A stretch of DNA of 64,000 bases from Acidobacteriota bacterium (lineage in GTDB: Bacteria; Acidobacteriota; Thermoanaerobaculia; Gp7-AA8), in the NCBI GenBank assembly GCA_021781455.1, contig JAJXWV010000035.1, positions 1 to 64,000 of the forward strand, written 5' to 3'. This document shows, one piece after another, positions 1 to 64,000 of the stretch. Position 1 is the first letter of the stretch. Every line of letters begins with the position of its first letter. The position numbers and the translations under genes were made by a program. The notes below the pieces were generated by a model. It had not been told where the DNA came from. It was given only the letters and a program-made list of their open reading frames with translations, and made no database searches.

Positions 1-142
1 ATCGCGCCCTCCCTTCGAGCGCGCGCACCTTAGTCGACTCAGCTTCGCGTGTTCGCGGTTATTCGGAGGAGACCGACCCCGCAGTTCTAGTTGTCGTCAG
101 GCCGCAGGTCTAATGGTCGCTGAACAGACCACCCTCGCGCCC

Positions 143-2467
143 TCACGCCACAGCGTTCTGGTACAAGTACCTCTGAAAACCTGTGAAGACTCGCGTAATG
201 TCCTCGGGTCTGCCGAGGTCCGCCACGGCGTCGGCGATGGAGTTGTGGTACTTGAGGTGGAGCAAGGGTACGAGCTTGTCCTGATCGAGTTCTTCCACCC
301 CAACGCTGACGTAGTGTGACAGCACGAAGTCGAGAAAGACCCTCTGCTTTGTGTTGAAGTGAGTGCTGATGTCGAGCTTGGCTTTCGTGGCGCGTTCTTC
401 CCGGGTCAGCGGCGGCAAGGCGTAGGCCACGTGCGCTAACACGTCGAAGAGGTCGCTCTTTTCCGCGTCGATGATCTTCTGCATCTCGGCCAGTTGCTCA
501 CCACCGAAGCCCTTCTCAGCGAGACCCTGCAGGAGCCTCTTCCGTGTGTCGGGTGCGCTCCACAGTTCCCGCAGCTCGGCTTCGTTTTTGAAAAAATCGG
601 GCAGCTTCCCGAAAAGCATCTCCATGAACTGCTGCGCCGACATCGGCGTGCCGTCAGGGTGCCAAAAGGTGGTGGACATCATGTGCTGGATGCTTCGCTC
701 TTTGCCGTCTGCAAGCCGCACCTTGATTTTCTGACGCCGGTTGGGTTCTATCGGCTCATCGCGAATTCGGTCAGGCAGACTGGGCGGAGGGAGTTCATGC
801 CGAGGCTCCTTGGGTTCCGGCTCTATCGGTTCCCCATCCCACTCCGGATCGCTGAAGTGGTGATGCGCCTTCACGAAGTCGTAGATCGTGAAGTAGTCCT
901 TGCCGTCGTAGAGCCGCGTGCCGCGCCCGATGATTTGTTTGAACTCGATCATCGAGTTGATCGGGCGCATGAGGACGATGTTGCGGATGTTGCGTGCGTC
1001 CACGCCGGTGGAGAGTTTCTGTGATGTGGTCAGGATCGTCGGGATCGTCTTCTCGTTGTCCTGAAACTCCCGCAGGTACTGCTCACCAAGCTCACGATCG
1101 TTGGCGGTGACCCGCTGGCAGTAGTTTGGATCGGTGCTGGTCTTCATCTGGTTGACGAGGTCACGCACTGCAAGTGCGTGATCCTGCGTGGCGCAGAACA
1201 CCAGCGTCTTCTCCTTCTGGTCGATCTCCTCCATGAAGATCTTCACGCGGCGGGCTTCCCGCTGCTTCATCTCGATGATCTTGTTGAAGTCAGGTTCGGT
1301 GTACAGCTTCCCGATCTCGATCTCGCCCTCGATCAGCATGTCGTCGGGTGTGTAGATGTACTCATCGAGCGTCGTAGAAATCTGCTTCACCTTGAAGGGA
1401 GTGAGGAAACCGTCGTTGATGCCCTCTTTGAGCGAGTAGATGTACACCGGGTCGCCGAAATAGGCGTAGGTGTCCACGTTGTCCTGACGCTTGGGCGTAG
1501 CGGTGAGGCCAAGCTGCACCGCTGGAGCGAAGTATTCGAGGATGCCGCGCCAGTTGCTCTCGTCGTTCGCACCGCCACGGTGGCACTCGTCGATCACGAT
1601 GAAGTCGAAGAAGTCTGGCGGGTACTCACCGAAGTAGGGCGAAGGCTGCCCGTCCTTTGGCGGTCCGCTCATAAAGGTCTGAAATATGGTGAAGAACAGG
1701 CTGCCGTTCTTCGGGACCTTGCCCTTCTTTCGGATGTCCCCCGGCTCGATGCGTACCATAGCGTCCTCGGCAAACGCGGAGAACGCGTTGTAGGCCTGAT
1801 TGGCGAGGAGGTTACGGTCAGCGAGGAACAGGATGCGCGGGCGGCGTGATGGCTCGCGGCTCAGATTCCAGCGGGCGTGGAACAACTTCCATGCGATCTG
1901 GAACGCGACAAAGGTCTTGCCGGTGCCGGTTGCCATCGTGAGCAGAATGCGTTGCCGGTTTTCTGCGATGGCATCCATGACACGCCCGACTGCGATGTCT
2001 TGGTAGTAACGGCTGGGGTGGGAGCCGCCTTTATCCTCGAACGGAACGGCGGCGAAGCGGTCCCTCCATGCGTTTGCTTCAGTGAACGTCATCGCCCAGA
2101 GTCCATCCGGCGTGGGGTAACGCAGCTTCTCCCCTTCCTTGCCGGTCTGCATGTCGATGCCGTAGACGCCCTGACCGTTCGTGGCGTACGCGAAGCGGAC
2201 CGCCAACTTACCTGCGTAGTTCTTTGCCTGCCCCACACCTTCGGTTAGCTGTACATCCCATGCCTTCGCCTCGATGATGCCCAGTTTTTGGTTGCGGTAG
2301 ACGAGGATGTAGTCAGCGATCAGCGGCTTGCCTCGACGCCCATGCCCCTCGATCCGACCGAGCGTGATGTGGTACTCCCGCAGAACCTTGCTGCCTTCGA
2401 TGACACCCCATCCCGCCGCTGCCAACGCGGGATCGATGCGCTCGGCTCTGGTCTCTGCTTCGTTCAT
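143..2467 (-). CDS. hsdR: Type I restriction enzyme, R (restriction/translocase) subunit
   Basis: The 774-residue product is the ATP-dependent translocase and nuclease subunit of a type I restriction complex. The N-terminal nuclease core shows D52, E66 and K68 (in GIIEAKA), a PD-(D/E)xK pattern. A superfamily 2 helicase motor follows, with Walker A MATGTGKTF (about 178-186), the DECH box (293-296) and TATPKR (322-327). The C-terminus resembles the EcoEI-type R subunit and the length fits that subgroup, which is shorter than EcoKI-type HsdR. It is the last gene of the hsdM-hsdS-hsdR operon and starts 6 bases after the hsdS stop. The reading frame is intact, so the enzyme is probably active if hsdM and hsdS are. 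Confidence 0.95.
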   Translation of the reverse strand: MNEAETRAERIDPALAAAGWGVIEGSKVLREYHITLGRIEGHGRRGKPLIADYILVYRNQKLGIIEAKAWDVQLTEGVGQAKNYAGKLAVRFAYATNGQGVYGIDMQTGKEGEKLRYPTPDGLWAMTFTEANAWRDRFAAVPFEDKGGSHPSRYYQDIAVGRVMDAIAENRQRILLTMATGTGKTFVAFQIAWKLFHARWNLSREPSRRPRILFLADRNLLANQAYNAFSAFAEDAMVRIEPGDIRKKGKVPKNGSLFFTIFQTFMSGPPKDGQPSPYFGEYPPDFFDFIVIDECHRGGANDESNWRGILEYFAPAVQLGLTATPKRQDNVDTYAYFGDPVYIYSLKEGINDGFLTPFKVKQISTTLDEYIYTPDDMLIEGEIEIGKLYTEPDFNKIIEMKQREARRVKIFMEEIDQKEKTLVFCATQDHALAVRDLVNQMKTSTDPNYCQRVTANDRELGEQYLREFQDNEKTIPTILTTSQKLSTGVDARNIRNIVLMRPINSMIEFKQIIGRGTRLYDGKDYFTIYDFVKAHHHFSDPEWDGEPIEPEPKEPRHELPPPSLPDRIRDEPIEPNRRQKIKVRLADGKERSIQHMMSTTFWHPDGTPMSAQQFMEMLFGKLPDFFKNEAELRELWSAPDTRKRLLQGLAEKGFGGEQLAEMQKIIDAEKSDLFDVLAHVAYALPPLTREERATKAKLDISTHFNTKQRVFLDFVLSHYVSVGVEELDQDKLVPLLHLKYHNSIADAVADLGRPEDITRVFTGFQRYLYQNAVA

Positions 2468-2473
2468 GGCGGA

Positions 2474-3646
2474 TCACAGGTTGCCGGTGAAGGCTTGGTG
2501 CAGCAGCGACTTCTTTAACGCGTCCAACGCCGCAAGCTTCTGATGGTAGATCGATTCGAGGCTTTGTATCTCGGCTGCAAGCGCGGAGAGTTGGTGGACG
2601 ACTTTGTGCTGCTCGCCAAGATCTGGAAGCGGAATCTTGTATTTGGTTACGCTCTTCGCTCCAAGGTTTGGCTGAGCCGCTCCGTTGTCGTACAGCTTAA
2701 TGAGCCCCCGGCCCGAGGGGCTGGTTAGAAAGTAGTAGAGAAAAGATCTGTCGAGCGAGTCACGAGGACGAAGTATCACGAGAGACGATGCCACTGCTCC
2801 TATGGTGTACGGATCGACTAGTGCGGTCTTGCCGAGGGTCGCTCCCCGAAGGCAATAGACCAAGTCCCCCGCTTGAATCTTTCCACTACGCAGTGATTCG
2901 TACTTCTCCCTAGTGATGAAGTTCATCTCGGTGCGAGACAGAGTTCCGTCGGGAAGGATGTGTCCCGTGTTAATCCACGGCACTCCAGCCTCAACGTATT
3001 CACCTCGGTTAGGGTAGTTCTTTCCTCGATCCCCGTTTTCAAAATCACACACTCTTCCCAGCGTGGTTTCGCTCCATCCCGCACCGCGTTGAGTGAAAAC
3101 GGATTGGAGGTGGCTTTCGAAGAGGGCGCGGGCGTTTTGGAGGTTCTTTTCGGCGCTGGTTTTGGCGGTGGCGATGCCCTCAAATGCTTCGTCGAGGATG
3201 CCGACGATCCGCTTCTGCTCGGGGAGCGGGGGGAGCAGAAACTCGAACTCTAGAACCGCATTCATGTTTGCACGCGGCATGCGCGCACCTGTGGAAGTTG
3301 CGTCGATCTGCTGCACTGTTGCATCTCTCAGAAACCAGTACTGCAGGAATTGTCGCGATAAGTCGGGGCGGGGCTTGAGAGGGAAAATCTCCGTCGAGCA
3401 GTGCCCGACGAAGTCAGGAAGCATCACTTTGTTCAGATAGGGTCTCAATCTTCCATAAAGAACATGCTCCGGTGAGAACCTGAAGGTCGAGCTTCTTACA
3501 CTCAGTGGCTGCGTCGAGCCGACGAAGCGCCCGGTATTAGGTTCGATTTGCTCCAAGCCGACGTAGGGCAGATTCCTGTAGATACCCTGATTCTTCTCAA
3601 CAACACAGACTTCGCCGAGGCTCGTTACCTGCCACCCCTTCTTCAT
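2474..3646 (-). CDS. hsdS: Type I restriction-modification specificity (S) subunit
   Basis: A 390-residue DNA-recognition subunit that directs both HsdM and HsdR. Two target-recognition repeats are visible: the first half begins with GWQVTSLGEV, the second near residue 190 with GWSETTLGRV. Each is followed by a helical spacer containing the conserved LPPLPEQKRI or LPDLGEQHKV stretch. Such a duplicated layout recognises a bipartite target. The start overlaps the hsdM stop (ATGA), implying translational coupling. I see no internal tandem repeat or neighbouring partial hsdS that would allow phase-variable switching of specificity. The target sequence cannot be read from the protein by eye. Confidence 0.93.
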   Translation of the reverse strand: MKKGWQVTSLGEVCVVEKNQGIYRNLPYVGLEQIEPNTGRFVGSTQPLSVRSSTFRFSPEHVLYGRLRPYLNKVMLPDFVGHCSTEIFPLKPRPDLSRQFLQYWFLRDATVQQIDATSTGARMPRANMNAVLEFEFLLPPLPEQKRIVGILDEAFEGIATAKTSAEKNLQNARALFESHLQSVFTQRGAGWSETTLGRVCDFENGDRGKNYPNRGEYVEAGVPWINTGHILPDGTLSRTEMNFITREKYESLRSGKIQAGDLVYCLRGATLGKTALVDPYTIGAVASSLVILRPRDSLDRSFLYYFLTSPSGRGLIKLYDNGAAQPNLGAKSVTKYKIPLPDLGEQHKVVHQLSALAAEIQSLESIYHQKLAALDALKKSLLHQAFTGNL

Positions 3647-5100
3647 AGCAGCGCCCTGATGATTGCGAGCACTTCAGCGCTGTCTGCGTCCAGCGCTGCG
3701 ATTTCGTCCATGATGGCCTGCGGGCTGCGGTAGGTGACTTCCTCACCGCCGTTGGGGTTCTTCACGGAGAGGTCGAAGGTCGTCTTGTCGATACCCTTCA
3801 CGTCCACGCTCCACGACTGAGGCGAGTCAGCGAAGGTCTTCTGCATCTTCACGAACTCGGCGAGGTCGGCGTTGTTGAGCGGGTTGGTCTTGCCGAGGTT
3901 GCGGCCGAGATCGAGTTGGTAGAACCAGACCTTGCGCGTGGGCGCACCCTTTTCGAAGAAGAGCACAACCGTCTTCACGCCCGCGCCTTGGAAGGTGCCG
4001 CCGGGGCAGTCGAGCACGGTGTGCAGGTTGCAGCTTTCCAGCAGGAGCTTGCGCAGGCTCACCGAGGCGTTGTCTGTGTTGGACAGGAACGTGTTCTTGA
4101 TGACCACGCCGCCCCGCCCGCCAGCCTTGAGAATTTTGATGAAATGCTGAAGGAAGAGAAAGGCGGTCTCACCGGTACGGATCGGGAAGTTCTGCTGGAC
4201 CTCCTTGCGCTCCTTACCTCCAAATGGCGGGTTGGCCAGCACCACGTCGTAGCGGTCCTTCTCCTGAATGTCGGCGAGGTTCTCGGAGAGCGTGTTCGTG
4301 TGGAGGATGTTCGGCGCCTCGATGCCGTGCAGGATCATGTTCATGATCCCGATGACGTAGGCGAGCGATTTCTTTTCCTTGCCGTAGAACGTGCGCTCCT
4401 GAAGCGTGCGGTCCTGAGCGGTCGTGCGCTTGGGGTGGGTCTGCTTGAGGTACTCGTACGACTCGCACAGGAAGCCCGCTGAGCCGAGCGCACCATCGTA
4501 GATACGCTCGCCGAGCTTGGGCTGAACCACATTCACGATGGCACGGATCAACGGGCGCGGGGTGTAGTACTCGCCGCCGTTGCGCCCGGCATTGCCCATG
4601 TTCCTGATCTTGGCTTCGTAGAGGTGCGACAGCTCGTGCTTCTCGGTCTGCGAGCGGAAACGGAGTTCATCGATGTGCTCGATGATCTCCCTCATGTTGT
4701 AGCCGCTCTGGATTTTGTTTTTGACCTCTCCGAAAATCTCGCCGATCTTGTACTCGATCGTGTTCGGGCCACTCGCTCTCTGCTTGAATCCATGCAGGTA
4801 CGGGAAGAGTTTCTGGTTGACGAAGTCACGGAGGTCGTCACCGGTCAGCGCCCGGTTGTGATCGAGCCTGCCGTTCTCGTCCTTCGGCGCTGCCCAGCTT
4901 TCCCACCGATACGGCTTGTCGAGGATGTAGCTGTATTTCTTCCTCGCAAGCGCGGCCTCATCGGCAAGGTCCTGCTCCAGACCGTCGAGGTATTTCAGGA
5001 ACAGGAGCCACGAGGTCTGCTCGGTGTAGTCGAGTTCCGTCGTGCAGCCCGCCTCTTTTCGGAGGATGTCGTCGATGTTTTTGAAAGCCTGTTCGAACAC
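3643..5100 (-). CDS. hsdM: Type I DNA methyltransferase (M) subunit, N6-adenine
   Basis: A 485-residue S-adenosylmethionine-dependent adenine methyltransferase. The N-terminal HsdM helical domain (MFEQAFKNIDDILRK) is followed by the methylase domain with the SAM-binding motif DGALGSAGF (about 202-210) and the catalytic NPPF (about 290-293). It protects host DNA and forms the trimeric methylase with HsdS. The start is GTG. It is the first gene of the operon. The upstream 640 bases carry no convincing intact gene, so the operon promoter probably lies there. Confidence 0.95.
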   Translation of the reverse strand: MFEQAFKNIDDILRKEAGCTTELDYTEQTSWLLFLKYLDGLEQDLADEAALARKKYSYILDKPYRWESWAAPKDENGRLDHNRALTGDDLRDFVNQKLFPYLHGFKQRASGPNTIEYKIGEIFGEVKNKIQSGYNMREIIEHIDELRFRSQTEKHELSHLYEAKIRNMGNAGRNGGEYYTPRPLIRAIVNVVQPKLGERIYDGALGSAGFLCESYEYLKQTHPKRTTAQDRTLQERTFYGKEKKSLAYVIGIMNMILHGIEAPNILHTNTLSENLADIQEKDRYDVVLANPPFGGKERKEVQQNFPIRTGETAFLFLQHFIKILKAGGRGGVVIKNTFLSNTDNASVSLRKLLLESCNLHTVLDCPGGTFQGAGVKTVVLFFEKGAPTRKVWFYQLDLGRNLGKTNPLNNADLAEFVKMQKTFADSPQSWSVDVKGIDKTTFDLSVKNPNGGEEVTYRSPQAIMDEIAALDADSAEVLAIIRALL

Positions 5101-5293
5101 GTTATCAGGTCCTCGGTGCCGCCATTTTCATGCGAAGGGCGCTCGCTAGCACAAATTTTCTTCCGCCCGTTCATGTCGATCAGCGACTAGAGTCTTGGCC
5201 CTTCCGGCTTCATGAACGATAGCTTCGAAAGGACCGACGAGAATGCGCCGGGCATTCGGTGCGCAGGCCTTGTCAAAACCGTGACGCTTTTCC

Positions 5294-5740
5294 TCATCGC
5301 CGGGTCGTTGCAGCACTCGGCCGAGGCCATGTAGAGTTCAGTTCGAAAGCATGCAGACGCTGCTCTACCCACGAGCAGCGGGCAACCGAGCAACGTGCCA
5401 CGGTGCCACCCCGATCGCTTGATCGGCATGCGCTTCCGGAGGAAGAAAATTGAGAAATAACATCTGCGATGTAGCCGACCTTACCGTTCGTGTCTTTTGC
5501 AGTTGCGGCGAAGGCGGCGAAGCTGTCGACTGGAGCACCTTCCTTGAACTCTTCGATGCGCACACGGGCGATGTAGCCTCGGTCTCTTTCATCGCCAACT
5601 TCAGAGGCAGCACTTGGGGCCAAAGGCGAGTGAAGGTCGATTCACACATCTGCCGTGTTCTACGTTTCTGCGGAGTCGATCAGCTCGATCAACTCGTCGG
5701 TGTCTTCGGCCCTCGCAACGCGCGGGAGATGTGAACTCAT
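5294..5740 (-). pseudogene. Possible degraded small gene upstream of hsdM
   Basis: The stretch between hsdM and the 5739 gene has no confident intact gene. On the minus strand one frame reads like protein in two pieces: a 26-codon piece starting with ATG at 5740 (MSSHLPRV, then EDTDELIELIDSAET and a stop at 5660), then after two stops a piece from a TTG at 5623 containing GYIARVRIEEFKEGAPVD and GKVGYIADVISQF. The tail to 5294 loses coding character. Both pieces share a frame, as expected for one old gene with nonsense mutations, but they could be two tiny genes. No family is recognised. The remaining bases from 5101 to 5293 show nothing further. Confidence 0.3.
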
Positions 5741-6290
5741 GCCTGACGAGAAGACGACGATCACGATAGAAATCGAGGGCGTGACGGTGGTGGGCGAGAT
5801 CACCGAGCGCTGGCAGCGGTACGTAGGTGTGAAGCTGCTGAGGCCATTCACTCACCTTTCTTCCGGATGCAGCGTGCCCTACTTCGCAATCAAGCACGCC
5901 AACTTCGCCGGTCCGCAAGGCGAGGCTATGGCTCGAACACTGTTGGCCGAGCTGTACCGCAATGCGTGCTTCTTCCACGAACACGGGGAAGAGCTGCGAG
6001 CAAGTTGGGGGGCCACCCAAGATAAGCTCGCACGACTTCAAACCAACGATCCGGATGCACCGGATGTAATCGCGATGGCCAAGCGGGAGCTGCGTCGTCG
6101 CTTCCGTGCTCGCGAGGTCGACCAGCGCTGGTACCAGAATGAAATGCGAGTGCTCCGAGGCCGCAGCCGTGCGTATGACAATCGCCGACGAGACGTGATC
6201 GATACGTTCATGGCGCGGCCGTGCCCAGACGGAGTCGACCTCGGGCAGGTGGTTCCGTTCATACTTGCCGAGGATGAAGTCGGCGGGTGA
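5739..6290 (+). CDS. Hypothetical protein, 183 residues, island-borne
   Basis: The product starts MPDEKTTITIEIEGVTVVGE, with an N-terminal beta-rich stretch, and continues with a charged helical region rich in Arg (KRELRRRFRAREVDQRW). No signal peptide, membrane segment or known motif is visible. I chose the ATG at 5739 because a GGGAG-type ribosome site sits about ten bases upstream and the codons before it do not look coding. It converges on the XRE gene (stops 10 bases apart) and lies between the restriction operon and the recombinases, so it travels with the island. Function unknown. Confidence 0.6.
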   Translation: MPDEKTTITIEIEGVTVVGEITERWQRYVGVKLLRPFTHLSSGCSVPYFAIKHANFAGPQGEAMARTLLAELYRNACFFHEHGEELRASWGATQDKLARLQTNDPDAPDVIAMAKRELRRRFRAREVDQRWYQNEMRVLRGRSRAYDNRRRDVIDTFMARPCPDGVDLGQVVPFILAEDEVGG

Positions 6291-6299
6291 GTGTCCACG

Positions 6300-6596
6300 T
6301 CATTCGCTGCGCGTCCGCACTCGCTTGCGGCATCGCTTCAGCAGCTCGGGTGCGTCGACTCCGAGTGCCTCGCAGATCTGGATGAACTCCACGAAGTCGA
6401 CTCGGCGTGAACCGTCCTCACACTTAGCGACCCACGACTGCGGCTTTCCGAGCCGACGGGCAAGAGCGGTTTGCGAGACATGCGACTTCTTCCGTGTCTC
6501 GGCGAGCAACTCGATACACTGACGATATTCAGCACGGCTGAGCGCCGACGGCCGCTGACCGCTCTTGGATGGGGACCGCACGAAAGCTTTATACAA
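6300..6596 (-). CDS. XRE-family helix-turn-helix regulator
   Basis: A 98-residue DNA-binding protein. The Cro/CI-type helix-turn-helix runs through SQTALARRLGKPQSWVAKCE, followed by the usual hydrophobic helices (FVEFIQICEALGVDAPELL). The protein is little more than the DNA-binding domain, like many phage and island repressors. It is divergent from the recombinase gene at 6665, with only 68 bases between the starts. That gap holds two inverted repeats that would suit autoregulation and repression of recombinase transcription. The role is inferred from family and position. Confidence 0.85.
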   Translation of the reverse strand: MYKAFVRSPSKSGQRPSALSRAEYRQCIELLAETRKKSHVSQTALARRLGKPQSWVAKCEDGSRRVDFVEFIQICEALGVDAPELLKRCRKRVRTRSE

Positions 6597-6617
6597 CGAG
6601 CCAAAGCTCTTCCCAAC

Positions 6618-6657
6618 TATCCCAGATTAGGATAGACTAATTATCCCTAATTGGGAT
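6618..6657. promoter_or_regulatory. Candidate twin operator for the XRE regulator
   Basis: Two AT-rich dyads sit in the divergent gap in an otherwise GC-rich region. The first (6618-6634) has arms TATCC and GGATA around seven bases. The second (6643-6657) has arms ATCCC and GGGAT around TAATT. Their centres are about 24 bp apart, and the two sites read like diverged copies of one another, each with TAAT/ATTA cores. This is the layout expected of a CI/Cro-like dimer binding two adjacent sites. Binding is inferred. Confidence 0.5.
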
Positions 6658-6664
6658 TGGCTCA

Positions 6665-7783
6665 ATGCGCAGAAGAACAGGATCGGTACTGAAGAGACGC
6701 GGCGGATGGTGGGCTCGGGTAACCTTCACCGACCCTGTCACCGGGAAGCGCCGGGATATCCAGCGGCGTGCCGATACGAGGAAGGCTGCCCTCGACCTGC
6801 GTGACCAGCTGCTGCGCGAGTTTGACACGACCGAAGGGCGCAGCTTCGCGCACGACTACGCCTCCTTCGAGGAGTTTGCCGGGCATTTCGCCGAGCGGTT
6901 CCTGATTGCACCCGAGTACCACGACGGACGCAAAGTCGCCGGACTTCGCTCGTACAAGACTCAACTCGGTCATCTCGATGTCCTGAAGGTCAGCTTTGGT
7001 AGGCGCCAACTCCGCGAGATCCGTTACGGCGACCTCGTGGTCTTCCGGTCAGAGAGGCTGAAAGCCATCACGAAATACGGTCGTAGCCGGAGCATCGCAA
7101 GCGTGAACCGAGAGCTGGCACTGCTTCACCGCATGCTCCGGGTAGCGAGCCGTGAAGGTTGGCTCATTCAGAACCCGTTCGATGCAGGCGAGCCCCTGAT
7201 CCGCCTTGCAGACGAGCGTCAACGGCAGCGCATCCTGACTTTCGTTGAGGAGAAGCGCCTGCTCGACGCCTGTGAAGCTGACGAACAGCGCAAGCACCTC
7301 AAGGCGATTCTCATCGGTCTCCTCGACACAGGGTGCCGGTTTGGCGAGTTGAAGAAACTCACATGGGCCGACGTCGATGTCGTTGCTGACGAGTTGACCA
7401 TCCGAGCCATGAACACGAAGACCTTGACCGCCCGGGTCGTCGGCATCACACCGAGGTTGAAGGTCGAGCTTCGACTGCTCTTCGGCGACGGCAAGGTCGA
7501 CGAGACTCTCGTCTTCGGGATCAGGTCAAACGTGAAGCGGGCGTTTGCCTCCGCTAAGAAGATCGCCGGGATCGGCGATCTGCGTCTGCACGACCTGAGA
7601 CATACAACTGCCTCCCGCCTCTGCACCAAGCTGGAGCTGCCGCAGGTCGGACGCATCCTCGGCCACACGCAGCCGCGCACGACGTACCGCTACGTGAATG
7701 CCGACGCAGGGACACGCACGCGTGCCGCCGAGATCCTCCATGACCTTCAGCAGGTTTCGGTCGACAACAAGGTCGAGCGATGA
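6665..7783 (+). CDS. Tyrosine recombinase (integrase), first of a tandem pair
   Basis: A 372-residue phage-type integrase. The N-terminus (GSVLKRRGGWWARVTFTDP) resembles an arm-binding domain, followed by a SAM-like core-binding domain. The catalytic domain shows R225 (TGCRFGELKKL), H309 and R312 (HDLRHT), H334 (LGHT) and a tyrosine at 341 or 343. All catalytic residues are present, so it should be active. It overlaps the next recombinase gene by four bases (ATGA). No strong ribosome site is seen before the ATG. It likely acts at the end of the island immediately downstream. Confidence 0.93.
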   Translation: MRRRTGSVLKRRGGWWARVTFTDPVTGKRRDIQRRADTRKAALDLRDQLLREFDTTEGRSFAHDYASFEEFAGHFAERFLIAPEYHDGRKVAGLRSYKTQLGHLDVLKVSFGRRQLREIRYGDLVVFRSERLKAITKYGRSRSIASVNRELALLHRMLRVASREGWLIQNPFDAGEPLIRLADERQRQRILTFVEEKRLLDACEADEQRKHLKAILIGLLDTGCRFGELKKLTWADVDVVADELTIRAMNTKTLTARVVGITPRLKVELRLLFGDGKVDETLVFGIRSNVKRAFASAKKIAGIGDLRLHDLRHTTASRLCTKLELPQVGRILGHTQPRTTYRYVNADAGTRTRAAEILHDLQQVSVDNKVER

Positions 7784-9060
7784 GCAACCACCGACCTCGT
7801 GGTCTGCGGCGCTACGACAAGGTCCGAAAGCTCGCAACCTTCGAATTCATAGTTCCCGGCTCGCATGGTGGACGTCGCATCCAGAAGACATTCAAGGTAA
7901 CCAGCTGGGAAGATGCAGTCGAGAAGGGTGACCTCTTCCGTCGGGACATGGCCACAGTCTACGGCGACGCCGCCAGCGGCGGCGAGCAGCGTGAACCGAT
8001 CACGTTTTCGCAGTACGTCATGCGAGAGTGGGAGCGTACCTTTGTTCCTCGGCTATCGAAGGGCAAGCGCATCACCAACTGGTCGATCATCAAGCACCAT
8101 CTCATTCCGTACTTCGGAGCGATGGTTCTCTCACGCATCAGCGACTCGCATGTAGAAGACTTCGTGGCGGCGATGAAGGCAAAGCCTCGAAGCGGTGATG
8201 AAAACTTTCGGTACTCACCCGCTTACATCAACGCGGGACTTTCTCTTCTTCGGACTTTCTTGAGAAACGCTTACCGTCGGAGAGTCATTCGAGAGTTTCC
8301 CCTTCGGGAACCTCTCCCGCTTCTCGCCGAACCGAAGCTCCGGAATGAGTTGACCACTGAAGAGGAAACTAGATTCCTTGCCGCGTTTGACGATGAGACC
8401 ATGCTTCGCGAATACATTCGTATCCATTCGAAGCGAGGCAACGTCGTCTCAAGCCCACGCTTTGGCTCGCCGCGAATCTTTGGAGGCGGCATGAAGTGGG
8501 ACCGAGAAGCTGCGAAAGATTACTTCGACCGCTTCCACGCATCGAAGGCACTGTTTAGCGCCGCTCTGCATACGGGCCTCCGTCGAGATGATCTGCGGCT
8601 CCTCAAATGGTCGTCCGTCGACCTCGGGCGACGAGTGATCACGGTGGTCATGAAGAAGACGAGAGAGGTCGCCGTCATCCCGATATCGAAGCCGCTTTCC
8701 GAGATTCTCCATTCGCTTCGCAGATCGACAGTCATCGGCGAGTGCGTCTTCCTGACCAGCGAAGGGCGCCCGTACTCGGTGACGACCATCAACCGCTACT
8801 TTGCGATCGCCAAGCAGCTCGCTGGAATCACTCGCCGCTTCCGGTTTCATGACGTCCGCCACACGTTTGGAAGCAAACTGGCATCAGCCGGGGTCAGCAC
8901 AGCAATCATTCGACGCTGCTTGGGGCACACTTCTTCGCGAATGGCCGAGCGGTATGCCTTCCCGTCAGAGGAAGCGGTCCGGGGCATTGTATCGGCGCTC
9001 GACGGAGGTCCTGCTGACGCACCCGTGTCCAAGTCAGTAATCAGCCCGTCTCGGGCCTAG
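7780..9060 (+). CDS. Tyrosine recombinase, second of a tandem pair
   Basis: A 426-residue second recombinase coupled to the first by an ATGA overlap. A core-binding domain precedes a catalytic domain with R268 (HTGLRRDDLRLLKW), H357 and R360 (HDVRHT), H383 (LGHTSSR) and Y392 (ERYAF). It is clearly diverged from its neighbour and also carries a full catalytic set. Tandem recombinases that act together are known from Tn554 (TnpA/TnpB) and from RIT elements, which have three. Here only two are seen. Its stop lies at the apparent island/chromosome junction. Confidence 0.92.
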   Translation: MSNHRPRGLRRYDKVRKLATFEFIVPGSHGGRRIQKTFKVTSWEDAVEKGDLFRRDMATVYGDAASGGEQREPITFSQYVMREWERTFVPRLSKGKRITNWSIIKHHLIPYFGAMVLSRISDSHVEDFVAAMKAKPRSGDENFRYSPAYINAGLSLLRTFLRNAYRRRVIREFPLREPLPLLAEPKLRNELTTEEETRFLAAFDDETMLREYIRIHSKRGNVVSSPRFGSPRIFGGGMKWDREAAKDYFDRFHASKALFSAALHTGLRRDDLRLLKWSSVDLGRRVITVVMKKTREVAVIPISKPLSEILHSLRRSTVIGECVFLTSEGRPYSVTTINRYFAIAKQLAGITRRFRFHDVRHTFGSKLASAGVSTAIIRRCLGHTSSRMAERYAFPSEEAVRGIVSALDGGPADAPVSKSVISPSRA

Positions 9061-9262
9061 AGTTCAGCTCCATGAAGACTCTGGTGAAGACCGCCTCATC
9101 CAGCTCGGCGACCGCTATGCCGCCCAGAGCCCGCCCGGAACGGTGCTGCGCTACGACATCCTCTCGCTGTTCTGGAACGGCCGCCGCTTCGTCGTCACGC
9201 ACTTTCCGGACGCCTTCCGGCCGGTGAGCGACCCGGTTCGGCCGTGGAAGTGGCGGGTGTGA
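9041..9262 (+). pseudogene. 3' fragment of a YraN/UPF0102-like nuclease gene
   Basis: An open frame without a start runs from just after a stop at 9038 through the end of the recombinase gene to TGA at 9260. Its last 55 or so codons read like real protein: DRLIQLGDRYAAQ, then GTVLRYDILSLFWNG and THFPDAFRP. The RYD...FPDAF ending resembles the C-terminus of YraN (UPF0102) endonuclease-like proteins. The N-terminal part is missing. The simplest reading is that the island integrated into, or next to, this gene and only the 3' end remains here. The exact junction, probably between 9055 and 9090, cannot be fixed without the other end. Confidence 0.5.
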
Positions 9263-9270
9263 GCGAAAGA

Positions 9271-9294
9271 AAAAAGGCCGCCCGGAGGCGGCCT
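9271..9294 (-). terminator. Intrinsic terminator of tRNA-Gly
   Basis: On the minus strand an 8-bp GC stem (AGGCCGCC / GGCGGCCT) with a four-base loop is followed by a run of five T and further T-rich sequence. It lies about 16 bases beyond the tRNA 3' end and is well placed to terminate that transcript. Confidence 0.75.
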
Positions 9295-9309
9295 CGATCG
9301 GATTCATTT

Positions 9310-9385
9310 TGGAGCGGGCAACCGGACTCGAACCGGCGACATCGACCTTGGCAAGGTCGCACTCTACCAACTGAGTTATGCCCGC
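9310..9385 (-). tRNA. tRNA-Gly (anticodon GCC)
   Basis: Read on the minus strand the sequence folds into a complete cloverleaf. The acceptor stem is GCGGGCA pairing with TGCCCGC, the D-stem is ACTC/GAGT, the anticodon stem is CGACC/GGTCG with loop TTGCCAA (anticodon GCC), and the T arm is GCCGG-TTCGAGT-CCGGT. The CCA end is encoded (9310-9312). The gene is intact. It sits 250 bases from the recombinase pair, but the recombinases read toward its 3' end and a YraN-like fragment lies between, so the tRNA itself may not be the attachment site. Confidence 0.97.
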
Positions 9386-9474
9386 TTGCGACGGCGGCGA
9401 AGCTTATGGGAAGCCCTCCGCTCATGTCAACGCAGCAAACGGGTGCGCTGGGAGGGGTATTCCGGCGCTTTCAT

Positions 9475-9566
9475 GGTTGCGCGGTTGCGCAGTTCCGCGG
9501 TTGCGAGGTGCACGGTGGCGGCATTCCGCGCCTGCTCACACCGCGCAACCGCGTAACCCCGTAACC
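9475..9566. repeat. Octamer-unit inverted repeat element (GCGGTTNC type)
   Basis: The left arm (9475-9508) is a run of GGTTGCGC/GGTTCCGC-like 8-mers and the right arm (9541-9566) holds the opposed form (CGCAACCG, CGTAACCC). The arms could fold into a long imperfect hairpin. The right arm ends four bases from the stop of the response regulator gene on the minus strand. The rest of the gap back to the tRNA (9386-9474) shows nothing distinctive. Confidence 0.75.
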
Positions 9567-9570
9567 GCCC

Positions 9571-10917
9571 TCAAGGCCTCTCCACTCGAATCCCGTACGC
9601 ATGGAGTTTCCGATAGAGGTTCGAACGCTCCACGCCTAACGCGTCGGCGGCGCGGCTGACGTTGCCGGCGAACTCGCGCAGGCGGCCGAGGATGTACTGC
9701 TTCTCGAACTCGTCGCGCGCCTCCTTGAGAGTGAGCTTCGCATCGACGACCGGCGGTGCGGAGGCGCGCGTGTCCAGCTGGACGTCCTCCGACTCGATCG
9801 TCTCGCCTGGGAGAAGGATGGCCAGGCGTTCGATGACGTTCCGCAGCTCGCGAACGTTGCCCGGCCAGTGGTAGATCTTCAGTTTCGCCGCGGCTCCCGC
9901 GGAGAGCTTCTTCCTCGGCGCGCCGGTCTCGGCGGAGAAGCGGCGGAGAAAGTGCTCGGCCAGGAGCACGACGTCGTTGCCGCGCGCCCGCAGCGGCGGA
10001 ACGTCGATGGGAATGACGTTGAGGCGATAGTAGAGGTCACTGCGGAAATTCGCGGCGTTGATCTCCGACTCCAGGTCCTTGTTCGTGGCGGCGATGACGC
10101 GCGCGTCGACCCTGATGGTCTGCTGCCCGCCCACCCGCTGAAACGCCTGCTCCTGCAGGACACGCAGCACCTTGGCCTGCGTCTTGAGGCTCATGTCGCC
10201 GATCTCGTCGAGGAACAGCGTTCCTCCGTCGGCCAGCTCGAACTTCCCCTTGCGGTCGTCGATGGCCCCGGTGAAGGCGCCCTTGCGATGCCCGAACAGC
10301 TCCGACTCGATCAGCTCCTCGGGAATGGCGGCGCAGTTGACGTCGATGAACTGCTGCTCGGCGCGCGGAGAGAGCCGGTGCAGCGTGCGGGCCACGATCT
10401 CCTTGCCGCTCCCGTTCTCGCCGGTGATGAGAACGCGGGTGGCCGTCGGCGCGGCACTGCGGATCTGCTGCTCGAGCTTCTTCATCGGCTCGCTGTCGCC
10501 GATGAGCAGCTCCTCGAGCGTGAAGTGCCGGCGCAGGTCGCGCACCTGCTCGCGAAGCTTGCGGTCGGCCAGAGCATGGTTGACGGTGAGGAGAACCCGT
10601 TCCAGCGAGAGCGGCTTCTCCAGGAAGTCGTAGGCACCGAGGCGCGTGGCGCGGACGGCCGTGTCGACGTTGCCGTGGCCCGAGATCACGATCACCGGAG
10701 GTGCGCCGGCGCCGTTGAGCCGCTCCAGCACGCTCAGGCCGTCGATGCCGGGCAGCCAGAGGTCGAGGATGGCCAGGTCGAACTCGTCGCGCGCGAACTG
10801 AGCGATTGCCTCTTCGCCCGATTCGCAGAGAACGGGCTTGTGACCTTCGTCCTCGAGGATGCCGGCGAGTGTCGTGCGGATCGAGGCTTCGTCGTCGATG
10901 ATCAGGATTTTTGCCAT
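9571..10917 (-). CDS. NtrX-like sigma-54-dependent response regulator
   Basis: A 448-residue bacterial enhancer-binding protein. The receiver domain has phospho-acceptor D52 and K101. The AAA+ domain has Walker A GENGSGKE (166-173) and a canonical GAFTGA loop (213-218) that contacts sigma-54. The Fis-type helix-turn-helix ends the protein ([20 protein letters not shown]). The start ATG at 10917 begins the classic [10 protein letters not shown]; an in-frame upstream extension runs through a repeat and is rejected. The NtrY-like kinase gene lies directly upstream, separated by a heptamer hairpin, so the two form a two-component pair. What it senses (nitrogen status or envelope) cannot be told from sequence. 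Confidence 0.93.
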
Positions 10918-10921
10918 ATCA

Positions 10922-10977
10922 GCGTGCGGCGTGCAGCGGGAAGCGGGCAGGGGAGACGGGCCTGCCCGCTGCCCGCT
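10922..10977. repeat. Heptamer-unit hairpin (GCGGGNA type) between ntrX- and ntrY-like genes
   Basis: The left arm reads GCGTGCG, GCGTGCA, GCGGGAA, GCGGGCA and the right arm repeats TGCCCGC. Both step by seven bases. The element fills the whole gap between the kinase stop (one base away) and the response regulator start (four bases away), so it would lie in the message between two co-transcribed genes. Confidence 0.75.
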
Positions 10978-10978
10978 C

Positions 10979-13096
10979 CTATGCCGGTAACTCGATCTCG
11001 AACCTCGTCCCCCTGGGGTGATTGTCATGGACCGAGATCTGGCCGTCGTGGTCGCGAACGATGCGATGGACGATGGCCAGTCCCAGGCCGGTTCCGCGCT
11101 GCTTGGTCGAAAAGTACGGCAGGAACAGGCGCTCCTTGTCGACATCGGGAACGCCGCGGCCCGGATCGGCGACTTCGATGAAGACGCGCTGCTGGGCGCG
11201 CCGCGCGCTCACCTTGATCTCTCCGGCATCGGTCGCTTCGACGGCGTTCTTCAGCAGGTTGCCCACAGCGCGCCGGATCTGCTCGGGATCCATCAGCAGG
11301 GAGATCTCCGGATCGGCGTCGACGCTGACGGTGACGCCGGACTTGACGCCGCTGTAGAGACTGGCGGCCTGCTGCAGCGTATCGGCCAGAGGGGCGTGTC
11401 GCACGTGGACCGCCGGCATGCGGGCGAATCGCGAGAACTCGTCCACCATCCGTTTGAGCTGGCTGACCTCGGCGACGATGGTGCGGCAACCTTCCTCGAT
11501 GGCGGCGTCATGGCGCCCGAATTTCCTGGCGATGCGCTCGGCGGACAACTGGATGGGAGTGAGCGGGTTCTTGATCTCGTGGGCGATGCGCCGGGCGGCC
11601 TCGTTCCAGGCGGCGAGCTTCTGCGCCTGCACGAGCTGCGTGGAGTCTTCGAGGGCCAGAACCCAGCCGCGGGCGTCGCCGCTGCCGAGGCGGGCCATGG
11701 AGATCTCGAGGTAACGCAGCTCTCCGCTGCGAATGAGCGAGACCTCGCGCGGCCTGGCGCGCCGGCTGGTGGTCAGCTCCCGGATCGCCTCGCCCAAGGG
11801 GGCGAGGTCGCCCGAAAGGATCTCGCGGAAGTCGCTCTGCAGCGGCGGAGGAGTGTTGAGATCGAGCATCTGCAGCGCGGCGCGGTTGATGCTCAACAGC
11901 TGGTAATCCTCGTTGAGGGCGATGATGCCGGTGGCCACGCTGTCGAGCACGGTGAACATGAAGGCGCGCTCTCCGTCGAGGCGGCGGTTCGTGTCCGTGA
12001 GCGCCAGCCGCTGCTGAGCGATCTGCGTCGACATCTCATTGAACGACTCGATCAGTCCCCCCACCTCGTCGGTGGCGGCCACCTCGACGCGGTGCCCGTA
12101 TCCTCCTTCCGCGAGGGTGGCGGTCGCCTCGGCCAGAGCCTTGATCGGAACGGTGATCCGCCGGGACGCGTAGATCGCCGTCCAGAGCGTGCCGAACAGG
12201 ATCGCCAGCGTCACGGCCATGAACAGCGAGGTCTGCGAAGCCTTCAGAGTCTGTCGCTGCGAGTCGAGCTGCTGAAACCGGTCGTTGGCGATGATCGACT
12301 GGTCGATCATGCGGCTGACCGTGTTCGGCAGGAAAACGCCGCCGATCGCCGTGTACGGACCAGTCCCGATGCGCATGCCGCTGCGGATCCAGTTCCCGCT
12401 GGCGCCGACGTCGATCTTGACCGAGCTCCCCTTGGCCAGCACTTCGTCGAAGAATCGCTGCGGTGGTTCGGAGATCTCCTGGATCGGCGCGCGAGGGTCG
12501 GCGATGACCTTGACCAGCGCTCCGGAGCGGTAGATGCCGACCATGCTCACGTTGTGGAAATCGCGGACGTGGAGGAGGACCGAGTCCATCCGCGACGCGT
12601 CGGCGATGTCGGGACTCGCGGCGATCTCGCGGGCTGCGCTCATGGCCACCGCCGCGGACTGGTCCTGAGCCATCTGGGCGATGGATTCGCTGTTCTGCAG
12701 GATCGTGCGCACCGGCGTGTTGAACCAGCGGTCGATGGAGACCCGGAGCAGGTCGTCGGCCACGACGAACAGCAGGATCAGCGGGAGCAGCGAGGTGGCC
12801 ACATAGGTCAGGACGAGCTTCGTCCGGAATCGCGAGCCGATGATCCCGCGCTGCCGCTCCAGGACCAGCTTCACGATGCCGCGGAGCAGCACGAACAGGA
12901 TTCCGACGATCAGCAGGACGATGATGTTCGAGAGAACGAACAGCAGGGTCTGGCTGGTCAGTGCTTCCGGCGAGAGATCTTTCGCCCGCTGAACGACGTA
13001 GTAGACCAGGCTCGTCGACGCCAGGATGAGCAGCGGAAACGTGATCAGGACGCGCGGGTCCTTGCGATAGCGGAGAATCAGGTCGCGGGCGGTCAT
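10979..13096 (-). CDS. NtrY-like sensor histidine kinase
   Basis: A 705-residue membrane kinase. Two early hydrophobic hairpins (from LITFPLLILASTSLVYY) and a third around TYVATSLLPLILLFVV precede a periplasmic sensor region. Another membrane segment (SLFMAVTLAILFGTLW), a HAMP domain (ITVPIKALAEAT), a PAS domain (FTVLDSVATGIIALN), HisKA with the phospho-accepting His in RRIAHEIKNPLTPI, and an HATPase domain (GLGLAIVHRIV) follow. This order matches the NtrY family. It should phosphorylate the NtrX-like regulator encoded just downstream. Its start overlaps the DUF4390 stop by four bases, and DUF4390-NtrY-NtrX is a known gene order. Confidence 0.93.
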   Translation of the reverse strand: MTARDLILRYRKDPRVLITFPLLILASTSLVYYVVQRAKDLSPEALTSQTLLFVLSNIIVLLIVGILFVLLRGIVKLVLERQRGIIGSRFRTKLVLTYVATSLLPLILLFVVADDLLRVSIDRWFNTPVRTILQNSESIAQMAQDQSAAVAMSAAREIAASPDIADASRMDSVLLHVRDFHNVSMVGIYRSGALVKVIADPRAPIQEISEPPQRFFDEVLAKGSSVKIDVGASGNWIRSGMRIGTGPYTAIGGVFLPNTVSRMIDQSIIANDRFQQLDSQRQTLKASQTSLFMAVTLAILFGTLWTAIYASRRITVPIKALAEATATLAEGGYGHRVEVAATDEVGGLIESFNEMSTQIAQQRLALTDTNRRLDGERAFMFTVLDSVATGIIALNEDYQLLSINRAALQMLDLNTPPPLQSDFREILSGDLAPLGEAIRELTTSRRARPREVSLIRSGELRYLEISMARLGSGDARGWVLALEDSTQLVQAQKLAAWNEAARRIAHEIKNPLTPIQLSAERIARKFGRHDAAIEEGCRTIVAEVSQLKRMVDEFSRFARMPAVHVRHAPLADTLQQAASLYSGVKSGVTVSVDADPEISLLMDPEQIRRAVGNLLKNAVEATDAGEIKVSARRAQQRVFIEVADPGRGVPDVDKERLFLPYFSTKQRGTGLGLAIVHRIVRDHDGQISVHDNHPRGTRFEIELPA

Positions 13097-13641
13097 GGCT
13101 TCGGCTCAGGTGGTGAGGCCACGCGCACCGAGCGCCAGTGCGTGGAGATCTGCCACGGAACCACGTAGAGCAGGAAGGCGCGCTCGAAGTCCGCCTTGGC
13201 CCGCACTTTCAGCTTGTACGGCCGCTGCTTGCCGATCTCGAACAGGTTCGGCTCGTCGATCATGGTCATGTGCTTCTCGAGCATGTCGAGATCCGTGAAC
13301 GTCTCGGACTGCACCAGCTTGCGGTCGCGGCGATAGTTGAGCAGGTACTCGCGGGTCACCGAGTTGAACGTGGCGATGACCTCGATTCTCGAGCGGGCGA
13401 TTCCCTCGTCGAACCAGTTCGGCCGGTCGCGGTAGATCTCGACGACGTAGGTGAAGCTCGTCGGCAGGCCGCTCTGAAGGGCCTGCACGGTCTTCTCATT
13501 GCGAAAAGCGTCGACCAGATCAAAGCGGACGCTGACGCGTCCATCGACGGCGATCGCGGTGAGATTCTGGATGCGCGGCTGCGCCGGCGCGGGGCCTGCG
13601 ACCAGGGCGAAAAGGAGCGAGAAGACGAACGAAAGCTTCAC
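13093..13641 (-). CDS. DUF4390-type exported protein
   Basis: A 182-residue protein with a clear signal peptide (LSFVFSLLFALVAGPAPA) and a beta-rich body containing VRFDLVDAFRNE and YVVEIYRDRPNW. The whole resembles DUF4390 proteins, which occur next to NtrY kinases. Start is GTG; it is the first gene of the three-gene operon with the NtrY/NtrX-like pair (ATGA overlap). Acting in the periplasm it could modulate the kinase's sensor domain, but that is inference from context only. Confidence 0.8.
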   Translation of the reverse strand: MKLSFVFSLLFALVAGPAPAQPRIQNLTAIAVDGRVSVRFDLVDAFRNEKTVQALQSGLPTSFTYVVEIYRDRPNWFDEGIARSRIEVIATFNSVTREYLLNYRRDRKLVQSETFTDLDMLEKHMTMIDEPNLFEIGKQRPYKLKVRAKADFERAFLLYVVPWQISTHWRSVRVASPPEPKP

Positions 13642-13678
13642 GGTGTGGCTTTTTTACCACACTCGCGAACAGCTTGTC

Positions 13679-14563
13679 CTACGCGAAACTTCCGGCCGGC
13701 TGCGCCAGGAGTCGCGGCTGTATCTCCTCCTGCGCTTCGGCGGCGGCGATGATCTTCTCGACGAAGCGTGCGTGAAGCGCGTGTCCGGCGCGCTGCGCCG
13801 TGATCTCGCCGGCGATCGGTCGTCCGATGAGGGCGAGATCTCCGATGAGGTCGAGGATCTTGTGACGCACGAACTCGTCGCGGAAACGGAGCGGTCCGTT
13901 GATGACTCTCCGGTCGTCGAGAACGATCGCGTTTTCGACCGAGCCGCCACGGGCCAACCCCGCGGCGCGCATCTGCTCGACGTCGCGGACAAAACCGAAC
14001 GTCCTCGCCGGGGCGATCTTGCGCAGGAAACTGTCGTGCTGGAAGTCGAAATGAACGATCTGCCGGCCGATGACCGGATGGTCGAAGTCGATCTTGTATT
14101 TGATGACCAGCCGGTTGGAAGGAACGATGCGGATGCTCTTCTGCCCGTCCGTGATCTCGATCGGCTCCGTAATCCGCAGGACCGGAACCTCAGCGCCGAG
14201 CGCTCGCACTCCGGCGGCATCGATCAGGTGCATGAAGGGCAGGGCGCTGCCGTCGACGATCGGGACTTCGGGTCCGTCGATGTGAATGTCGACATCGGTA
14301 ATGCCGCTGCCGGCAATCGCGGCCAGAAGATGTTCGACCGTGCCGACCGAAACGTCGTCTTTGCTGACCGTCGTCGCGTAATCAAAAGCGGTGGTGGAGG
14401 CCTGAAGAGCCGGAATGCGCAGACCATGAAGGTCAGCGCGGACGAACGTGACGCCGCTCCCCGCAACGGCCGGCCGCAGTTCCACTCTCGTGTAAACGCC
14501 AGAGTGGAGACCAATCCCGCTGATGCTGACCTTCGAGTTGATGGTCTTTCGCTGAACGAACAT
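13679..14563 (-). CDS. lpxC: UDP-3-O-acyl-N-acetylglucosamine deacetylase
   Basis: The 294-residue zinc deacetylase catalyses the committed step of lipid A synthesis in the cytoplasm. Typical LpxC features are the start VQRKTINSKVSISGIGLHSG, the TVEHLLAAI motif with a zinc-binding His, and HKILDLIGDLALIG with the second His and catalytic Asp; the late HALHARFV provides the general-acid His. It is a single-domain enzyme without the FabZ fusion seen in Bacteroidetes. It establishes the organism as a lipopolysaccharide-making diderm. The 180 bases between its start and the smpB stop hold no gene I can support. Confidence 0.97.
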   Translation of the reverse strand: MFVQRKTINSKVSISGIGLHSGVYTRVELRPAVAGSGVTFVRADLHGLRIPALQASTTAFDYATTVSKDDVSVGTVEHLLAAIAGSGITDVDIHIDGPEVPIVDGSALPFMHLIDAAGVRALGAEVPVLRITEPIEITDGQKSIRIVPSNRLVIKYKIDFDHPVIGRQIVHFDFQHDSFLRKIAPARTFGFVRDVEQMRAAGLARGGSVENAIVLDDRRVINGPLRFRDEFVRHKILDLIGDLALIGRPIAGEITAQRAGHALHARFVEKIIAAAEAQEEIQPRLLAQPAGSFA

Positions 14564-14745
14564 TTCACCTGTTATGGAGCAGGGGCGGTGCCACGAACGG
14601 CTGAGTGCGCTAAAACGGATCTAAGCCGTTCTCAATCAACGAGTTGAACCGGTGCGCACGAATTTGCCAAAAGCGTATTTGTGTAGTCGCGCGGCTTCAG
14701 GTCTGTGGTCGCAGAGCCACACTCGTTTGGACGAACGCCCCGTCG

Positions 14746-15219
14746 CTATCGCTTGCCGTGCTTGATCGCTGCAGCGGTTTCGCGAGCGGCTTCGCGCCGT
14801 TTCTCCGTCTCGCGCTTGTCGTACTGCTTCTTCCCGCGAACCACGGCGACCTCCACTTTCACGCGGTTCCCTTTGAAGTACAGACGCAGGGGGACGACAG
14901 TGAGACCCTTCTCCACGACCTGCGCCTCGAGCTTGTCGATCTCGCGTCGATGCAGGAGGAGCCTCCGCGTCCGCTCCGGATCGTGGTTCTCGCGATTTCC
15001 GTGCGTGTAGGGAGAAATGTGGGCTCCAAAGAGGAAGGCCTCTCCGCGCTTGAACACCACGTAGCTGTCCTTGAGGTTTGCGCGTCCCTCGCGGAGCGAC
15101 TTCACCTCGGTGCCCGTCAGCTCGATGCCGGCCTCGAACTTCTGCAGGACGAAGTAGTCGTGCAGCGCCTTCTTGTTCGAGGCGATGAGCCGCTCAGCCG
15201 ATTCGGCTTTGGTCGCCAT
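14746..15219 (-). CDS. smpB: SsrA-binding protein
   Basis: A 157-residue tmRNA partner in trans-translation, which rescues stalled ribosomes. Hallmarks are NKKALHDYFVLQKFEAGIEL, TGTEVKSLREGRANLKDSYV, GAHISPYTHGNRENHDPERT with the RKLLLHRREI-like helix, and the basic C-terminal tail that enters the mRNA channel. Length is normal. The tmRNA gene itself is not seen nearby. A repeat element begins 17 bases upstream of the start codon. Confidence 0.97.
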   Translation of the reverse strand: MATKAESAERLIASNKKALHDYFVLQKFEAGIELTGTEVKSLREGRANLKDSYVVFKRGEAFLFGAHISPYTHGNRENHDPERTRRLLLHRREIDKLEAQVVEKGLTVVPLRLYFKGNRVKVEVAVVRGKKQYDKRETEKRREAARETAAAIKHGKR

Positions 15220-15236
15220 GGGCGGGCGATTGTACT

Positions 15237-15352
15237 GGGGTTACGCGGTTACGCGGTTACGAGGCTGTTGCCTGCCACCGCCGTGAATGCTCGCATCACA
15301 ATCACGCAATCGCACAACCGATGACCTCGTGACCTCGCAACCTGGCGACCCG
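15237..15352. repeat. Octamer-unit inverted repeat (TTACGCGG type) between smpB and accD
   Basis: The left arm (15237-15264) is TTACGCGG, TTACGCGG, TTACGAGG; the right arm (about 15299-15352) is degenerate but ends TGACCTCG, TGACCTCG, CAACCTGG. It occupies most of the divergent smpB-accD intergenic region, so both promoters would have to sit in or beside it. Confidence 0.7.
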
Positions 15353-15415
15353 TTTCTCATCTCGTCTTCCCCTCCCCTCGCCACCCGTTATCCGCTGGTG
15401 TAAAGTCCCCGACCC

Positions 15416-16261
15416 ATGGCGTGGTTCCGTAAAGAGAAGAAGCCGAAGGAGCCGACCGAGAAACAGGTCGCGATTCCCGAGGGCCTCTGGCTCAAGTGCG
15501 ACGAGTGCAAGGAGATCGTCTACCGGAAGGAAGTCGAGCAGAACCTCTCGGTCTGCCCGAAGTGCGGCTACCACTTCCGGGTGGGCGGGCGCGATCGATT
15601 CCAGATGCTGTTCGACGACGGCGCCTACAAGGAATTCGCCACGAACATCCGCTCCGGCGATCCTCTGGAGTTCCGCGATACGAAGCGGTACCGGGACCGT
15701 CTGAAGGTCTACGAGCAGCGGGTGGGCAGGGGCGACGCGGTCCTTTGCGCCGAGGGGAAGCTCGACGGCCTCAACGTCGTGATCTGTGCGATGGAGTACG
15801 ACTTCATGGGCGGCTCGATGGGATCCGTGGTCGGCGAGAAGGTGACCGTGGCCATCGAGCGATGCATCGACAAGCGCGAGCCGCTGATCATCGTCTCATC
15901 CTCGGGCGGCGCGCGGATGCAGGAAGGGATCCTCTCGCTGATGCAGATGGCGAAGATCTCGGCGGCGCTGTCGCAGCTGGCAGCGGCCTGCCTTCCGTTC
16001 ATTTCCGTCCTGACCGATCCGACGACCGGCGGCGTCACGGCCTCGTTCGCGATGCTGGGAGACCTGAACATCGCCGAGCCGAAAGCCCTCATCTGCTTCG
16101 CCGGCCCGCGCGTCATCGAACAGACCATCCGGCAGACACTCCCGGAAGGGTTTCAGCGCGCGGAGTTCCTCGTCGAGCACGGCATGGTCGACCTGATCAC
16201 GCCGCGCGCCGACATGAAAGCCACCCTGGCCCGCTTCCTCCACCAGTTCCTCAACAAGTAA
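15416..16261 (+). CDS. accD: Acetyl-CoA carboxylase carboxyltransferase, beta subunit
   Basis: The 281-residue beta subunit transfers CO2 from carboxybiotin to acetyl-CoA, the first step of fatty acid synthesis. The N-terminal four-cysteine zinc ribbon (CDECKE and CPKCGYHF) and the crotonase-like core with SSSGGARMQEG and PTTGGVTASFAMLGD are plain. It needs AccA, AccB and AccC, which are not in the window. folC follows, an arrangement seen in many bacteria (accD-folC). Confidence 0.97.
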   Translation: MAWFRKEKKPKEPTEKQVAIPEGLWLKCDECKEIVYRKEVEQNLSVCPKCGYHFRVGGRDRFQMLFDDGAYKEFATNIRSGDPLEFRDTKRYRDRLKVYEQRVGRGDAVLCAEGKLDGLNVVICAMEYDFMGGSMGSVVGEKVTVAIERCIDKREPLIIVSSSGGARMQEGILSLMQMAKISAALSQLAAACLPFISVLTDPTTGGVTASFAMLGDLNIAEPKALICFAGPRVIEQTIRQTLPEGFQRAEFLVEHGMVDLITPRADMKATLARFLHQFLNK

Positions 16262-16265
16262 GATG

Positions 16266-16331
16266 CCGTGTAGGACAGGCTTTCCAGCCTGTCCCCCCAT
16301 CCGGACAGGCTGGAAAGCCTGTCCTACACGG
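16266..16331. repeat. Perfect 29-bp inverted repeat after accD
   Basis: Arms 16266-16294 and 16303-16331 are exact reverse complements (29 bp, 8-base loop); each arm itself contains GGACAGGC and GCCTGTCC around TTTCCA. It begins four bases after the accD stop codon. There is no T-run, so it is not a standard intrinsic terminator, though it could block exonucleases or attenuate read-through into folC. Confidence 0.9.
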
Positions 16332-16387
16332 TGGGAAGGTACTGGTTCCCGAGTGCCGAATCCTCCGTTGAACCACGCGCTCGCCTT

Positions 16388-16417
16388 CTCAGGACTCAGG
16401 ACTCAGGACTCAGGACT
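16388..16417. repeat. Single-arm CTGAGTC heptamer array before folC
   Basis: Four tandem copies of AGGACTC (CTGAGTC family, opposite orientation) directly precede the preferred folC start. Each unit carries AGGA, so one lies at about nine bases from the TTG start and can serve as its ribosome site. Confidence 0.75.
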
Positions 16418-17614
16418 TTGACTCCCGCACTGGCGTATCTCGAATCCCTCCAGGGCAGCGGCATCCGGCCCGGGCTCGGGCGTATCCGCGCAATTCTCCG
16501 ACGCCTGGGCCGCCCCGAACGCGCGTATCGCTCCATCATCGTGGCCGGAACGAACGGCAAGGGATCGACCTCGGCGATGCTGTCGTCGATCCTCGTCGCT
16601 TCCGGATACCGCACCGGTCTCTACACGTCACCGCACCTGGTCGACATCCGCGAGCGATGGATGATCGGCGGCTCGATGATCGACGACGACCTGCTGGAGG
16701 TGTCGGTCGGCGAGTTGCGGGCCGCGGCGGGCGCTGCCGGGATCAACCCGACCTATTTCGAAGCGATGACTCTGATCGCCTTCATCGCCTTTCGCCGCGC
16801 GGCATGCGAAGTGGCGGTTCTGGAGGTCGGAATGGGCGGCCGTCTCGATGCCACGAACGTGGTGCGGCCGATCGCCGCGGTGATCACGCCGATCGGCTTC
16901 GACCACATGGAGTACCTCGGCGACACGCTCGGCAAGATCGCCGCCGAGAAAGCCGGAGTCATTCATCGCGGCGCGATCGCGCTGACCACGAACGACGACG
17001 CCCGGATCGTGGACGTTCTGCGCCGGCGCGCCGCGCACGTGGGAGCGCCGCTGGAGATCGTTACCGGCGAGCACGACACGCCGCTCTCCGGACCGTTCCA
17101 GCGCCGCAACGCCGCGCTGGCGGTGCGCACCGCCGAAGCACTCGCTTCCGTTCTGCCGCGGATCACCGCGCCGTCGATCGAGCGCGGCGTGGTGAGCACG
17201 CGATGGCGGGGACGCCTCGAGTGCATCCGCCTCCGCGGCAAACAGATCTGGGTCGACGGCTGCCACAACGGTCACGCCATCGCCGTCATCGCTCCCTTCA
17301 TCGAGCGAAGCCTGCCGCGGCCGCGCGCGCTCGTCTTCGGCATCATGGCGGATAAAGACGTCGAGGCCGTCGGCGGCGCCCTTTTCCCGCTCTTCGACCG
17401 CGTGATCACGACGGAACCGTTCCCGCCGCGCTCCGCCGCAGCGGATGGGCTGGCGCAACTGGCCGGCCGGCTGGGTGTGGAAGCGACGCCGGAGCCGAAT
17501 CCGGAGGAGGCATTCGCACGCGCCATGGCCGGGCCGGAGAACACCGTTTTCATCGGCGGATCGCTCTATCTTGCCGGCTCGGCCATCGCGTACTTCGACT
17601 CGCATTCCCAGTAG
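16418..17614 (+). CDS. folC: Folylpolyglutamate/dihydrofolate synthase
   Basis: A Mur-ligase-like enzyme that adds glutamate to folates (and to dihydropteroate in bifunctional forms). The ATP-binding motif GTNGKGST, followed by YTSPHLVDIRERW and GMGGRLDATNVV, is diagnostic. The WVDGCHNGHA stretch corresponds to the C-terminal domain DGAHN motif with Cys in place of Ala. I chose the TTG at 16418 (398 residues, beginning LTPALAYLESL) because it matches the usual FolC N-terminus. The alternative ATG at 16331 would translate through an inverted repeat and a heptamer array. It is followed by glyA, linking folate polyglutamation to one-carbon metabolism. Confidence 0.9.
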   Translation: MTPALAYLESLQGSGIRPGLGRIRAILRRLGRPERAYRSIIVAGTNGKGSTSAMLSSILVASGYRTGLYTSPHLVDIRERWMIGGSMIDDDLLEVSVGELRAAAGAAGINPTYFEAMTLIAFIAFRRAACEVAVLEVGMGGRLDATNVVRPIAAVITPIGFDHMEYLGDTLGKIAAEKAGVIHRGAIALTTNDDARIVDVLRRRAAHVGAPLEIVTGEHDTPLSGPFQRRNAALAVRTAEALASVLPRITAPSIERGVVSTRWRGRLECIRLRGKQIWVDGCHNGHAIAVIAPFIERSLPRPRALVFGIMADKDVEAVGGALFPLFDRVITTEPFPPRSAAADGLAQLAGRLGVEATPEPNPEEAFARAMAGPENTVFIGGSLYLAGSAIAYFDSHSQ

Positions 17615-17644
17615 TAAGATGCCGGCCGCACAGGAGAACCACCC

Positions 17645-18928
17645 ATGTCCACGATCAAAGAACAGCAGCGCGCCGCGACCGGCCACGAGTTCCTGGACCG
17701 GTCCATCGCCGAGGTCGATCCGCAGATCGCCGAGGCCATCGCCATGGAGATCAGGCGCCAGAACGACACCCTCGAGTTGATCGCTTCCGAGAACCATGTT
17801 TCCCGCGCCGTGCTCACGGCCATGGGATCCGTGTTCACGAACAAGTACGCCGAAGGCTACCCGGGAAAGAGGTACTACGGCGGCTGTGGACCGACCGACA
17901 TCGTCGAGAACATCGCCATCGAGCGCGCCAAGGAGTTGTTCAAGGCGGAGCACGCCAACGTTCAACCGCACTCCGGCTCCCAGGCCAACATGTCGGTCTA
18001 CTTCACCGTGCTCAAGCCGGGCGACACGATCATGGGCATGGACCTCGCCCACGGCGGCCACCTCACTCACGGGCATCCGCTGTCGTACAGCGGACGCGAT
18101 TTCAAGGTCGTGGCCTATCACGTCCGCAAGGATGACGAGACCATCGACTACGACGAGATGGACCGTCTGGCACAGGAGCACAAGCCGCGTCTGATCATCT
18201 GCGGCGCCTCCGCTTATTCGCGCATCATCGACTTCAAGCGCATTCGCGAGATCTGCGACCGCGCCGGTGCGCTGATGATGGCCGACATCGCTCACATCGC
18301 CGGCCTGGTCGTGACGGGCCTCCATCCTTCGCCCGTCCCCTACGCCGACTTCGTCACCACGACCACGCACAAGACGCTGCGCGGACCGCGCGCGGGACTC
18401 ATCCTCTGCAAGGAGCAGTTCGCCAAGGATCTCGACCGCAGCGTCTTCCCCGGCGTGCAGGGAGGTCCGCTGGTGCACATCATCGCGGCCAAGGCGGTCT
18501 CCTTCCAGGAAGCGCTGACGCCGGAGTTCAAGGCGTATCAGATGCAGATCGTGAAGAACGCCAAGACCCTGGCCCAGGCCGTCGCCGACAACGGATTCCG
18601 CATCGTCGCCGGCGGGACCGACAACCACCTCTTCATGACCGACGTCTATTCGAAGGGCATCACCGGCAAAGACGGCCAGCAGATGCTCGAGTCCTCCAAC
18701 ATCACGGTCAACAAGAACACCATTCCCTTCGACACGCAGAAACCGATGGTGGCCTCCGGGCTGCGCATCGGCACGCCGGCAGTGACCACGCGCGGGTTGC
18801 GCGAGCCGGAGATGAAGACCATCGCCAATCTGATCGGGCGCGTGCTCGATTCGAAGGGCGACCAGGCGGTCATTCAGCAGGTCAAGTCCGAAGTCAAACA
18901 GCTCTGCGATCGCTTCCCGATCTACTGA
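17645..18928 (+). CDS. glyA: Serine hydroxymethyltransferase
   Basis: A 427-residue PLP enzyme interconverting serine and glycine with tetrahydrofolate. Family signatures are [38 protein letters not shown], and [17 protein letters not shown] with the PLP-binding Lys. The length is typical. A good ribosome site (AGGAG) lies eight bases before the ATG. It follows folC by 30 bases, so folC-glyA probably form an operon for folate-linked one-carbon metabolism. No glycine riboswitch fits in the short gap. Confidence 0.97.
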
Positions 18929-18941
18929 AAGGACCCCTCCA

Positions 18942-19100
18942 ATGTCTCGAATCAACGGTGAGAAAGCCCGAGCCAACGTCCAGAGGCGCCAGCGCATCGC
19001 CCAGCGCGCAAAAGCACGCACGCTGCGCGCGGCCGCATCCGGCGCCAAAGCCGCTGCGCCAGCCCCGGCCAAGAAATCGGCCAGGCCGCCCCGCAGTTAA
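18942..19100 (+). CDS. Small basic Ala/Arg/Lys-rich protein, 52 residues
   Basis: The product starts MSRINGEKARANVQRRQRIA and ends in an Ala/Pro/Lys-rich tail (APAPAKKSARPPRS). It is strongly basic without a hydrophobic segment. An AAGGA ribosome site sits before the ATG, 13 bases after glyA, and the stop is seven bases before the next gene's GTG start, so it is neatly packed in the operon. A nucleic-acid or ribosome-binding role would suit the composition, but no family is recognised. Confidence 0.6.
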   Translation: MSRINGEKARANVQRRQRIAQRAKARTLRAAASGAKAAAPAPAKKSARPPRS

Positions 19101-19107
19101 CGGCTCC

Positions 19108-19794
19108 GTGGAAAAAAAGTACCCGTACTACCCGATCTATCTCGACATCGAGAATCGGAACGTCGTGATCGTCGGCGGAGGAAACGTCTGCGCCCGCAAG
19201 GCCGAGACGATGATGAAGTACGGCGCCCGCGTGACCGTCGTGTCGCCCCAGTTCACGGACGAAATCGAGAAGTGGGCCGGCGAAGGTTGTCTCCAGCTCA
19301 AGCGCAAGAAGTACGCGGAGTCCGACCTCGAGGACGCCAGCATCGTCATCGCCTCCACGGACGACGAGGCGGTGAACACGCGCGTGGCCGCCGACTGCCG
19401 GCGAAGGCACATCCCTGTCAACGTCGTCGACGTCACGCCGCTGTGCGAGTTCATCGTGCCGGCCATCATCGAGCGCGGCTCGATCCAGATCGCCGTGTCC
19501 ACGGGCGGCCGCTCGCCGGCGCTCGCGCGCACTCTGAAGGAGGACCTGCACCGCCTCGTCGGTCCTGAGTACGCGGAGGTCAACGACGCGCTGGGCAGCC
19601 TCCGCGAAGCGGCCAAGGCGAAGCTTCCGACGGACATCGACCGGAAGAAGTTTTTCGACGGCATCATCGCCGCCGGCGTGCTGGAGATGCTGCGGCAGGG
19701 GCGTCGTCGCGAGGCGTACCAGGCCATCGCCGGTGCCTGTGAGGCTGCGGGAGTGGCGGTCAGCGACTACGTGCGAAATCAGCTCGAGCAGTAA
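19108..19794 (+). CDS. Precorrin-2 dehydrogenase / sirohydrochlorin ferrochelatase-like protein
   Basis: A 228-residue Met8p/CysG N-domain-type protein of siroheme synthesis. It has the NAD-binding Rossmann motif VVIVGGGNVCARKAE, the ASTDDEAVN stretch, and STGGRSPALARTLKEDL typical of the family. GTG at 19108 is preferred because the family normally begins YPIYLDIENRNVVIVGGG; an upstream ATG in the same frame lies inside the 52-residue gene. The organism would need CobA for precorrin-2; none is in the window. Confidence 0.88.
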   Translation: MEKKYPYYPIYLDIENRNVVIVGGGNVCARKAETMMKYGARVTVVSPQFTDEIEKWAGEGCLQLKRKKYAESDLEDASIVIASTDDEAVNTRVAADCRRRHIPVNVVDVTPLCEFIVPAIIERGSIQIAVSTGGRSPALARTLKEDLHRLVGPEYAEVNDALGSLREAAKAKLPTDIDRKKFFDGIIAAGVLEMLRQGRRREAYQAIAGACEAAGVAVSDYVRNQLEQ

Positions 19795-19797
19795 CCC

Positions 19798-19899
19798 AGT
19801 GCTGAGTACTGAGTGCTGAGTACTGAGTGCGTGTCCCCGACGCGGTGACTCAGTACTCAGTACTCAGCACTCAGTACTCAGCACTCAGTACTCAGCACT
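19798..19899. repeat. CTGAGTR heptamer hairpin
   Basis: The left arm (19798-19831) alternates CTGAGTA and CTGAGTG; the right arm (19846-19899) is the opposed array, ACTCAGT and ACTCAGC, also largely alternating. About 30 bp can pair around a 14-base GC-rich loop. It begins three bases after the preceding stop codon. Confidence 0.9.
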
Positions 19900-19985
19900 T
19901 CTCTCGAGCCGACGTTTGTCCGCCCTCGTCCGTATCACCAACGGAATCGGCCGCATTACCGGCTGTGTTATCCTCGCGCGCCCTC

Positions 19986-20795
19986 ATGCCGCTGCACGAA
20001 AAGAAAGTCGTCGCGGTACTCCCGGCTTACAACGCTGAGAAGACGCTCAAGGCGACTTACGACGACATCCCCAAGGACTGGGTCGACGAGATCCTCCTTG
20101 TCGACGACTGTTCGCGCGATCGCACCGTCGAGCTCTCCCGTGAGCTCGGCATCGTGACCATCGTGCACGGGAAGAACCGCGGCTACGGCGGAAACCAGAA
20201 GACCTGTTACCGGACAGCCATGGACCAGATGGGAGCCGACATCATGGTCATGGTCCATCCCGACCACCAGTACGATCCCACCATCATCCCCGAGCTCGTC
20301 AAGCCGCTGCTCAGGGGCGACTGCGACGCCGTCTTCGGCTCGCGAATGCTCGGGGGCCGTCCCATCGAAGGCGGCATGCCGAAGTGGAAGTACTTCGCAA
20401 ACCTCTTCCTGACGATGGTGGAGAACGCCACCTTCTACGTCTTCCTGTCGGAATACCACTCCGGGTTCCGCGCCTATTCACGGCGCTTTCTCGAGTCGAT
20501 CGACTTCGAAGCGAACTCGGACGATTTCGTGTTCGACACCGAGATCATCGCCCAGGGCGTGTCGAGGCGCATGCTCATCCGGGAAGTGCCGATCCAGACG
20601 CGCTACTTCGACGAAGCCTCCCAGATCGGATTCTGGCGCTCCGTCCGTTACGGCCTGGCCATCCTGAAGACGATGGTGCTGTACAAACTGCACAAGAAGC
20701 ACATCTACTCGCACCGGATCTTCCGCGAGCCCACCCCCGCCGTCAAAGCGCAGAGCGCAGAGCGCGGCCCGCGGGCTGCTTCCGCCCAGCGCTGA
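19986..20795 (+). CDS. GT2-family glycosyltransferase (dolichyl-phosphate-mannose-synthase-like)
   Basis: A 269-residue GT-A transferase likely moving a sugar from a nucleotide donor to a polyprenyl phosphate at the membrane. It shows VLPAYNAEKTLKATYDDIP, ILLVDDCSRDRT (donor-binding Asp), VHPDHQYDP in the DXD position, and SEYHSGFRAYSRR. No C-terminal membrane domain is present, unlike GtrB. ATG at 19986 is chosen because the family starts there. The last 16 or so residues (KAQSAERGP onward) are encoded by the left arm of a GCAGAGC heptamer repeat, so the native C-terminus may have been altered. The YfhO-like gene follows and may use the lipid-linked sugar. Confidence 0.88.
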   Translation: MPLHEKKVVAVLPAYNAEKTLKATYDDIPKDWVDEILLVDDCSRDRTVELSRELGIVTIVHGKNRGYGGNQKTCYRTAMDQMGADIMVMVHPDHQYDPTIIPELVKPLLRGDCDAVFGSRMLGGRPIEGGMPKWKYFANLFLTMVENATFYVFLSEYHSGFRAYSRRFLESIDFEANSDDFVFDTEIIAQGVSRRMLIREVPIQTRYFDEASQIGFWRSVRYGLAILKTMVLYKLHKKHIYSHRIFREPTPAVKAQSAERGPRAASAQR

Positions 20796-20871
20796 ACGCC
20801 ATCAACAAATCCGTCTGAGGCGCATGCAGGGCCGTCCCGCCCTCATCTGCCCTCTGCCCTCTGCGCTCTCC
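20748..20871. repeat. GCAGAGN heptamer inverted repeat overlapping a gene end
   Basis: The left arm (20748-20767; GCGCAGA GCGCAGA GCGCGG) lies within the last codons of the glycosyltransferase gene. The right arm (20846-20871) is TGCCCTC, TGCCCTC, TGCGCTC. The spacer is about 80 bases. Confidence 0.75.
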
Positions 20872-20890
20872 TTCTGTACAATCCCGCCCG

Positions 20891-23395
20891 GTGTACGAAT
20901 CGACGGAACCACAGCCGCCATCCCCTGTTGCCCTGCCTTCCACCAGCGCCCCATCAGCCGCCTCGACCCGCCGCCACGATGTCCTGGCCATCGTGGCCCT
21001 GGTGCTGCTGGCCACGATCGCTTTCGGCGACGTGATCGTGGGCTCGGGCGACTTCTACATGCGCGACCTGACGCGCTACTACTACCCCGCCAAGCAGGTC
21101 CTGAGAGAGATCGTCCTCCACGGCGAGTTCCCTCTCTGGAACCGCTACTTCGCGGCGGGACAGCCCATCGCTGCGAATCCCGAGCACGAAGTCTTCTACC
21201 CGCTGACCTGGCTCATCCTCCTGCCGAGCTACGACCTCGGATACCGCCTGCACATCCTCATTCACATCTACATCGGGCTGCTGGGGATGTACTTTCTTCT
21301 GCGCTCGATGGAGTTGCGGCCGTACGCCTCGTTCTTCGGCGCGTTCACCTGGGGCCTGGGCGGCCTCTATCTGTCGTACATCAATCTCCTGCCCATCCTT
21401 TTCTGCGTGGCCTGGCTTCCGCTGACGTGTCTATTCGTCCGCCGCTTTCTCCTGCAGCGCAACCGCCGCGACTTCGCCCTGGCCGCGCTGTTCCTCGGAA
21501 TCCAGTTCCTGGTCGGCGAGCCGACGACCATCATCCAGACCGGTTTCCTGATCGGCGTTTACGCTCTCTACCGCGCCTGGTACAGCCGGCCGCGCCTGAG
21601 CAAGAGCATCACCCGCGTCCTCTGGATCGCGCTGATCTCGTCGGCGGGATTGCTGATCGGATCGGCGCAGGTCCTGCCGGGCATCGATCACGTCCATGAT
21701 TCGGCGCGCTCCCGCCCGTTCGGCTTCGACCTGGTCAGCGCCTGGAGCATGCCCTGGGCGAAATATGCCGAGTTGCTCTACCCGAACATCCTCGGCCACC
21801 TCTCGGTCAAGCACGTGACGTGGTACTGGGCCGGCGGACTCTATCCGGGGATGGGCTCGCCGTTCCTGTTCAGCATCTACTGCGGCCTGCTGATGATCGC
21901 GCTGGTGATCGGCGGTGCGTTCGCCCGGCCACGGGGCGGGAGGCTGGTCCTGCTGATCGCACTGGTCTCCTCGATCCTGGCGCTGGGCAGCCACACGCCG
22001 CTGCTGAAATGGTGCTACGACGCGGGCATCGCCACGTCGGTGCGCTATCCGGAGAAATTCGCGTTGATGGGCATGTTCGCCGTGATCATCTTCTCGGCGC
22101 AGATGCTCCAGCGCATGCTCGACGGCGATGAGACCGTGCGCGAGGGAGCTCTCGGCTTCACGCTGGCCGTTCTCCTCGTGGCGACGTTCGTGGCCGTCAC
22201 CACGTTCACGCCGAACTATGCGCGGGCCATGACGAAGATCTGGAGCATCACCACCGGACCGGCCGGAAACACCACCATTGCGATTTCGAAGAACGACTGG
22301 TGGTTCGCCGTGATGCGGGGCGTGGCCGTCGCGCTCCTGCTTCTGAGCGTACGAACACGGCGGCGCACGACGTGGCTCGCGATCGCAGCGCTGGTGGTGA
22401 TCGCGGACGTGCTGCCGGTCGGCGAGGAGATCAACCCGCGCATGCCCCGGCGATTCTTCGATCCGCCACCTGCGGCCAGTCTCCTTCCGAAGAACCACAG
22501 CGACTACCGTCTCTTCCATGAAGTCGACTGGTACGGTCAGGAGGAGACGGCGCGGAAGTTCTTTTCGGTCGGCTCCGGTGTCTACTGGGTCGTGCGCAAC
22601 GGTCTCTTTCCGATGACGCCATCCGGCGTCGGAATCCGCACGGTCCTCGAGCGCGACTACGACAAGACTGCCCTGCTGCCGACGATCGATCTCACCGACT
22701 CGGTCTGGGACGTGAAGCGCTCCGGGCGGAGCGACTGGTACGTGCCGTTCATGGCCATGTCCAACGCGTGGTACCGCGCCGTGTATCGCGATTACGACAA
22801 GGAGAGCCGGCGCATCAAAGGCGATTGGACCAAGTCCCTTCCGGTGACCTTCCTGCCGGCGCCGCACTACCCCCGCTATTACTTCGCGGACCAGATCGTC
22901 ACGATCAAAGACCGCAGCGATTTCGTCAAGAAGCTCAGCGCGAACAGCTACAGCGAGCGCGTGGCGTTCGTGCAGCGACCCGCCTTCGTTCCTGCCGGCG
23001 GCGTGGTTCGCTCGGTCCGCGAGACGGCCAACAGCGCCACCCTGGACGTGGAGTCATTCGGCGAGGCTTTTCTGGTCATGAGCGTCACTCCGCACAAGTA
23101 CTGGGGCATCACCATCGATGGCCGCCCCGTTCCGGCGATCGTCACGAACATCGGATATCAGGGCATCACCGTCACGCCGGGGCGGCACCGCGTGGTCATG
23201 CGCTACTCGAACCCGCTGGTCAAGGTTGGCGGAGCGATCTCGATCGCCACGCTGCTGGTGCTGCTGTTCTTGATCGTGACGCCGCGCAAGGCGCGCGATC
23301 GTTCGCAGCGGCTTCCCGCATACGAGGAGCCGGTGCACGTCGTCGCCGACGCGACCGGAACTCACGTCGAGCCTTCGAGGGTTGAAGAACCATGA
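20891..23395 (+). CDS. YfhO-like multi-pass membrane protein
   Basis: An 834-residue GT-C-like membrane protein. After a Pro-rich cytoplasmic N-terminus there is a first helix (VLAIVALVLLATIAFGDVI), then the conserved early luminal loop GDFYMRDLTRYYYPAK and PLWNRYFAAGQPI, and about a dozen further hydrophobic helices to near residue 510. A C-terminal extracellular domain and one last helix (ISIATLLVLLFLIV) complete it. YfhO proteins are linked to glycosylation of envelope polymers. The start is GTG. It follows the GT2 gene and overlaps the peptidase gene by four bases, so the three are probably one operon. Confidence 0.85.
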   Translation: MYESTEPQPPSPVALPSTSAPSAASTRRHDVLAIVALVLLATIAFGDVIVGSGDFYMRDLTRYYYPAKQVLREIVLHGEFPLWNRYFAAGQPIAANPEHEVFYPLTWLILLPSYDLGYRLHILIHIYIGLLGMYFLLRSMELRPYASFFGAFTWGLGGLYLSYINLLPILFCVAWLPLTCLFVRRFLLQRNRRDFALAALFLGIQFLVGEPTTIIQTGFLIGVYALYRAWYSRPRLSKSITRVLWIALISSAGLLIGSAQVLPGIDHVHDSARSRPFGFDLVSAWSMPWAKYAELLYPNILGHLSVKHVTWYWAGGLYPGMGSPFLFSIYCGLLMIALVIGGAFARPRGGRLVLLIALVSSILALGSHTPLLKWCYDAGIATSVRYPEKFALMGMFAVIIFSAQMLQRMLDGDETVREGALGFTLAVLLVATFVAVTTFTPNYARAMTKIWSITTGPAGNTTIAISKNDWWFAVMRGVAVALLLLSVRTRRRTTWLAIAALVVIADVLPVGEEINPRMPRRFFDPPPAASLLPKNHSDYRLFHEVDWYGQEETARKFFSVGSGVYWVVRNGLFPMTPSGVGIRTVLERDYDKTALLPTIDLTDSVWDVKRSGRSDWYVPFMAMSNAWYRAVYRDYDKESRRIKGDWTKSLPVTFLPAPHYPRYYFADQIVTIKDRSDFVKKLSANSYSERVAFVQRPAFVPAGGVVRSVRETANSATLDVESFGEAFLVMSVTPHKYWGITIDGRPVPAIVTNIGYQGITVTPGRHRVVMRYSNPLVKVGGAISIATLLVLLFLIVTPRKARDRSQRLPAYEEPVHVVADATGTHVEPSRVEEP

Positions 23396-24864
23396 CCGTC
23401 ACACCGGCCCGGCGGCGCCTGGAGCGCACCATAGTCTCCGCGGTACTGGTCGTGATCGTGGCTCTGCTGGCGGCGCTGATCCTTCACAACCGGCGCATGG
23501 CGCAGCAGATCGCGCATGAGACCTACGTGCCGCGAGCGGTCAGGATGACTCCTGAGGTCTACCTGCTGCAGCAGTACGTCAGGATCAACACGTCGAATCC
23601 GCCGGGCAACGAGTCGGCCGGTGCGAAGTGGCTGATGGAGCAGCTCAATCGCGGCGGTGCTCGCGCCGAGGTCATCACCTCGGCACCCAATCGCACGAAC
23701 GTCTATGCGCGCATCCGCGGCCGCAATCGCGGCGAGGGGCTGATGCTCCTCAATCACATCGACGTCGTGCCTGCCCCAAGGAAAGGCTGGAGCAAGCCGC
23801 CGTTCGCCGGCGCGATCGCCGCCAACATGGTCTTCGGCCGCGGCACCGCCGACATGAAGGGCATCGCCGTCTGCCAGCTCCAGGCGTTCCTCGACGTCAT
23901 CGCCAGCCATCGAACGCCTGAGCACGACATCGTCTTTCTCGCCGTTGCCGACGAAGAGGCGGGCAGCGCGTTCGGCGTGCGCTGGCTGCTCGATCACAGG
24001 CCGGACGTGTTCGAGGACATCCACTACGTCATCGGCGAGGGTGGAGTCACCGAGACCCTCAACGAGAAACTCTCCTACTTCGGCATCGAGATCGGCGCAA
24101 AGGAAGTGACCGAGCTGGAGGTCGTGGGTTCGTCCCGCGAGCAGCTTCAGCGCACTCGAATCGGGCTCGAGCCCTACTTCGAGCCACTTGATGCGGATCG
24201 CGTCCTTCCGGGCGTGCGGCAGTTCTTCAGCAGTGTGGCGCCGCTGCGCGTGGAATTCGAGTCTCTCCTGTCGGACATCGACCGCACGATCGCGACGGGA
24301 AAACTATGGCTCCTTCCCACCACTTATCGCGACCTGCTGACGAACAACATGTGGGCAGAGGGCGTTCATGCCCTGCCGGATGGTCGTTTCGCCATGAAAG
24401 TGACCATGATCAATCTGCCCCAGGAGGATCCAGACGCGCGCATTGCCTGGCTTGCACGGCTGCTGGTGCCGTATGGCGCCACCATCGGCGAGATCTCGCG
24501 AAAGGAAGGACCGATCCCGATGTCGCCGTACGACACGCCCCTGTTCGCGCTCATTGCGCGAGAAGCTCGCGCCGAATACGGAAGTACCACGGTCGGGCCC
24601 GAGGTGCTCTTCGGCTCGACGAGTGACGCGCGCTTCCTCCGGCCGCGAGGGTTCGTCTGCTACGGAGTCCAGCCGTTCCTGCTCGACTACTTTCAGACCA
24701 CCGGCGTGCACGGCATTGACGAACGAGTGCGCGTGGACTGGTTCAACTCGGGCGTCGACCTGACGCGGCGGATCGTCCGGGCGTATGCATTCGGTGCGCA
24801 GGAGCCGCCGGAGAGTGGCCTTCCGGGCGTCGACAGCCGACACGGCACTCCAGCCGGGCGCTGA
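23392..24864 (+). CDS. Membrane-anchored M20-family metallopeptidase
   Basis: A 490-residue zinc peptidase/deacylase. An N-terminal signal anchor (IVSAVLVVIVALLAALIL) places it outside the cytoplasmic membrane. Metal ligands are seen in LLNHIDVVP, GRGTADMKG and ADEEAGS (catalytic Glu plus ligand). The usual lid domain is present and GPEVLFGSTSDARF carries later residues. M20 members cleave peptides or N-acyl amino acids; the substrate is unknown. It is coupled to the YfhO-like gene by ATGA. Confidence 0.88.
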   Translation: MTVTPARRRLERTIVSAVLVVIVALLAALILHNRRMAQQIAHETYVPRAVRMTPEVYLLQQYVRINTSNPPGNESAGAKWLMEQLNRGGARAEVITSAPNRTNVYARIRGRNRGEGLMLLNHIDVVPAPRKGWSKPPFAGAIAANMVFGRGTADMKGIAVCQLQAFLDVIASHRTPEHDIVFLAVADEEAGSAFGVRWLLDHRPDVFEDIHYVIGEGGVTETLNEKLSYFGIEIGAKEVTELEVVGSSREQLQRTRIGLEPYFEPLDADRVLPGVRQFFSSVAPLRVEFESLLSDIDRTIATGKLWLLPTTYRDLLTNNMWAEGVHALPDGRFAMKVTMINLPQEDPDARIAWLARLLVPYGATIGEISRKEGPIPMSPYDTPLFALIAREARAEYGSTTVGPEVLFGSTSDARFLRPRGFVCYGVQPFLLDYFQTTGVHGIDERVRVDWFNSGVDLTRRIVRAYAFGAQEPPESGLPGVDSRHGTPAGR

Positions 24865-25052
24865 CTCACCCGGCTCCAAGCCGGCAAATCAGCAAGCTCA
24901 GCACTCATTGCTCGCAGGGTGCTCCTCGCCGTTCGCAACACTGACATTCTTCGTCACCATTCGCCGTTGATTAGCGTCAATAACTGGCGCAGGCCTCCTC
25001 CTGCAGCAACGCTAAACCTATTTGTGTCAACGGGAATGGCTGCTGTGGCCGT

Positions 25053-25069
25053 CTGGTACACCGCTTGCG
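25053..25069 (+). promoter_or_regulatory. Sigma-54 promoter of the pilin gene
   Basis: The -24/-12 pattern TGGTACACCGCTTGC has GG and GC spaced by exactly ten bases, matching TGGYAYR-N4-TTGC. Transcription would start near 25080, giving a leader of about 19 bases that contains AGGAGG. The 190 bases before it (24865-25052) hold no gene and could carry activator sites. Pilin genes are often sigma-54/PilR-controlled. Confidence 0.75.
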
Positions 25070-25098
25070 CCTAGCTCCTACGCCTTAGGAGGCGATTG

Positions 25099-25608
25099 AT
25101 GATGAAAAGACAGAAGGGTTTCACTCTCATTGAGCTGCTGATCGTGGTTGCGATCATCGGCATTCTCGCAGCCATCGCCATTCCGAACCTGCTTACCGCC
25201 ATGCAGCGGGCCAAGCAGAAGAGAACGATGGCTGACATCCGCGCGATCGCGACTGCGTGGGAAGCGCGCGCGACCGACATGAACACGTACGGCGCGGCCG
25301 GTGCATCGACGTTCACATTCCCGACCGCCACGGTCACCTTCAACGCGCTGCTCGGCCTGGTCACCCCGACGTACATCAAGAGTTTGCCGCAGAAAGACGG
25401 CTGGGGCCGTGACTACAATTTCGGCATGGACAAGAACCCCGGCGTGTCACAGGCCGCCCAGGTGTACGGCATCAAGTCGCTCGGCAAGGACGGCCTGTCG
25501 CAAGGCAATACGTACACGGTCGGCACAGCAACTGCGAGCTTCGATTGCGACATCGTCTATTCGAATGGTTCGTTCATTCAGTGGCCGGAAGGAATGCAGA
25601 CCCAGTAG
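25099..25608 (+). CDS. Type IV pilin / GspG-like prepilin
   Basis: A 169-residue prepilin. After a short basic leader, MMKRQKG is followed by the PilD cleavage site G/FTLIELLIVVAIIGILAA with Glu at mature position 5. The globular part holds KDGWGRDYNF, a pattern closer to GspG-type pseudopilins than to large pilins. I use the ATG at 25099, with a strong AGGAGG six bases upstream; another ATG follows directly. A sigma-54 promoter precedes it and a strong terminator follows, so it is a single-gene unit. The pilT gene lies convergently nearby, supporting a type IV pilus role. Confidence 0.9.
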   Translation: MMKRQKGFTLIELLIVVAIIGILAAIAIPNLLTAMQRAKQKRTMADIRAIATAWEARATDMNTYGAAGASTFTFPTATVTFNALLGLVTPTYIKSLPQKDGWGRDYNFGMDKNPGVSQAAQVYGIKSLGKDGLSQGNTYTVGTATASFDCDIVYSNGSFIQWPEGMQTQ

Positions 25609-25633
25609 ACTCTGCGACTCCCGCATCGAACGG

Positions 25634-25666
25634 AAAAAGGGCGCCCGATGGCGCCCTTTTTCTTTT
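25634..25666 (+). terminator. Intrinsic terminator of the pilin gene
   Basis: A perfect 12-bp stem (AAAAAGGGCGCC / GGCGCCCTTTTT) with loop CGAT is followed by more T residues. The A-rich lead makes it potentially bidirectional. Confidence 0.92.
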
Positions 25667-25739
25667 CAGATCGCAGAGGGCAGATCGCAGGACACTGCAC
25701 GATCCAACCCCGCGATCTGGGATCTGCCCTCTGCGATCT
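25667..25739. repeat. GCAGAGN-type heptamer hairpin
   Basis: The left arm (25667-25690: CAGATCGCAGAGGGCAGATC) and the right arm (25712-25739, ending CTGCCCTCTGCGATCT) are inverted copies. The right arm ends three bases from the stop codon of the minus-strand zinc-ribbon gene; the left arm follows the pilin terminator directly. Confidence 0.85.
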
Positions 25740-25742
25740 ACC

Positions 25743-26369
25743 TCAAGCGTTCATCGCCTTGGCCACGGCGCTCATCGCGGTATACAGCCGATCGTGGTAG
25801 GCCAGTGATTCACGGTAGATATGCGTGAAGTTGCCGACGTCCTTCGTCGAGACGACCAGGTTGACGCCGAACAGGAAGGCGGCGTTGCCGTCGAGAGTGC
25901 GAAGGTTGTCCGAAACGAGGATGAAGAAGGACTTGCGGCGATCGTTCGGCATCAGCGAGATGATCGGCTGCATCGACTCCAGCGGTGGCGGCGTCATCTG
26001 CTGCGGGTTCAGCACCACGACGTGCGGAAACTCCTGCATGAAGAAGTCGCGGGCCTGCTGCGCAGTCGCGAAATACGCGGGCATGAAGCCGATCAGCTTG
26101 ATGGCCTGGCGCAAGGCCGGGCTGTCATTGCCGACCAGGATCGCCTTCGCTCCGAAGCTGTCTTCGTCTTCGGCCTCCTCATTGGAGGGCGGCGCCGGAG
26201 CGGGCGCTGATCCCGCCGCCGCTGCCGGTGCGTCTGCGCCGAGGGTGCGCCGGTCGACGGTCAGCTTGGCCTTGCAGGCCGGGCACGGGAAGGAAACCTC
26301 CTTCATCGGGAGCTTCGTCTCGTCGAGCGAGAGCGGTTTCTGGCAGGAGGTGCAGACGATCCGGATCAT
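25743..26369 (-). CDS. Zinc-ribbon protein with receiver-like C-terminal domain
   Basis: A 208-residue protein starting MIRIVCTSCQKPLSLDE. An N-terminal CxxC...CxxC zinc ribbon (CTSC, CPAC) is followed by an Ala/Pro/Glu linker and a domain with alternating strands and helices (KAILVGNDSPALRQAIKLIG, HVVVLNPQQ, FFILVSDN). That domain resembles a receiver fold without an obvious phospho-acceptor set. No signal peptide. It lies five bases downstream of the PilT-like gene, so they are co-transcribed; a role in pilus motor control is plausible. Similar N-terminal zinc ribbons appear in delta-proteobacterial regulators. Confidence 0.65.
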   Translation of the reverse strand: MIRIVCTSCQKPLSLDETKLPMKEVSFPCPACKAKLTVDRRTLGADAPAAAAGSAPAPAPPSNEEAEDEDSFGAKAILVGNDSPALRQAIKLIGFMPAYFATAQQARDFFMQEFPHVVVLNPQQMTPPPLESMQPIISLMPNDRRKSFFILVSDNLRTLDGNAAFLFGVNLVVSTKDVGNFTHIYRESLAYHDRLYTAMSAVAKAMNA

Positions 26370-26374
26370 GGTTG

Positions 26375-27523
26375 TTACTCCAGCATGGAGAGCATCGAGC
26401 CCTCGCCTTCCTGCGGTGCCGCCGCAGCCTCGGGCTCGTCGGTCATGCGCAAGGCCAGGTTCGTGGGATTGGTGGCGGAGGCGAGCGCAACCTCCTTCGT
26501 GATCAGCCCCTGGTTCCACATCTTCTCGATTTCGTCGTCGAACGTCTGCATGCCGTCGACCGATCCGTCGTGCATGGCGTCGACCAGGGACCGCCCTTCG
26601 GTCTCTCCCTTGACGACGTACTCCCGGGTACGCATCGTCGACTTGAGGATCTCCATGGCGGCCACTCGTCCTCCGCCGGTCTTCGGCAGGAGCCGCTGGG
26701 AGACCACGTACCGGAACGACTGGGCGAAACGCGTGCGCACCTGCGCTTCCTGATCCTTCGGGAAAACGCCGACGATGCGGTCGATCGTCTTCGCGGCGTC
26801 GATCGTGTGCAGGGTGGAGAGCACCAGATGGCCGGTTTCGGCGGCCTCCATGGCGATCTCGATCGTCTCCACGTCGCGCATCTCGCCGATGAGAATGACC
26901 TTGGGCGCCTGGCGAAGAGCGGCACGGAGAGCCAGAGCGAAGCTCTTCGTGTCCGAGCCGAGCTCGCGCTGGTTCACCGTCGACTTGATGTGCTTGTGCA
27001 TGTACTCGACCGGGTCTTCGATGGTGATGATGTGATAGGCCGAGTCGTGGTTGATCTGGTTGATGATGGCGGCCAGAGTGGTGGACTTGCCGGAGCCGGT
27101 CGGGCCCGTGACCAGCACGATGCCGTTCTTCAACTTGCAGACGTTCCGCAACTCCGCCGGAAGGTGCAGCGAGTCGAAGCTGGGGATGCCCTCGGGAATC
27201 ACGCGAAGCACGATGGCGTAGGTCCCGCGCTGGGAAAAGATGTTCACGCGGAAACGCGTCTTCTGGGGGATCGAGTACGAGAGGTCGACCGAACCGTTCT
27301 GCATCAGCGTCCGGGTGAGCTCGCGATCACCGCGGAGCATGTACATGGCAATGGTCTCGGTCTGGTACGGCGTGAGTCGCGGCAGACCGGGAAAATTCAC
27401 GGGAGTCAGGGCGCCGTCGATCTCGACCTGGGGCGGCCGCCCCACCGAAAAATTCAGGTCGGAAACGCGATCCGACATCTTCAGCATCGCCTCGAGAATG
27501 GCGTCGAGATTGAAGTTCTTCAT
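26375..27523 (-). CDS. pilT: Twitching motility retraction ATPase, PilT-like
   Basis: A 382-residue secretion-type hexameric ATPase that depolymerises type IV pili. It has Walker A GPTGSGKSTT, the Asp box region TIEDPVEYMHKH, Walker B ALRQAPKVILIGEMRD with the catalytic Glu, and the His box HLVLSTLHTIDAAKTIDR. The C-terminus is extended and acidic. ATG at 27523 gives the usual PilT start (NLDAILEAMLKMSDRVSDLN); the longer upstream reading is not coding-like. It is divergent from ruvX. Confidence 0.93.
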   Translation of the reverse strand: MKNFNLDAILEAMLKMSDRVSDLNFSVGRPPQVEIDGALTPVNFPGLPRLTPYQTETIAMYMLRGDRELTRTLMQNGSVDLSYSIPQKTRFRVNIFSQRGTYAIVLRVIPEGIPSFDSLHLPAELRNVCKLKNGIVLVTGPTGSGKSTTLAAIINQINHDSAYHIITIEDPVEYMHKHIKSTVNQRELGSDTKSFALALRAALRQAPKVILIGEMRDVETIEIAMEAAETGHLVLSTLHTIDAAKTIDRIVGVFPKDQEAQVRTRFAQSFRYVVSQRLLPKTGGGRVAAMEILKSTMRTREYVVKGETEGRSLVDAMHDGSVDGMQTFDDEIEKMWNQGLITKEVALASATNPTNLALRMTDEPEAAAAPQEGEGSMLSMLE

Positions 27524-27610
27524 GAGGACCTCGCGGTGTGCGGCATTGTAGCAGCGGGGCGGCGGAGCGCAGAGTGATCGACCACAGACGGCGTCCCGTA
27601 GAATGCGCCT

Positions 27611-28018
27611 GTGTCCATCGTGGCCATCGACTACGGCGCCAGGCGCATCGGCATCGCCGTGAGCGAGTCCGGCGTTCTGGCGACGCCTCATTCGGTCCTG
27701 CCGAACGATGGCGACGCCCTGGAGAAGATCGCTGCGATCGGACGTGAGCTCGATACGGAGCTCTTCGTCGTCGGGATCGCCCGGCGGGCAACCGGCACGG
27801 CCGGCGAGGAGCGCTTCAGGGATTTCGCGGAGCGCCTGCGGCAGAAAACGTGCAGAGAAGTCGTTCTCTGGGATGAGGCTCTGACGACCGTTGAAGCGTC
27901 CGAGCGGCTTCGGGCCGCGGGCCGCAAGCGGCGTGACGCCGAACGCACCATCGACATGCACGCCGCTGCCGTCATTCTTCAGTCGTATCTCGACGAACGC
28001 GCCAGGAGGTCGTCATAG
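27611..28018 (+). CDS. ruvX: Pre-16S rRNA nuclease / Holliday junction resolvase-like protein
   Basis: A 135-residue RNase H-fold protein (YqgF family). It shows VAIDYGARRIGIAVS with the first catalytic Asp, the LFVVGIARRATGTAG stretch, the WDEALTTVEA motif, and the late Asp in DMHAAAVILQSYLD. Start is GTG. It overlaps the probable mltG start, and the ruvX-mltG order is common in bacteria. Confidence 0.92.
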   Translation: MSIVAIDYGARRIGIAVSESGVLATPHSVLPNDGDALEKIAAIGRELDTELFVVGIARRATGTAGEERFRDFAERLRQKTCREVVLWDEALTTVEASERLRAAGRKRRDAERTIDMHAAAVILQSYLDERARRSS

Positions 28019-29121
28019 CCCGCCGTACTCCCTCCGCGCGCAGTGGCTGCTGGAAATACCTGCAGTCGCTCGGCACGATCCTCGTGTTCGCTGTCCTGCT
28101 GGCTCTCGGCGGCGCCTATTTCTTCTGGCGCGCCCTGACCTCGCCATACAAAGGATTCCCGGAGCCCACCCGGCTCGTTCAGGTCCGGAAAGGCCTGCGC
28201 ACGTCAATGATCCTTCGCCATCTGCAGGCCGAGGGGGTGATTCGCGACGAATACGTGCCGCTGATCTACATGAAGGTGGCGCGATACGGCGAGTCGATCA
28301 AGGCCGGCATCTATGAATTCTCCAAACCCGAATCGGCGGCCGATGTCCTGGAGAAACTGATCCGCGGCGACGTCGTCCTCAAGAGCGTCACCGTTCGGGA
28401 GGGCCTCGATCATTTCGCCATCGCTCGCCTGTTCGTCGCCGAGCACCTCGGCACCCAGACGGAGTGGGATGCGGCCGTTGCCAATGCGGATCTCGTCCGC
28501 GACATTGCTCCGGAAGCGACCTCGCTGGAGGGATACCTCTTCCCCGACACGTACAAATTCAGTCCCGGCACCAACGCGCACGCGATCGTCAAGGCGATGG
28601 TCGCGAATTTCCGGAAGCACTTTGCGGGCGAGATGGCCTACATCACCACCGGCCTCGACACTCATCAGACCGTGATCCTGGCGTCGATCGTGGAGACCGA
28701 AGCGAAGCTGCCGCAGGAACGCCCGCTCGTGGCCTCGGTCTATCTGAACAGGTTGCAGCGGCACATGGAGCTTGCCGCCGACCCGACCGTCATCTACGCA
28801 CTGAAGCTCGCGGGACGATGGGACGGCAACATTCACAAATGGGGACTGCAGATCGACTCGCCTTACAACACTTACCGCTTCCGCGGACTGCCGCCCGGGC
28901 CGATCGCGAATCCGGGCCTGGCGTCGTTGCGTGCGGCGGCAGCACCGGCGAAAACTCCATTCCTCTACTTCGTCGCCAAGCACGACGGCTCGCACGCTTT
29001 CTCGACAAATCTCGCGGACCACAACCGCAACGTCTTGATCTATCAGAAGCAGTGGTATCGCGACCCACGCGCCGCGGCTGCGCAGCGCGCGCAACCAGCT
29101 CAGCCACCGACCGGCCGTTGA
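28015..29121 (+). CDS. mltG: Endolytic murein transglycosylase
   Basis: A membrane-anchored enzyme that cuts nascent glycan strands and limits their length. One N-terminal helix (ILVFAVLLALGGAYFFWRAL) is followed by a LysM-like segment and the YceG domain with SLEGYLFPDTYKF, the catalytic Glu in ASIVETEAKLP, and YNTYRFRGLPPGPIANPG. The clearest ribosome site (AGGAGG, 28004-28009) lies just before an in-frame ATA at 28015. Starting there adds a basic cytoplasmic segment (ARRTPSARSGCWKYLQ) that fits an inner-membrane anchor. The first standard start (GTG, 28084) falls inside the helix. The 5' end is therefore uncertain; the rest is firm. Confidence 0.9.
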   Translation: MARRTPSARSGCWKYLQSLGTILVFAVLLALGGAYFFWRALTSPYKGFPEPTRLVQVRKGLRTSMILRHLQAEGVIRDEYVPLIYMKVARYGESIKAGIYEFSKPESAADVLEKLIRGDVVLKSVTVREGLDHFAIARLFVAEHLGTQTEWDAAVANADLVRDIAPEATSLEGYLFPDTYKFSPGTNAHAIVKAMVANFRKHFAGEMAYITTGLDTHQTVILASIVETEAKLPQERPLVASVYLNRLQRHMELAADPTVIYALKLAGRWDGNIHKWGLQIDSPYNTYRFRGLPPGPIANPGLASLRAAAAPAKTPFLYFVAKHDGSHAFSTNLADHNRNVLIYQKQWYRDPRAAAAQRAQPAQPPTGR

Positions 29122-29263
29122 AGCGTCGCACGCGCCCGCCGCCGGGCCCCCATCGCGGCCGCTGCTGAAGACCTCGTTCCGTTCCGACAGTCGATCGAGG
29201 TATCCTCGCTGTGCGTGCTATCCTTACAAAAATCCACAAATAACAGTCCAGGAGTGCTCCGCC

Positions 29264-31198
29264 ATGGCGCCTAAGAACAAGCCCTACGAGCAGTTTGGGC
29301 CGTACGTCCTGTTCCGGAAACTGGAGTCAGACTCGTTGAGCGAGCTATGGCGTGCGGCGCGGATCGATGGCAATCAGCTGGGAGCGCTCGTGGCCCTGCG
29401 CCGTTTCACCGGTGGCAACCGGGACGCGATCGCGGCGAGTGCGGAAGCCGCGCGCGAGATCGCACCGCTCCTCAACGGCACCTCATTCGCGAAGAACCAG
29501 GTCATGGGAGTCGTGAACGGGATGCCGTTCCTGGCCTACGACTACTCAGGCGGACGATCGCTGAAGCACATCGTGGAAAAGGCGCGCGGCGGCGCAGGGA
29601 CGCAGCCCAATCCGATCCCGCTCGACCAGGTGGTGCTGATCGCCGAGAAGATCGCGCTGTCATTGGCGACGACGGCTGATCTGCGTTTCGGTACCACTCG
29701 GCTGTCCCACGGCGCGCTGCTGCCGCAATTCGTCTGGATCTCCGACGACGGCGAGATCCGGGTGGCCGGACAACAGCTCGCGCAAGGTCTGCTCGCATCT
29801 CTCAAAGACTCGCGCGTGGCCGCCGAATTCGGCCGCTATTTCGCGCCTGAGTCGCACGCGACGGGGGTGCAGTCGAAGGCCGCCGACATCTATGCCGCGG
29901 GTGCGATCCTCTTCCTTCTGACCACCGGCGTCGAGCCGCCGGACGCCACGACGGCGAGCGCGTTCACGCAGACCGTTCGCGGGGCGAAGACGATGGCCGG
30001 CGGACCGGTTCCGGACGAGATCCGGACCATCCTCGACAAGTCGCTCAACATCGACGTGGCGGCGCGCTACTCGTCAATCGCCGAGATGAAGCAGGCCCTT
30101 TCCACGCTCGCCGGCGGAAAGTTCTCCGCGACGACGTTCAATCTCGCCTTTTACGTCAGCACTCTGCTCAAGAAAGAGCTCGAGGGCGAAGGGATCGACC
30201 GCGAAAAAGAGATGAAGGTCAACGTCGCGCCATACGCGGAGGCGCTCAAGCCTCAAGTACCGCACGATGCGCCGAGCTTCGCCTCGCTCGAAGGACCTCC
30301 CAGGAGGAGCCGGGCGCCGCTCGCGATCGGCGCCGTGGTCGCCGTCGCAGCAATCGGCCTCGGTGCGTTCTACATGTTCCGCACGCAGGCACCTGCCCCC
30401 AAAGTCACGGCATCGGGCGCAACGGTCGTCGCCTCCACCGTCGCACCTCCGAAGCCGGCCATCGTGGCACAGCCGCTCGTCGCTGCGTCGCCTGTCGCAT
30501 CCACCACGACGGCGACGGCGACGTCAACCGTTGGCCTCGACGACGCCGCGCGGAAGAAGGCCTTCGAGGCCGCTGTCGAACAGAAACTGCAGGAAGAGAT
30601 GATGAAGCTGCAGGGTGATTACACGAAGCAGCTGAAGCAGCAGCAGTCGAAGCAGGCGCCTGTCCAGATGGCGACGGCTACCGCTGCTCCGACGCCCGCC
30701 CCTGTCCTCGGCCGCCAAGCGGCCGCCGATGACACAGCGCCCTCCGCCGCTCAACTGGATCAGCAGCGACTCGCTGCCAGGCTCGAGTCCGTTCCGACGC
30801 AGACCACCCCCGCCACCGTCGCCCAGCAGGCGCAGCCGGAGCCCGTGCCGCAGACGGCATCGGCCGCTCCGCCGCCACAGCCGGCCGCGCGCGTCGTCCA
30901 CGAAGGAGACGTCGTCGACGTCTCCGATCTCGATACGGTGCCTCACTTCCTGCGCCAGGCGACGCCTCGCTATCCGATCATGGCCGCCCGGCAGCGCGTC
31001 GAGACCGTCATTCTGCTGACGGTGCTCGTGTCGGAAAACGGCGATGTCCTGGAGGTGAAGGTTCTCCGCGGTGATCCGCGATTCGGCTTCCAGGATGAAG
31101 CCATCCGCGCGGCGAAGTCGACGAAGTTCACGGCGCCGATGAAGGACGGCAAGCGCGTCAAGACCTGGTTCCCGATTCCGGTGCGGTTCAAACTCTGA
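29264..31198 (+). CDS. Pseudokinase with C-terminal TonB domain
   Basis: A 644-residue fusion. Residues 11-285 have the Ser/Thr kinase fold but lack catalysis: the glycine loop is ESDSLSE, the VAIK lysine is Arg (VALRR, 43-47), the HRD site reads SHG (148-150) and the DFG site AGQ (168-170). The APE motif (194-196) and DIYAAGAIL remain. A membrane helix spans about 351-372. Then come an Ala/Pro-rich linker, a charged coiled coil (KKAFEAAVEQKLQEEM) and a TonB C-terminal domain (FLRQATPRYPIMAARQRV, then FGFQDEAIRAAKSTKF). An AGGAG ribosome site precedes the ATG. It likely links a cytoplasmic scaffold to periplasmic or outer-membrane partners. Confidence 0.85.
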   Translation: MAPKNKPYEQFGPYVLFRKLESDSLSELWRAARIDGNQLGALVALRRFTGGNRDAIAASAEAAREIAPLLNGTSFAKNQVMGVVNGMPFLAYDYSGGRSLKHIVEKARGGAGTQPNPIPLDQVVLIAEKIALSLATTADLRFGTTRLSHGALLPQFVWISDDGEIRVAGQQLAQGLLASLKDSRVAAEFGRYFAPESHATGVQSKAADIYAAGAILFLLTTGVEPPDATTASAFTQTVRGAKTMAGGPVPDEIRTILDKSLNIDVAARYSSIAEMKQALSTLAGGKFSATTFNLAFYVSTLLKKELEGEGIDREKEMKVNVAPYAEALKPQVPHDAPSFASLEGPPRRSRAPLAIGAVVAVAAIGLGAFYMFRTQAPAPKVTASGATVVASTVAPPKPAIVAQPLVAASPVASTTTATATSTVGLDDAARKKAFEAAVEQKLQEEMMKLQGDYTKQLKQQQSKQAPVQMATATAAPTPAPVLGRQAAADDTAPSAAQLDQQRLAARLESVPTQTTPATVAQQAQPEPVPQTASAAPPPQPAARVVHEGDVVDVSDLDTVPHFLRQATPRYPIMAARQRVETVILLTVLVSENGDVLEVKVLRGDPRFGFQDEAIRAAKSTKFTAPMKDGKRVKTWFPIPVRFKL

Positions 31199-31228
31199 CG
31201 AGGGTCGTCACCGCGTCGCTCTTCGCGG

Positions 31229-33067
31229 TCACTTCGCCGTCGACCATTCGATACCGCTCAGGCGCAGCCCGAGATCGCGACGGTCGCCGCCGATTCCGCG
31301 TGCGGCCGGGTTGACCACGCGGCTCGTCTCCAGGACCAGGTCATTGGGAGCGTTGGCCCGCGAGGGGACGACATACTCGCGGTCCACGTCCGGGGTGGAC
31401 GCGTGAATGCGCTCCAGCAGCGCGCCGTTGAGCCTGACCTCGATGTCGGGCACGACACCAAGGGCGTCGAGTGGCACGTAAAGCCGAAGTGCCAGTCGTC
31501 CCCGCCCGTGCACCGGCGGCAGCAGACAATGCGCACGCGATCCCATCCACCGCCATACCACGTTGCCCGAGCTTTCTTCGTCGTACCAGCCGTCGCCGAA
31601 CGTGATGATCTCCTCGATCGGAATCAGAGACACCTCGAAATAGCGGTCGCGAACGATCGACGCCAGCCGCCGATGTGGTCTTCGGAAAACCCGCGCCCCG
31701 CGCGCTGTGCTCGCCCCTTCGTAAAGAAAGAGATCGCCGGGTCGGGAGGCTGCCGTGGAAGCCGGAGTCGAATCGCCCGCGCTCACGTACGGGAACCCCG
31801 GCATGAACCCTTCGACGAGTGGCTTCATCGCATCCTGGACGTAGAGGGTGGCCGAGCCCGGACGCAAATGAGCGCGGATCCAGTCGGCCGCAGCGACAGG
31901 GGGCGAAGGATGGCGGTGCACTTCGCGCAGCGCCGGCCAGATCCAGACGGAGACGGCCAGGGCGAAGATCAGCACCGCTGCGCCCTCGAGACGCGGAAGG
32001 CGGCTGCCCGCCGCGTGCAGCCCTTCCGCCGCGACGAACGCCATGAGCGGTGCGTATCCGATCGAGAAGCGGCTGACGCTGAAATAATCGAGGATCAGCC
32101 AGGCCAGCACGCAGAAAGGGCCGAAGGCGGCAAGCATCGTCAGGGTTGGCGCGCGGAGCCTGATCAAGCCCGCCACGACCCCGATCGCGACGAGCAGCGT
32201 GACGATGACGTTCGCAAACGGTACCCGGTACGGACGAACGAAAAAGTTGTCGAACAGGCGCCACAGCGGCGGCCGATGCGGATCGCGGAAGGAATCGACG
32301 GTGGTGATGTAGCGCTGGTGTTCGTGGACCGCTTCGCTGTACGCCTGCCATCCGCCGCTGAAGTAGGCCGCTGCGCCGTAACTCACTGCCAGGATCGCCG
32401 CCCCGGTCACGGCCGCAACCAGCAGTTGCCGCCATCGCGTGCGGAACGAATGCACCACCAGGATCATCGACGGAGCGAACCCGATGAGGAGATTCTGCGG
32501 GCGATAACCGGCGGCGACAGCCAGCATGATCGCGCCGCCATAGAGCGCCGGGTCACTGCGGCAGCCGCGCAACAGCAGCGCCATGGCGATGATGACGAGC
32601 GTCATCGAAGGCACATCGCTGAACGCGCTTCCCCCGAAGATCCAGACGTTCGGAGAAAACGCCAGGAGCACGCCGCTGATGAGGCTCACTCGAAAACCGG
32701 CGCGCAGCTCCCGTCCGAGCAGGAGCATGGCCGGAACAATGGCGATCGATGCGACGAGTGAGATCGCCTGAAGAGCGTGGAAGCCGCTCAGGCCGGTGAG
32801 GACGAGCAGTTTGCCCGTGGCGATGAACAGCGGAAAGCCCGGCGGATGGGGATGATGCGCGGTGACGTCGAAGTGCCGCAGCGCGCTGAGGAACAGCGCT
32901 TCGTCCCAGTCCCACGGCGTTTTCGCGAGCGCAGGAACGCGCGTGATCGCCACAACCACGCTGACGATCCACGCCACCAGCTTCTCGCCGGGCGCCCACG
33001 GCTCCGGTTTTTCGCCGAGTGCGCGCCACCAGTGCACGAGGCCGGCAGTGCCATTCACGCGCGGCAT
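31229..33067 (-). CDS. GT39-like polyprenyl-phosphate-dependent glycosyltransferase
   Basis: A 612-residue GT-C membrane enzyme. The first luminal loop has the acidic DWDEALFLSAL motif expected of PMT/ArnT-like transferases and HHPHPPGFPLFIATGK; about ten hydrophobic helices follow to roughly residue 400. The C-terminal part is soluble and beta-rich. It should transfer a lipid-linked sugar to an extracytoplasmic acceptor. It converges on the pseudokinase gene (30 bases apart) and is divergent from the topoisomerase gene, with a CTGAGTR hairpin beginning three bases before its ATG. Confidence 0.8.
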   Translation of the reverse strand: MPRVNGTAGLVHWWRALGEKPEPWAPGEKLVAWIVSVVVAITRVPALAKTPWDWDEALFLSALRHFDVTAHHPHPPGFPLFIATGKLLVLTGLSGFHALQAISLVASIAIVPAMLLLGRELRAGFRVSLISGVLLAFSPNVWIFGGSAFSDVPSMTLVIIAMALLLRGCRSDPALYGGAIMLAVAAGYRPQNLLIGFAPSMILVVHSFRTRWRQLLVAAVTGAAILAVSYGAAAYFSGGWQAYSEAVHEHQRYITTVDSFRDPHRPPLWRLFDNFFVRPYRVPFANVIVTLLVAIGVVAGLIRLRAPTLTMLAAFGPFCVLAWLILDYFSVSRFSIGYAPLMAFVAAEGLHAAGSRLPRLEGAAVLIFALAVSVWIWPALREVHRHPSPPVAAADWIRAHLRPGSATLYVQDAMKPLVEGFMPGFPYVSAGDSTPASTAASRPGDLFLYEGASTARGARVFRRPHRRLASIVRDRYFEVSLIPIEEIITFGDGWYDEESSGNVVWRWMGSRAHCLLPPVHGRGRLALRLYVPLDALGVVPDIEVRLNGALLERIHASTPDVDREYVVPSRANAPNDLVLETSRVVNPAARGIGGDRRDLGLRLSGIEWSTAK

Positions 33068-33070
33068 TCT

Positions 33071-33198
33071 AGTGCTGAGTACTGAGTGCTGAGTACTGAG
33101 TGCTGAGTACTGAGTGCTTGTTACCGAGAAGTGAGAACGGACTCAGGATTTCGTGCAGACCTGAAAACTCAGTACTCAGCACTCAGTACACAGCACTT
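33071..33198. repeat. CTGAGTR heptamer hairpin in a divergent promoter region
   Basis: The left arm (33071-33118) is strictly alternating CTGAGTA/CTGAGTG (a 14-bp super-unit); the right arm (33167-33198) is the opposed form with one substitution. The roughly 50-base spacer and the 70 bases after the right arm are the only room for the promoters of the two divergent genes. Confidence 0.9.
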
Positions 33199-33268
33199 CG
33201 CAGATGCAACTGGAAAAACACACTGCCTCGCTTGCCAAAGGCATCGATCTCGCAAAAACGGGAGGACC

Positions 33269-34318
33269 ATGCCGGGGAAAGGCGTCCGACGCCGTGGATA
33301 TCTCGATCTTCACGGCATCCGACGCAACGGATCGAAGGAAGACGGGGTCAGCTATTCATTCAGCGACGGTTCGCCGGTCAATGACGAGAAAACGCTCGTG
33401 CGCATCGCCAGGCTCCGCATCCCGCCGGCATGGCGCGACGTGCGGATCGCGCGCAGTGACAGCGCACCGCTCCAGGCCATCGGTACCGACAAGAAAGGGC
33501 GCTGCCAGTATCGGTATCACGAACGCTTCCGCAGGCAGCGCGATCACGCGAAGTTTCTGCGCGTCGTCGAATTCGGGGAAGCCCTGCCCAAGCTGCGCCG
33601 GCACGTCCGTGCCGATCTGCGCGGCAAGGGCGTCGACCGCGAGCGCGTGCTTGCGGCCATGGTCCGCCTCATCGACCAGGGATTCTTCCGCATCGGAAAC
33701 GACAAGAGCGCCCGATCGGAATCCACATACGGCCTCTCGACCATCCTCGGCCGCCACGTGAACGTACGAGGCGAGGTCCTCGTCTTCGATTATGTCGGCA
33801 AGTGGCGCAAGAAGCAGAGCCGCGCCGTGAGAGACGCCGAAGTCGCGGCTCTCGTCGAGCAACTCAAGCGCATGCGCGGACCGGAGTTGTTCCGCTTCTT
33901 CGCGGGAGAGCGCCCGGTGAACATCCGCGACCGGCACGTCAACGACTACATTCAATCGATCATCGGCGGTCAATTCACGGCGAAGGATTTTCGCACCTGG
34001 GCCGGCACGCTGCTCTGCTCGACCGCCCTGGCCATGCAGGGCCAGTCGGAAAGCAAGGCCGAAAGGAAGCGGCGGATCAAGAGGGCCATTGCCGCGACTG
34101 CCGAAGAGCTCGGCAACACGCCCGCCGTGTGCCGCTCCTCGTACGTCTGCCCGCGCCTGCTCGACGACTATCTGGGCGGCCGTCCCTTCGAAACCCTGCG
34201 CAAGCCGCGTCGCGGCAGCCCGGTGGTGAAGGTGGGGCTGTCGGTGGAGGAACGCGCGCTCCTGAAGTTTCTCCGCGAAACGATCGCTGATCGCCGCCGC
34301 GCCTCCCGCGCCGCCTGA
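33269..34318 (+). CDS. DNA topoisomerase IB
   Basis: A 349-residue eukaryote-like type IB topoisomerase (poxvirus/bacterial group) that relaxes supercoils through a 3'-phosphotyrosine. It contains LRIPPAWRDVRIA, KKGRCQYRYHERFRR, LIDQGFFRIGNDKSA, GLSTILGRHV, and a late KDFRTWAGTLLC with the catalytic Arg/His region; the active Tyr lies in SSYVCPRLLDDYL. The ATG at 33269 has GGAGGA before it. The strand context is solitary. Confidence 0.92.
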   Translation: MPGKGVRRRGYLDLHGIRRNGSKEDGVSYSFSDGSPVNDEKTLVRIARLRIPPAWRDVRIARSDSAPLQAIGTDKKGRCQYRYHERFRRQRDHAKFLRVVEFGEALPKLRRHVRADLRGKGVDRERVLAAMVRLIDQGFFRIGNDKSARSESTYGLSTILGRHVNVRGEVLVFDYVGKWRKKQSRAVRDAEVAALVEQLKRMRGPELFRFFAGERPVNIRDRHVNDYIQSIIGGQFTAKDFRTWAGTLLCSTALAMQGQSESKAERKRRIKRAIAATAEELGNTPAVCRSSYVCPRLLDDYLGGRPFETLRKPRRGSPVVKVGLSVEERALLKFLRETIADRRRASRAA

Positions 34319-34324
34319 CAGCCC

Positions 34325-34379
34325 CGAGTGCCGAGTGCAGACTCAGGACCCAGGACTCAGGACTCAGGACTCAGGACTC
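34325..34379. repeat. CTGAGTC heptamer inverted repeat
   Basis: A short left arm CCGAGTG, CCGAGTG (34325-34337) faces a right arm of five AGGACTC-type units (34341-34379). It lies between the convergent topoisomerase and beta-barrel genes, 6 and 9 bases from their stop codons. Confidence 0.85.
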
Positions 34380-34388
34380 CGAACGGCG

Positions 34389-37331
34389 TTAGAACGTGTC
34401 TCCGATCCAGAAGCTGGTGTGAGTGCCTCCCGGGAGCGAGCTCCGCAGATCGGTCCGGCGTGCGATGTCCCAGTGCAGCTCCAGGCCAAAGATGTCGAAC
34501 GACAGTCCGTATCCCACGGAGGCCAGTCCGTCCTTGAGCCGACCGTTCTTCATGAACGTGTACGGTTGTCCGGCGAACTTGGCGCCGCCGACGTCGAGGA
34601 ACAGGTCGCCGCGGATGCCCTGGATGGCGACGCCCGGAAAAGCGATTACGTCGACGAGCGGGAAGCGCAGCTCGAGATTCGCGAAGCCTGCCCGGTTGCC
34701 GATGATCGACTGAAAATCGTAACCACGCAGCGTGTTCAGTCCGCCGAAATAGTAGAAGTTCGAAAGATGGCCGGTCGAGTAGCCGCCGAAAACGCGAGCG
34801 GCGAGCAGCATGCGCGAGGTGAGCTGAAGGTACTCGCGCCATTCGATGGTGTAGTCGTTCGACAGCGTCCCTCTCCGGCTGAGGTCCGGCGCGTAGTCCG
34901 TGCCGATCTCATAGCGTCGGCCGGAGATCGGGCCGAACTCCTTGAAGCTCGTGTTGTCGCCGCTGAAGCTCGCGCTGACGACGGGGAAATGGTCGCGATA
35001 TTCGGACAGCAGATAGGCCCCGGTCGTGGGGTCGAAACTGGTCGGGAACCAGAAGTCACGGCTCTGGAATCCCGCGCCCAGGTCGATGCGGTGATACCGG
35101 TCGAACGGATAGCTGTAGAGGCCGAGCACTCCCGTCTCGCGGTAGACCTGCTTGCCTTTGTCGAAGAGGCTGGAGGCGCTGGTATAGGCATTGGCGTTGT
35201 AGAAGGAGCGGTTGTCGAACACCCGCACGCCCCAGTTCCAGCGGTGCTGCAGGTCCATGTAGATCACATCGAAATTCGAGAATGACGAGACTGAGTCGAG
35301 CGAAGCGATGAAGCGCCGGTTGCCCAGCATGTCGCTCATGTAGATGGTTGATCGCGAGACGAACAGCTGGTCGGAGGTCACTCCGGCGTTGACGCTGACG
35401 TCATCGATGAACAGCTTGAACCCGCGCGATTTCTCGACCTTGTCGGGGTCGATGGCCACCTCGACCGGCGGCTCGTACACCTTGCGGCTCTTCGCCTGCA
35501 GCGGAGCCGTCGGCAATGCCACCTTGTCGAGCGTGCGGATGGGCTTGTCCGTGGTGGTCTTGAACAGCCGCCACTGCCCCTTGTAATACGAAGCGAAGAC
35601 GAGCTGCTCCTTGTTGCCCTCTCCGGTGAAGACCACCGGAGTGAAGCAGCCGCCAACGACGTCGGTGTACTGCAGGAGCTCCCCGTTCTCGAGGTTCAGC
35701 GAGTAGATGTTGTAGGCCGCGAAATTGGCGGGGTCGGGCTTCGGCGTCTTGTCCTCGGCGCGCCTGGGATTCGACGCCAGCTCCGCTTCGATGGCCTGCT
35801 CGATGTTGCGTCCGGTCTGCTTGTCGGATGAGAAGAAGATCCTCTTTCCGTCGGGTGTGAACCAGGCATCCGAATCGTTCCACTGCCCCGTGGTGAGCTG
35901 GTAACGCTCCGACGGATTGTCGACGCTGATCTTGAACAGCTTCGAGTAACCGTCCACCACGGAGGAGTAGACGATCCACTTGCCGTCGGGCGAATAGGTC
36001 GGCGATGCGTCGAAGAAATGGTCGTTGGTCAGGTTCGACACCTGCTCGGTGGCGATGTCGTAGAGGAAGATGTCGGACTGGTTGCCCAGGATGCCGGTGA
36101 AGGCGATCTTCTTTCCGTCCGGCGAGTAGGCTGGATTGAGCTGCTGCTCGATCTTCATCGGAACAGACTTCTCGATCTGTCCGGTGAGGGGATTCATCAG
36201 CATGAGGTTGCGGCCGCGCTCCTTCTTCACGAAGAAGGCGATCTGATCGCCGTTGGGCGCGAACGCGAGATCGCGCCCCATCACCGGACCGACGGTGAAC
36301 ATCTGCACGATCGGGTATTCGTATTTCGTCGTGTAGCCGGGCGTGAGGTTCTTCCACAACTTCCGATCGGGGATCTTGAAGACGGCGACGTCGACGTCTT
36401 CCATGTAGGTGGTGAAGCCCGCCAGGAGATCGCCGGACGGCGAAGGCACCGGCGAGATCTCGTCGCTCGAGCTCATGTCGGGGTTGATCCGGAACGGCTC
36501 GCCGTACTCGATCGGCTCGCCCTTGGCGATCAACGCCGGCAGGTACTGTTTCCGAAGCCACGTCCGGAACTGCGTGTTGAAATCCTCGGGAGTAATGTCG
36601 AAGGCCCGCTTCAGAGCGCGGTCGACGCTGCTGCCGAGGGTGTTGCGATATTCGTAGATGAAGTCGCGAAGGCCGTCCCAGCCGTACTTCTGCTGGATGT
36701 ACGCAAACACGGCGTGTCCGAAGCGATAGGCGAAATAGCCAGTGGGATTCTGCGTGATTCGCGGAATGTGGTCGTTGACCACGGCGTCGCGCAGGACCAT
36801 GCGGTCCTTCGAGTCTTCGTCCCGCCCCATGAAGGAGGCCAGGCCCTCCATGAACCACGTCGGCGGGTTGGCGGTAACCTGCTTGCCGAATTTCCCCTGG
36901 AACAGGATCTCGTACTCGAAGACGTGCGTCAGCTCGTGCTGAACGAGCTGCAGGAGTTTCTCGTCGGTCGTGTCGATGGGAATGACCATCCGGTTGCGCG
37001 TCGGCTCGGCGAATGCGCCGACGCCCTCAGGGATGAAATTCAGGTCGACGTTGGTCTGCTCGAACGCCGAGTGCGTGGCGTAATAGATCAGCGGGATCTT
37101 CTTGCTGATCTGGAAATTGAATTCCCGGGAGAGGGTGTCATACGCGCTCTCGGCGGTATCGACGACCCGCTGCAGCGACGGACGCTCGTCGTCGTAGAAG
37201 AAGATGTCGAAATGCGTCGAGTGGTAGATGTTCCACTTGAACTTGTCGTAGACGATCTTGTTCTGACCGAACGGATAGGCAGCCGGTACGAACGCAAAAA
37301 CGAAGACGACGAGCGCGATGAGACGCTTCAC
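34389..37331 (-). CDS. Gluzincin protease, beta-propeller and outer-membrane barrel fusion
   Basis: A 980-residue exported protein. A signal peptide (LIALVVFVFAFVPAAYP) is followed by a zinc-protease-like domain with HELTH (132-136) and a downstream Glu in WFMEGLASFMG, a gluzincin arrangement. Next is a TolB/PD40-type propeller with repeats such as PAYSPDGKKIAF and PTYSPDGKWIVY (roughly 290-600). The C-terminal third resembles an Omp85/surface-antigen barrel, with GGLNTLRGYDFQSIIG and a terminal aromatic (DTF). GTG at 37331 is preferred because GGAGG lies five bases upstream; an ATG at 37343 has no ribosome site. The barrel would place the protease domain at the outer membrane. Activity is inferred. 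Confidence 0.8.
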   Translation of the reverse strand: MKRLIALVVFVFAFVPAAYPFGQNKIVYDKFKWNIYHSTHFDIFFYDDERPSLQRVVDTAESAYDTLSREFNFQISKKIPLIYYATHSAFEQTNVDLNFIPEGVGAFAEPTRNRMVIPIDTTDEKLLQLVQHELTHVFEYEILFQGKFGKQVTANPPTWFMEGLASFMGRDEDSKDRMVLRDAVVNDHIPRITQNPTGYFAYRFGHAVFAYIQQKYGWDGLRDFIYEYRNTLGSSVDRALKRAFDITPEDFNTQFRTWLRKQYLPALIAKGEPIEYGEPFRINPDMSSSDEISPVPSPSGDLLAGFTTYMEDVDVAVFKIPDRKLWKNLTPGYTTKYEYPIVQMFTVGPVMGRDLAFAPNGDQIAFFVKKERGRNLMLMNPLTGQIEKSVPMKIEQQLNPAYSPDGKKIAFTGILGNQSDIFLYDIATEQVSNLTNDHFFDASPTYSPDGKWIVYSSVVDGYSKLFKISVDNPSERYQLTTGQWNDSDAWFTPDGKRIFFSSDKQTGRNIEQAIEAELASNPRRAEDKTPKPDPANFAAYNIYSLNLENGELLQYTDVVGGCFTPVVFTGEGNKEQLVFASYYKGQWRLFKTTTDKPIRTLDKVALPTAPLQAKSRKVYEPPVEVAIDPDKVEKSRGFKLFIDDVSVNAGVTSDQLFVSRSTIYMSDMLGNRRFIASLDSVSSFSNFDVIYMDLQHRWNWGVRVFDNRSFYNANAYTSASSLFDKGKQVYRETGVLGLYSYPFDRYHRIDLGAGFQSRDFWFPTSFDPTTGAYLLSEYRDHFPVVSASFSGDNTSFKEFGPISGRRYEIGTDYAPDLSRRGTLSNDYTIEWREYLQLTSRMLLAARVFGGYSTGHLSNFYYFGGLNTLRGYDFQSIIGNRAGFANLELRFPLVDVIAFPGVAIQGIRGDLFLDVGGAKFAGQPYTFMKNGRLKDGLASVGYGLSFDIFGLELHWDIARRTDLRSSLPGGTHTSFWIGDTF

Positions 37332-37344
37332 ATGACCTCCCACG

Positions 37345-37403
37345 AAGCGGGTGGCGGGTAGCGCGTAGGAGACCGAATCTCCCGCCCGCTACACGCTACA
37401 CGT
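37345..37403. repeat. GCGGGTR-like heptamer hairpin
   Basis: The left arm (AAGCGGG TGGCGGG TAGCGCG) and the right arm (CCGCCCG CTACACG CTACACG) are opposed 7-mers. It sits between two minus-strand genes, eight bases after the stop of one and 13 bases before the start of the next. Confidence 0.75.
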
Positions 37404-37411
37404 CCACCGCT

Positions 37412-38095
37412 TCACTCGGTAAAGACGTAGCGGGATGCGGACGTTTCCTGCGGCACGAATAACCCGACGAGCTGCGTCTCGAGCGAACGGAGATTCTCGA
37501 ACAGCCCCAGCAGCTCGTCGTAATTGCGCTGGTCGAATTCCTTGAAGTCCCGGAAGTTGTCTTCCAGCACTTTCTCACCGGTATCGCCGTTGAAGATGGC
37601 GATGTCGATGTCGAACACGAATCCGGTCGACTCGACGAGCACCTGCCGGTAGAACGTCCTGCCGTCGGCGGGGGACGTGTACTCCTCGGTGCGATAGCCC
37701 GACTTGTCGTTGATGTCGAAGTCGATGATGCCCGAAATGAGGTAGTCGGCACCGGTCTTGGCGCCGAGATCCTTCCAGTAGTCGCGGTTCGCTTCCAGCG
37801 CCTTCATGTCCTGGCCGGGGAGGTGCGTGGCCGGCACGGTGACGATGTGGAGCTTCGTGCTCTTGGTCAGTTGCTTCTTGAGATAGCGCTGAAACTCGCC
37901 CTGGACGTCGATCTTGGAGGCGCGGTCGTTCCTCTTCTCGCCGCCGCCGCCGATGATGAAGGGCGCGATGCCGATCTTCTCGTCGCCCGTAATGGCCAGC
38001 TTTGCCTTCACGGGAAGCTTCATCTTCACTTCGGTGACGCCGGCGTCGGCCGCCAACGGGACGAGCAGCGCGAGGACGAGGGGCAGGCCTTTCAT
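37412..38095 (-). CDS. Hypothetical exported protein, CsgG/TolB-N-like fold suspected
   Basis: A 227-residue protein with signal peptide (LPLVLALLVPLAADA). It contains GIAPFIIGGGGEKR, YLKKQLTKSTKLHIV, and TGADYLISGIIDFDIND, a strand-helix pattern like the CsgG or TolB N-terminal fold that reports on envelope components. No catalytic motif. It overlaps the TPR lipoprotein gene by four bases, so the two likely work together at the envelope. Family assignment is a guess from pattern. Confidence 0.65.
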   Translation of the reverse strand: MKGLPLVLALLVPLAADAGVTEVKMKLPVKAKLAITGDEKIGIAPFIIGGGGEKRNDRASKIDVQGEFQRYLKKQLTKSTKLHIVTVPATHLPGQDMKALEANRDYWKDLGAKTGADYLISGIIDFDINDKSGYRTEEYTSPADGRTFYRQVLVESTGFVFDIDIAIFNGDTGEKVLEDNFRDFKEFDQRNYDELLGLFENLRSLETQLVGLFVPQETSASRYVFTE

Positions 38096-38757
38096 CGGGA
38101 TCCTCCGGGAGGGTTCGACGGCGGGACGGCAGGGGGAGTGGAGGGCGGCGGATTCTGCGCCGGAGCAGCTTGAGCAGGAGGATTCTGAGCCGGCGGAGTC
38201 GTCGCCGCCGGCGGAGTCTGTGGCGGGGCAGTCTGTGCGGGCGGACTCTGCGCCGGAGGATTCGAAGTCGTAGCCGCTGGAGCCGTCGACGTCGCGGTTG
38301 ACGAAGCTGCGGCGGGTGCCGTGCTCGTTGCGGCTGTTCCGGCGGCGGACGTTGCGGTCGCGGCAGCCGGTTTGGTCTCGCCGTTTGCGGACTTCCCCTC
38401 CTGCCGCTGCTGGCGCTTGCGGTTGCGCGCCATGAACTCGGTATACCGGCTGTAGTTTTTCTGGATGTACTGATTCGTGCGATCGAGCCTGAGCGCCTCG
38501 CGGTATTCCTTCGCCGCCTTCTCGTACTCGCCGTTCGCCTCGAACGCAACGGCCAGATTGTTGTGGGCCATGGCATCGTTCGGATTGAGTTCCACCGCGC
38601 GCTGGAAGCGGAACCTCGCCTCGCGCCAGAGGTTCATCCGAGCCATCTGCACCCCAAAATCGTCCTGCGTGGAAGGCTTGCGCAGGTCCGCGTGACCGTG
38701 CGAGCAGGCCGTCAGGGCGACGGCCATGAGTGCAGCCAATGCAACTGTGTGCCTCAT
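38092..38757 (-). CDS. TPR-containing lipoprotein
   Basis: A 221-residue protein. The signal peptide ends in the lipobox VALTAC, so it should be lipid-anchored. Two tetratricopeptide-like repeats are visible (ARFRFQRAVELNPNDAMAHN and FEANGEYEKAAKEYREALRL), followed by a low-complexity Ala/Pro/Thr tail of about 100 residues. TPR lipoproteins of this size often scaffold pilus or secretion assembly. It precedes, and overlaps with, the exported-protein gene. Confidence 0.8.
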   Translation of the reverse strand: MRHTVALAALMAVALTACSHGHADLRKPSTQDDFGVQMARMNLWREARFRFQRAVELNPNDAMAHNNLAVAFEANGEYEKAAKEYREALRLDRTNQYIQKNYSRYTEFMARNRKRQQRQEGKSANGETKPAAATATSAAGTAATSTAPAAASSTATSTAPAATTSNPPAQSPPAQTAPPQTPPAATTPPAQNPPAQAAPAQNPPPSTPPAVPPSNPPGGSR

Positions 38758-38872
38758 CGAAGGACACCCCCGAGCGCAGCTTTTGAGTGAGTCAGTGTCC
38801 GGGGATTATAATTTTGATCCCGCACTTGACCCCTTTCCTTCTCGGGCGTCGCCTCCCGGCGCCGTTCACACC

Positions 38873-39949
38873 ATGTCAGAGAATCTGCGCGATCTGCTGA
38901 TCGCCTGGTCATTGCTGCCGTTTCTGACTCCGAACCGGACACGATTGTTGTGTGAGTTCTTCGAACCGCTGACCTTGGCCTGTAATGCTTCCTCCACAAC
39001 GCTCGCGGCCATGCTCGCCATCGAGCATGAGCAGGCAGAACTGGTAAAAGATCCGTTACAACCTGCTGCTCGGAATCGCGTTGCCACACTCCGCGAATCC
39101 GTCCTGACTCTCGTGGACGATGATTATCCTCCGCTTTTGCGCGAGATCATCGACCCTCCCCTGGCTCTGCACACGCGCGGCCGGCGGGAGTTGCTCCAGC
39201 GACCTTCGCTCGCGGTGGTCGGCTCGCGCCGGGCCTCACCATATGCGCTCAACGCCACGCGATACCTGGTTGCGCCGATCGCCGGCGAAGCCGAGATGGT
39301 GATCGTCTCCGGTCTGGCCCGCGGCGTCGACGCCGCCGCGCATCAGACGGCTCTCGATTCCCGTGGCGCGACGATCGCCGTCCTCGGCACCGGCATCGAC
39401 GTCGTCTACCCTCGTTCGAACCGCCGCCTCTTCGAGCGCATGGAACAGGAGGCTCTCATCGTCACCGAGTTCCCGCCCGGCACGCCGCCACTCGCACAGA
39501 ACTTTCCGATCCGGAATCGGATCATCTCCGGCCTGTCGCGCGGCACCGTCATCGTCGAGGCAACAGGCCGCAGCGGTTCGCTGATCACCGCCCGCATGGC
39601 CGCCGAACAGGGGAGGGAGGTCTTTGCGGTTCCGGGGTCGATCTTCTCGGCTGGCTCGGAAGGAACGCACCGGTTGATCCAGTACGGCGCGAAGCTCGTC
39701 CATGACGCCAACGACGTCCTCGACGAGCTGCCCGGGTATGCGAAGGTGCACAAAGAGGAGCCGCCGTTGCCCGATCCCCCGCTCCGCGATGTCCTCGAGA
39801 CGCTCAGCCGTGACGAGGGCATTCACGTCGATGCCGCCGCAGCGAAGCTCGGCCGTGGCGTGCCGTCCATTGCGGAAGCCCTTCTGCAGCTGGAGCTCGG
39901 CGGGTGGGTGCAGGCGCTCCCGGGATCGCGTTACTTGAGGGTGAAGTGA
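38873..39949 (+). CDS. dprA: DNA-processing protein DprA (Smf)
   Basis: A 358-residue protein that loads RecA on incoming single-stranded DNA during natural transformation. The Rossmann-like core shows VVGSRRASPYAL, VSGLARGVDAAAHQTAL, LGTGIDVVYP and FPIRNRIISGLSRGTVIVEA; the N-terminal helical (SAM-like) and C-terminal winged-helix (DMP) domains are present. ATG at 38873 is chosen from homology. A pilus ATPase and pilin are in the window, so natural competence is conceivable. Confidence 0.95.
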   Translation: MSENLRDLLIAWSLLPFLTPNRTRLLCEFFEPLTLACNASSTTLAAMLAIEHEQAELVKDPLQPAARNRVATLRESVLTLVDDDYPPLLREIIDPPLALHTRGRRELLQRPSLAVVGSRRASPYALNATRYLVAPIAGEAEMVIVSGLARGVDAAAHQTALDSRGATIAVLGTGIDVVYPRSNRRLFERMEQEALIVTEFPPGTPPLAQNFPIRNRIISGLSRGTVIVEATGRSGSLITARMAAEQGREVFAVPGSIFSAGSEGTHRLIQYGAKLVHDANDVLDELPGYAKVHKEEPPLPDPPLRDVLETLSRDEGIHVDAAAAKLGRGVPSIAEALLQLELGGWVQALPGSRYLRVK

Positions 39950-39960
39950 CAGTGGGGGCA

Positions 39961-40114
39961 GCGGGTAGCGGGTAGCGGGTAGCGGGTGGCGGGTAGCGGG
40001 TAGCGGGTAGCGGGTAGCGGGTGGCGGGTAGCGGGTGGCGGGTGGCGGGTGGCGGGTAGCGGGTGGCGGGTGGCGGGTGGCGGGTAGCGGGTAGCGGGTA
40101 GCGGGTAGCGGGCG
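39961..40114. repeat. 22-unit GCGGGTR heptamer array, single arm
   Basis: Twenty-one perfect GCGGGTR units and one GCGGGCG stand head to tail without any spacer. The seventh base is only A or G: AAAGAAAAGA then GGGAGGGAAAA in order. No opposed arm is present. The array begins 11 bases after the dprA stop. The following 60 bases to the next gene show nothing. Confidence 0.97.
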
Positions 40115-40177
40115 TTCAGCGCAGAATTCAGATCGAGGATTGAGACCGGAGAACGCCTGGTCGGCCCCCGCTGCTCC

Positions 40178-40468
40178 TCAAGCGGCGACCGTCTGGTGGC
40201 CGTTCCGCGACTGCTTGACCTTGTACGCGATCAGCGCCACGGGAATGCCGATGCCGATCAGTTTCTTGAGCGGCTTGGGCAGGCCGAAGCCCACCAGGAA
40301 TCCAAGGACGGCACCTCCGGCGATGATCTGGGGTGCGTACTCTCGAGCCACAGCCTTGAAGTCGAGCGTCGTTCTCAAACGACGGTCGAGCTCGTCGATG
40401 CGATCTCCCACGCCGTCCCTGGCCCGCTCGATCTGCTGTTCGATCTGCTGCTTTTCCTCGGGGGTCAT
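40178..40468 (-). CDS. Hypothetical small membrane protein, DUF3618-like
   Basis: A 96-residue protein. The N-terminal 40 residues form a charged amphipathic helix (EEKQQIEQQIERARDGVGDR), followed by two hydrophobic stretches (IIAGGAVLGFLVGF and LIGIGIPVALIAYKV). It overlaps the holin-like gene by four bases. Such pairs are common in envelope-stress or membrane-structuring loci; the function is unknown. Confidence 0.7.
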   Translation of the reverse strand: MTPEEKQQIEQQIERARDGVGDRIDELDRRLRTTLDFKAVAREYAPQIIAGGAVLGFLVGFGLPKPLKKLIGIGIPVALIAYKVKQSRNGHQTVAA

Positions 40469-40893
40469 TGCCTGCTCCTGGCCCGGGCGATGTCGTCCTT
40501 GATCGACTCGATGTCGTTCTTGATCTGGTGGACGGATTCCTTCGGGACGAATTCGACCTGCGAGAACTTTCGCTTGCCGAGAAGGGCCAGCACGCCGGCG
40601 CCCGCGAAGAGCAGCACAGTGACGATCAGCGCCGACAGCCACGCCGGCACGCCGAGCGCGACCAGCCCGAGGGTGATCGTGACGAATAGAAAGGCGAGGC
40701 CGAACAGGCCCACGAATGCGGCGGCCGCGAACATCGCCAAGCCGCCGCCGAGCTTCGCCACGGTGTCCTTGAACTCCAGCTTGAGCAACGCCACTTCGCT
40801 GCGGAAGAGCGTCGAAAAATCAGCCGTCAGCTCCTTGATGATCTGGCCGAGCGACCGCTCCTTGTCAGTTGCGTAGTTGAAGTTACTGGCCAT
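40465..40893 (-). CDS. Phage holin-family-like membrane protein (DUF1469 type)
   Basis: A 142-residue protein. An amphipathic N-terminus (LGQIIKELTADFSTLFRSE) is followed by two long membrane helices (LAMFAAAAFVGLFGLAFLFV and LSALIVTVLLFAGAGVLALL) and a charged C-terminal helix. This matches the DUF1469 / holin-X group, which despite its name is usually chromosomal and not linked to lysis. First gene of a two-gene unit; divergent from queD. Confidence 0.8.
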   Translation of the reverse strand: MASNFNYATDKERSLGQIIKELTADFSTLFRSEVALLKLEFKDTVAKLGGGLAMFAAAAFVGLFGLAFLFVTITLGLVALGVPAWLSALIVTVLLFAGAGVLALLGKRKFSQVEFVPKESVHQIKNDIESIKDDIARARSRQ

Positions 40894-40952
40894 AATGCAC
40901 TCCAGCGAGCAAAGCTCATTCCGCAGTCTATCCTCACGGGAACCTCAAATTC

Positions 40953-41318
40953 ATGGCCATCGAGCTAGTCAAGGATTTTCGATTCGAAGCGGCCCACTGG
41001 CTGCCCAACGTGCCGGAAGGGCACAAGTGCCGGCGCATTCATGGCCACTCGTTCCGCGGCGAAGTGGCGGTACGCGGCGAGGTCGACCCGGTCACCGGCT
41101 GGGTCATCGACTTCGCCGATCTGAAGCGAGCCGTCGACCCGGTCGTCAATCGCCTCGATCACTATCTCCTCAACGACATCGAGGGACTGGAGAACCCGAC
41201 CTCCGAGATCGTGGTGATGTGGATCTGGAATCAGCTCGCACCGGCAGTCCGTGGGCTTTACCGGGTGACGCTCGAAGAAACCTGCACGTCGCGCTGCCAC
41301 TACTACGGGAAGTCCTGA
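40953..41318 (+). CDS. queD: 6-carboxy-5,6,7,8-tetrahydropterin synthase
   Basis: A 121-residue zinc enzyme making the queuosine/7-deazaguanine precursor from dihydroneopterin triphosphate. Zinc ligands and catalytic Cys appear in FRFEAAHWL and CRRIHGHSF (CxxxHGH), and the second half has LDHYLLNDI and NPTSEIV. The last codon and stop (TCC TGA) already lie in a CTGAGTC heptamer repeat. No other que genes are in the window. Confidence 0.95.
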   Translation: MAIELVKDFRFEAAHWLPNVPEGHKCRRIHGHSFRGEVAVRGEVDPVTGWVIDFADLKRAVDPVVNRLDHYLLNDIEGLENPTSEIVVMWIWNQLAPAVRGLYRVTLEETCTSRCHYYGKS

Positions 41319-41439
41319 GTCCTGAGTGCTGAGTCCTGAGTGGCTTCGATCTTGACTCCTTCCATGCATTCGGGACTACCGGCAAACTCAGGACTCAGGA
41401 CTCAGGACTCAGGACTCGGGACTCAGGACTCGGGACTCG
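41311..41439. repeat. CTGAGTC heptamer hairpin overlapping the queD stop
   Basis: The left arm (41311-41341) has units CTGAGTC, CTGAGTG, CTGAGTC; the right arm (41386-41439) has seven or eight opposed units, some GGGACTC. The queD stop codon TGA is part of the first unit. The spacer is 44 bases. Confidence 0.88.
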
Positions 41440-41462
41440 CCACCTTCACGACCGCTCCAGGC

Positions 41463-42926
41463 ATGAGTGATAATCGCCGCCTCATGAAACCGGCGCGGGC
41501 GCTGCTCGAGGACGTTCTGGCGTCACTCCGCCGGGCGGCGGTGCGCTACGCCGACATCCGTTACACCGAGACGCTGCAGCAGGACGTGCGCGTGCGCAAC
41601 GGCGAGGTCGACCACCTCGCCTCAACCGTCGATCGCGCCATCGGCGTGCGCGTCCTGATCGGCAACGGCTGGGGCTTCGCCGCCAGCAGCGACACGAGCG
41701 AGGCTTCGCTGCGCGCCACCGCCCGGCGAGCCCTCGAGGTCGCAGCCGCGAGCCATCTGGCATCCACGATCGAAGTCGTTCTCAGTGACGTCGAGCCGCA
41801 CGTGGCGCGCTGGTCCTCGACATACGAGATCGATCCCTGGTCCGTGCCCCTCGACCGCAAGATCGACCACCTCCTCGGCGCGACCGAGCCGATGCGGGGA
41901 GATCCCCGCATCCGCCAGGTCTCCGGCGACATCTCCTCGTACCGCCAGGAGAAGGTCTTCGCCTCGACGGCCGGCAGTTTTCTCGAGCAGTCCACCACCG
42001 AGATGGGCGGCGGCATCGAGGCGGTCGCGATCGAAGGCGACGAGTTCCAGCGGCGCACGTATCCGAATCCATTCGGCGGCGATTTTCAGGCTGCAGGCTG
42101 GGAGTTCATCGTCGCGCTCCACCTGCAGGAGAAAGCGCTGCCGATCCGCGACGAAGCGCTGGCCCTTCTGGCCGCACCGAAGGCGCCGGCCGGCCGCTTC
42201 GACCTGATCGTCGGCTCGTCGCAGCTGGCGCTGCAGGTTCACGAGTCGTGCGGCCATCCCACTGAGCTCGACCGCGCGTTGGGCCTGGAGATCTCCCTGG
42301 CCGGCGGCTCGTTCCTGCAACCCCACATGCTCGGCCACTTCCGTTACGGGTCGGATCTCGTCGACATCGTGGCCGATGCCACGGTGCCGCGCTCCATCGG
42401 TTCGTTCGGCTTCGACGACGACGGCGTCCCCGCCCAGCGCTTTCACCTGATCCGCAACGGCATCTTCGTCGACTACCTCACCGGCCGCGACACGGCTCCG
42501 GCCATCGGCCGGCGCTCGAACGGGACCGTTCGTGCCGAGAGCGCCGCGCGCATCCCCATCATCCGCATGACCAATATCAACCTGGAACCCGGCACCACGC
42601 CGCTGGCGGAGATGATCGCGGACACCAAGCACGGCATCTTCGTCGACACGAACAAGTCGTGGTCCATCGACGACCTCCGGCTCAATTTCCAGTTCGGCTG
42701 CGAGGTCGCCTGGGAGATCGAGAACGGCCGGTTGGGCCGTCTCCTGAAAAATCCGCTGTACACGGGGAGCACGCCGGAGTTCTGGCGCTCCTGCGATGCC
42801 CTCGGGGACGCAGCCAGCTGGCAGATCTGGGGTCTGCCGAACTGCGGCAAGGGCGATCCGATGCAGACCATGCGCGTGGCCCACGGCGCGCCCGCCGCCA
42901 GGTTCAGAAACGTGGAGATGGGATGA
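41463..42926 (+). CDS. tldD: TldD-type metalloprotease subunit
   Basis: A 487-residue protein that, with TldE, degrades unfolded or linear peptides. The zinc site HESCGH (HExxxH) and the later PNCGKGDP, which supplies the third ligand Cys, are both present, as is the early DIRYTETLQQDVRVRNGEV. ATG at 41463 fits the family start; an ATG seven codons on is possible. The tldE gene follows after a repeat, so both subunits are available. The TldD/E pair also trims some ribosomally made peptides elsewhere, but no such precursor gene is seen here. Confidence 0.93.
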   Translation: MSDNRRLMKPARALLEDVLASLRRAAVRYADIRYTETLQQDVRVRNGEVDHLASTVDRAIGVRVLIGNGWGFAASSDTSEASLRATARRALEVAAASHLASTIEVVLSDVEPHVARWSSTYEIDPWSVPLDRKIDHLLGATEPMRGDPRIRQVSGDISSYRQEKVFASTAGSFLEQSTTEMGGGIEAVAIEGDEFQRRTYPNPFGGDFQAAGWEFIVALHLQEKALPIRDEALALLAAPKAPAGRFDLIVGSSQLALQVHESCGHPTELDRALGLEISLAGGSFLQPHMLGHFRYGSDLVDIVADATVPRSIGSFGFDDDGVPAQRFHLIRNGIFVDYLTGRDTAPAIGRRSNGTVRAESAARIPIIRMTNINLEPGTTPLAEMIADTKHGIFVDTNKSWSIDDLRLNFQFGCEVAWEIENGRLGRLLKNPLYTGSTPEFWRSCDALGDAASWQIWGLPNCGKGDPMQTMRVAHGAPAARFRNVEMG

Positions 42927-43035
42927 GACGGACCGCAGACGGCAGACCACGGACGACGGTCGGCTCGAGCCAGGAGTTCGGGCCATGGCTTCGCCACCTG
43001 CGCTCTGCGCCCTGCCCTCTGCAGTCCGGGGTCTG
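42927..43035. repeat. Heptamer inverted repeat (GCAGACN / GCCCTCT type) between tldD and tldE
   Basis: The left arm is GACGGAC CGCAGAC GGCAGAC CACGGAC, directly abutting the tldD stop. The right arm is GCGCTCT GCGCCCT GCCCTCT GCAGTCC, ending a few bases before the tldE start. Both step by seven; the match is imperfect. Confidence 0.65.
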
Positions 43036-43039
43036 AACC

Positions 43040-44413
43040 ATGCGATCGGAAACCGACTCATTCGCCATCCTGTCGCGCGCCCTCGATGCGGCCGGTACCG
43101 ACGAGGCGGACGCCGTCTTCATGTCCACGGACCAGAACATCTCCCGCTTCGCGAACTCGAACCTTCATCAGAACATGTCGGAGATCAGCGCGGAGCTGAC
43201 CCTTCGCGTCTTCGTGAACGGCTGCACCGGTGTGGCATCGACGACTTCCTTCGATGACGACGAGATCGCCCGCGCGGCGGCTCTGGCGCGCGACGCGGCG
43301 CGGCACTCGAATCCGCTGCCGGGGTTCACTGGTCTCTACCGCGACGCTCCAGCTGCTCCGGTCCTGCAGACGTTCGACGCCGCCACTGCGCACCTCTCGG
43401 CTGCGGAGAAGGCCATCATGTTGCGGACGATGTTCGATCGCGGCCGGGACCGCGGTGTCGCCTTCGCCGGCTCGTTCACCACGAGCATGAGCTCCGTCGC
43501 CTGCGGCAACAGTCACGGCATCCGCCGCTTCGCCGAGACGACCTTCGCCGACGCAACGGTCATCGCTCTGGGACGGGAGCACTCCGGCTACGCCACCGCC
43601 TGCTCTCGACGCATCGGCGATGTCGACATCGCAGCCCTGGGCGATGAGGCTACGACCCGCGCCACTCTCCGCGCCGAACGCGTCGAGGATCTCGAGCCGG
43701 GCGCCTTCGACGTCGTCCTCGAGCCTCCCGCGCTGGCGGAGGTCTTCGAATGGCTGGGCATGATCGCCCTGACCGGCCAGTCGTTCGAGGACGGCTCTTC
43801 GCTGCTCGTCGACCATCTCGGACAGCGCATCGTTGGCGAGAACTTCACGCTGGCCGACGATGCCGTCGACGAGTCCTTTCTGCCGTTCCCGTTCGATCTC
43901 GAGGGCTACCCGAAGCAGCGCGTGGCCATGATCGAGAACGGTGTGGCCCGCACGCCGATGGTCGACAAGGTCTACGCCGACCGCTTGCACTTCGCGCCGA
44001 ACGGGGGCCTGTGGCACCTCGGATCCTCCGAGCACGGCACGACCTTTCACACCTCGATGGCCGGCGGTGACAGCTCGCGCGAGGAGATGATCCGCTCGAC
44101 GAAGCTCGGCATCTGGGTGACGCGGTTCAATTACGTGAATGGACTGCTCGAGCCCAGGACCGCGCTGATGACAGGCACCACCCGCGACGGTACCTTCCTG
44201 ATTCGCGACGGCGAGGTGGCGGCTCGCCTGCCGAACCTCCGCTGGACGCAGTCGATGGTCGAGGCGTTCTCGAACATCGAGGCGCTCAGCCGCGAGCGCC
44301 GCCGCGTCGGCACCTGGTACAACGCTTTCGGCGGGACGATCGCGCCGGTGGCGAAGATCCGCGGCTGGCATTTCACGGGAAAACAGACGGGCGGTGGAAG
44401 TGCTGAGTCCTGA
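43040..44413 (+). CDS. tldE: TldE/PmbA-type protease partner subunit
   Basis: A 457-residue non-catalytic homologue of TldD, lacking the HExxxH site. Family features include ISAELTLRVFVNGCTGVAS, GYATACSRRIGDVD, and a C-terminal MTGTTRDGTFLIRDGEV and NIEALSRERR. The last three codons (AES) and TGA stop fall in the left arm of a heptamer hairpin. The heterodimer forms the active protease with tldD just upstream. Confidence 0.93.
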   Translation: MRSETDSFAILSRALDAAGTDEADAVFMSTDQNISRFANSNLHQNMSEISAELTLRVFVNGCTGVASTTSFDDDEIARAAALARDAARHSNPLPGFTGLYRDAPAAPVLQTFDAATAHLSAAEKAIMLRTMFDRGRDRGVAFAGSFTTSMSSVACGNSHGIRRFAETTFADATVIALGREHSGYATACSRRIGDVDIAALGDEATTRATLRAERVEDLEPGAFDVVLEPPALAEVFEWLGMIALTGQSFEDGSSLLVDHLGQRIVGENFTLADDAVDESFLPFPFDLEGYPKQRVAMIENGVARTPMVDKVYADRLHFAPNGGLWHLGSSEHGTTFHTSMAGGDSSREEMIRSTKLGIWVTRFNYVNGLLEPRTALMTGTTRDGTFLIRDGEVAARLPNLRWTQSMVEAFSNIEALSRERRRVGTWYNAFGGTIAPVAKIRGWHFTGKQTGGGSAES

Positions 44414-44474
44414 GTCCTGAACGTCGGGCCTCGATTCTCAGCACTCAGCACTCAGCACTCAGCACTCAGGACTC
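44399..44474. repeat. CTGAGTN heptamer hairpin at the tldE end
   Basis: The left arm is AGTGCTGAGTCCTGAGTCCT (44399-44418) and includes the tldE stop codon. The right arm (44436-44474) is four or five CTCAGCA units then AGGACTC. The loop is about 16 bases. Confidence 0.88.
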
Positions 44475-44504
44475 GTCCTTGCACCTGTCGCGCTCGAATC
44501 GCCG

Positions 44505-45428
44505 ATGACTCAGTACATCATCCGCCGCCTGCTGCAGATGATTCCGATCACGCTCGGGATCCTGACGCTGATCTTCTCGCTCATTCACCTCATCCCCGGC
44601 GATCCGGCCATGCAGATCGCCGGCGAGGGCGCGCGGCCGGAGGACGTCGAAGCCATCCGCAAGGCACTGGGGCTCGATCAGCCGCTGCTCACGCAGTACG
44701 TTCACTTTCTGGTCCGCCTTGCGCACGGCGATCTGGGCACGTCGTTCCGGACCAACACCAGCGTCGCCACCGAGATCTTCGCGCGATATCCCGCCACCCT
44801 CGAGCTGGCGTTCGGCGCCATGTTCGTGGCCATCGTGGTGGCCTTTCCCCTGGGCATGCTCTCGGCGATCTATCGCAATTCGTGGATCGACAACGTGGCG
44901 CGGTTCTTCGCGCTCATCGGGGTGTCCATGCCCAGTTTCTGGTTCGGGCCTCTGCTGATCATCGCCTTCGCCATCAACCACACCTGGTTCCCCGTGTCGG
45001 GCCGCGACCAGGGACTGCGGTCGCTCGTCCTGCCGGCTCTGACGATGGGACTGGCGCTGGCGGCGATCCTGACGCGCATGGTCCGCGTCAGCGTCGCCGA
45101 GGAGCTCAATCAACTCTACGTGACCACGGCCATCGCCAAGGGCGTCACGCGCATCAAGGCCATTTTCCGCCACGCCTTGAAGAACGCCATGATCCCGGTG
45201 ATCACGGTGCTGGCGCTGCAGTTCGGCTCGCTGCTCACCGGCGCCATCATCACCGAGCAGATCTTTTCCTGGCCGGGACTCGGCCGTCTGCTGATCCAGT
45301 CGATCAACACCCGCGACTACCCGCAGGTTCAGGCCTCGATCCTGATCATCGCCCTGACCTACCTCCTGGTGAACTTCCTGAGCGACCTGCTGTACGCGGT
45401 CGTGGATCCGAGGATCAAGCTGGAGTGA
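44505..45428 (+). CDS. Dipeptide/nickel-type ABC transporter permease (DppB-like)
   Basis: A 307-residue permease with six membrane helices. It starts MTQYIIRRLLQMIPITLGIL, typical of DppB/OppB, and has the cytoplasmic EAA-type loop (LYVTTAIAKGVTRIKAIFRH) that contacts the ATPase. The C-terminus VDPRIKLE is also typical. With the next gene it makes the membrane channel of a peptide or nickel importer. Neither ATPase nor binding protein is adjacent. Confidence 0.92.
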   Translation: MTQYIIRRLLQMIPITLGILTLIFSLIHLIPGDPAMQIAGEGARPEDVEAIRKALGLDQPLLTQYVHFLVRLAHGDLGTSFRTNTSVATEIFARYPATLELAFGAMFVAIVVAFPLGMLSAIYRNSWIDNVARFFALIGVSMPSFWFGPLLIIAFAINHTWFPVSGRDQGLRSLVLPALTMGLALAAILTRMVRVSVAEELNQLYVTTAIAKGVTRIKAIFRHALKNAMIPVITVLALQFGSLLTGAIITEQIFSWPGLGRLLIQSINTRDYPQVQASILIIALTYLLVNFLSDLLYAVVDPRIKLE

Positions 45429-45435
45429 GGCTCCG

Positions 45436-45504
45436 GGCTGTTGGCTCCTGGCTCTTGGGACACCGAGTCCCCTAAGAACCAAGAGCTAACAGCCAAGAGC
45501 CAGG
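45436..45504. repeat. GGCTNTT heptamer hairpin between permease genes
   Basis: The left arm is GGCTGTT GGCTCCT GGCTCTT (45436-45459) and the right arm AAGAACC AAGAGCT AACAGCC AAGAGCC (about 45472-45502). The unit is seven bases. The right edge supplies AGGA before the next gene's ATG. Confidence 0.88.
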
Positions 45505-45509
45505 ACACC

Positions 45510-46337
45510 ATGAAGCGCCTGTTCAAGAATTTCGCCTTCACCATCGGAGCGCTGCTGACGATCGTGCTGATCGTGGTTGCGCTCGCAGCACCGTTGCTGG
45601 CGCCGTTCGATCCCGACGCGCAGGACACGTCGCGGCGGCTGGAGCCTCCGTCGAAGGAGCACATCCTGGGGCTCGACGACCTCGGCCGGGACGTCCTTTC
45701 GCGCATCGTCTTCGGGGCGCGCGTCTCCCTGCGAGTCGGCTTCAGCGTGGTCGTGATCGGATCGCTGATCGGCGTTGCGTTAGGCTCGATCGCCGGTTAT
45801 TTCGGCGGCGCCTGGGACGTCGTGATCATGCGCATCTGCGACATCCTCCTGGCTTTCCCGGGGATTCTGCTGGCCATCGCCATGGTGGCCGTGTTAGGTC
45901 CGAGCCTCAACAACGTCATCCTGGCACTGGCCGTCAGCAACTGGGTCGGCTACGCACGCCTGACGCGCGGCCAGGTCCTGAAGATCCGGGAGATGGAGTA
46001 CGTCACGGCCGCGAAGGCCCTGGGCGCCCGGGCCCCGCGCGTGATCATCCGCCACGTCCTGCCGAACGTCATCAACCCGGTGATCGTGATGGCCACGCTC
46101 GGTCTGGCTGGCGCGATCCTGGCCGAGGCGGCGCTTTCCTTCCTCGGTCTCGGCGTTCAGCCGCCCACGCCGTCGTGGGGAGCCATGCTCACATCCGGAC
46201 GCCAGTATCTCGGCATCGCCAACCATCTGGCCATCTTCCCCGGCGCCGCGATCATGCTGTCCGTGATGGGTCTGAACTTCCTCGGCGACGGCCTGATCGA
46301 CGCCCTCGATCCGAAGTACCGCAAGCTCATCGAGTAG
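45510..46337 (+). CDS. Dipeptide/nickel-type ABC transporter permease (DppC-like)
   Basis: A 275-residue permease partner. It has the DppC-type N-terminal helix (AFTIGALLTIVLIVVALA) followed by periplasmic HILGLDDLGRDVLSRIVFGAR and the EAA loop (EYVTAAKALGARAPRVIIRH). ATG at 45510 with AGGA four bases upstream (inside a repeat edge) is preferred to an earlier in-frame start that reads through the hairpin. Confidence 0.92.
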   Translation: MKRLFKNFAFTIGALLTIVLIVVALAAPLLAPFDPDAQDTSRRLEPPSKEHILGLDDLGRDVLSRIVFGARVSLRVGFSVVVIGSLIGVALGSIAGYFGGAWDVVIMRICDILLAFPGILLAIAMVAVLGPSLNNVILALAVSNWVGYARLTRGQVLKIREMEYVTAAKALGARAPRVIIRHVLPNVINPVIVMATLGLAGAILAEAALSFLGLGVQPPTPSWGAMLTSGRQYLGIANHLAIFPGAAIMLSVMGLNFLGDGLIDALDPKYRKLIE

Positions 46338-46357
46338 GCCTGAGACTGCGGCCAGCC

Positions 46358-46966
46358 CTATACCGCCGCCAGCGCCGGTCTCCCAGAGGCGAAGCGGAGC
46401 ATCCAGCGCAGGAAGCGCGTCGTCGCGATGAGCAGGAGCGTCCCGACGACGAGTCCGATCGGGATGATCCACCAGCCCAGGATTTCGGTGCGGTGCAGCG
46501 GCGCGGGAGCCTCCATTCCCATGGAGAAGCCGCCATCGCCGAGCCACGCTCCGACGTGATCAGGGAAGATCGGCTTCATCACCGCGCTGACCAGAAAGCT
46601 CAGGGCCATGCCGTAGCCGGTGAGCCCGACGATGAACACGGCAAAGCCGACCACGCTCTTCATCGCCCATCGCAGGACCGTGCGCAGGATCAGCGTGGGC
46701 GAAAAGCTCGCCCGGGCCCGCGCCACCATCGCTTCGGCCTGATACAGCGGCCCGATGTCTTCGGGCTTGCCGAGGGCCTTGAGAATGGCGACGAGTTTTT
46801 CGTCGGTCAGCTCGCCTGCCGATTCCGCACGCTCGAGGATGTGCCCGCGGATCTCGCGCAGGATGTCGTTGACCTCCTCGGCCGGCAGCTCGCCGAGGCA
46901 GCGGCGAAGGTTCATCAGATAGGTGTCGACGCGGGTCTGAAGATCGAGGTCGAAAGACGTGCTCAT
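46358..46966 (-). CDS. PadR-linked membrane protein, DUF1700-like
   Basis: A 202-residue protein. The N-terminal 80 residues are helical and charged with LPAEEVNDILREIRGHILER, a pattern typical of DUF1700/HAAS domain proteins that sit beside PadR regulators. Two or three membrane segments follow (VVGFAVFIVGLTGYGMALSF, IIPIGLVVGTLLLIA). It overlaps the PadR gene by four bases. It probably acts as a membrane sensor or effector of that regulator. Confidence 0.8.
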   Translation of the reverse strand: MSTSFDLDLQTRVDTYLMNLRRCLGELPAEEVNDILREIRGHILERAESAGELTDEKLVAILKALGKPEDIGPLYQAEAMVARARASFSPTLILRTVLRWAMKSVVGFAVFIVGLTGYGMALSFLVSAVMKPIFPDHVGAWLGDGGFSMGMEAPAPLHRTEILGWWIIPIGLVVGTLLLIATTRFLRWMLRFASGRPALAAV

Positions 46967-47316
46967 CGTCGCTCCTCCTTGAGCAGGGGGCCGAGCAGGC
47001 CGCTCATCTGGCGCATGAACTCGGCGGATTCGTGGGCCATGGTCAGAGTGCGGCGACGGCCCGCGGCTGTGAGCGAGTAGTACTTGCGCGGATGGCCGGA
47101 GTCGCTCTGCTCCTCCCACTCCGCCCGGACCGCTCCATCCTCCTTGAGGCGGTTGAGGACCGGATAGATGGTCCCCTCCGTGACCAGGAGGTCGGAATCG
47201 TTTTCGAGGCGGCGCAGGATCTCCAGGCCGTACAGGCGGCCGTCCCAGAGAGTGGCCAGGATGGCCAGCTCGAGCCATCCCTTGCGCAGCTGTGATCGCC
47301 AGTTTTCGTCAGGCAT
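46963..47316 (-). CDS. PadR-family transcriptional regulator
   Basis: A 117-residue winged-helix protein. Signature: LELAILATLWDGRLYGLEIL, then TEGTIYPVLNRLKEDGAVRA and HPRKYYSLTAAGRR. ATG at 47316 (MPDENWRSQLRKG) is the usual start. First gene of a two-gene unit with the DUF1700-like membrane protein; divergent from the metal-receptor gene with 116 bases between. The intergenic dyad at 47343 may be its operator. Confidence 0.9.
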   Translation of the reverse strand: MPDENWRSQLRKGWLELAILATLWDGRLYGLEILRRLENDSDLLVTEGTIYPVLNRLKEDGAVRAEWEEQSDSGHPRKYYSLTAAGRRRTLTMAHESAEFMRQMSGLLGPLLKEERR

Positions 47317-47342
47317 GACCGGATACCTTGCAGTACATAGTA

Positions 47343-47353
47343 TCATGCCATGA
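47343..47353. promoter_or_regulatory. Candidate PadR operator dyad
   Basis: The perfect dyad TCATGCCATGA lies 27 bases upstream of the padR start, flanked by GTAC tetramers at 47333-47336 and 47356-47359. PadR proteins often bind such short AT-containing dyads near their own promoter. The evidence is symmetry and position only. Confidence 0.35.
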
Positions 47354-47432
47354 CAGTACGGCGCATTGCCAGAAAGGTTGCGGGCGACGACACCGGCGAG
47401 CGTTAGACGGAACTGGCGGTAAACTCGCCCCC

Positions 47433-48194
47433 ATGGTTCGCGACTCCCTCGGCCGCTCCTTTTCGTTCCCGGAGCCCCCCCGCCGCGTGGTTTCGCTGGT
47501 CCCTTCGATCACCGAAACGCTGTTTGATCTCGGCGCCGGCGAGACGGTCATCGGAATCACGGACTTCTGCATCTTCCCGGAGTCCATGGAGCGACCCCGG
47601 CTCGGCGGAACGAAGAATCCCGACGTCCAGGCGATCCGCGCACTGGCACCGGACCTCGTGCACATGAACCTCGAGGAGAACCTCGAGCGCCACGCCCGCG
47701 AGATCGAGTCGTTCGCGCCCGTCTTCGTCAGCGAGCCGAAGTCCACCGGGGACGTTTCCGCGCTCATCACCAACCTCGGGGGAGTCCACGGTTGTGCCGC
47801 TCGAGCTGCCGCAATCGTCGCCGAGCTCCGCACCGAGCTCCAGCAGATGCCCCAGGACCTCTTCACCTTTGCCTGCCCGATCTGGAAGAAGCCGTGGATG
47901 TGGTGCGGCGGCGACACCTACGTCTCGAACCTGGTCGGCATGGCGGGTGGCCTGAACATCCTTCAGGAACGGGCGCGTTATCCAGCCATCGAGCTGCCGA
48001 GCGTGGTGGCCATGCGTCCGAACGTCATCTTCCTGCCGGACGAGCCATACGCTTTCCGCACTTCCGATGCCCAGGAGCTCAGCCGCGCCAGCGATGCGCG
48101 GGTCATCGGCCCTTTTCCGGGCCACCTGTTCACCTGGCACGGAACCCGGACGATCCAGGGCCTGCGATTCCTGCGCGAGATTCTGAGGAACTGA
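47433..48194 (+). CDS. BtuF-like helical-backbone metal/cobalamin-receptor protein
   Basis: A 253-residue substrate-binding-type protein. It begins MVRDSLGRSFSFPEPPRRVV with the class III pattern RVVSLVPSITETLFDLGAG, then VIGITDFCIFP, and GGDTYVSNLVGMAGGLNIL. These match BtuF/cobalamin-binding receptors. No signal peptide or lipobox is present, even with upstream in-frame codons, so it may be cytosolic or exported otherwise. No BtuCD partner is adjacent. Confidence 0.8.
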   Translation: MVRDSLGRSFSFPEPPRRVVSLVPSITETLFDLGAGETVIGITDFCIFPESMERPRLGGTKNPDVQAIRALAPDLVHMNLEENLERHAREIESFAPVFVSEPKSTGDVSALITNLGGVHGCAARAAAIVAELRTELQQMPQDLFTFACPIWKKPWMWCGGDTYVSNLVGMAGGLNILQERARYPAIELPSVVAMRPNVIFLPDEPYAFRTSDAQELSRASDARVIGPFPGHLFTWHGTRTIQGLRFLREILRN

Positions 48195-48198
48195 GGAA

Positions 48199-48287
48199 CC
48201 GGGTTGCGCGGTTCCGCGGTTGCGCGGTTCCGCGTTCGAAGTTTCGACGCTGCGATCACCGCGCAACCTCGAAACCCACGTCACCCA
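48199..48287. repeat. Octamer-unit inverted repeat (GCGGTTNC type)
   Basis: The left arm is GGTTGCGC GGTTCCGC GGTTGCGC GGTTCCGC (48199-48232). The degenerate right arm (48258-48287) holds CGCAACCT and opposed forms. It lies between convergent genes, four and three bases from their stop codons. Confidence 0.85.
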
Positions 48288-48290
48288 TCC

Positions 48291-48926
48291 TCAGCTCTCG
48301 AGCAACTCCTCAGCCCAGCTGCGCATCGTCTCTTCGACGCCGTCGAGCTGCTTGGTGAAGAAGTGATCGGCGCCGGTGATGACCACGCTCTGCGAATTGC
48401 GGATCGTCGGAACGAGCTTCTCCAGTTTCGAGACGTCGCCAAACTCGTCCTGCGTGCCGTGCAGAAAGAGCATTGGCCGCTCGCAATGCCGCAGATACCC
48501 GAAGTCGTACTTGTTGACGGGCGCGCCGATCAGAAAGATGGCGAAGACGTCGGGCGTCTCGCAGGCCACACGGCTGGCCACCCAGGCGCCGAAAGAAAAG
48601 CCACCGACGAAAAGGCGTTTGCCGGGGTGCATCCGCTGCGCCCACTGAATGGCGGCCGTGACGTCGTCCTGCTCCCCTTCGCCTTCGTCATGGGTTCCGG
48701 CGCTCGTGCCGGTGCCGCGAAAATTGAAGCGCAGCGTGGCCACATTGGCATTCTCCAGTCCGCGTGCGGCGCGGAAAACGACTTTGTTGTGAAGCGTCCC
48801 TCCACCCAGCGGATGCGGATGACAAACCACGGCCACGGCCGCCGGATCCTGAAGATCGCGGTAGAGCGCCTCCAGACGACCGGCCCTGCCGTAAAGATCG
48901 ACGTGTCGAAGTGCTCTTGGATTCAC
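48291..48926 (-). CDS. Alpha/beta hydrolase, dienelactone-hydrolase-like
   Basis: A 211-residue hydrolase. The oxyanion region VVCHPHPLGGGTLHNKVV, the nucleophile elbow GGFSFGAW, the acid Asp in LHGTQDEFGD and the His in ITGADHFF define the triad. It resembles a group of small cytosolic hydrolases of unknown substrate. It overlaps the Rieske gene by four bases, suggesting a common pathway. Confidence 0.85.
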   Translation of the reverse strand: MNPRALRHVDLYGRAGRLEALYRDLQDPAAVAVVCHPHPLGGGTLHNKVVFRAARGLENANVATLRFNFRGTGTSAGTHDEGEGEQDDVTAAIQWAQRMHPGKRLFVGGFSFGAWVASRVACETPDVFAIFLIGAPVNKYDFGYLRHCERPMLFLHGTQDEFGDVSKLEKLVPTIRNSQSVVITGADHFFTKQLDGVEETMRSWAEELLES

Positions 48927-49261
48927 GGCAGACTCGATGACGGTTGAGAGACTTCCGAGAGGCGTACGAAGATCCGCCCGTCCTCGATCCTCACTTCATG
49001 CCTGGTGATGCCGATGGCCGGATTGGCGCCGCAGATCCCGCTGGCGATGTCGAAGCTCCACAGATGCCACGGGCAGACGACCTCGTTCCCGACGATGTCG
49101 CCTTCGACGAGCGGACCGCCGCGATGCGGGCAGCGGCTGTCGGTCGCGAAATAGCCGCGGCTGGTGTGGTAGAGCACGATTCCGCGCCCTTCCACCAGCA
49201 AAGCCTTCATACGCCCGACCTCCAGCTCGTCCAGCCGAGCGATTTCGACGAAGTTGTCCAT
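48923..49261 (-). CDS. Rieske [2Fe-2S] ferredoxin-like protein
   Basis: A 112-residue electron carrier. Cluster ligands are in CPHRGGPL and CPWHLWSFD (CxH...CxxH). It has no membrane anchor, so it resembles soluble NirD/ferredoxin-component types. ATG at 49261 (MDNFVEIARL) is chosen; the longer form adds a non-conserved stretch. It precedes the hydrolase gene (ATGA overlap) and has no oxygenase partner nearby. Confidence 0.88.
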   Translation of the reverse strand: MDNFVEIARLDELEVGRMKALLVEGRGIVLYHTSRGYFATDSRCPHRGGPLVEGDIVGNEVVCPWHLWSFDIASGICGANPAIGITRHEVRIEDGRIFVRLSEVSQPSSSLP

Positions 49262-49335
49262 GAACGGAATCGATGCGGAGACCCCCCCGCGCCCGAGGAG
49301 CACGAATAGTGCCCTTTCGCAGCAAAACGCGCAAG

Positions 49336-49425
49336 GTGAGTGCTGAGTGCTGAGTCCTGAGTCCTGAGTCCTGAGTCCTGAGCTAATACGGGAAGGCGAC
49401 TCAGGACTCAGGACTCAGGACCCAG
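49336..49425. repeat. CTGAGTN heptamer hairpin
   Basis: The left arm runs CTGAGTG, CTGAGTC x4 (49336-49383), the right arm AGGACTC x3 then AGGACCC (49398-49425). The loop is about 14 bases. It separates the Rieske gene from the AmrS gene. Confidence 0.9.
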
Positions 49426-49444
49426 AAGAGCCTAACACCAGGGC

Positions 49445-50560
49445 TCACACCGACACCGGCCGCGGGATTCCATTGCGTCCGACGACTGCGGCTCCGTCCC
49501 ACACGCCGGGAATCGGAATCGCGCAGTCGGGGCACTTGCCATCCTTCAGCCTGTACGAAGTGACTCGGAAGCCGTGCCGGCCAATCACGACCGCGGCGCA
49601 GTTCGGGCAGTGCGTGCTTTCCAGGTCGCCAACGGCACCCGGGATGTTGCCCGGGTAGATGAATTTCAGACCGGCGCGCCGGCCGATCTCGTAGGCCCGC
49701 AGCAGCATCGAAGCGGTCGTGTTGCCGTTGCTGGTCATCCGATAGTCCTCGTGAAAAGCGGTGACGTGCCACGGGATGTTCAGGTCGACGTCCGCGAGAA
49801 ACTCAGCGATCTGCGTCAACTCCTCTTCCGAGTCGTTGAAGCCGGGCACGACGAGCGTGACGACCTCGACCCAGATGCCGCGCTGCTTGAGCCCGCGAAT
49901 CGTGTCGAGCACCGGCTGAAGCTGGCCGCCGAGGTCGCGATAGTGCTTCTGGCTGAACCCCTTCAGGTCGACCTTGTAGATCGTCACGTACGGTGCGATG
50001 TAGTCGAGCACCTCGGGCGTGCCGTTGCCGTTCGAGACGTACGAGCAGACCAGCCCTTCCTTCTTCGCTTCCTTGAAGATCTCGACCGCCCACTCGGAAG
50101 TGATCAGCGGCTCGTTGTAGGTCGAGGTGATGACCTTCGCGCCATGGCGCCTGGCCAGTCGGATGAGATCAGCCGGCTCGATGTCGGTCACTGGCGCAAC
50201 GGCGATCGGGTCGCGCAGCGCCTGCGAGGTGACCCAGTTCTGGCAATAGCCGCAGTGATAGTCGCAGCCCATCATGCCGAACGACAGGGCGAGCGCGCCC
50301 GGATAGGCGTGGAAGAAGGGCTTCTTCTCGATGGGGTCGACCTGCAACGCCGCGGCGTACCCGCGCGGCACCTTCAGCACACCGCCTTCGTTGTAGCGGA
50401 TCTTGCAGATGCCCTTCAGCCCGTCCGGGATGAAACAGCGGTGACCGCAGGCGTGGCAGCGCACTCCACCTCCGACGAGCTTCTCGAAGAGCACGCCCTC
50501 AACCGTCCGATCGGCAAGGATGCCTGCGAGCGTTGTTTCCGTCGTCTCAGCCGGGGTCAC
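49445..50560 (-). CDS. amrS: AmmeMemoRadiSam-system radical SAM enzyme
   Basis: A 371-residue radical SAM protein. The cluster motif is CDYHCGYC (CxxxCxxC); other features are GVRCHACGHRCFIPDG, FFHAYPGALALSFG, the ITSTYNEPLITSEW stretch, and a C-terminal zinc-ribbon-like CPNCAAVV...CPDC. AmrS normally occurs with Memo-like AmrB and AMMECR1-like AmrA; neither is in the window. GTG at 50560 gives a family-like start (TPAETTETTLAGILAD); the long upstream extension is not coding-like. The short gap to the PAP2 gene contains weak heptamer-like sequence only. Confidence 0.88.
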   Translation of the reverse strand: MTPAETTETTLAGILADRTVEGVLFEKLVGGGVRCHACGHRCFIPDGLKGICKIRYNEGGVLKVPRGYAAALQVDPIEKKPFFHAYPGALALSFGMMGCDYHCGYCQNWVTSQALRDPIAVAPVTDIEPADLIRLARRHGAKVITSTYNEPLITSEWAVEIFKEAKKEGLVCSYVSNGNGTPEVLDYIAPYVTIYKVDLKGFSQKHYRDLGGQLQPVLDTIRGLKQRGIWVEVVTLVVPGFNDSEEELTQIAEFLADVDLNIPWHVTAFHEDYRMTSNGNTTASMLLRAYEIGRRAGLKFIYPGNIPGAVGDLESTHCPNCAAVVIGRHGFRVTSYRLKDGKCPDCAIPIPGVWDGAAVVGRNGIPRPVSV

Positions 50561-50607
50561 GGACAGCAAAACGGCCGAGCGAGGTGGGAAAATCCTGTTC
50601 CCCCGGA

Positions 50608-51678
50608 CTACGGACGGCGAACTCGAAGACTCCTGTGAAGCGCAAACCAGCGGCGGAGTTTGAAAGACCGGACCACGGCATAGTAGGCCGCGAGGGCGAG
50701 CACCACCCCGGCGATCCCGTCGACCAGGTAGTGCCACCCAGTGATCATGGAGCCGATGAAGATGACGAACAACATCACCGAGAAGAGCACCTCGCCGTAG
50801 ACCCACTCACGCCGCATCCACAACGCCACCAGTGCCTGCCACGCGACATGGAGACTCGGAAACGCCGCTATACCGTAGATCAGCGACACCGGTGTGTTCA
50901 CGCCCCGGTTCAGCGCCAGCATGTTCGTGTAGTTGCGCATCAGAAGCGCCTGCATCCTTTGCGTGGTCTGCAGTTGAGCGGCGTATTCGAACCACAGCTG
51001 AGGAAACCGGTACGCCGGTCCGAGAGAAGGAACGAGCAAATAGAGATACGCGCCCCAGATCCACAGCAGCACGTTGGACGTCATGAAGGCGAGGCGAAGA
51101 CGCCGCGAGGGCGCAGACAGGAAGTACGCGAAGGCGATCAGCATCGTCGCCACGAAGATGTTCGCGTACGCCCAGTCGATCAGGCGCAAGAAACTTGAGT
51201 TCGAAAAGAGAGCCAGAACGAAAAGGTTTGGCGAAAAACCGAACGAGATCGCGCGGTCAATGTCCCAGAGCTGCTGGTCGAACAGACGGTGGTTGAAGAC
51301 CGGCACGACCAGCTTCATCCAGCCGTAGACAAGCGTCAGGGCGGCTTCGGCGATGACGAGCCGGATGGTGTCGACGATCCAGCCCGGGCTGGTGATGACC
51401 GCTCGATATCTTGGCCAGCGGCCGCTCAACGCAGCATGGCCGGCTCGGAGAGCGATTCCACCAACCGTCGCAGAGAGAAGTGAGATCTCGATGGCCCGGA
51501 AGATGTCGCGAAAGAGGCTCAGGAACTCCAGAGACTCGGCCCGCGCGACGATCGTCAGGACGACGAGGTGTGCAATGAGAATCCACTCGTAGGCGTAAAG
51601 CTTGAAGTCGACTTGACGGCCTGCGGTCACGCGCCGGAGTTTAGCCGATCGTATTTCTAACATTCGAGCCGGTTGCAT
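50608..51678 (-). CDS. PAP2-superfamily membrane phosphatase/phosphotransferase
   Basis: A 356-residue inositolphosphorylceramide-synthase-like PAP2 protein with about six membrane helices. The motifs are SLGPAYRFPQ (in the KxxxxxxRP position), FPSLHVAW (PSxxH) and GWHYLVDGIAG with the catalytic His/Asp. It might dephosphorylate or transfer polar groups onto lipids. It is clearly paralogous to the gene at 53777, with only the exchanger and the hydratase between. Confidence 0.8.
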   Translation of the reverse strand: MQPARMLEIRSAKLRRVTAGRQVDFKLYAYEWILIAHLVVLTIVARAESLEFLSLFRDIFRAIEISLLSATVGGIALRAGHAALSGRWPRYRAVITSPGWIVDTIRLVIAEAALTLVYGWMKLVVPVFNHRLFDQQLWDIDRAISFGFSPNLFVLALFSNSSFLRLIDWAYANIFVATMLIAFAYFLSAPSRRLRLAFMTSNVLLWIWGAYLYLLVPSLGPAYRFPQLWFEYAAQLQTTQRMQALLMRNYTNMLALNRGVNTPVSLIYGIAAFPSLHVAWQALVALWMRREWVYGEVLFSVMLFVIFIGSMITGWHYLVDGIAGVVLALAAYYAVVRSFKLRRWFALHRSLRVRRP

Positions 51679-51746
51679 GGCAGCTTCTCCCAGCCACCGG
51701 TGCGCCCGGACCTACCCTCACCTCGGACGACCGGCCGATCGCATCC

Positions 51747-52838
51747 TCAGCGGCCGCTGAAGGAAGGGGCGGCGCCCTCGGGCAGGAAATAGAGCGCCAC
51801 GGCGATGATCGCGTACACGGCGAGCAGCTGGACTCCTTCGTACCAGTTCGTCTCGCCGTCCATCACCAGATAGGCAAAGATCGCCACTCCCAGGCCGACG
51901 GCCAGCAGTTCGAATGGCGTGAACAAAAGATCGAGTGGATGGCCGATCGGATAGGAGAGAAAGACGATCAGCGGCGTGACGAAGAGCGCGATCTGCACGC
52001 TCGACTGCATGGCGATGTTCAGCGCCGTGTCGATGTCCCCGCGAAGGGCCAGGACCACCGCGGTGGAGTGCTCCGCGGCATTGCCGACGATCGCCAGCAC
52101 GATGAATCCGAGAAACACCTGATTGAGCCCCCATGCCCGACCGGCTTCACCGACGGCATGAACGAGCTCCTCCGCGATGACCGCCATCAGCACGCTGGCC
52201 ACGAGGAGGAGCGCCACCGCGCGCCGCACGCTCCACTGCTCACCGCCGTCATGAGCGGGCGATGAAAACGTGTTCATCTGCTTGCGATGCGTGATGAAGG
52301 CGAACCAGAGACCGAGGACGTACGAAAGGATCAGCACGACCGACGTGCCGACCGACACCGGGTGGATCAGCTCGGGCTGGTGCACTTCCTGGACGGCGCG
52401 AAAGAAAAGGGCCGGGACCAGCATCGCCCCGACCGCGAGAATCATCTGCCCCGCCTGCGACTCCGCGGAAAGAGCGTTGAACTTCAGCGTGTCGCGGCCC
52501 CACCCGCCGGCCAGGGCCGCGAACCCGGCCACGAAGAGCAGGTTGCCCAGAATCGATCCGCTCAACGACGCCCGCACGACGTTGTCGAGGCCCGCCCGCA
52601 CTGCGAACAGGGCGATGACGAGCTCCGCGAAATTTCCAAACGTGGCGTTGAACAGCGCGCCGTATGTGGAGCCCATCCGCTGAGCCAGTTGTTCGGTGCT
52701 GAAGCCGATCCAGGCCGCCAGCGGGATCACGGCCAGGCAGGCGAAGATGAACTCGACCACCAGGCTCGCCTTCGCCACCTGCAGGCCGATGGCGACCGGG
52801 ATCGTGGCGTAGAGAACCCAGCGGGCGACGCGCTTCAT
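51747..52838 (-). CDS. Calcium/proton exchanger (CaCA family)
   Basis: A 363-residue antiporter of about eleven membrane helices. The two inverted alpha-repeats are plain: GNFAELVIALFAVRAG and GNAAEHSTAVVLALRG, each with the essential Glu. An acidic/hydrophilic loop lies between the halves. It exports Ca2+ against H+ across the cytoplasmic membrane. Single gene, start ATG 52838. Confidence 0.93.
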   Translation of the reverse strand: MKRVARWVLYATIPVAIGLQVAKASLVVEFIFACLAVIPLAAWIGFSTEQLAQRMGSTYGALFNATFGNFAELVIALFAVRAGLDNVVRASLSGSILGNLLFVAGFAALAGGWGRDTLKFNALSAESQAGQMILAVGAMLVPALFFRAVQEVHQPELIHPVSVGTSVVLILSYVLGLWFAFITHRKQMNTFSSPAHDGGEQWSVRRAVALLLVASVLMAVIAEELVHAVGEAGRAWGLNQVFLGFIVLAIVGNAAEHSTAVVLALRGDIDTALNIAMQSSVQIALFVTPLIVFLSYPIGHPLDLLFTPFELLAVGLGVAIFAYLVMDGETNWYEGVQLLAVYAIIAVALYFLPEGAAPSFSGR

Positions 52839-52859
52839 GTGCGGAGTCTATCGGACGAA

Positions 52860-52884
52860 GAGCGCAGAGGGCAGAGCGCAGAGG
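52860..52884. repeat. GCAGAGN heptamer array upstream of the exchanger
   Basis: The left arm GCGCAGA GGGCAGA GCGCAGA is clear. A degenerate opposed arm (CCTGCCTGCGCTC) lies near 52905-52918. The element sits in the divergent gap of the exchanger and the hydratase gene. Confidence 0.7.
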
Positions 52885-52951
52885 AGTCGAGCCGGGGCGC
52901 AGGTTCCTGCCTGCGCTCGGCGCTCGCGTGGCAATCCCGTACACTCCACCC

Positions 52952-53737
52952 ATGGCTTTCATCTCGACCGATGCGGGTGACGCGATCACCACGATCACGC
53001 TGAACCGCCCTGAGAAGCTGAACGCCTTCGCCGGCACGATGCGCGAGGATCTGCTGGCCGCCCTGCGCAATGCGGAGGCCGATCGAGCCTGCCGCGTCGT
53101 CGTGCTCACCGGCGCAGGGCGGGCCTTCAGCGCCGGCGGTGACGTCGAGCGCATGGCCGCCCTGCAACGCCAGGCCGACGTCGACGGCTTGCGCAGGTTG
53201 CTCGACGCCGGGGCCGCCATCGTCACCGAGATCGTCTCGATGACAAAGCCCGTCATCGCCGCAATCAACGGTGTGGCCGCCGGCGCCGGATGCAATCTCG
53301 CACTGGCCTGCGACTACCGCATCGCTTCTGCGGAGGCGAAGATCGGCGAGACCTTCGTACGCATCGGGCTGCATCCTGACTGGGGCGGCACCTGGCTGCT
53401 GCCGCGGCTGGTCGGGTCGGGTCGGGCCCTGGAGCTGCTCGTGACCGGACGGCTGATCGATGCCAGCGAAGCGCTGGCGATCGGGATGATCGACAGGGTG
53501 GTCGCGCCGGCCGATCTGGCGTCCGAATGCACGAACCTGGCGCGTGAGATCGCCACCGCCCCGCCGGTCGCCGTTCGCGGAATCAAGCGCGCTTTGCGAA
53601 GCAGCATGGCCAACGACCTCACCGCGCAGCTGGCGCTGGAGGCGGAGAACCAGACGCGCGCCTTTCTCTCCTCTGATGCTTCCGAGGGAATGACTGCATT
53701 CTTCGCAAAGCGGTTGCCCGAATTTCGAGGCGATTGA
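52952..53737 (+). CDS. Enoyl-CoA hydratase/isomerase-family protein
   Basis: A 261-residue crotonase-fold protein. It has ITLNRPEKLNAF, the oxyanion-hole segments AFSAGGDVERM and AAINGVAAGAGCNLALACDYRIA, and IGLHPDWGGTWLLPRLVG. The position of one catalytic Glu is Asp/Trp-rich (HPDWGGT), so the activity could be hydratase or isomerase. ATG at 52952 is the natural start. No other beta-oxidation genes are nearby. Confidence 0.9.
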   Translation: MAFISTDAGDAITTITLNRPEKLNAFAGTMREDLLAALRNAEADRACRVVVLTGAGRAFSAGGDVERMAALQRQADVDGLRRLLDAGAAIVTEIVSMTKPVIAAINGVAAGAGCNLALACDYRIASAEAKIGETFVRIGLHPDWGGTWLLPRLVGSGRALELLVTGRLIDASEALAIGMIDRVVAPADLASECTNLAREIATAPPVAVRGIKRALRSSMANDLTAQLALEAENQTRAFLSSDASEGMTAFFAKRLPEFRGD

Positions 53738-53776
53738 GCCGGCGCGGCATCTGAGCCGCTGTATCATCGTCCGAGT

Positions 53777-54811
53777 TTGGACGCACGGAAGCCGTTGCAC
53801 AGGCCGTATTTCTTCGAGCTGTTCGCTCTCGCGAACTTCTTCCTGATTGGCGTGCTGCTGCTTCCCCTCACGCCGGCGGTCTTCTTCAGCCTGCCGAAGT
53901 TCGGCATGCAGCTGGTGGGAGTCTTTCTGGCGGAGCTGGCCACCGGCATCGTGGTTCGCCTGGTCGTTGGATGGTTCGACGGCTCGGCACGTCAGTACCT
54001 CGCCATCATCTTCTCGCCGGCGTGGCTGTTCGACACCGCTCGCCTCATCATCTTCGCGATCGTCATCACTCACACATACAGCTGGATCAAGCTCATGGTG
54101 CCGATCCTTCATCCGCACCGCTTCGATCATCAGCTCTGGAACTTCGAGACGAATCTCTTCGGCGGCTACTCGCCGACGGTCCTGTTCTTTTCCCTCTTTT
54201 CCACTGCGAATGTCCTTCGATTCGTCGATACCACCTACGGGCCCGTGTTCATCCTCTCGATGAACATCGCCTACGCCTACTTTCTCTCCGCGCCAAGCCG
54301 TCGCCTGCGCATCGCCTTCTCAGATTCGAATGCGCTGCTGTGGCTGATCGGCGCCTGGATCTACGTGGCAATCCCGACCCTGGGGCCCGCCTATCGCTTT
54401 CACGACCTCTGGCGGCCGTACGCGGCGCTTCTGACCCAAACGCAATCCACGCAGAAGCATCTTCTCGAGAATTACCAGCTCGTCATCAGCCGGTCTCCGC
54501 ATGTCAACCGCGCCGTCGACGTTCTGCTCGGGATTGCCGCCTTTCCCAGCCTGCATGTTGCCTTTGAGACTTTCGTCCTGCTGTGGATGCGTCGACTCTG
54601 GCGTTACGGCGAGATCATTTTCGGCATCTGCGCCGTCTTGATCTTCATCGGCTCAGTGGTGACGGGATGGCATTACCTGATCGACTCGGTCGCGGGAATC
54701 GCGCTCGCGGTTGTGGCCTACTTGCCGGTCGTGAAGGCTTGGCGGATGGGACATTGGCGTGCGCTGAGCCAGGCGCTGAGCGTCCGCTTTGCAGGCGTCA
54801 CCGGTCCATGA
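53777..54811 (+). CDS. PAP2-superfamily membrane protein, paralogue of 50608
   Basis: A 344-residue protein sharing the layout of the PAP2 protein at 50608 (YFLSAPSRRLR, TLGPAYRFHDLW, FPSLHVAF, GWHYLIDSVAG). The start appears to be TTG (53777), as no ATG lies near the family start. Motifs are complete. Tandem-like duplication separated by two unrelated genes and with opposite orientation suggests an old local duplication with rearrangement. Confidence 0.8.
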   Translation: MDARKPLHRPYFFELFALANFFLIGVLLLPLTPAVFFSLPKFGMQLVGVFLAELATGIVVRLVVGWFDGSARQYLAIIFSPAWLFDTARLIIFAIVITHTYSWIKLMVPILHPHRFDHQLWNFETNLFGGYSPTVLFFSLFSTANVLRFVDTTYGPVFILSMNIAYAYFLSAPSRRLRIAFSDSNALLWLIGAWIYVAIPTLGPAYRFHDLWRPYAALLTQTQSTQKHLLENYQLVISRSPHVNRAVDVLLGIAAFPSLHVAFETFVLLWMRRLWRYGEIIFGICAVLIFIGSVVTGWHYLIDSVAGIALAVVAYLPVVKAWRMGHWRALSQALSVRFAGVTGP

Positions 54812-54826
54812 GGCACAGGGCGCGAA

Positions 54827-56476
54827 TCAGCGCATGCGGGCGATGACGAGCGTCTGGTCGTCCTTCTGCGGAGTCCCGGCAGTGAAGGCATCGACGGCGG
54901 CGGCGATGGCATCGCGCACGTCGGCCACAGGCGCTTCTGTGGTTTCGCGCAGAATCCCTTCCAACCGCGCGTTCTCGAATTCGTCGCCTCCGACGTCTTC
55001 CGCCTCGGTGATGCCGTCGCTGTAGAGCACGACGGCCGAGCCTGGAGGAAAGGGCCGCCGCTGCGTGGCGTAGTGAGTGCTGGCCAGGATGCCGATGGGC
55101 AGGCCGTGCGAGCGGATCATCTCCAGCCGGCCGTCGCTGATGACGTAGGCGGGATTGTGGCCGGCGTTGACGTATTCGAGCGTGCCGTTCTCCCGGTCGA
55201 TGGAGACGACGATCATGGTCACGAACTTGTTCTCCGCCGACCAGCGGTGGATGTGCTTGTTGAGCTCGGTGGCGATCTCGCCGAGCTCTCGCCCTTCCTC
55301 GAAGAGCAGCTGCACGGCGGCGTGAAGCGCGCTCACGAGCAGGGCCGCAGGCATCGATTTGCCGGCCACGTCGGCGACGAGCATGGAGAGGACGCCGCCT
55401 TCGCGTTCGAAGAAGGCGTGATAGTCACCGCCGACCTGACGGGCCGGTCGCGCGAGGACGGCGATCTCGATGCCGTCGGGCGAAGGAATCGACTTGGGGA
55501 GAATGTCGCGCTGGATCGTGGCGGCCAGCTCCAGCTCGCGCTCCATGGCCTGCTTCTCGAGAGCCTGCCGATGCAGTCGCGCGTTTTCGAGGGCGATGGC
55601 GACCTGGTTGGCGAAGAGCGAGAGAAGGCGAAGATCGTTGGCCTCGAACGCGGCCACACCGCCGTCGCGGGTCTCGCGGTCGGCCGCTGCGAGCACCCCG
55701 ATGAGGTCGTTATTGCCGCGGATCGGCAGCGCCACGAACGACGAGCAACCGGGGAAAATGCAGTCGGTGTTCGCCTCGAACGTCAGCGGGACACCCTCGC
55801 GCCTCAGTTGTTCGGCGAGCTCGGCATCGAGAAAATCGGGCCGCAGGTCGCCGAAAGAGCGGTAGAGCCGGAAACCCGAGCCCTCCACCAGATAGAGCGC
55901 GGCCCGTCGTGCGTTCGTCAGAGAGATCATCCTGAAGAGAATCTCATCGGCCAGCTCCTCGACGTTCAGCGTCGAGGCGATCGACAGCCCAATGTCGTAC
56001 AGCGACTCCAGCTCCCACAACCGGTACTTCAGCTGGAAGTCTCCTTCCCTCGTCTCCTGCAGCAGCCGGTGGTTCGTGAGGATCGACGTCAAAAACATCT
56101 CGGCCGTCCGCAGGCGGTCCAGCTCCTCGTCGGTGGTGCGATCCTGGTCGTCCCTGGCCAGGGCCACGATGCCGAGGCCTTCGCGCTGCGCGCGGATCGG
56201 AATGATCACGTGCGGCGGCGGGTCGAGTGGGAGTGAGCTCTCCGTCGTGAGTGACGCCGGAACCTCGCTGTCAACCGTTTCCGGTGCCGTGCAGAGCTGC
56301 GTCCTGGCAGCCAGCCGCAGGACCTCGCCGTCGCGCATGTACACGGCCCCCGTTCCGAAAGGGGTATGGCGACCGAAGGCGTCCAGGATCATGGTGCCGT
56401 GCAGAGACGCCGACGCGCGCTCGAGTTGTCGCAGGTCGTGCAGAAAATCGGCGAGCCCGTGGGTCGTCTGTGGCAT
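54827..56476 (-). CDS. GAF-domain PP2C (SpoIIE/RsbU-type) phosphatase
   Basis: A 549-residue protein. Two GAF-like sensor regions fill the first 315 residues. A coiled linker (LEKQAMERELELAATIQRDI) leads to the SpoIIE phosphatase domain with ARQVGGDYHAFF, LVADVAGKSMPAALLVS, LYSDGITEAED and QKDDQTLVIAR. It should dephosphorylate the STAS antagonist encoded next door and so release a sigma factor or other target. The GGDYYD metal motif reads GGDYHA here, a variation to note. It lies last in the module's order. Confidence 0.88.
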   Translation of the reverse strand: MPQTTHGLADFLHDLRQLERASASLHGTMILDAFGRHTPFGTGAVYMRDGEVLRLAARTQLCTAPETVDSEVPASLTTESSLPLDPPPHVIIPIRAQREGLGIVALARDDQDRTTDEELDRLRTAEMFLTSILTNHRLLQETREGDFQLKYRLWELESLYDIGLSIASTLNVEELADEILFRMISLTNARRAALYLVEGSGFRLYRSFGDLRPDFLDAELAEQLRREGVPLTFEANTDCIFPGCSSFVALPIRGNNDLIGVLAAADRETRDGGVAAFEANDLRLLSLFANQVAIALENARLHRQALEKQAMERELELAATIQRDILPKSIPSPDGIEIAVLARPARQVGGDYHAFFEREGGVLSMLVADVAGKSMPAALLVSALHAAVQLLFEEGRELGEIATELNKHIHRWSAENKFVTMIVVSIDRENGTLEYVNAGHNPAYVISDGRLEMIRSHGLPIGILASTHYATQRRPFPPGSAVVLYSDGITEAEDVGGDEFENARLEGILRETTEAPVADVRDAIAAAVDAFTAGTPQKDDQTLVIARMR

Positions 56477-56566
56477 CGGTCGAGGATACTACGGCGGATT
56501 CGTTGGGCTGAGCGGGCAGTCGTTCAGGCCGCCGCTCGCTGCGGCGCACGCCATCGGCCGAGCCGT

Positions 56567-56923
56567 TCAGGTGGTCAGGTCGAGCTCTCTCGAGGCCGTC
56601 TCCTCGTCAGGGTAAATCGAGGCGTAGTTGGCGAGACCCATGATCTGGAAGGTCTTGTGGATGACCGGAGTGAGGCAGCAGAAGGCGATCTTGCCGCCCT
56701 TCTCCATCATCTTTTCGATGATCTCGATGAGGATGCTGATACCGATCGAGTTCACGATCTTGGTCTCGCGAAGATTCAGCAGCAGGGTACGCACGCCGCC
56801 GTCCATCAGCTCGTAGGCGCGGTTTGCGATCTCCTCGCCGCCCACGTTGTTGATGTAGCCCTTCGTGTAGAGGACAGCACCGGTGTTGCGCCGATCGACG
56901 GCCACTCGCAATTCCTCGCTCAT
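56567..56923 (-). CDS. STAS-domain anti-sigma factor antagonist (RsbV-like)
   Basis: A 118-residue STAS protein. After the ATG at 56923 (MSEELRVAVDRRNTGAVLY), the phosphorylation-site segment reads KIVNSIGISILIEII with a candidate Ser, and the fold is complete. It overlaps the RsbW-like kinase gene by four bases. In partner switching the kinase phosphorylates it and the PP2C enzyme reverses this. Confidence 0.9.
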   Translation of the reverse strand: MSEELRVAVDRRNTGAVLYTKGYINNVGGEEIANRAYELMDGGVRTLLLNLRETKIVNSIGISILIEIIEKMMEKGGKIAFCCLTPVIHKTFQIMGLANYASIYPDEETASRELDLTT

Positions 56924-57357
56924 GATTTCTTCTCTAGTTTGACCATGTGGATCGTGGTGCCTTCCGGGCTGGTGGTGATGTCGACCTCGTCCATGTGGGC
57001 CTCGATGATCTGAAGGCCCCACCCGCGTTTATGAGCTGGCCCGAGCTGTTGACGCCGGGATCGCGCCTGCTGCGGATCAAAGCCGCGTCCGTGATCGGTG
57101 ATCCAGATGTCCAGCCGTGGGTTGCCGCTGCCTTCCGAGGTGCCGACGAATCTTAGATACATGCGTTTGTCGGCGCAACCGGAGTGCTCACGAGCGTTGA
57201 TGCAGGCCTCGATGATGGCGTGAGTCATCTCATCGATGCGCTCGTTGCTCATGCCGACTTCGCGGGCGAGATTGCCGGCTGCACGGGCGGCCGCGATCTC
57301 GATGTCCTCGACCATCGGAAGGGTCAACTCCATCTGCCGCTCGGCGGTATCGGTCAT
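56920..57357 (-). CDS. RsbW-like anti-sigma factor serine kinase
   Basis: A 145-residue HATPase/GHKL protein. N-box EACINAREHSG, G1 box ITDHGRGFDPQ and G2 box GWGLQIIEAHMDEVDI are all intact. ATG at 57357 (MTDTAERQMEL) is the family-like start. It is coupled to the STAS gene. It sequesters an unknown sigma factor or other partner when the antagonist is phosphorylated. Confidence 0.9.
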   Translation of the reverse strand: MTDTAERQMELTLPMVEDIEIAAARAAGNLAREVGMSNERIDEMTHAIIEACINAREHSGCADKRMYLRFVGTSEGSGNPRLDIWITDHGRGFDPQQARSRRQQLGPAHKRGWGLQIIEAHMDEVDITTSPEGTTIHMVKLEKKS

Positions 57358-57385
57358 TGTGAAGGTGTCCTGCGGGAACCTTTCG

Positions 57386-57553
57386 TCAAAACGCGAGGAA
57401 GAGGGCCGCGGCGGTCTTGATCCAGTCGGGAACACCACCAAGGCGCTCGAGCGCGAACAGCGCCAGCGTATTGACGGCCAGCATCGCCGGGAGCAGGGAG
57501 TGAGCCGAGATTGCCGATTCCACTTTGGCGCGGGTTTGTGCGAGGTTGTTCAT
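57386..57553 (-). CDS. Small membrane protein, 55 residues, leading the switch operon
   Basis: The product starts MNNLAQTRAKVESAISAHSL and then forms one hydrophobic segment (LLPAMLAVNTLALFALERLGG) and a short hydrophobic end. A GAAGGGA ribosome site lies six bases before the ATG, and a sigma-54 promoter predicts transcription start about 23 bases upstream of it. It is 28 bases ahead of the RsbW-like gene. A membrane signal or anchor for the module is possible; no family is recognised. Confidence 0.6.
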   Translation of the reverse strand: MNNLAQTRAKVESAISAHSLLPAMLAVNTLALFALERLGGVPDWIKTAAALFLAF

Positions 57554-57586
57554 GGGTGTTCCCTTCATTCGTCGGGCCACCCCAGG

Positions 57587-57602
57587 AGCAACGCCACTGC
57601 CA
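57587..57602 (-). promoter_or_regulatory. Sigma-54 promoter of the partner-switch operon
   Basis: On the minus strand TGGCAGTGGCGTTGCT matches TGGCAYR-N4-TTGCW with GG and GC exactly ten bases apart. Predicted start is near 57576, leaving a 23-base leader with a ribosome site. The 160 bases upstream, to the stop of the activator gene, are AT-rich for this genome and may carry activator sites. The neighbouring bEBP is the natural candidate activator. Confidence 0.8.
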
Positions 57603-57762
57603 CACGTCTGCAACCGGATCCATCTGTTCTAAATCGCTGATGCCGTGAAGTTTACACTGCTTCGTCAAGAACGGGTGAGGTTACGGGATATGTAGCATTA
57701 CGCCACACTCATCCTTGTAAAGTGAAATCCGCGGATGTAATTAACACAAAATAAATAGCTTA

Positions 57763-59289
57763 CTAGTGAATGTCCCATTTGTCGTCATATGATGCTTTTG
57801 GGGACATCTCGACGCGACGCCGGTACAGGGTCTTCCGGTCTACCCCGAGGATCTTGGCCGCCTTCGACACGTTTCCCTTCGTCGAGGCGAGCACCCGCGC
57901 GATGTAACGAGCCTCGATCTCCTCGAGCGTCAGCAACTCCTCGCCGCCCACGACTGCCTCCGCGGTCGAGGTTCCCTGCGGCAACAACAGGTCGCCCGGG
58001 TCGATGACCGGGTCGACGGTCAAGGCCAGCGCCCCTTCGATCAGATTCTCGAGCTCTCGGACGTTCCCCGGAAACGGATAGCGCATGATCTGCTGCAATG
58101 CTTCCTGCGTGATGCGCACGTCCTTGAGTCCTTCCCGTTTCCCGTACTTGTCGAGGAAGAATCGGACCAGCTTGGGGATGTCGTCCTTCCGATCCCGAAG
58201 GGGCGGAAGCACGATCTCCACGACCTTGAGGCGGTAGTAGAGGTCCTGGCGGAACTCGCCGCGCTCGATCATTTCTTCCAGGTCGCGGTGCGTCGCCGAA
58301 AGGATGCGCACGTCGATGGGGATGCGCCGCCGCCCACCGAGCTTCTCGATCTCCCGCTCCTGCAGGACGCGGAGAAGCTTGGCCTGGAGCACCAGAGGAA
58401 TGTCGCCGACCTCGTCGAGGAAGACCGTGCCTCCTTTGGCCAGCTCGAATTTTCCCGGTCGAGCCTCCACGCCCGTGGCGACGCCTCGCTCGATGCCGAA
58501 CAGCTCCGATTCGAGCAGCGTCTCCGGAAGGGCGGCGCAGTTGATGGCCACGAACGGCCCCTCCTTGCGCGGTGAGTTGCCGTGAATGAGGCGCGCCACC
58601 ATTTCCTTGCCGGTCCCCGACTCGCCGCGAATGAGGACGTTTGCCAGCGAATCGGCCACTCGAGCCACGAGGTCGATGACCCGCTGCATCTTCGCCGAGT
58701 CGCCGACCATCAGCCGTTCGGAGTGGTCGCGAAGCATGCGCTGCCTGAGTGAGCGGTTCTCGTCCTCGAGCGTTTCGCGCATCAGGTCGAGCCTGTGGAA
58801 CCGCCGTGTGTTGTCGATGGCCGCCGCACCGATGGCACCCAGCGAGCAGAGGAAGCGCAGATCGTCTTCGACGAAGCTTCCGCTCTTCGCCCCCCGTTCC
58901 TCCTTCCCGCCCACCCCGATGACGCCGACGATGACGTCGCCGGCCACCATCGGCGCGACGAGGAGGTCGCTCTCCTGGCCGCCGAGGAAGCGCGCCACCT
59001 TGAGCGAGAGAGGCTCGCGCGAGACGATGACCTGCCTGACCGGCGGCTCGGCGATCAACACCTCCGCTGCCGGCGTCTCGATGCCGAACGCGAAGACGCT
59101 CTGACCGTTGAGCTTCTCGTCGAGGGAAGCGGTGAAGCCGATCGTGGCGTCGAGAACCGCCACGGCGCGGTGCATCAGCTCCTCGAGAAGGTCGCCCTCC
59201 GGCCTCAGCGTGTTCAAGGCCCGGCCGATGTCGTAGAGCGCCTCCAACTGAAGGAGCTTGCGTTTGAGCTCGAAGTTCCCCTGTGGCAT
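57763..59289 (-). CDS. GAF-domain sigma-54-dependent activator (Fis-type) with variant L1 loop
   Basis: A 508-residue enhancer-binding protein. The N-terminal GAF-like sensor covers about 20-165, the AAA+ domain has Walker A GESGTGKE (222-229) and Walker B GTVFLDEVGDI, and a C-terminal Fis helix-turn-helix reads NVSKAAKILGVDRKTLYRRR. The usual GAFTGA loop is GVATGV (269-274). A recognised minority of activators has this variant. It lies directly upstream of the sigma-54-promoted switch operon in the same direction. Its own ribosome site AGGA is supplied by a CTGAGTC heptamer unit ending two bases before the ATG. Confidence 0.92.
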   Translation of the reverse strand: MPQGNFELKRKLLQLEALYDIGRALNTLRPEGDLLEELMHRAVAVLDATIGFTASLDEKLNGQSVFAFGIETPAAEVLIAEPPVRQVIVSREPLSLKVARFLGGQESDLLVAPMVAGDVIVGVIGVGGKEERGAKSGSFVEDDLRFLCSLGAIGAAAIDNTRRFHRLDLMRETLEDENRSLRQRMLRDHSERLMVGDSAKMQRVIDLVARVADSLANVLIRGESGTGKEMVARLIHGNSPRKEGPFVAINCAALPETLLESELFGIERGVATGVEARPGKFELAKGGTVFLDEVGDIPLVLQAKLLRVLQEREIEKLGGRRRIPIDVRILSATHRDLEEMIERGEFRQDLYYRLKVVEIVLPPLRDRKDDIPKLVRFFLDKYGKREGLKDVRITQEALQQIMRYPFPGNVRELENLIEGALALTVDPVIDPGDLLLPQGTSTAEAVVGGEELLTLEEIEARYIARVLASTKGNVSKAAKILGVDRKTLYRRRVEMSPKASYDDKWDIH

Positions 59290-59291
59290 TG

Positions 59292-59368
59292 AAGTCCTGA
59301 GTCCTGAGTCCTGAGTCCTGAGTCCTGAGTCCTGAGTCCCGGTCTCTCAGGACTCAGCACTCAGCACT
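59292..59368. repeat. CTGAGTC heptamer hairpin between two minus-strand genes
   Basis: The left arm (59292-59339) is seven CTGAGTC units, the right arm (59346-59368) AGGACTC, AGCACTC, AGCACT. The stop codon of the following small gene (CTA on the plus strand at 59367) overlaps the arm end and the start of the activator gene is two bases from the other end; the whole intergenic region is the hairpin. Confidence 0.92.
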
Positions 59369-59717
59369 AACTTTTTCCTCTCGCCTTCCTGCACTCTCCC
59401 AGCAGGAAGTCGCAATTCCACTCGTCGTAAAACGCGCGGGACATCGAGTAGATTCTGATGAAGTGCGTTTCGGCCTGATCGTAGCGGCCCATCTTCATCT
59501 CGGTACGGGCCAGAAAATAGAGCGCATGGATGGTCACCGGATCGGCCTCGTCGCGTTCGACAATGGCGCGAAAGTCCGCCTCGGCCTCCGGAAAATTCCG
59601 CACCTGATACGCGCAGAGCGCCTTCGAATAGTCGTCCGCGCCGCCGCAGGTCGACGGCGGTGCGGCCAGTGCGGCGCCGGCGCCAAGCAGCGCAATCAGC
59701 AATGCAATCCGTGGCAT
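59367..59717 (-). CDS. Small exported TPR-like protein
   Basis: A 116-residue protein with a signal peptide (IALLIALLGAGAALAAPP) then a Cys-containing helical region with ADDYSKALCAYQVRNFPEAE, FRAIVERDEADPVTIHALYF and MGRYDQAETHFIRIYSM, reading as two tetratricopeptide-like repeats. Two further Cys (ECRKARGKS and WNCDF) may form disulfides. It is upstream of the sigma-54 activator gene. Function unknown. Confidence 0.7.
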   Translation of the reverse strand: MPRIALLIALLGAGAALAAPPSTCGGADDYSKALCAYQVRNFPEAEADFRAIVERDEADPVTIHALYFLARTEMKMGRYDQAETHFIRIYSMSRAFYDEWNCDFLLGECRKARGKS

Positions 59718-59791
59718 AGTGGACCAGCTCTCGTGGAAAAGAGTACCGCAGTCGGAGCACAGCCACGGAACTGCGAACACCAGGGGGCGCG

Positions 59792-60550
59792 ATGCGATTG
59801 AGGCTCTCGATCCTGGGCGGCGGCCGGGCCGCATGGGCGTACGGGTCGGCCTGGAGGCGAATCGGCGCGCCGATCGCAGGGATCTGGCTTCGTCACGGAT
59901 CGCAGAGCGAGCTTCCGCACCTGCTCGATGCGCCCCGAGCGACCATCGCTGAACTGGCGCGCGAATCGGACCTCGTCCTCATCGCCGTGTCGGACCGAGC
60001 CATCGGCGAGACGGCCGAGCAGATCCCGGAAACGAAGGCCATTGTCTTCCACGCCAGCGGCGCGCTGCCGTCCGTCCGTGGAGGCTTCTCACTGCATCCG
60101 CTGCGCGTCCTTCCCCCGGTCGGCGAGCCGTCGGACCTGCAGGAGGCGCTGCTCGTGTTCGAAGGTGCTCACCGTGAGATCGCGGCGGAGATCGCGTCCG
60201 CGATCGGAGCCCGCTTCGTGGAAATCAGCGCGGAGATGAAGCCGCTGTATCACGCCGGGGCTGTGTTCGGCGCGAACTATGTCGCCGCCATTCTGGAGAT
60301 CTCACGCGAGTTGATGACGCGTGCCGGCATCGGTGAAGCCCGCGACGACATCGCTGCACTGGCCGTTTCCGCGGTGGAAAACTGGCGCACACATACTGGG
60401 GCGCAGGCCTTTACCGGACCGGCCGCCCGCGGCGATCGCGAGGTCGTCGAACGGCACCTGGCGGCATTGGCGAGCGAGCCGCAAGTAGCGGAAATCTACG
60501 GAGTTCTGGCCGCGCGGATCGCTCGCGCCATTCTTGCCCGCTCTGAGTAG
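59792..60550 (+). CDS. DUF2520-type Rossmann protein
   Basis: A 252-residue NADP-binding oxidoreductase-like protein. The N-terminus SILGGGRAAWAYGSAWRRIG has a dinucleotide-binding loop, SDLVLIAVSDRAIGETAEQI follows, and a helical C-terminal domain has MKPLYHAGAVFGANYVAAIL. DUF2520 proteins resemble ketopantoate reductase or pyrroline-carboxylate reductase and often lie near panB/panC; that context is not seen here. Confidence 0.82.
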   Translation: MRLRLSILGGGRAAWAYGSAWRRIGAPIAGIWLRHGSQSELPHLLDAPRATIAELARESDLVLIAVSDRAIGETAEQIPETKAIVFHASGALPSVRGGFSLHPLRVLPPVGEPSDLQEALLVFEGAHREIAAEIASAIGARFVEISAEMKPLYHAGAVFGANYVAAILEISRELMTRAGIGEARDDIAALAVSAVENWRTHTGAQAFTGPAARGDREVVERHLAALASEPQVAEIYGVLAARIARAILARSE

Positions 60551-60592
60551 CGGGTGCTACCATCGAGCCCCGCTTTGCGCCGGAGCCCTTAA

Positions 60593-61999
60593 ATGGTCTT
60601 CTTCAATTACGCCACCATGCAGATGGCAGCGAAGATCGTGTACTACGGTCCCGGTCTTTGCGGGAAGACCACGAATCTCCACTACATCTACACGAAGACC
60701 TCACCCCAGAGCCGCGGCGAAATGGTCAGCCTCGAGACAGAGACGGACCGGACCCTTTTCTTCGACCTCCTGCCCATCGACGTCGGCGTGATCGGCGGTT
60801 TCAAGACCCGCCTGCAGCTCTACACCGTTCCGGGCCAGGTCTTCTACAACACCACCCGCAAGCTCGTGCTCAAGGGTGTGGACGGCATCGTCTTCGTTGC
60901 CGACTCGCAGCGGGCCATGCTCGACGCAAACGTCGAGAGCTACGGGAACCTGCGCGAGAACCTCGCCGAGATCGGTCTGAACATCGACGAGATTCCGATG
61001 GTCCTGCAGCTCAACAAGCGCGATCTGCCGAACGTCGCCGAGCCCGACATGATCGTACGAGCCCTCGACCCCGAGCGCCGCTACGACGTCGTGGAGTCGA
61101 TCGCCGCGAACGGCAGCGGCGTCTTCGAGACGCTGAAGCTGATCTCGAAACTGACGCTGCGCACTTTGCGCCGGCGCATGACCGGTGAGGAGCCGGTCAA
61201 GGCGCCCCGCAAGCTCTCCGATATCGCCGCATTCCGCGTGAAAGAAGAACCGCGTGCGGCGGCGCCGCGAACCATGGCCGCGGCACCCATCGCCCCACCA
61301 GCCATCGGAGGTCCGGCCACGCTGAACGCCCCCACATTCACCGCCCCCGCGGCCTCGGCATCGACCGGAACACCGATGCGAAGCATGCCGGCAGTCGAAG
61401 AGATCGAGGAGCTCGAACCCTCGGAAGAAATCGCCGGCGAACCCGTCGAGGAAACGACGTTCACCGAGGTTCCCGATCTGGCCAGCGCGCCATCGGCCGA
61501 GGCACCGATCGAAGAAATCTCGACGGAGTACATCCCGCCCGCGCGGGAACCGATCCGGGAGGCTCCGGCGCCCTCCAGGCCTCAGCCGGTCGCCGTGGCT
61601 CCGGCCGTCGAGCCGGAGCCGGAAGTCGATTTCAGCCAGACGGAGAAACCCTTCAAGGCCACCCCCGAGGTGAAGCACGTCAAGGTGCGCTCGTCGGTCG
61701 ACATCATGGCCGAGCTGGAGGCCCTGCGGAAACGCGCCACGACTCAATCCGCCCCGAAGATCAAGAAAGAAGTACCCGCCGAGATCTCCATCCCCGCGCC
61801 GAAACCGAAACGCGACGCGCGCCACACCATTGTTCTGCAGGCTGATCCTGCCAATGTCCCACGGGCGAAATCCGTGAAAGTTACTGTATCCTTTGAAAAC
61901 GACGGTGAAGTCCTGGAGCAGCACGAGCAATCGGTCGAGCTCTCAGACACCGCCGACGTACGGTCACTTTCGTTAGACGTCAAAATCGCCCTTGAATAG
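60593..61999 (+). CDS. mglA: MglA-like small GTPase with long C-terminal extension
   Basis: The first 195 residues are a typical MglA polarity GTPase: Walker A GPGLCGKTTN (about 19-28), switch region QLYTVPGQVFYN, and NKRD near 143. Usual MglA proteins end there; this one has about 270 more residues, rich in Ala, Pro and Glu with a final segment FENDGEVLEQHEQSVELSD of predicted beta character. MglA-type proteins set cell poles and control pilus reversal. The start ATG at 60593 follows a short gap. A partner MglB is not seen. The extension is unusual and its role is open. Confidence 0.88.
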   Translation: MVFFNYATMQMAAKIVYYGPGLCGKTTNLHYIYTKTSPQSRGEMVSLETETDRTLFFDLLPIDVGVIGGFKTRLQLYTVPGQVFYNTTRKLVLKGVDGIVFVADSQRAMLDANVESYGNLRENLAEIGLNIDEIPMVLQLNKRDLPNVAEPDMIVRALDPERRYDVVESIAANGSGVFETLKLISKLTLRTLRRRMTGEEPVKAPRKLSDIAAFRVKEEPRAAAPRTMAAAPIAPPAIGGPATLNAPTFTAPAASASTGTPMRSMPAVEEIEELEPSEEIAGEPVEETTFTEVPDLASAPSAEAPIEEISTEYIPPAREPIREAPAPSRPQPVAVAPAVEPEPEVDFSQTEKPFKATPEVKHVKVRSSVDIMAELEALRKRATTQSAPKIKKEVPAEISIPAPKPKRDARHTIVLQADPANVPRAKSVKVTVSFENDGEVLEQHEQSVELSDTADVRSLSLDVKIALE

Positions 62000-62045
62000 A
62001 GCCTTTGGTCCCACAGCAGACCGAATCGTGACGGGAGGGAGTGCG

Positions 62046-63410
62046 ATGATCCACAGACGCCTGCTGCCTCTGCTGTTCCTCGTGTGCGCTGCCTGCGCAT
62101 CGACGACCGTCGCTCCCGCTCCCACACCGCTTCCCACCCCCTCCTTCGCACCCAGCCAGCCCGCGAAGGACGTTGCCGAGTTCCGCAAGGAGCTCGAAGA
62201 CGTCTACGCAAAGCTCGTGGCCAGCGACTCCAAACCGACGAACGCTCCCGGGGTCGACCTCGAAGCCGCCGCCTCCATTCCCATCCCCGATCACCGTTCC
62301 ATTCGCGGAGCGGTCAATCTCTTCAGCACACAGCTGAAGCCGAACGTGCAGTCGTACCTGACGCGCTCGGCGAAGTACAAAAAGATGATCGACAAGGCTC
62401 TTGCTGATGCCGGTGTGCCAAAGGCGCTGGCATACCTGCCGGTCATCGAGAGCGGCTATTCGTCGACCATGACTTCGCGTGCCGGAGCACGGGGTATGTG
62501 GCAGTTCATGGGCGACACGGCACGCGAATACGGATTGCGGGTCGACTGGTGGGTCGACGAGCGCGCCGATCCCGAGCGCGCCACGCGCGCCGCGGCGCAG
62601 TACATCAAGGACCTTTACCGCGAGTTCAACGACTGGCCGCTGGCGCTGGCCGCGTACAACGCCGGCCCGGGTCGCGTCCGGCGCGCGCTGGCCGAAACGG
62701 GGGCATCGTCGTTCTGGGAGCTGTGCGACCAGGCCGCATTGCCGAAGGAAACCCGCGGGTACGTACCGACGTTCTACGCCACGCTGATCATCGCCGGCGA
62801 TCCCGCCACATACGGCTTCACGCTGGCCCCTCCCGAGAGCCAGGACATTCGGCGCGTCGAAGTCGAGGGTCCTCTCTCGCTCAAATACCTGGCGCGCGTG
62901 GCGAACCTCGACGAGGAAGTCGTGCGTGATCTCAACCCGGCTTACCGTCACGGCGTTCTTCCTCCGGGAACGTCGACCGTACGCCTGCCTGCGCCCGCAG
63001 CCGAGATCGTGGCCGCGCATGCCGCCGGTCTGAAGAACAACGACTCCGACATCGCCGTCTGCTCTTTCCGCATGCGCGAAGGAGACTCCCTGAAGCGCCT
63101 GGCCCGCGCCATCGGCACCAACGTGCAGACGATCCTGTCCATGAACGGCCTCACCTCGCCTTCACGCGTCGGGGAAGGCGATTCGCTGTACCTGCCTGTG
63201 CGCGCACGCGAGCTGGGTGCGCTGCTACGGCAGCCCGACATCTACTACGCCGTCAAGAAGGGCGACACGCTCTACTCAATTGCCAGGAAACACAGCCTCA
63301 CCGTCGAGGAGCTGCGCGACCTCAACGACCTCGGCCGCCGCCACAAGCTCCACCGCGGCGAGCGACTTCTGGTCAATCCGCCTCGCGGTCTGATCGCGGG
63401 TGGGATGTAA
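62046..63410 (+). CDS. mltD: Membrane-bound lytic murein transglycosylase D
   Basis: A 454-residue peptidoglycan lyase. It starts MIHRRLLPLLFLVCAACAST with a near-lipobox (CAAC), then has the SLT/GH23 domain with catalytic Glu in LAYLPVIESGYSS and GARGMWQFMGDTAREYG, and two LysM repeats (MREGDSLKRLARAIGTNVQT, KKGDTLYSIARKHSLTVEEL). GGAGGG lies before the ATG at 62046. It should cut glycan strands during cell growth or division. Confidence 0.93.
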   Translation: MIHRRLLPLLFLVCAACASTTVAPAPTPLPTPSFAPSQPAKDVAEFRKELEDVYAKLVASDSKPTNAPGVDLEAAASIPIPDHRSIRGAVNLFSTQLKPNVQSYLTRSAKYKKMIDKALADAGVPKALAYLPVIESGYSSTMTSRAGARGMWQFMGDTAREYGLRVDWWVDERADPERATRAAAQYIKDLYREFNDWPLALAAYNAGPGRVRRALAETGASSFWELCDQAALPKETRGYVPTFYATLIIAGDPATYGFTLAPPESQDIRRVEVEGPLSLKYLARVANLDEEVVRDLNPAYRHGVLPPGTSTVRLPAPAAEIVAAHAAGLKNNDSDIAVCSFRMREGDSLKRLARAIGTNVQTILSMNGLTSPSRVGEGDSLYLPVRARELGALLRQPDIYYAVKKGDTLYSIARKHSLTVEELRDLNDLGRRHKLHRGERLLVNPPRGLIAGGM

Positions 63411-63414
63411 GGAC

Positions 63415-63516
63415 GAATTGAAAATTGAAAATGGAAAATTGAAAAGCGTGCACGGGGCACAGGCGCTCAGCATGGTGCTTTCAATTTTCAATTCTCGATT
63501 TTCAATTTCCGATTCC
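63415..63516. repeat. AATTGAA heptamer hairpin
   Basis: The left arm is AATTGAA, AATTGAA, AATGGAA, AATTGAA (63415-63444), the right arm TTCAATT, TTCAATT, CTCGATT, TTCAATT (63478-63516). It is the only AT-rich stretch in this area and begins four bases after the mltD stop. The loop of about 33 bases has GC-rich host-like sequence. Confidence 0.92.
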
Positions 63517-63554
63517 GCCTTCCACCAGGAATCGTCATTGCACGCAAATTGACC

Positions 63555-63800
63555 ATGGCTCGGGGATTCGAAAGCAAGTCCGCACAGGATCAGCAGCTCG
63601 AGGCGCAGAACGCTCGTGCCGAGGGGAAGAAGGAAAAGATCGGCCGGGACGAAATGGAGCGCCGGAAGAAGCGGGAGAGCCTGGAGATGTCGCGCACGCG
63701 CATCAGCCGCGAGCTCGAAGCGACCACGAGCGAACGGCGACGCCAGCAGCTTCGGGCCGCGCTCGAGCACCTCGACGGCGAGCTGAAGAAGCTCGGATGA
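63555..63800 (+). CDS. Hypothetical charged coiled-coil protein
   Basis: An 81-residue product (MARGFESKSAQDQQLEAQNA...) of almost continuous charged helix (RRKKRESLEMSRTRISRELE), without hydrophobic or signal segments. ATG at 63555 is preferred to a TTG two codons upstream. It lies between two repeat elements and its stop is ten bases before the next arm. Function unknown. Confidence 0.6.
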   Translation: MARGFESKSAQDQQLEAQNARAEGKKEKIGRDEMERRKKRESLEMSRTRISRELEATTSERRRQQLRAALEHLDGELKKLG

Positions 63801-63810
63801 CCACCTCCTC

Positions 63811-63885
63811 CCGGTTGCGAGGTCACGAGGTTGCGAGGTCGCCAGTATCAACTTCAACCTCGAAACCTCGTGACCTCGTAACCGG
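63811..63885. repeat. Octamer-unit inverted repeat (TTGCGAGG type)
   Basis: The left arm is GGTTGCGA GGTCACGA GGTTGCGA GGTC, the right arm (63855-63885) AACCTCGA AACCTCGT GACCTCGT AACC. The stem would be near 30 bp around 14 bases. It lies in the ileS upstream region. Confidence 0.88.
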
Positions 63886-63941
63886 TCCAATCCCTCCTCG
63901 CTTGAAATCTCCTCCCCCGCTTGTTAGTTTCGCCGGTCACC

Positions 63942-64000
63942 ATGGCCGAGAGCAGTGATTACAAGAAAACCATCAGCCTCCCGCAGACGACCTTTGCGAT
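63942..64000 (+). CDS. ileS: Isoleucyl-tRNA synthetase, first 20 codons (cut by window end)
   Basis: The frame from ATG 63942 reads MAESSDYKKTISLPQTTFAM, which matches the invariant IleS start (SDYKxTLxLPxTxFxM). The gene runs off the window. No T-box is seen in the leader. Identification rests on 20 residues only. Confidence 0.7.
   Translation, partial: MAESSDYKKTISLPQTTFA

Follow-up and report, generated by a model that had tools for sequence, protein, structure and literature searches.

What process fills the intergenic spacers of a bacterial genome with hairpins whose arms are tandem arrays of a short unit, in many unit families of seven or eight bases and one shape? The question is raised by a 64,000-nucleotide stretch (the window, by which we mean this whole stretch), which is part of a 104-kb contig of a 4.88-Mb genome in 90 contigs (G000) from a soil bacterium of the Acidobacteriota. 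Among named AccD relatives the nearest are gp7 AA10 (86%) and Centralia_MAG_134 (85%), both Acidobacteriota, in a search from which records very near the window's own were possibly excluded. An Rfam scan of the window returned one tRNA and nothing else.

Arrays of seven and eight bases

Tandem arrays in the window were counted at a score of at least 12, with third-order Markov copies (mean of 5) as the control. Period 7 gives 18 arrays and period 8 gives four, with 0 at both periods in the Markov copies, and none is found at periods 6, 9, 10, 11, or 13; periods 14 and 16 also score, being multiples of 7 and 8, and periods 3, 5, and 18 give one, one, and two. An 822,527-bp sample of the genome has 147 arrays of period 7, 50 of period 8, and at most 5 at any other period from 2 to 16. 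The larger sample of 1,309 kb (1.31 Mb, 27% of the genome), which is non-random in that five contigs were picked for CTGAGTN hits and 14 stretches for Y1 genes, has 195 arrays of period 7, 65 of period 8, and 6 of period 9, with 28 in the remainder of periods 2 to 16 together. The spread of unit lengths over 5 to 12 that the preliminary description had set against its own proposal of a common process is thus not seen, the lengths being sharp at 7 and 8. Inverted repeats number 205 in the 822,527-bp sample versus one in a single Markov-4 copy of it, and the 98 with periodic arms have periods of 7 (29 repeats), 14 (40, a doubled 7), 8 (25), and 9 (4), with none at the remaining periods within 4 to 15.

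The arrays are head-to-tail 7-bp units in intergenic position and so qualify as tandem heptamer repeats. The window has 20 short-unit loci (Table 1), with CTGAGTN at eight, octamers at four, GCAGANN at four, TAGCGGG at two, and AATTGAA and GGCTCTT at one each; the observation made in the preliminary description holds. Its claim that about 20 loci have one hairpin architecture stands for 16 with an opposed arm, two of which (15239 and 37346) are weak, and does not stand for the loci at 16388, 34341, 39960, and 52859, which lack any reverse-complement 9-mer at a distance of up to 300 bp and are single arrays.

Table 1. Short-unit loci of the window, with the state of the matching spacer in related genomes and RNA folding scores where available
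Position	Feature	Matching site in relatives	RNA fold z
9475..9568	Hairpin of octamer GGTTNCGC with arms at 9475-9505 and at 9540-9568		-4.05
15239..15350	Weak pair: octamer arm GGTTACGC at 15239-15261 and, opposed to it, a diverged octamer arm at 15324-15350	AGCGAGT in G001	
16388..16417	CTGAGTN array (ACTCAGN strand), single arm without opposed partner		
19798..19899	CTGAGTN hairpin, GAGA-type arms		-10.27
20747..20869	GCAGANN opposed arms 20747-20765 and 20846-20869	CTGAGTN in G001	
25667..25739	GCAGANN hairpin		
33071..33197	CTGAGTN hairpin, GAGA-type arms		
34341..34379	CTGAGTN array (ACTCAGN strand); faced by no more than a short, degenerate stretch of GAGTGCCGAGTGC		
37346..37399	TAGCGGG arm and weak opposed arm (no exact 9-mer partner)		
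39960..40112	TAGCGGG single array, ~22 units, without opposed arm	Period-9 hairpin in G001	
41311..41438	CTGAGTN hairpin		-8.51
42929..43026	Composite of a diverged arm (GACCNCN/GCAGANN) and an opposed GCAGANN arm; GCAGANN locus placed at 42931	Empty in G001, G002, and G007	
44399..44474	CTGAGTN hairpin	G001 has a GACCGC-type hairpin; G002 and G007 are both empty	
45436..45502	GGCTCTT hairpin		
48202..48276	Octamer GGTTNCGC hairpin		
49337..49427	CTGAGTN hairpin	G002 has CTGAGTN; longer spacers in G004 (3768 bp, with AGGTCAA arrays) and G013 (1422 bp, with a CTCGCCT array)	
52859..52882	Single array of GCAGANN	G002 has a CTGAGTN-type array	
59293..59368	CTGAGTN hairpin	G001 and G002 have the same family, G003 has a related AGGACTG array, and G007 is empty	
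63416..63508	AATTGAA hairpin	Not present in the G001 spacer	-3.89
63813..63883	Octamer GGTNNCGA hairpin		

Variants of this anatomy were also seen. A period-9 family (GATGGGACC-like) has the same opposed-arm shape (G000 C10:93356, C20:116, and C30:102032, and in G001 at the 39949 site), and there are nested or composite hairpins in which the arms of one family enclose the array of another (L229 1472-1605 and window 42929-43026). A topoisomerase IB gene is located at 33131-34315 of the window, between two CTGAGTN loci.

Polarity, phase, and arm variants

Eight unit families provide 154 opposed pairs (146 distinct loci), in all of which the same unit strand runs toward the loop. Neighboring arrays no more than 250 bp apart are arranged as FR in 154 cases, RF in 0, RR in 4, and FF in 3, in families that were chosen after the data were seen and of which two pairs overlap (8 loci). 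Whole-genome patterns of exact CTGAGTN units with loops of 5 to 35 bases were searched in 60 genomes including G000, and RF has 0 matches in all 60. FR has 346 matches (overlapping) in G000 and 169 in total in six relatives (G001, 102; G002, 15; G003, 31; G007, 14; G011, 6; and G013, 1). When the RF pattern is read backwards as a control, it has 18, 16, and 1 matches in G000, G001, and G007, which we do not count against polarity because reversal turns the pattern into an FR hairpin in which N = C. The single polarity counts for dispersal, since independent local origins would yield both FR and RF.

The ends of the arms are similarly constrained. CTGAGTN arms start with AGT or GAGT and finish with AGT at the loop, and of the 129 arms, 119 have their outer end and 110 their inner end in one of two adjacent phases, while 71 are 30 to 33 bp long. 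Octamer arms favor GGT at both ends, and end preferences in the remaining families are weaker yet clear, being mixed in the GGTNNCGA inner ends and in the small GACCNCN set. With the families taken together, four full units is the commonest count, seen in 144 of the 308 paired arms, and it is the mode in CTGAGTN (68 of 108), a unit without G-runs; TAGCGGG and GGCTCTT alone have a mode of three. Complementarity falls to about 0.25 immediately beyond the arms, which is chance level for CTGAGTN. A purine or G bias of the 5' arms was considered, with G exceeding C in 34 of 42 family entries (13/17, 16/18, and 5/7, in sets that share families), but we dropped this bias as a special feature because non-periodic hairpins lean likewise (133 to 80).

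The same arm variants recur at many loci. The first four N bases of CTGAGTN arms are GAGA in 43 of 109 and CCGC in 14 of 109, arm haplotype homozygosity is 0.193 versus 0.046 when shuffled (maximum of 0.058 in 2000 shuffles), and both arms are in one variant class in 51 of 54 pairs. Loops in G000 are mostly unrelated, and the 7-mers common to CTGAGTN loops (89, versus 76 on average and at most 101 after shuffling) are not significant. Three CTGAGTN elements on contig C27 do have related loops (pair scores of 40 and 27 versus no more than 24 in 25 shuffles); all lie within 27 kb, and local duplications could be an alternative source. Octamer loops scoring 42 were rejected as related loops, being merely further octamers.

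In a Geobacter genome (G060), one loop is common to three of the five heptamer hairpins seen, and RF is 0 there. Geobacter hairpins with GTGAATN arms have the one loop TTAAAGGCTNGAATTC at three loci (L075 754-830, L294 1491-1585, and G060 C50:5319), and make up a small, heptamer-armed dispersed element of a different phylum. Loops common to a few loci, in G000 and in Geobacter, support whole-element copying; the mostly unrelated loops of G000 count against it in its plain form, which predicts related loops. There is no sign of target-site duplication, as border direct repeats in seven families are no longer than in shuffled pairs.

Turnover between genomes

Orthologous spacers were identified by placing flanking genes with tblastn in six relatives (G001, G002, G003, G004, G007, and G013), and the tally is limited to spacers under 1 kb and arrays scoring at least 11. 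Counted as same family, other family, window only, relative only, and empty, the spacers are 2, 5, 2, 3, and 20 in G001 (32 spacers); 2, 1, 6, 0, and 19 in G002 (28 spacers); 1, 0, 7, 2, and 20 in G003 (30 spacers, the "same" case being AGGACTG, one base off the CTGAGTN family); 0, 0, 8, 1, and 18 in G007 (27 spacers); 0, 0, 2, 1, and 13 in G004 (16 spacers); and 0, 1, 1, 0, and 9 in G013 (11 spacers). G001 is occupied at seven of the nine sites occupied in the window versus three of the other 23 (one-sided Fisher p 0.001), a comparison that spacer length confounds. Orthologous spacers show hairpin gain, loss, or family replacement, and occupied sites tend to stay occupied, contradicting the view that there is only slow slippage at fixed sites, which the preliminary description had raised as the outcome adverse to its proposal. 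The relatives compared have diverged too far to show exact empty-site joins (the better G001 matches align at about 72-87% nucleotide identity), and no clean insertion was caught among them.

Related genomes without CTGAGTN carry other heptamers, as in G005, and G016 has a heptamer hairpin within the 100 kb sampled. Arrays of period 7 or 8 are absent from four of five sampled genomes (at least 40 kb) of other families of the class, and from the smaller samples; the genomes without them are G018, G020, G022, G025, G040, G046, and G049 (20-40 kb each). CTGAGTN FR hairpins are present in four of the 396 genomes of a phylum scan, the window's own included, and are rare outside its own family. Two distant Acidobacteriota of other families have CTGAGTN FR matches, G249 with 10 and G319 with one, and this recurrence suggests transfer or convergence of the unit sequence.

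Origin of the hairpins and likeness to known systems

With unit length, polarity, phase, recurrent arm variants, and turnover at orthologous spacers all directly observed, we favor on balance the reading that these are dispersed, non-autonomous, REPIN-like hairpin elements with array arms, spread by a polarity-specific DNA copying factor. Each element would have a variable loop between inverted arms whose sequence and phase are fixed, with about four 7-mer or 8-mer units per arm. A sequence- and polarity-specific factor acting on DNA would copy a family into new intergenic sites, probably as the whole element, and the loops would later drift faster than the arms. Slippage would afterwards alter the unit number at a locus, and families would rise and fall between genomes, leaving one site with different families in different species. 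We infer that the copying is transposition-like and that an enzyme is responsible; a single-strand HUH Y1-type mover is our first guess, because the hairpins and the absent target duplications fit, but none of the genes of this type is linked to the arrays. The preliminary description had proposed one generating process, and one polarity and fixed phases in eight families do argue for one kind of process, while a single enzyme is unsupported.

Local replication slippage at heptamers, followed by hairpin fold-back that copies one arm into the other, is an unlikely alternative on several counts. Slippage of unit number does occur, as seen in arm lengths that step by 7 (31, 38-39, 45, 52-53, 59, and 66), and heptamers are described as dominating long repeats in most prokaryotes (PMC4679880, PMC4692102). 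However, slippage predicts neither one polarity over 146 loci nor constant phases, nor does it predict identical 31-mer variants at many loci. Fold-back predicts that partner arms are closest to each other, which is untrue within the C class (likeness of 0.524 versus 0.584 for shuffled partners); in class A the likeness is 0.830 versus 0.806 shuffled, with 12% of shuffles as high, so same-class partners are no more alike than strangers and copying of one arm from the other is unsupported. We regard it as less probable again that these are RNA hairpins selected for terminating transcripts, for directing their processing, or for guarding 3' ends, for which any hairpin serves, so that families change at sites that remain occupied. 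RNA folding is indeed strong at five window loci (z of -3.6 to -10.3), sites are co-occupied despite family change, and elements in tandem spacers sit a median of 8 nt past the upstream stop and 13 nt ahead of the next start (94 pairs, home-made gene calls). By home-made gene calls, though, the 124 periodic hairpins occupy 94 tandem, 21 divergent, and 9 convergent spacers, whereas the 152 non-periodic hairpins occupy 95, 18, and 39. Convergent spacers, where terminators are needed, are thus under-used (9/124 versus 164/994 spacers; Fisher p 0.005), and the periodic hairpins are not simply terminators; folding selection also leaves the single polarity per family and the common variant patterns unexplained. 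Some stop codons fall within arrays (e.g., those of the ORFs ending at 41318 and 44413). RNA-level selection may act in addition to the favored dispersal of elements.

An ordinary REPIN system with odd arms, its REPs moved by resident RAYT transposases, would account for the REPIN anatomy and the lack of target duplication, and G000 has 14 matches to the Y1 profile (PF01797), but we judge it slightly more doubtful than RNA-level selection. The Y1 counts (G001, 7; G002, 1; G003, 2; G004, 8; G005, 15; G014, 9; and G016, 0) do not follow the arrays: G005 and G014 are without CTGAGTN, G002 has many, and G016 has its heptamer hairpin despite having no Y1 match. None of the 14 G000 Y1 loci has same-family arrays close by on both sides (with limited room on one side at C44, C49, and C4), the nearest array to any of these genes is 537 bp away, and arrays on both sides occur only at contigs C13 and C61, far off or of different unit length. 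Five of the genes (C87, C39, C49, C27, and C33) are bracketed by their own conventional REP palindromes and none is bracketed by heptamer arrays; seven of the 14 loci have no palindrome nearby or a lone one, so a cognate could be missing. REP palindromes are tagged GTAG or alike, and none was found within the arms, which are pure arrays ending where the array ends. With 14 G000 and 6 G001 loci inspected, several with ordinary REPs and none bracketed by arrays, we rejected a RAYT as the mover. Least probable of all, we believe, is telomerase-like addition, in which a templated enzyme would add units to the two 3' ends at a break before these are joined. Each arm runs unit-forward to the loop, as in fused telomeres, and the arms open and close on the same 2-3 bases (AGT, GGT, AG, and GG), fitting an A-B-A' template of the type by which DRT10 is described as producing tandem-repeat cDNA (PMC12632851). 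Against this, PF00078 reverse transcriptase was not detected in five array carriers (G002, G003, G004, G007, and G013; bins 87-97% complete), the sole match in G000 is an RT-Cas1 fusion (L257 5054-8401, 1115 aa, PF00078 and PF01867 in Pfam), the recurrent CCGC over four units would require a template of ~31 nt, and loops common to several loci argue for element copying. In these searches no Y1 transposase or reverse transcriptase, which the preliminary description had suggested might track the elements, was identified as the mover.

We note that the window itself has a REP palindrome pair (TGTAGGACAGGCTTTCCAGCCTGTCC and its inverse) at 16266-16331. These palindromes also stand on both sides of the Y1 gene located at G000 C39:7611-7847, and this gene is therefore the likely RAYT of the window pair.

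A broader speculation, to which we give as little weight as to RNA-level selection, is that of a cross-phylum mobile hairpin class (Acidobacteriota, Desulfobacterota, and, by published description, Xanthomonas), its arms minted in fixed phase from 7-8 nt units by a putative one-polarity templating enzyme, so that new families could arise at will under a constant architecture.

Opposed heptamer arrays are already known from Xanthomonas (PMC4692102) and heptamer-repeat stems from Nostoc (PMC4476775); the fixed phases, the polarity test, and family switching are added here, and for constant phases, a single polarity, and a switch of families alike we found no published account in mostly non-subscription literature. 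The bacterial heptamer excess has been ascribed to polymerase slippage, whereas these three features point to the dispersal of defined elements, for which they also offer simple tests. Period 7 dominates the long simple repeats of Mrazek et al. 2007 as it does here, but the account, as relayed in PMC4679880 and PMC4692102, is slippage of tandem repeats and not paired arms, with heptamers favored since about 7 nt contacts DNA polymerase.

The GGGAATC heptamers of Xanthomonas are described as intergenic arrays, most often of four units, with convergent close pairs (70 in Xcc and 75 in Xac) that have the G-rich unit inward and with few between divergent genes (PMC4692102). Intergenic arrays, opposed pairs, a unit pointing inward, the four-unit mode, and a low share between divergent genes are all found here too, but Xanthomonas is described with one G-rich family per genome, in contrast to the many families and octamers of G000. 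The four-unit mode is ascribed in that paper to quadruplexes; here it holds in CTGAGTN, which prefers four units without any G-runs and cannot form quadruplexes. Intergenic arrays of the heptamer GGGGA(C/T)T are described in Nostoc (PMC4692102), and the P6b stem of the Nostoc trnL intron has paired heptanucleotide motifs of two unrelated, interchangeable repeat classes, their origin given as unknown (PMC4476775); the paired 7-nt stem is like ours, although it is one intron locus in an RNA gene and is not dispersed. TAACTGA heptamers are abundant in Beggiatoaceae spacers and patchy across phyla, and differ in that the sets are direct rather than opposed, with 169 direct repeats and one indirect repeat reported (PMC4679880). 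Unlike DDE-transposase MITEs, the hairpins have no target-site duplication. REPs, the analogy drawn in the preliminary description, were taken there for single palindromes, which needs correcting, as REPINs are described as inverted REP pairs with a spacer (PMC3116915). Like REPINs, our hairpins have two conserved ends in inverted orientation, with a spacer between them that is less conserved, and are extragenic and present in many copies, but REPIN ends carry a RAYT-linked REP, whereas the ends here are 7- or 8-mer arrays with no linked RAYT. If a mover is found, it will be a second way, besides RAYT, by which bacteria fill their spacers with hairpins.
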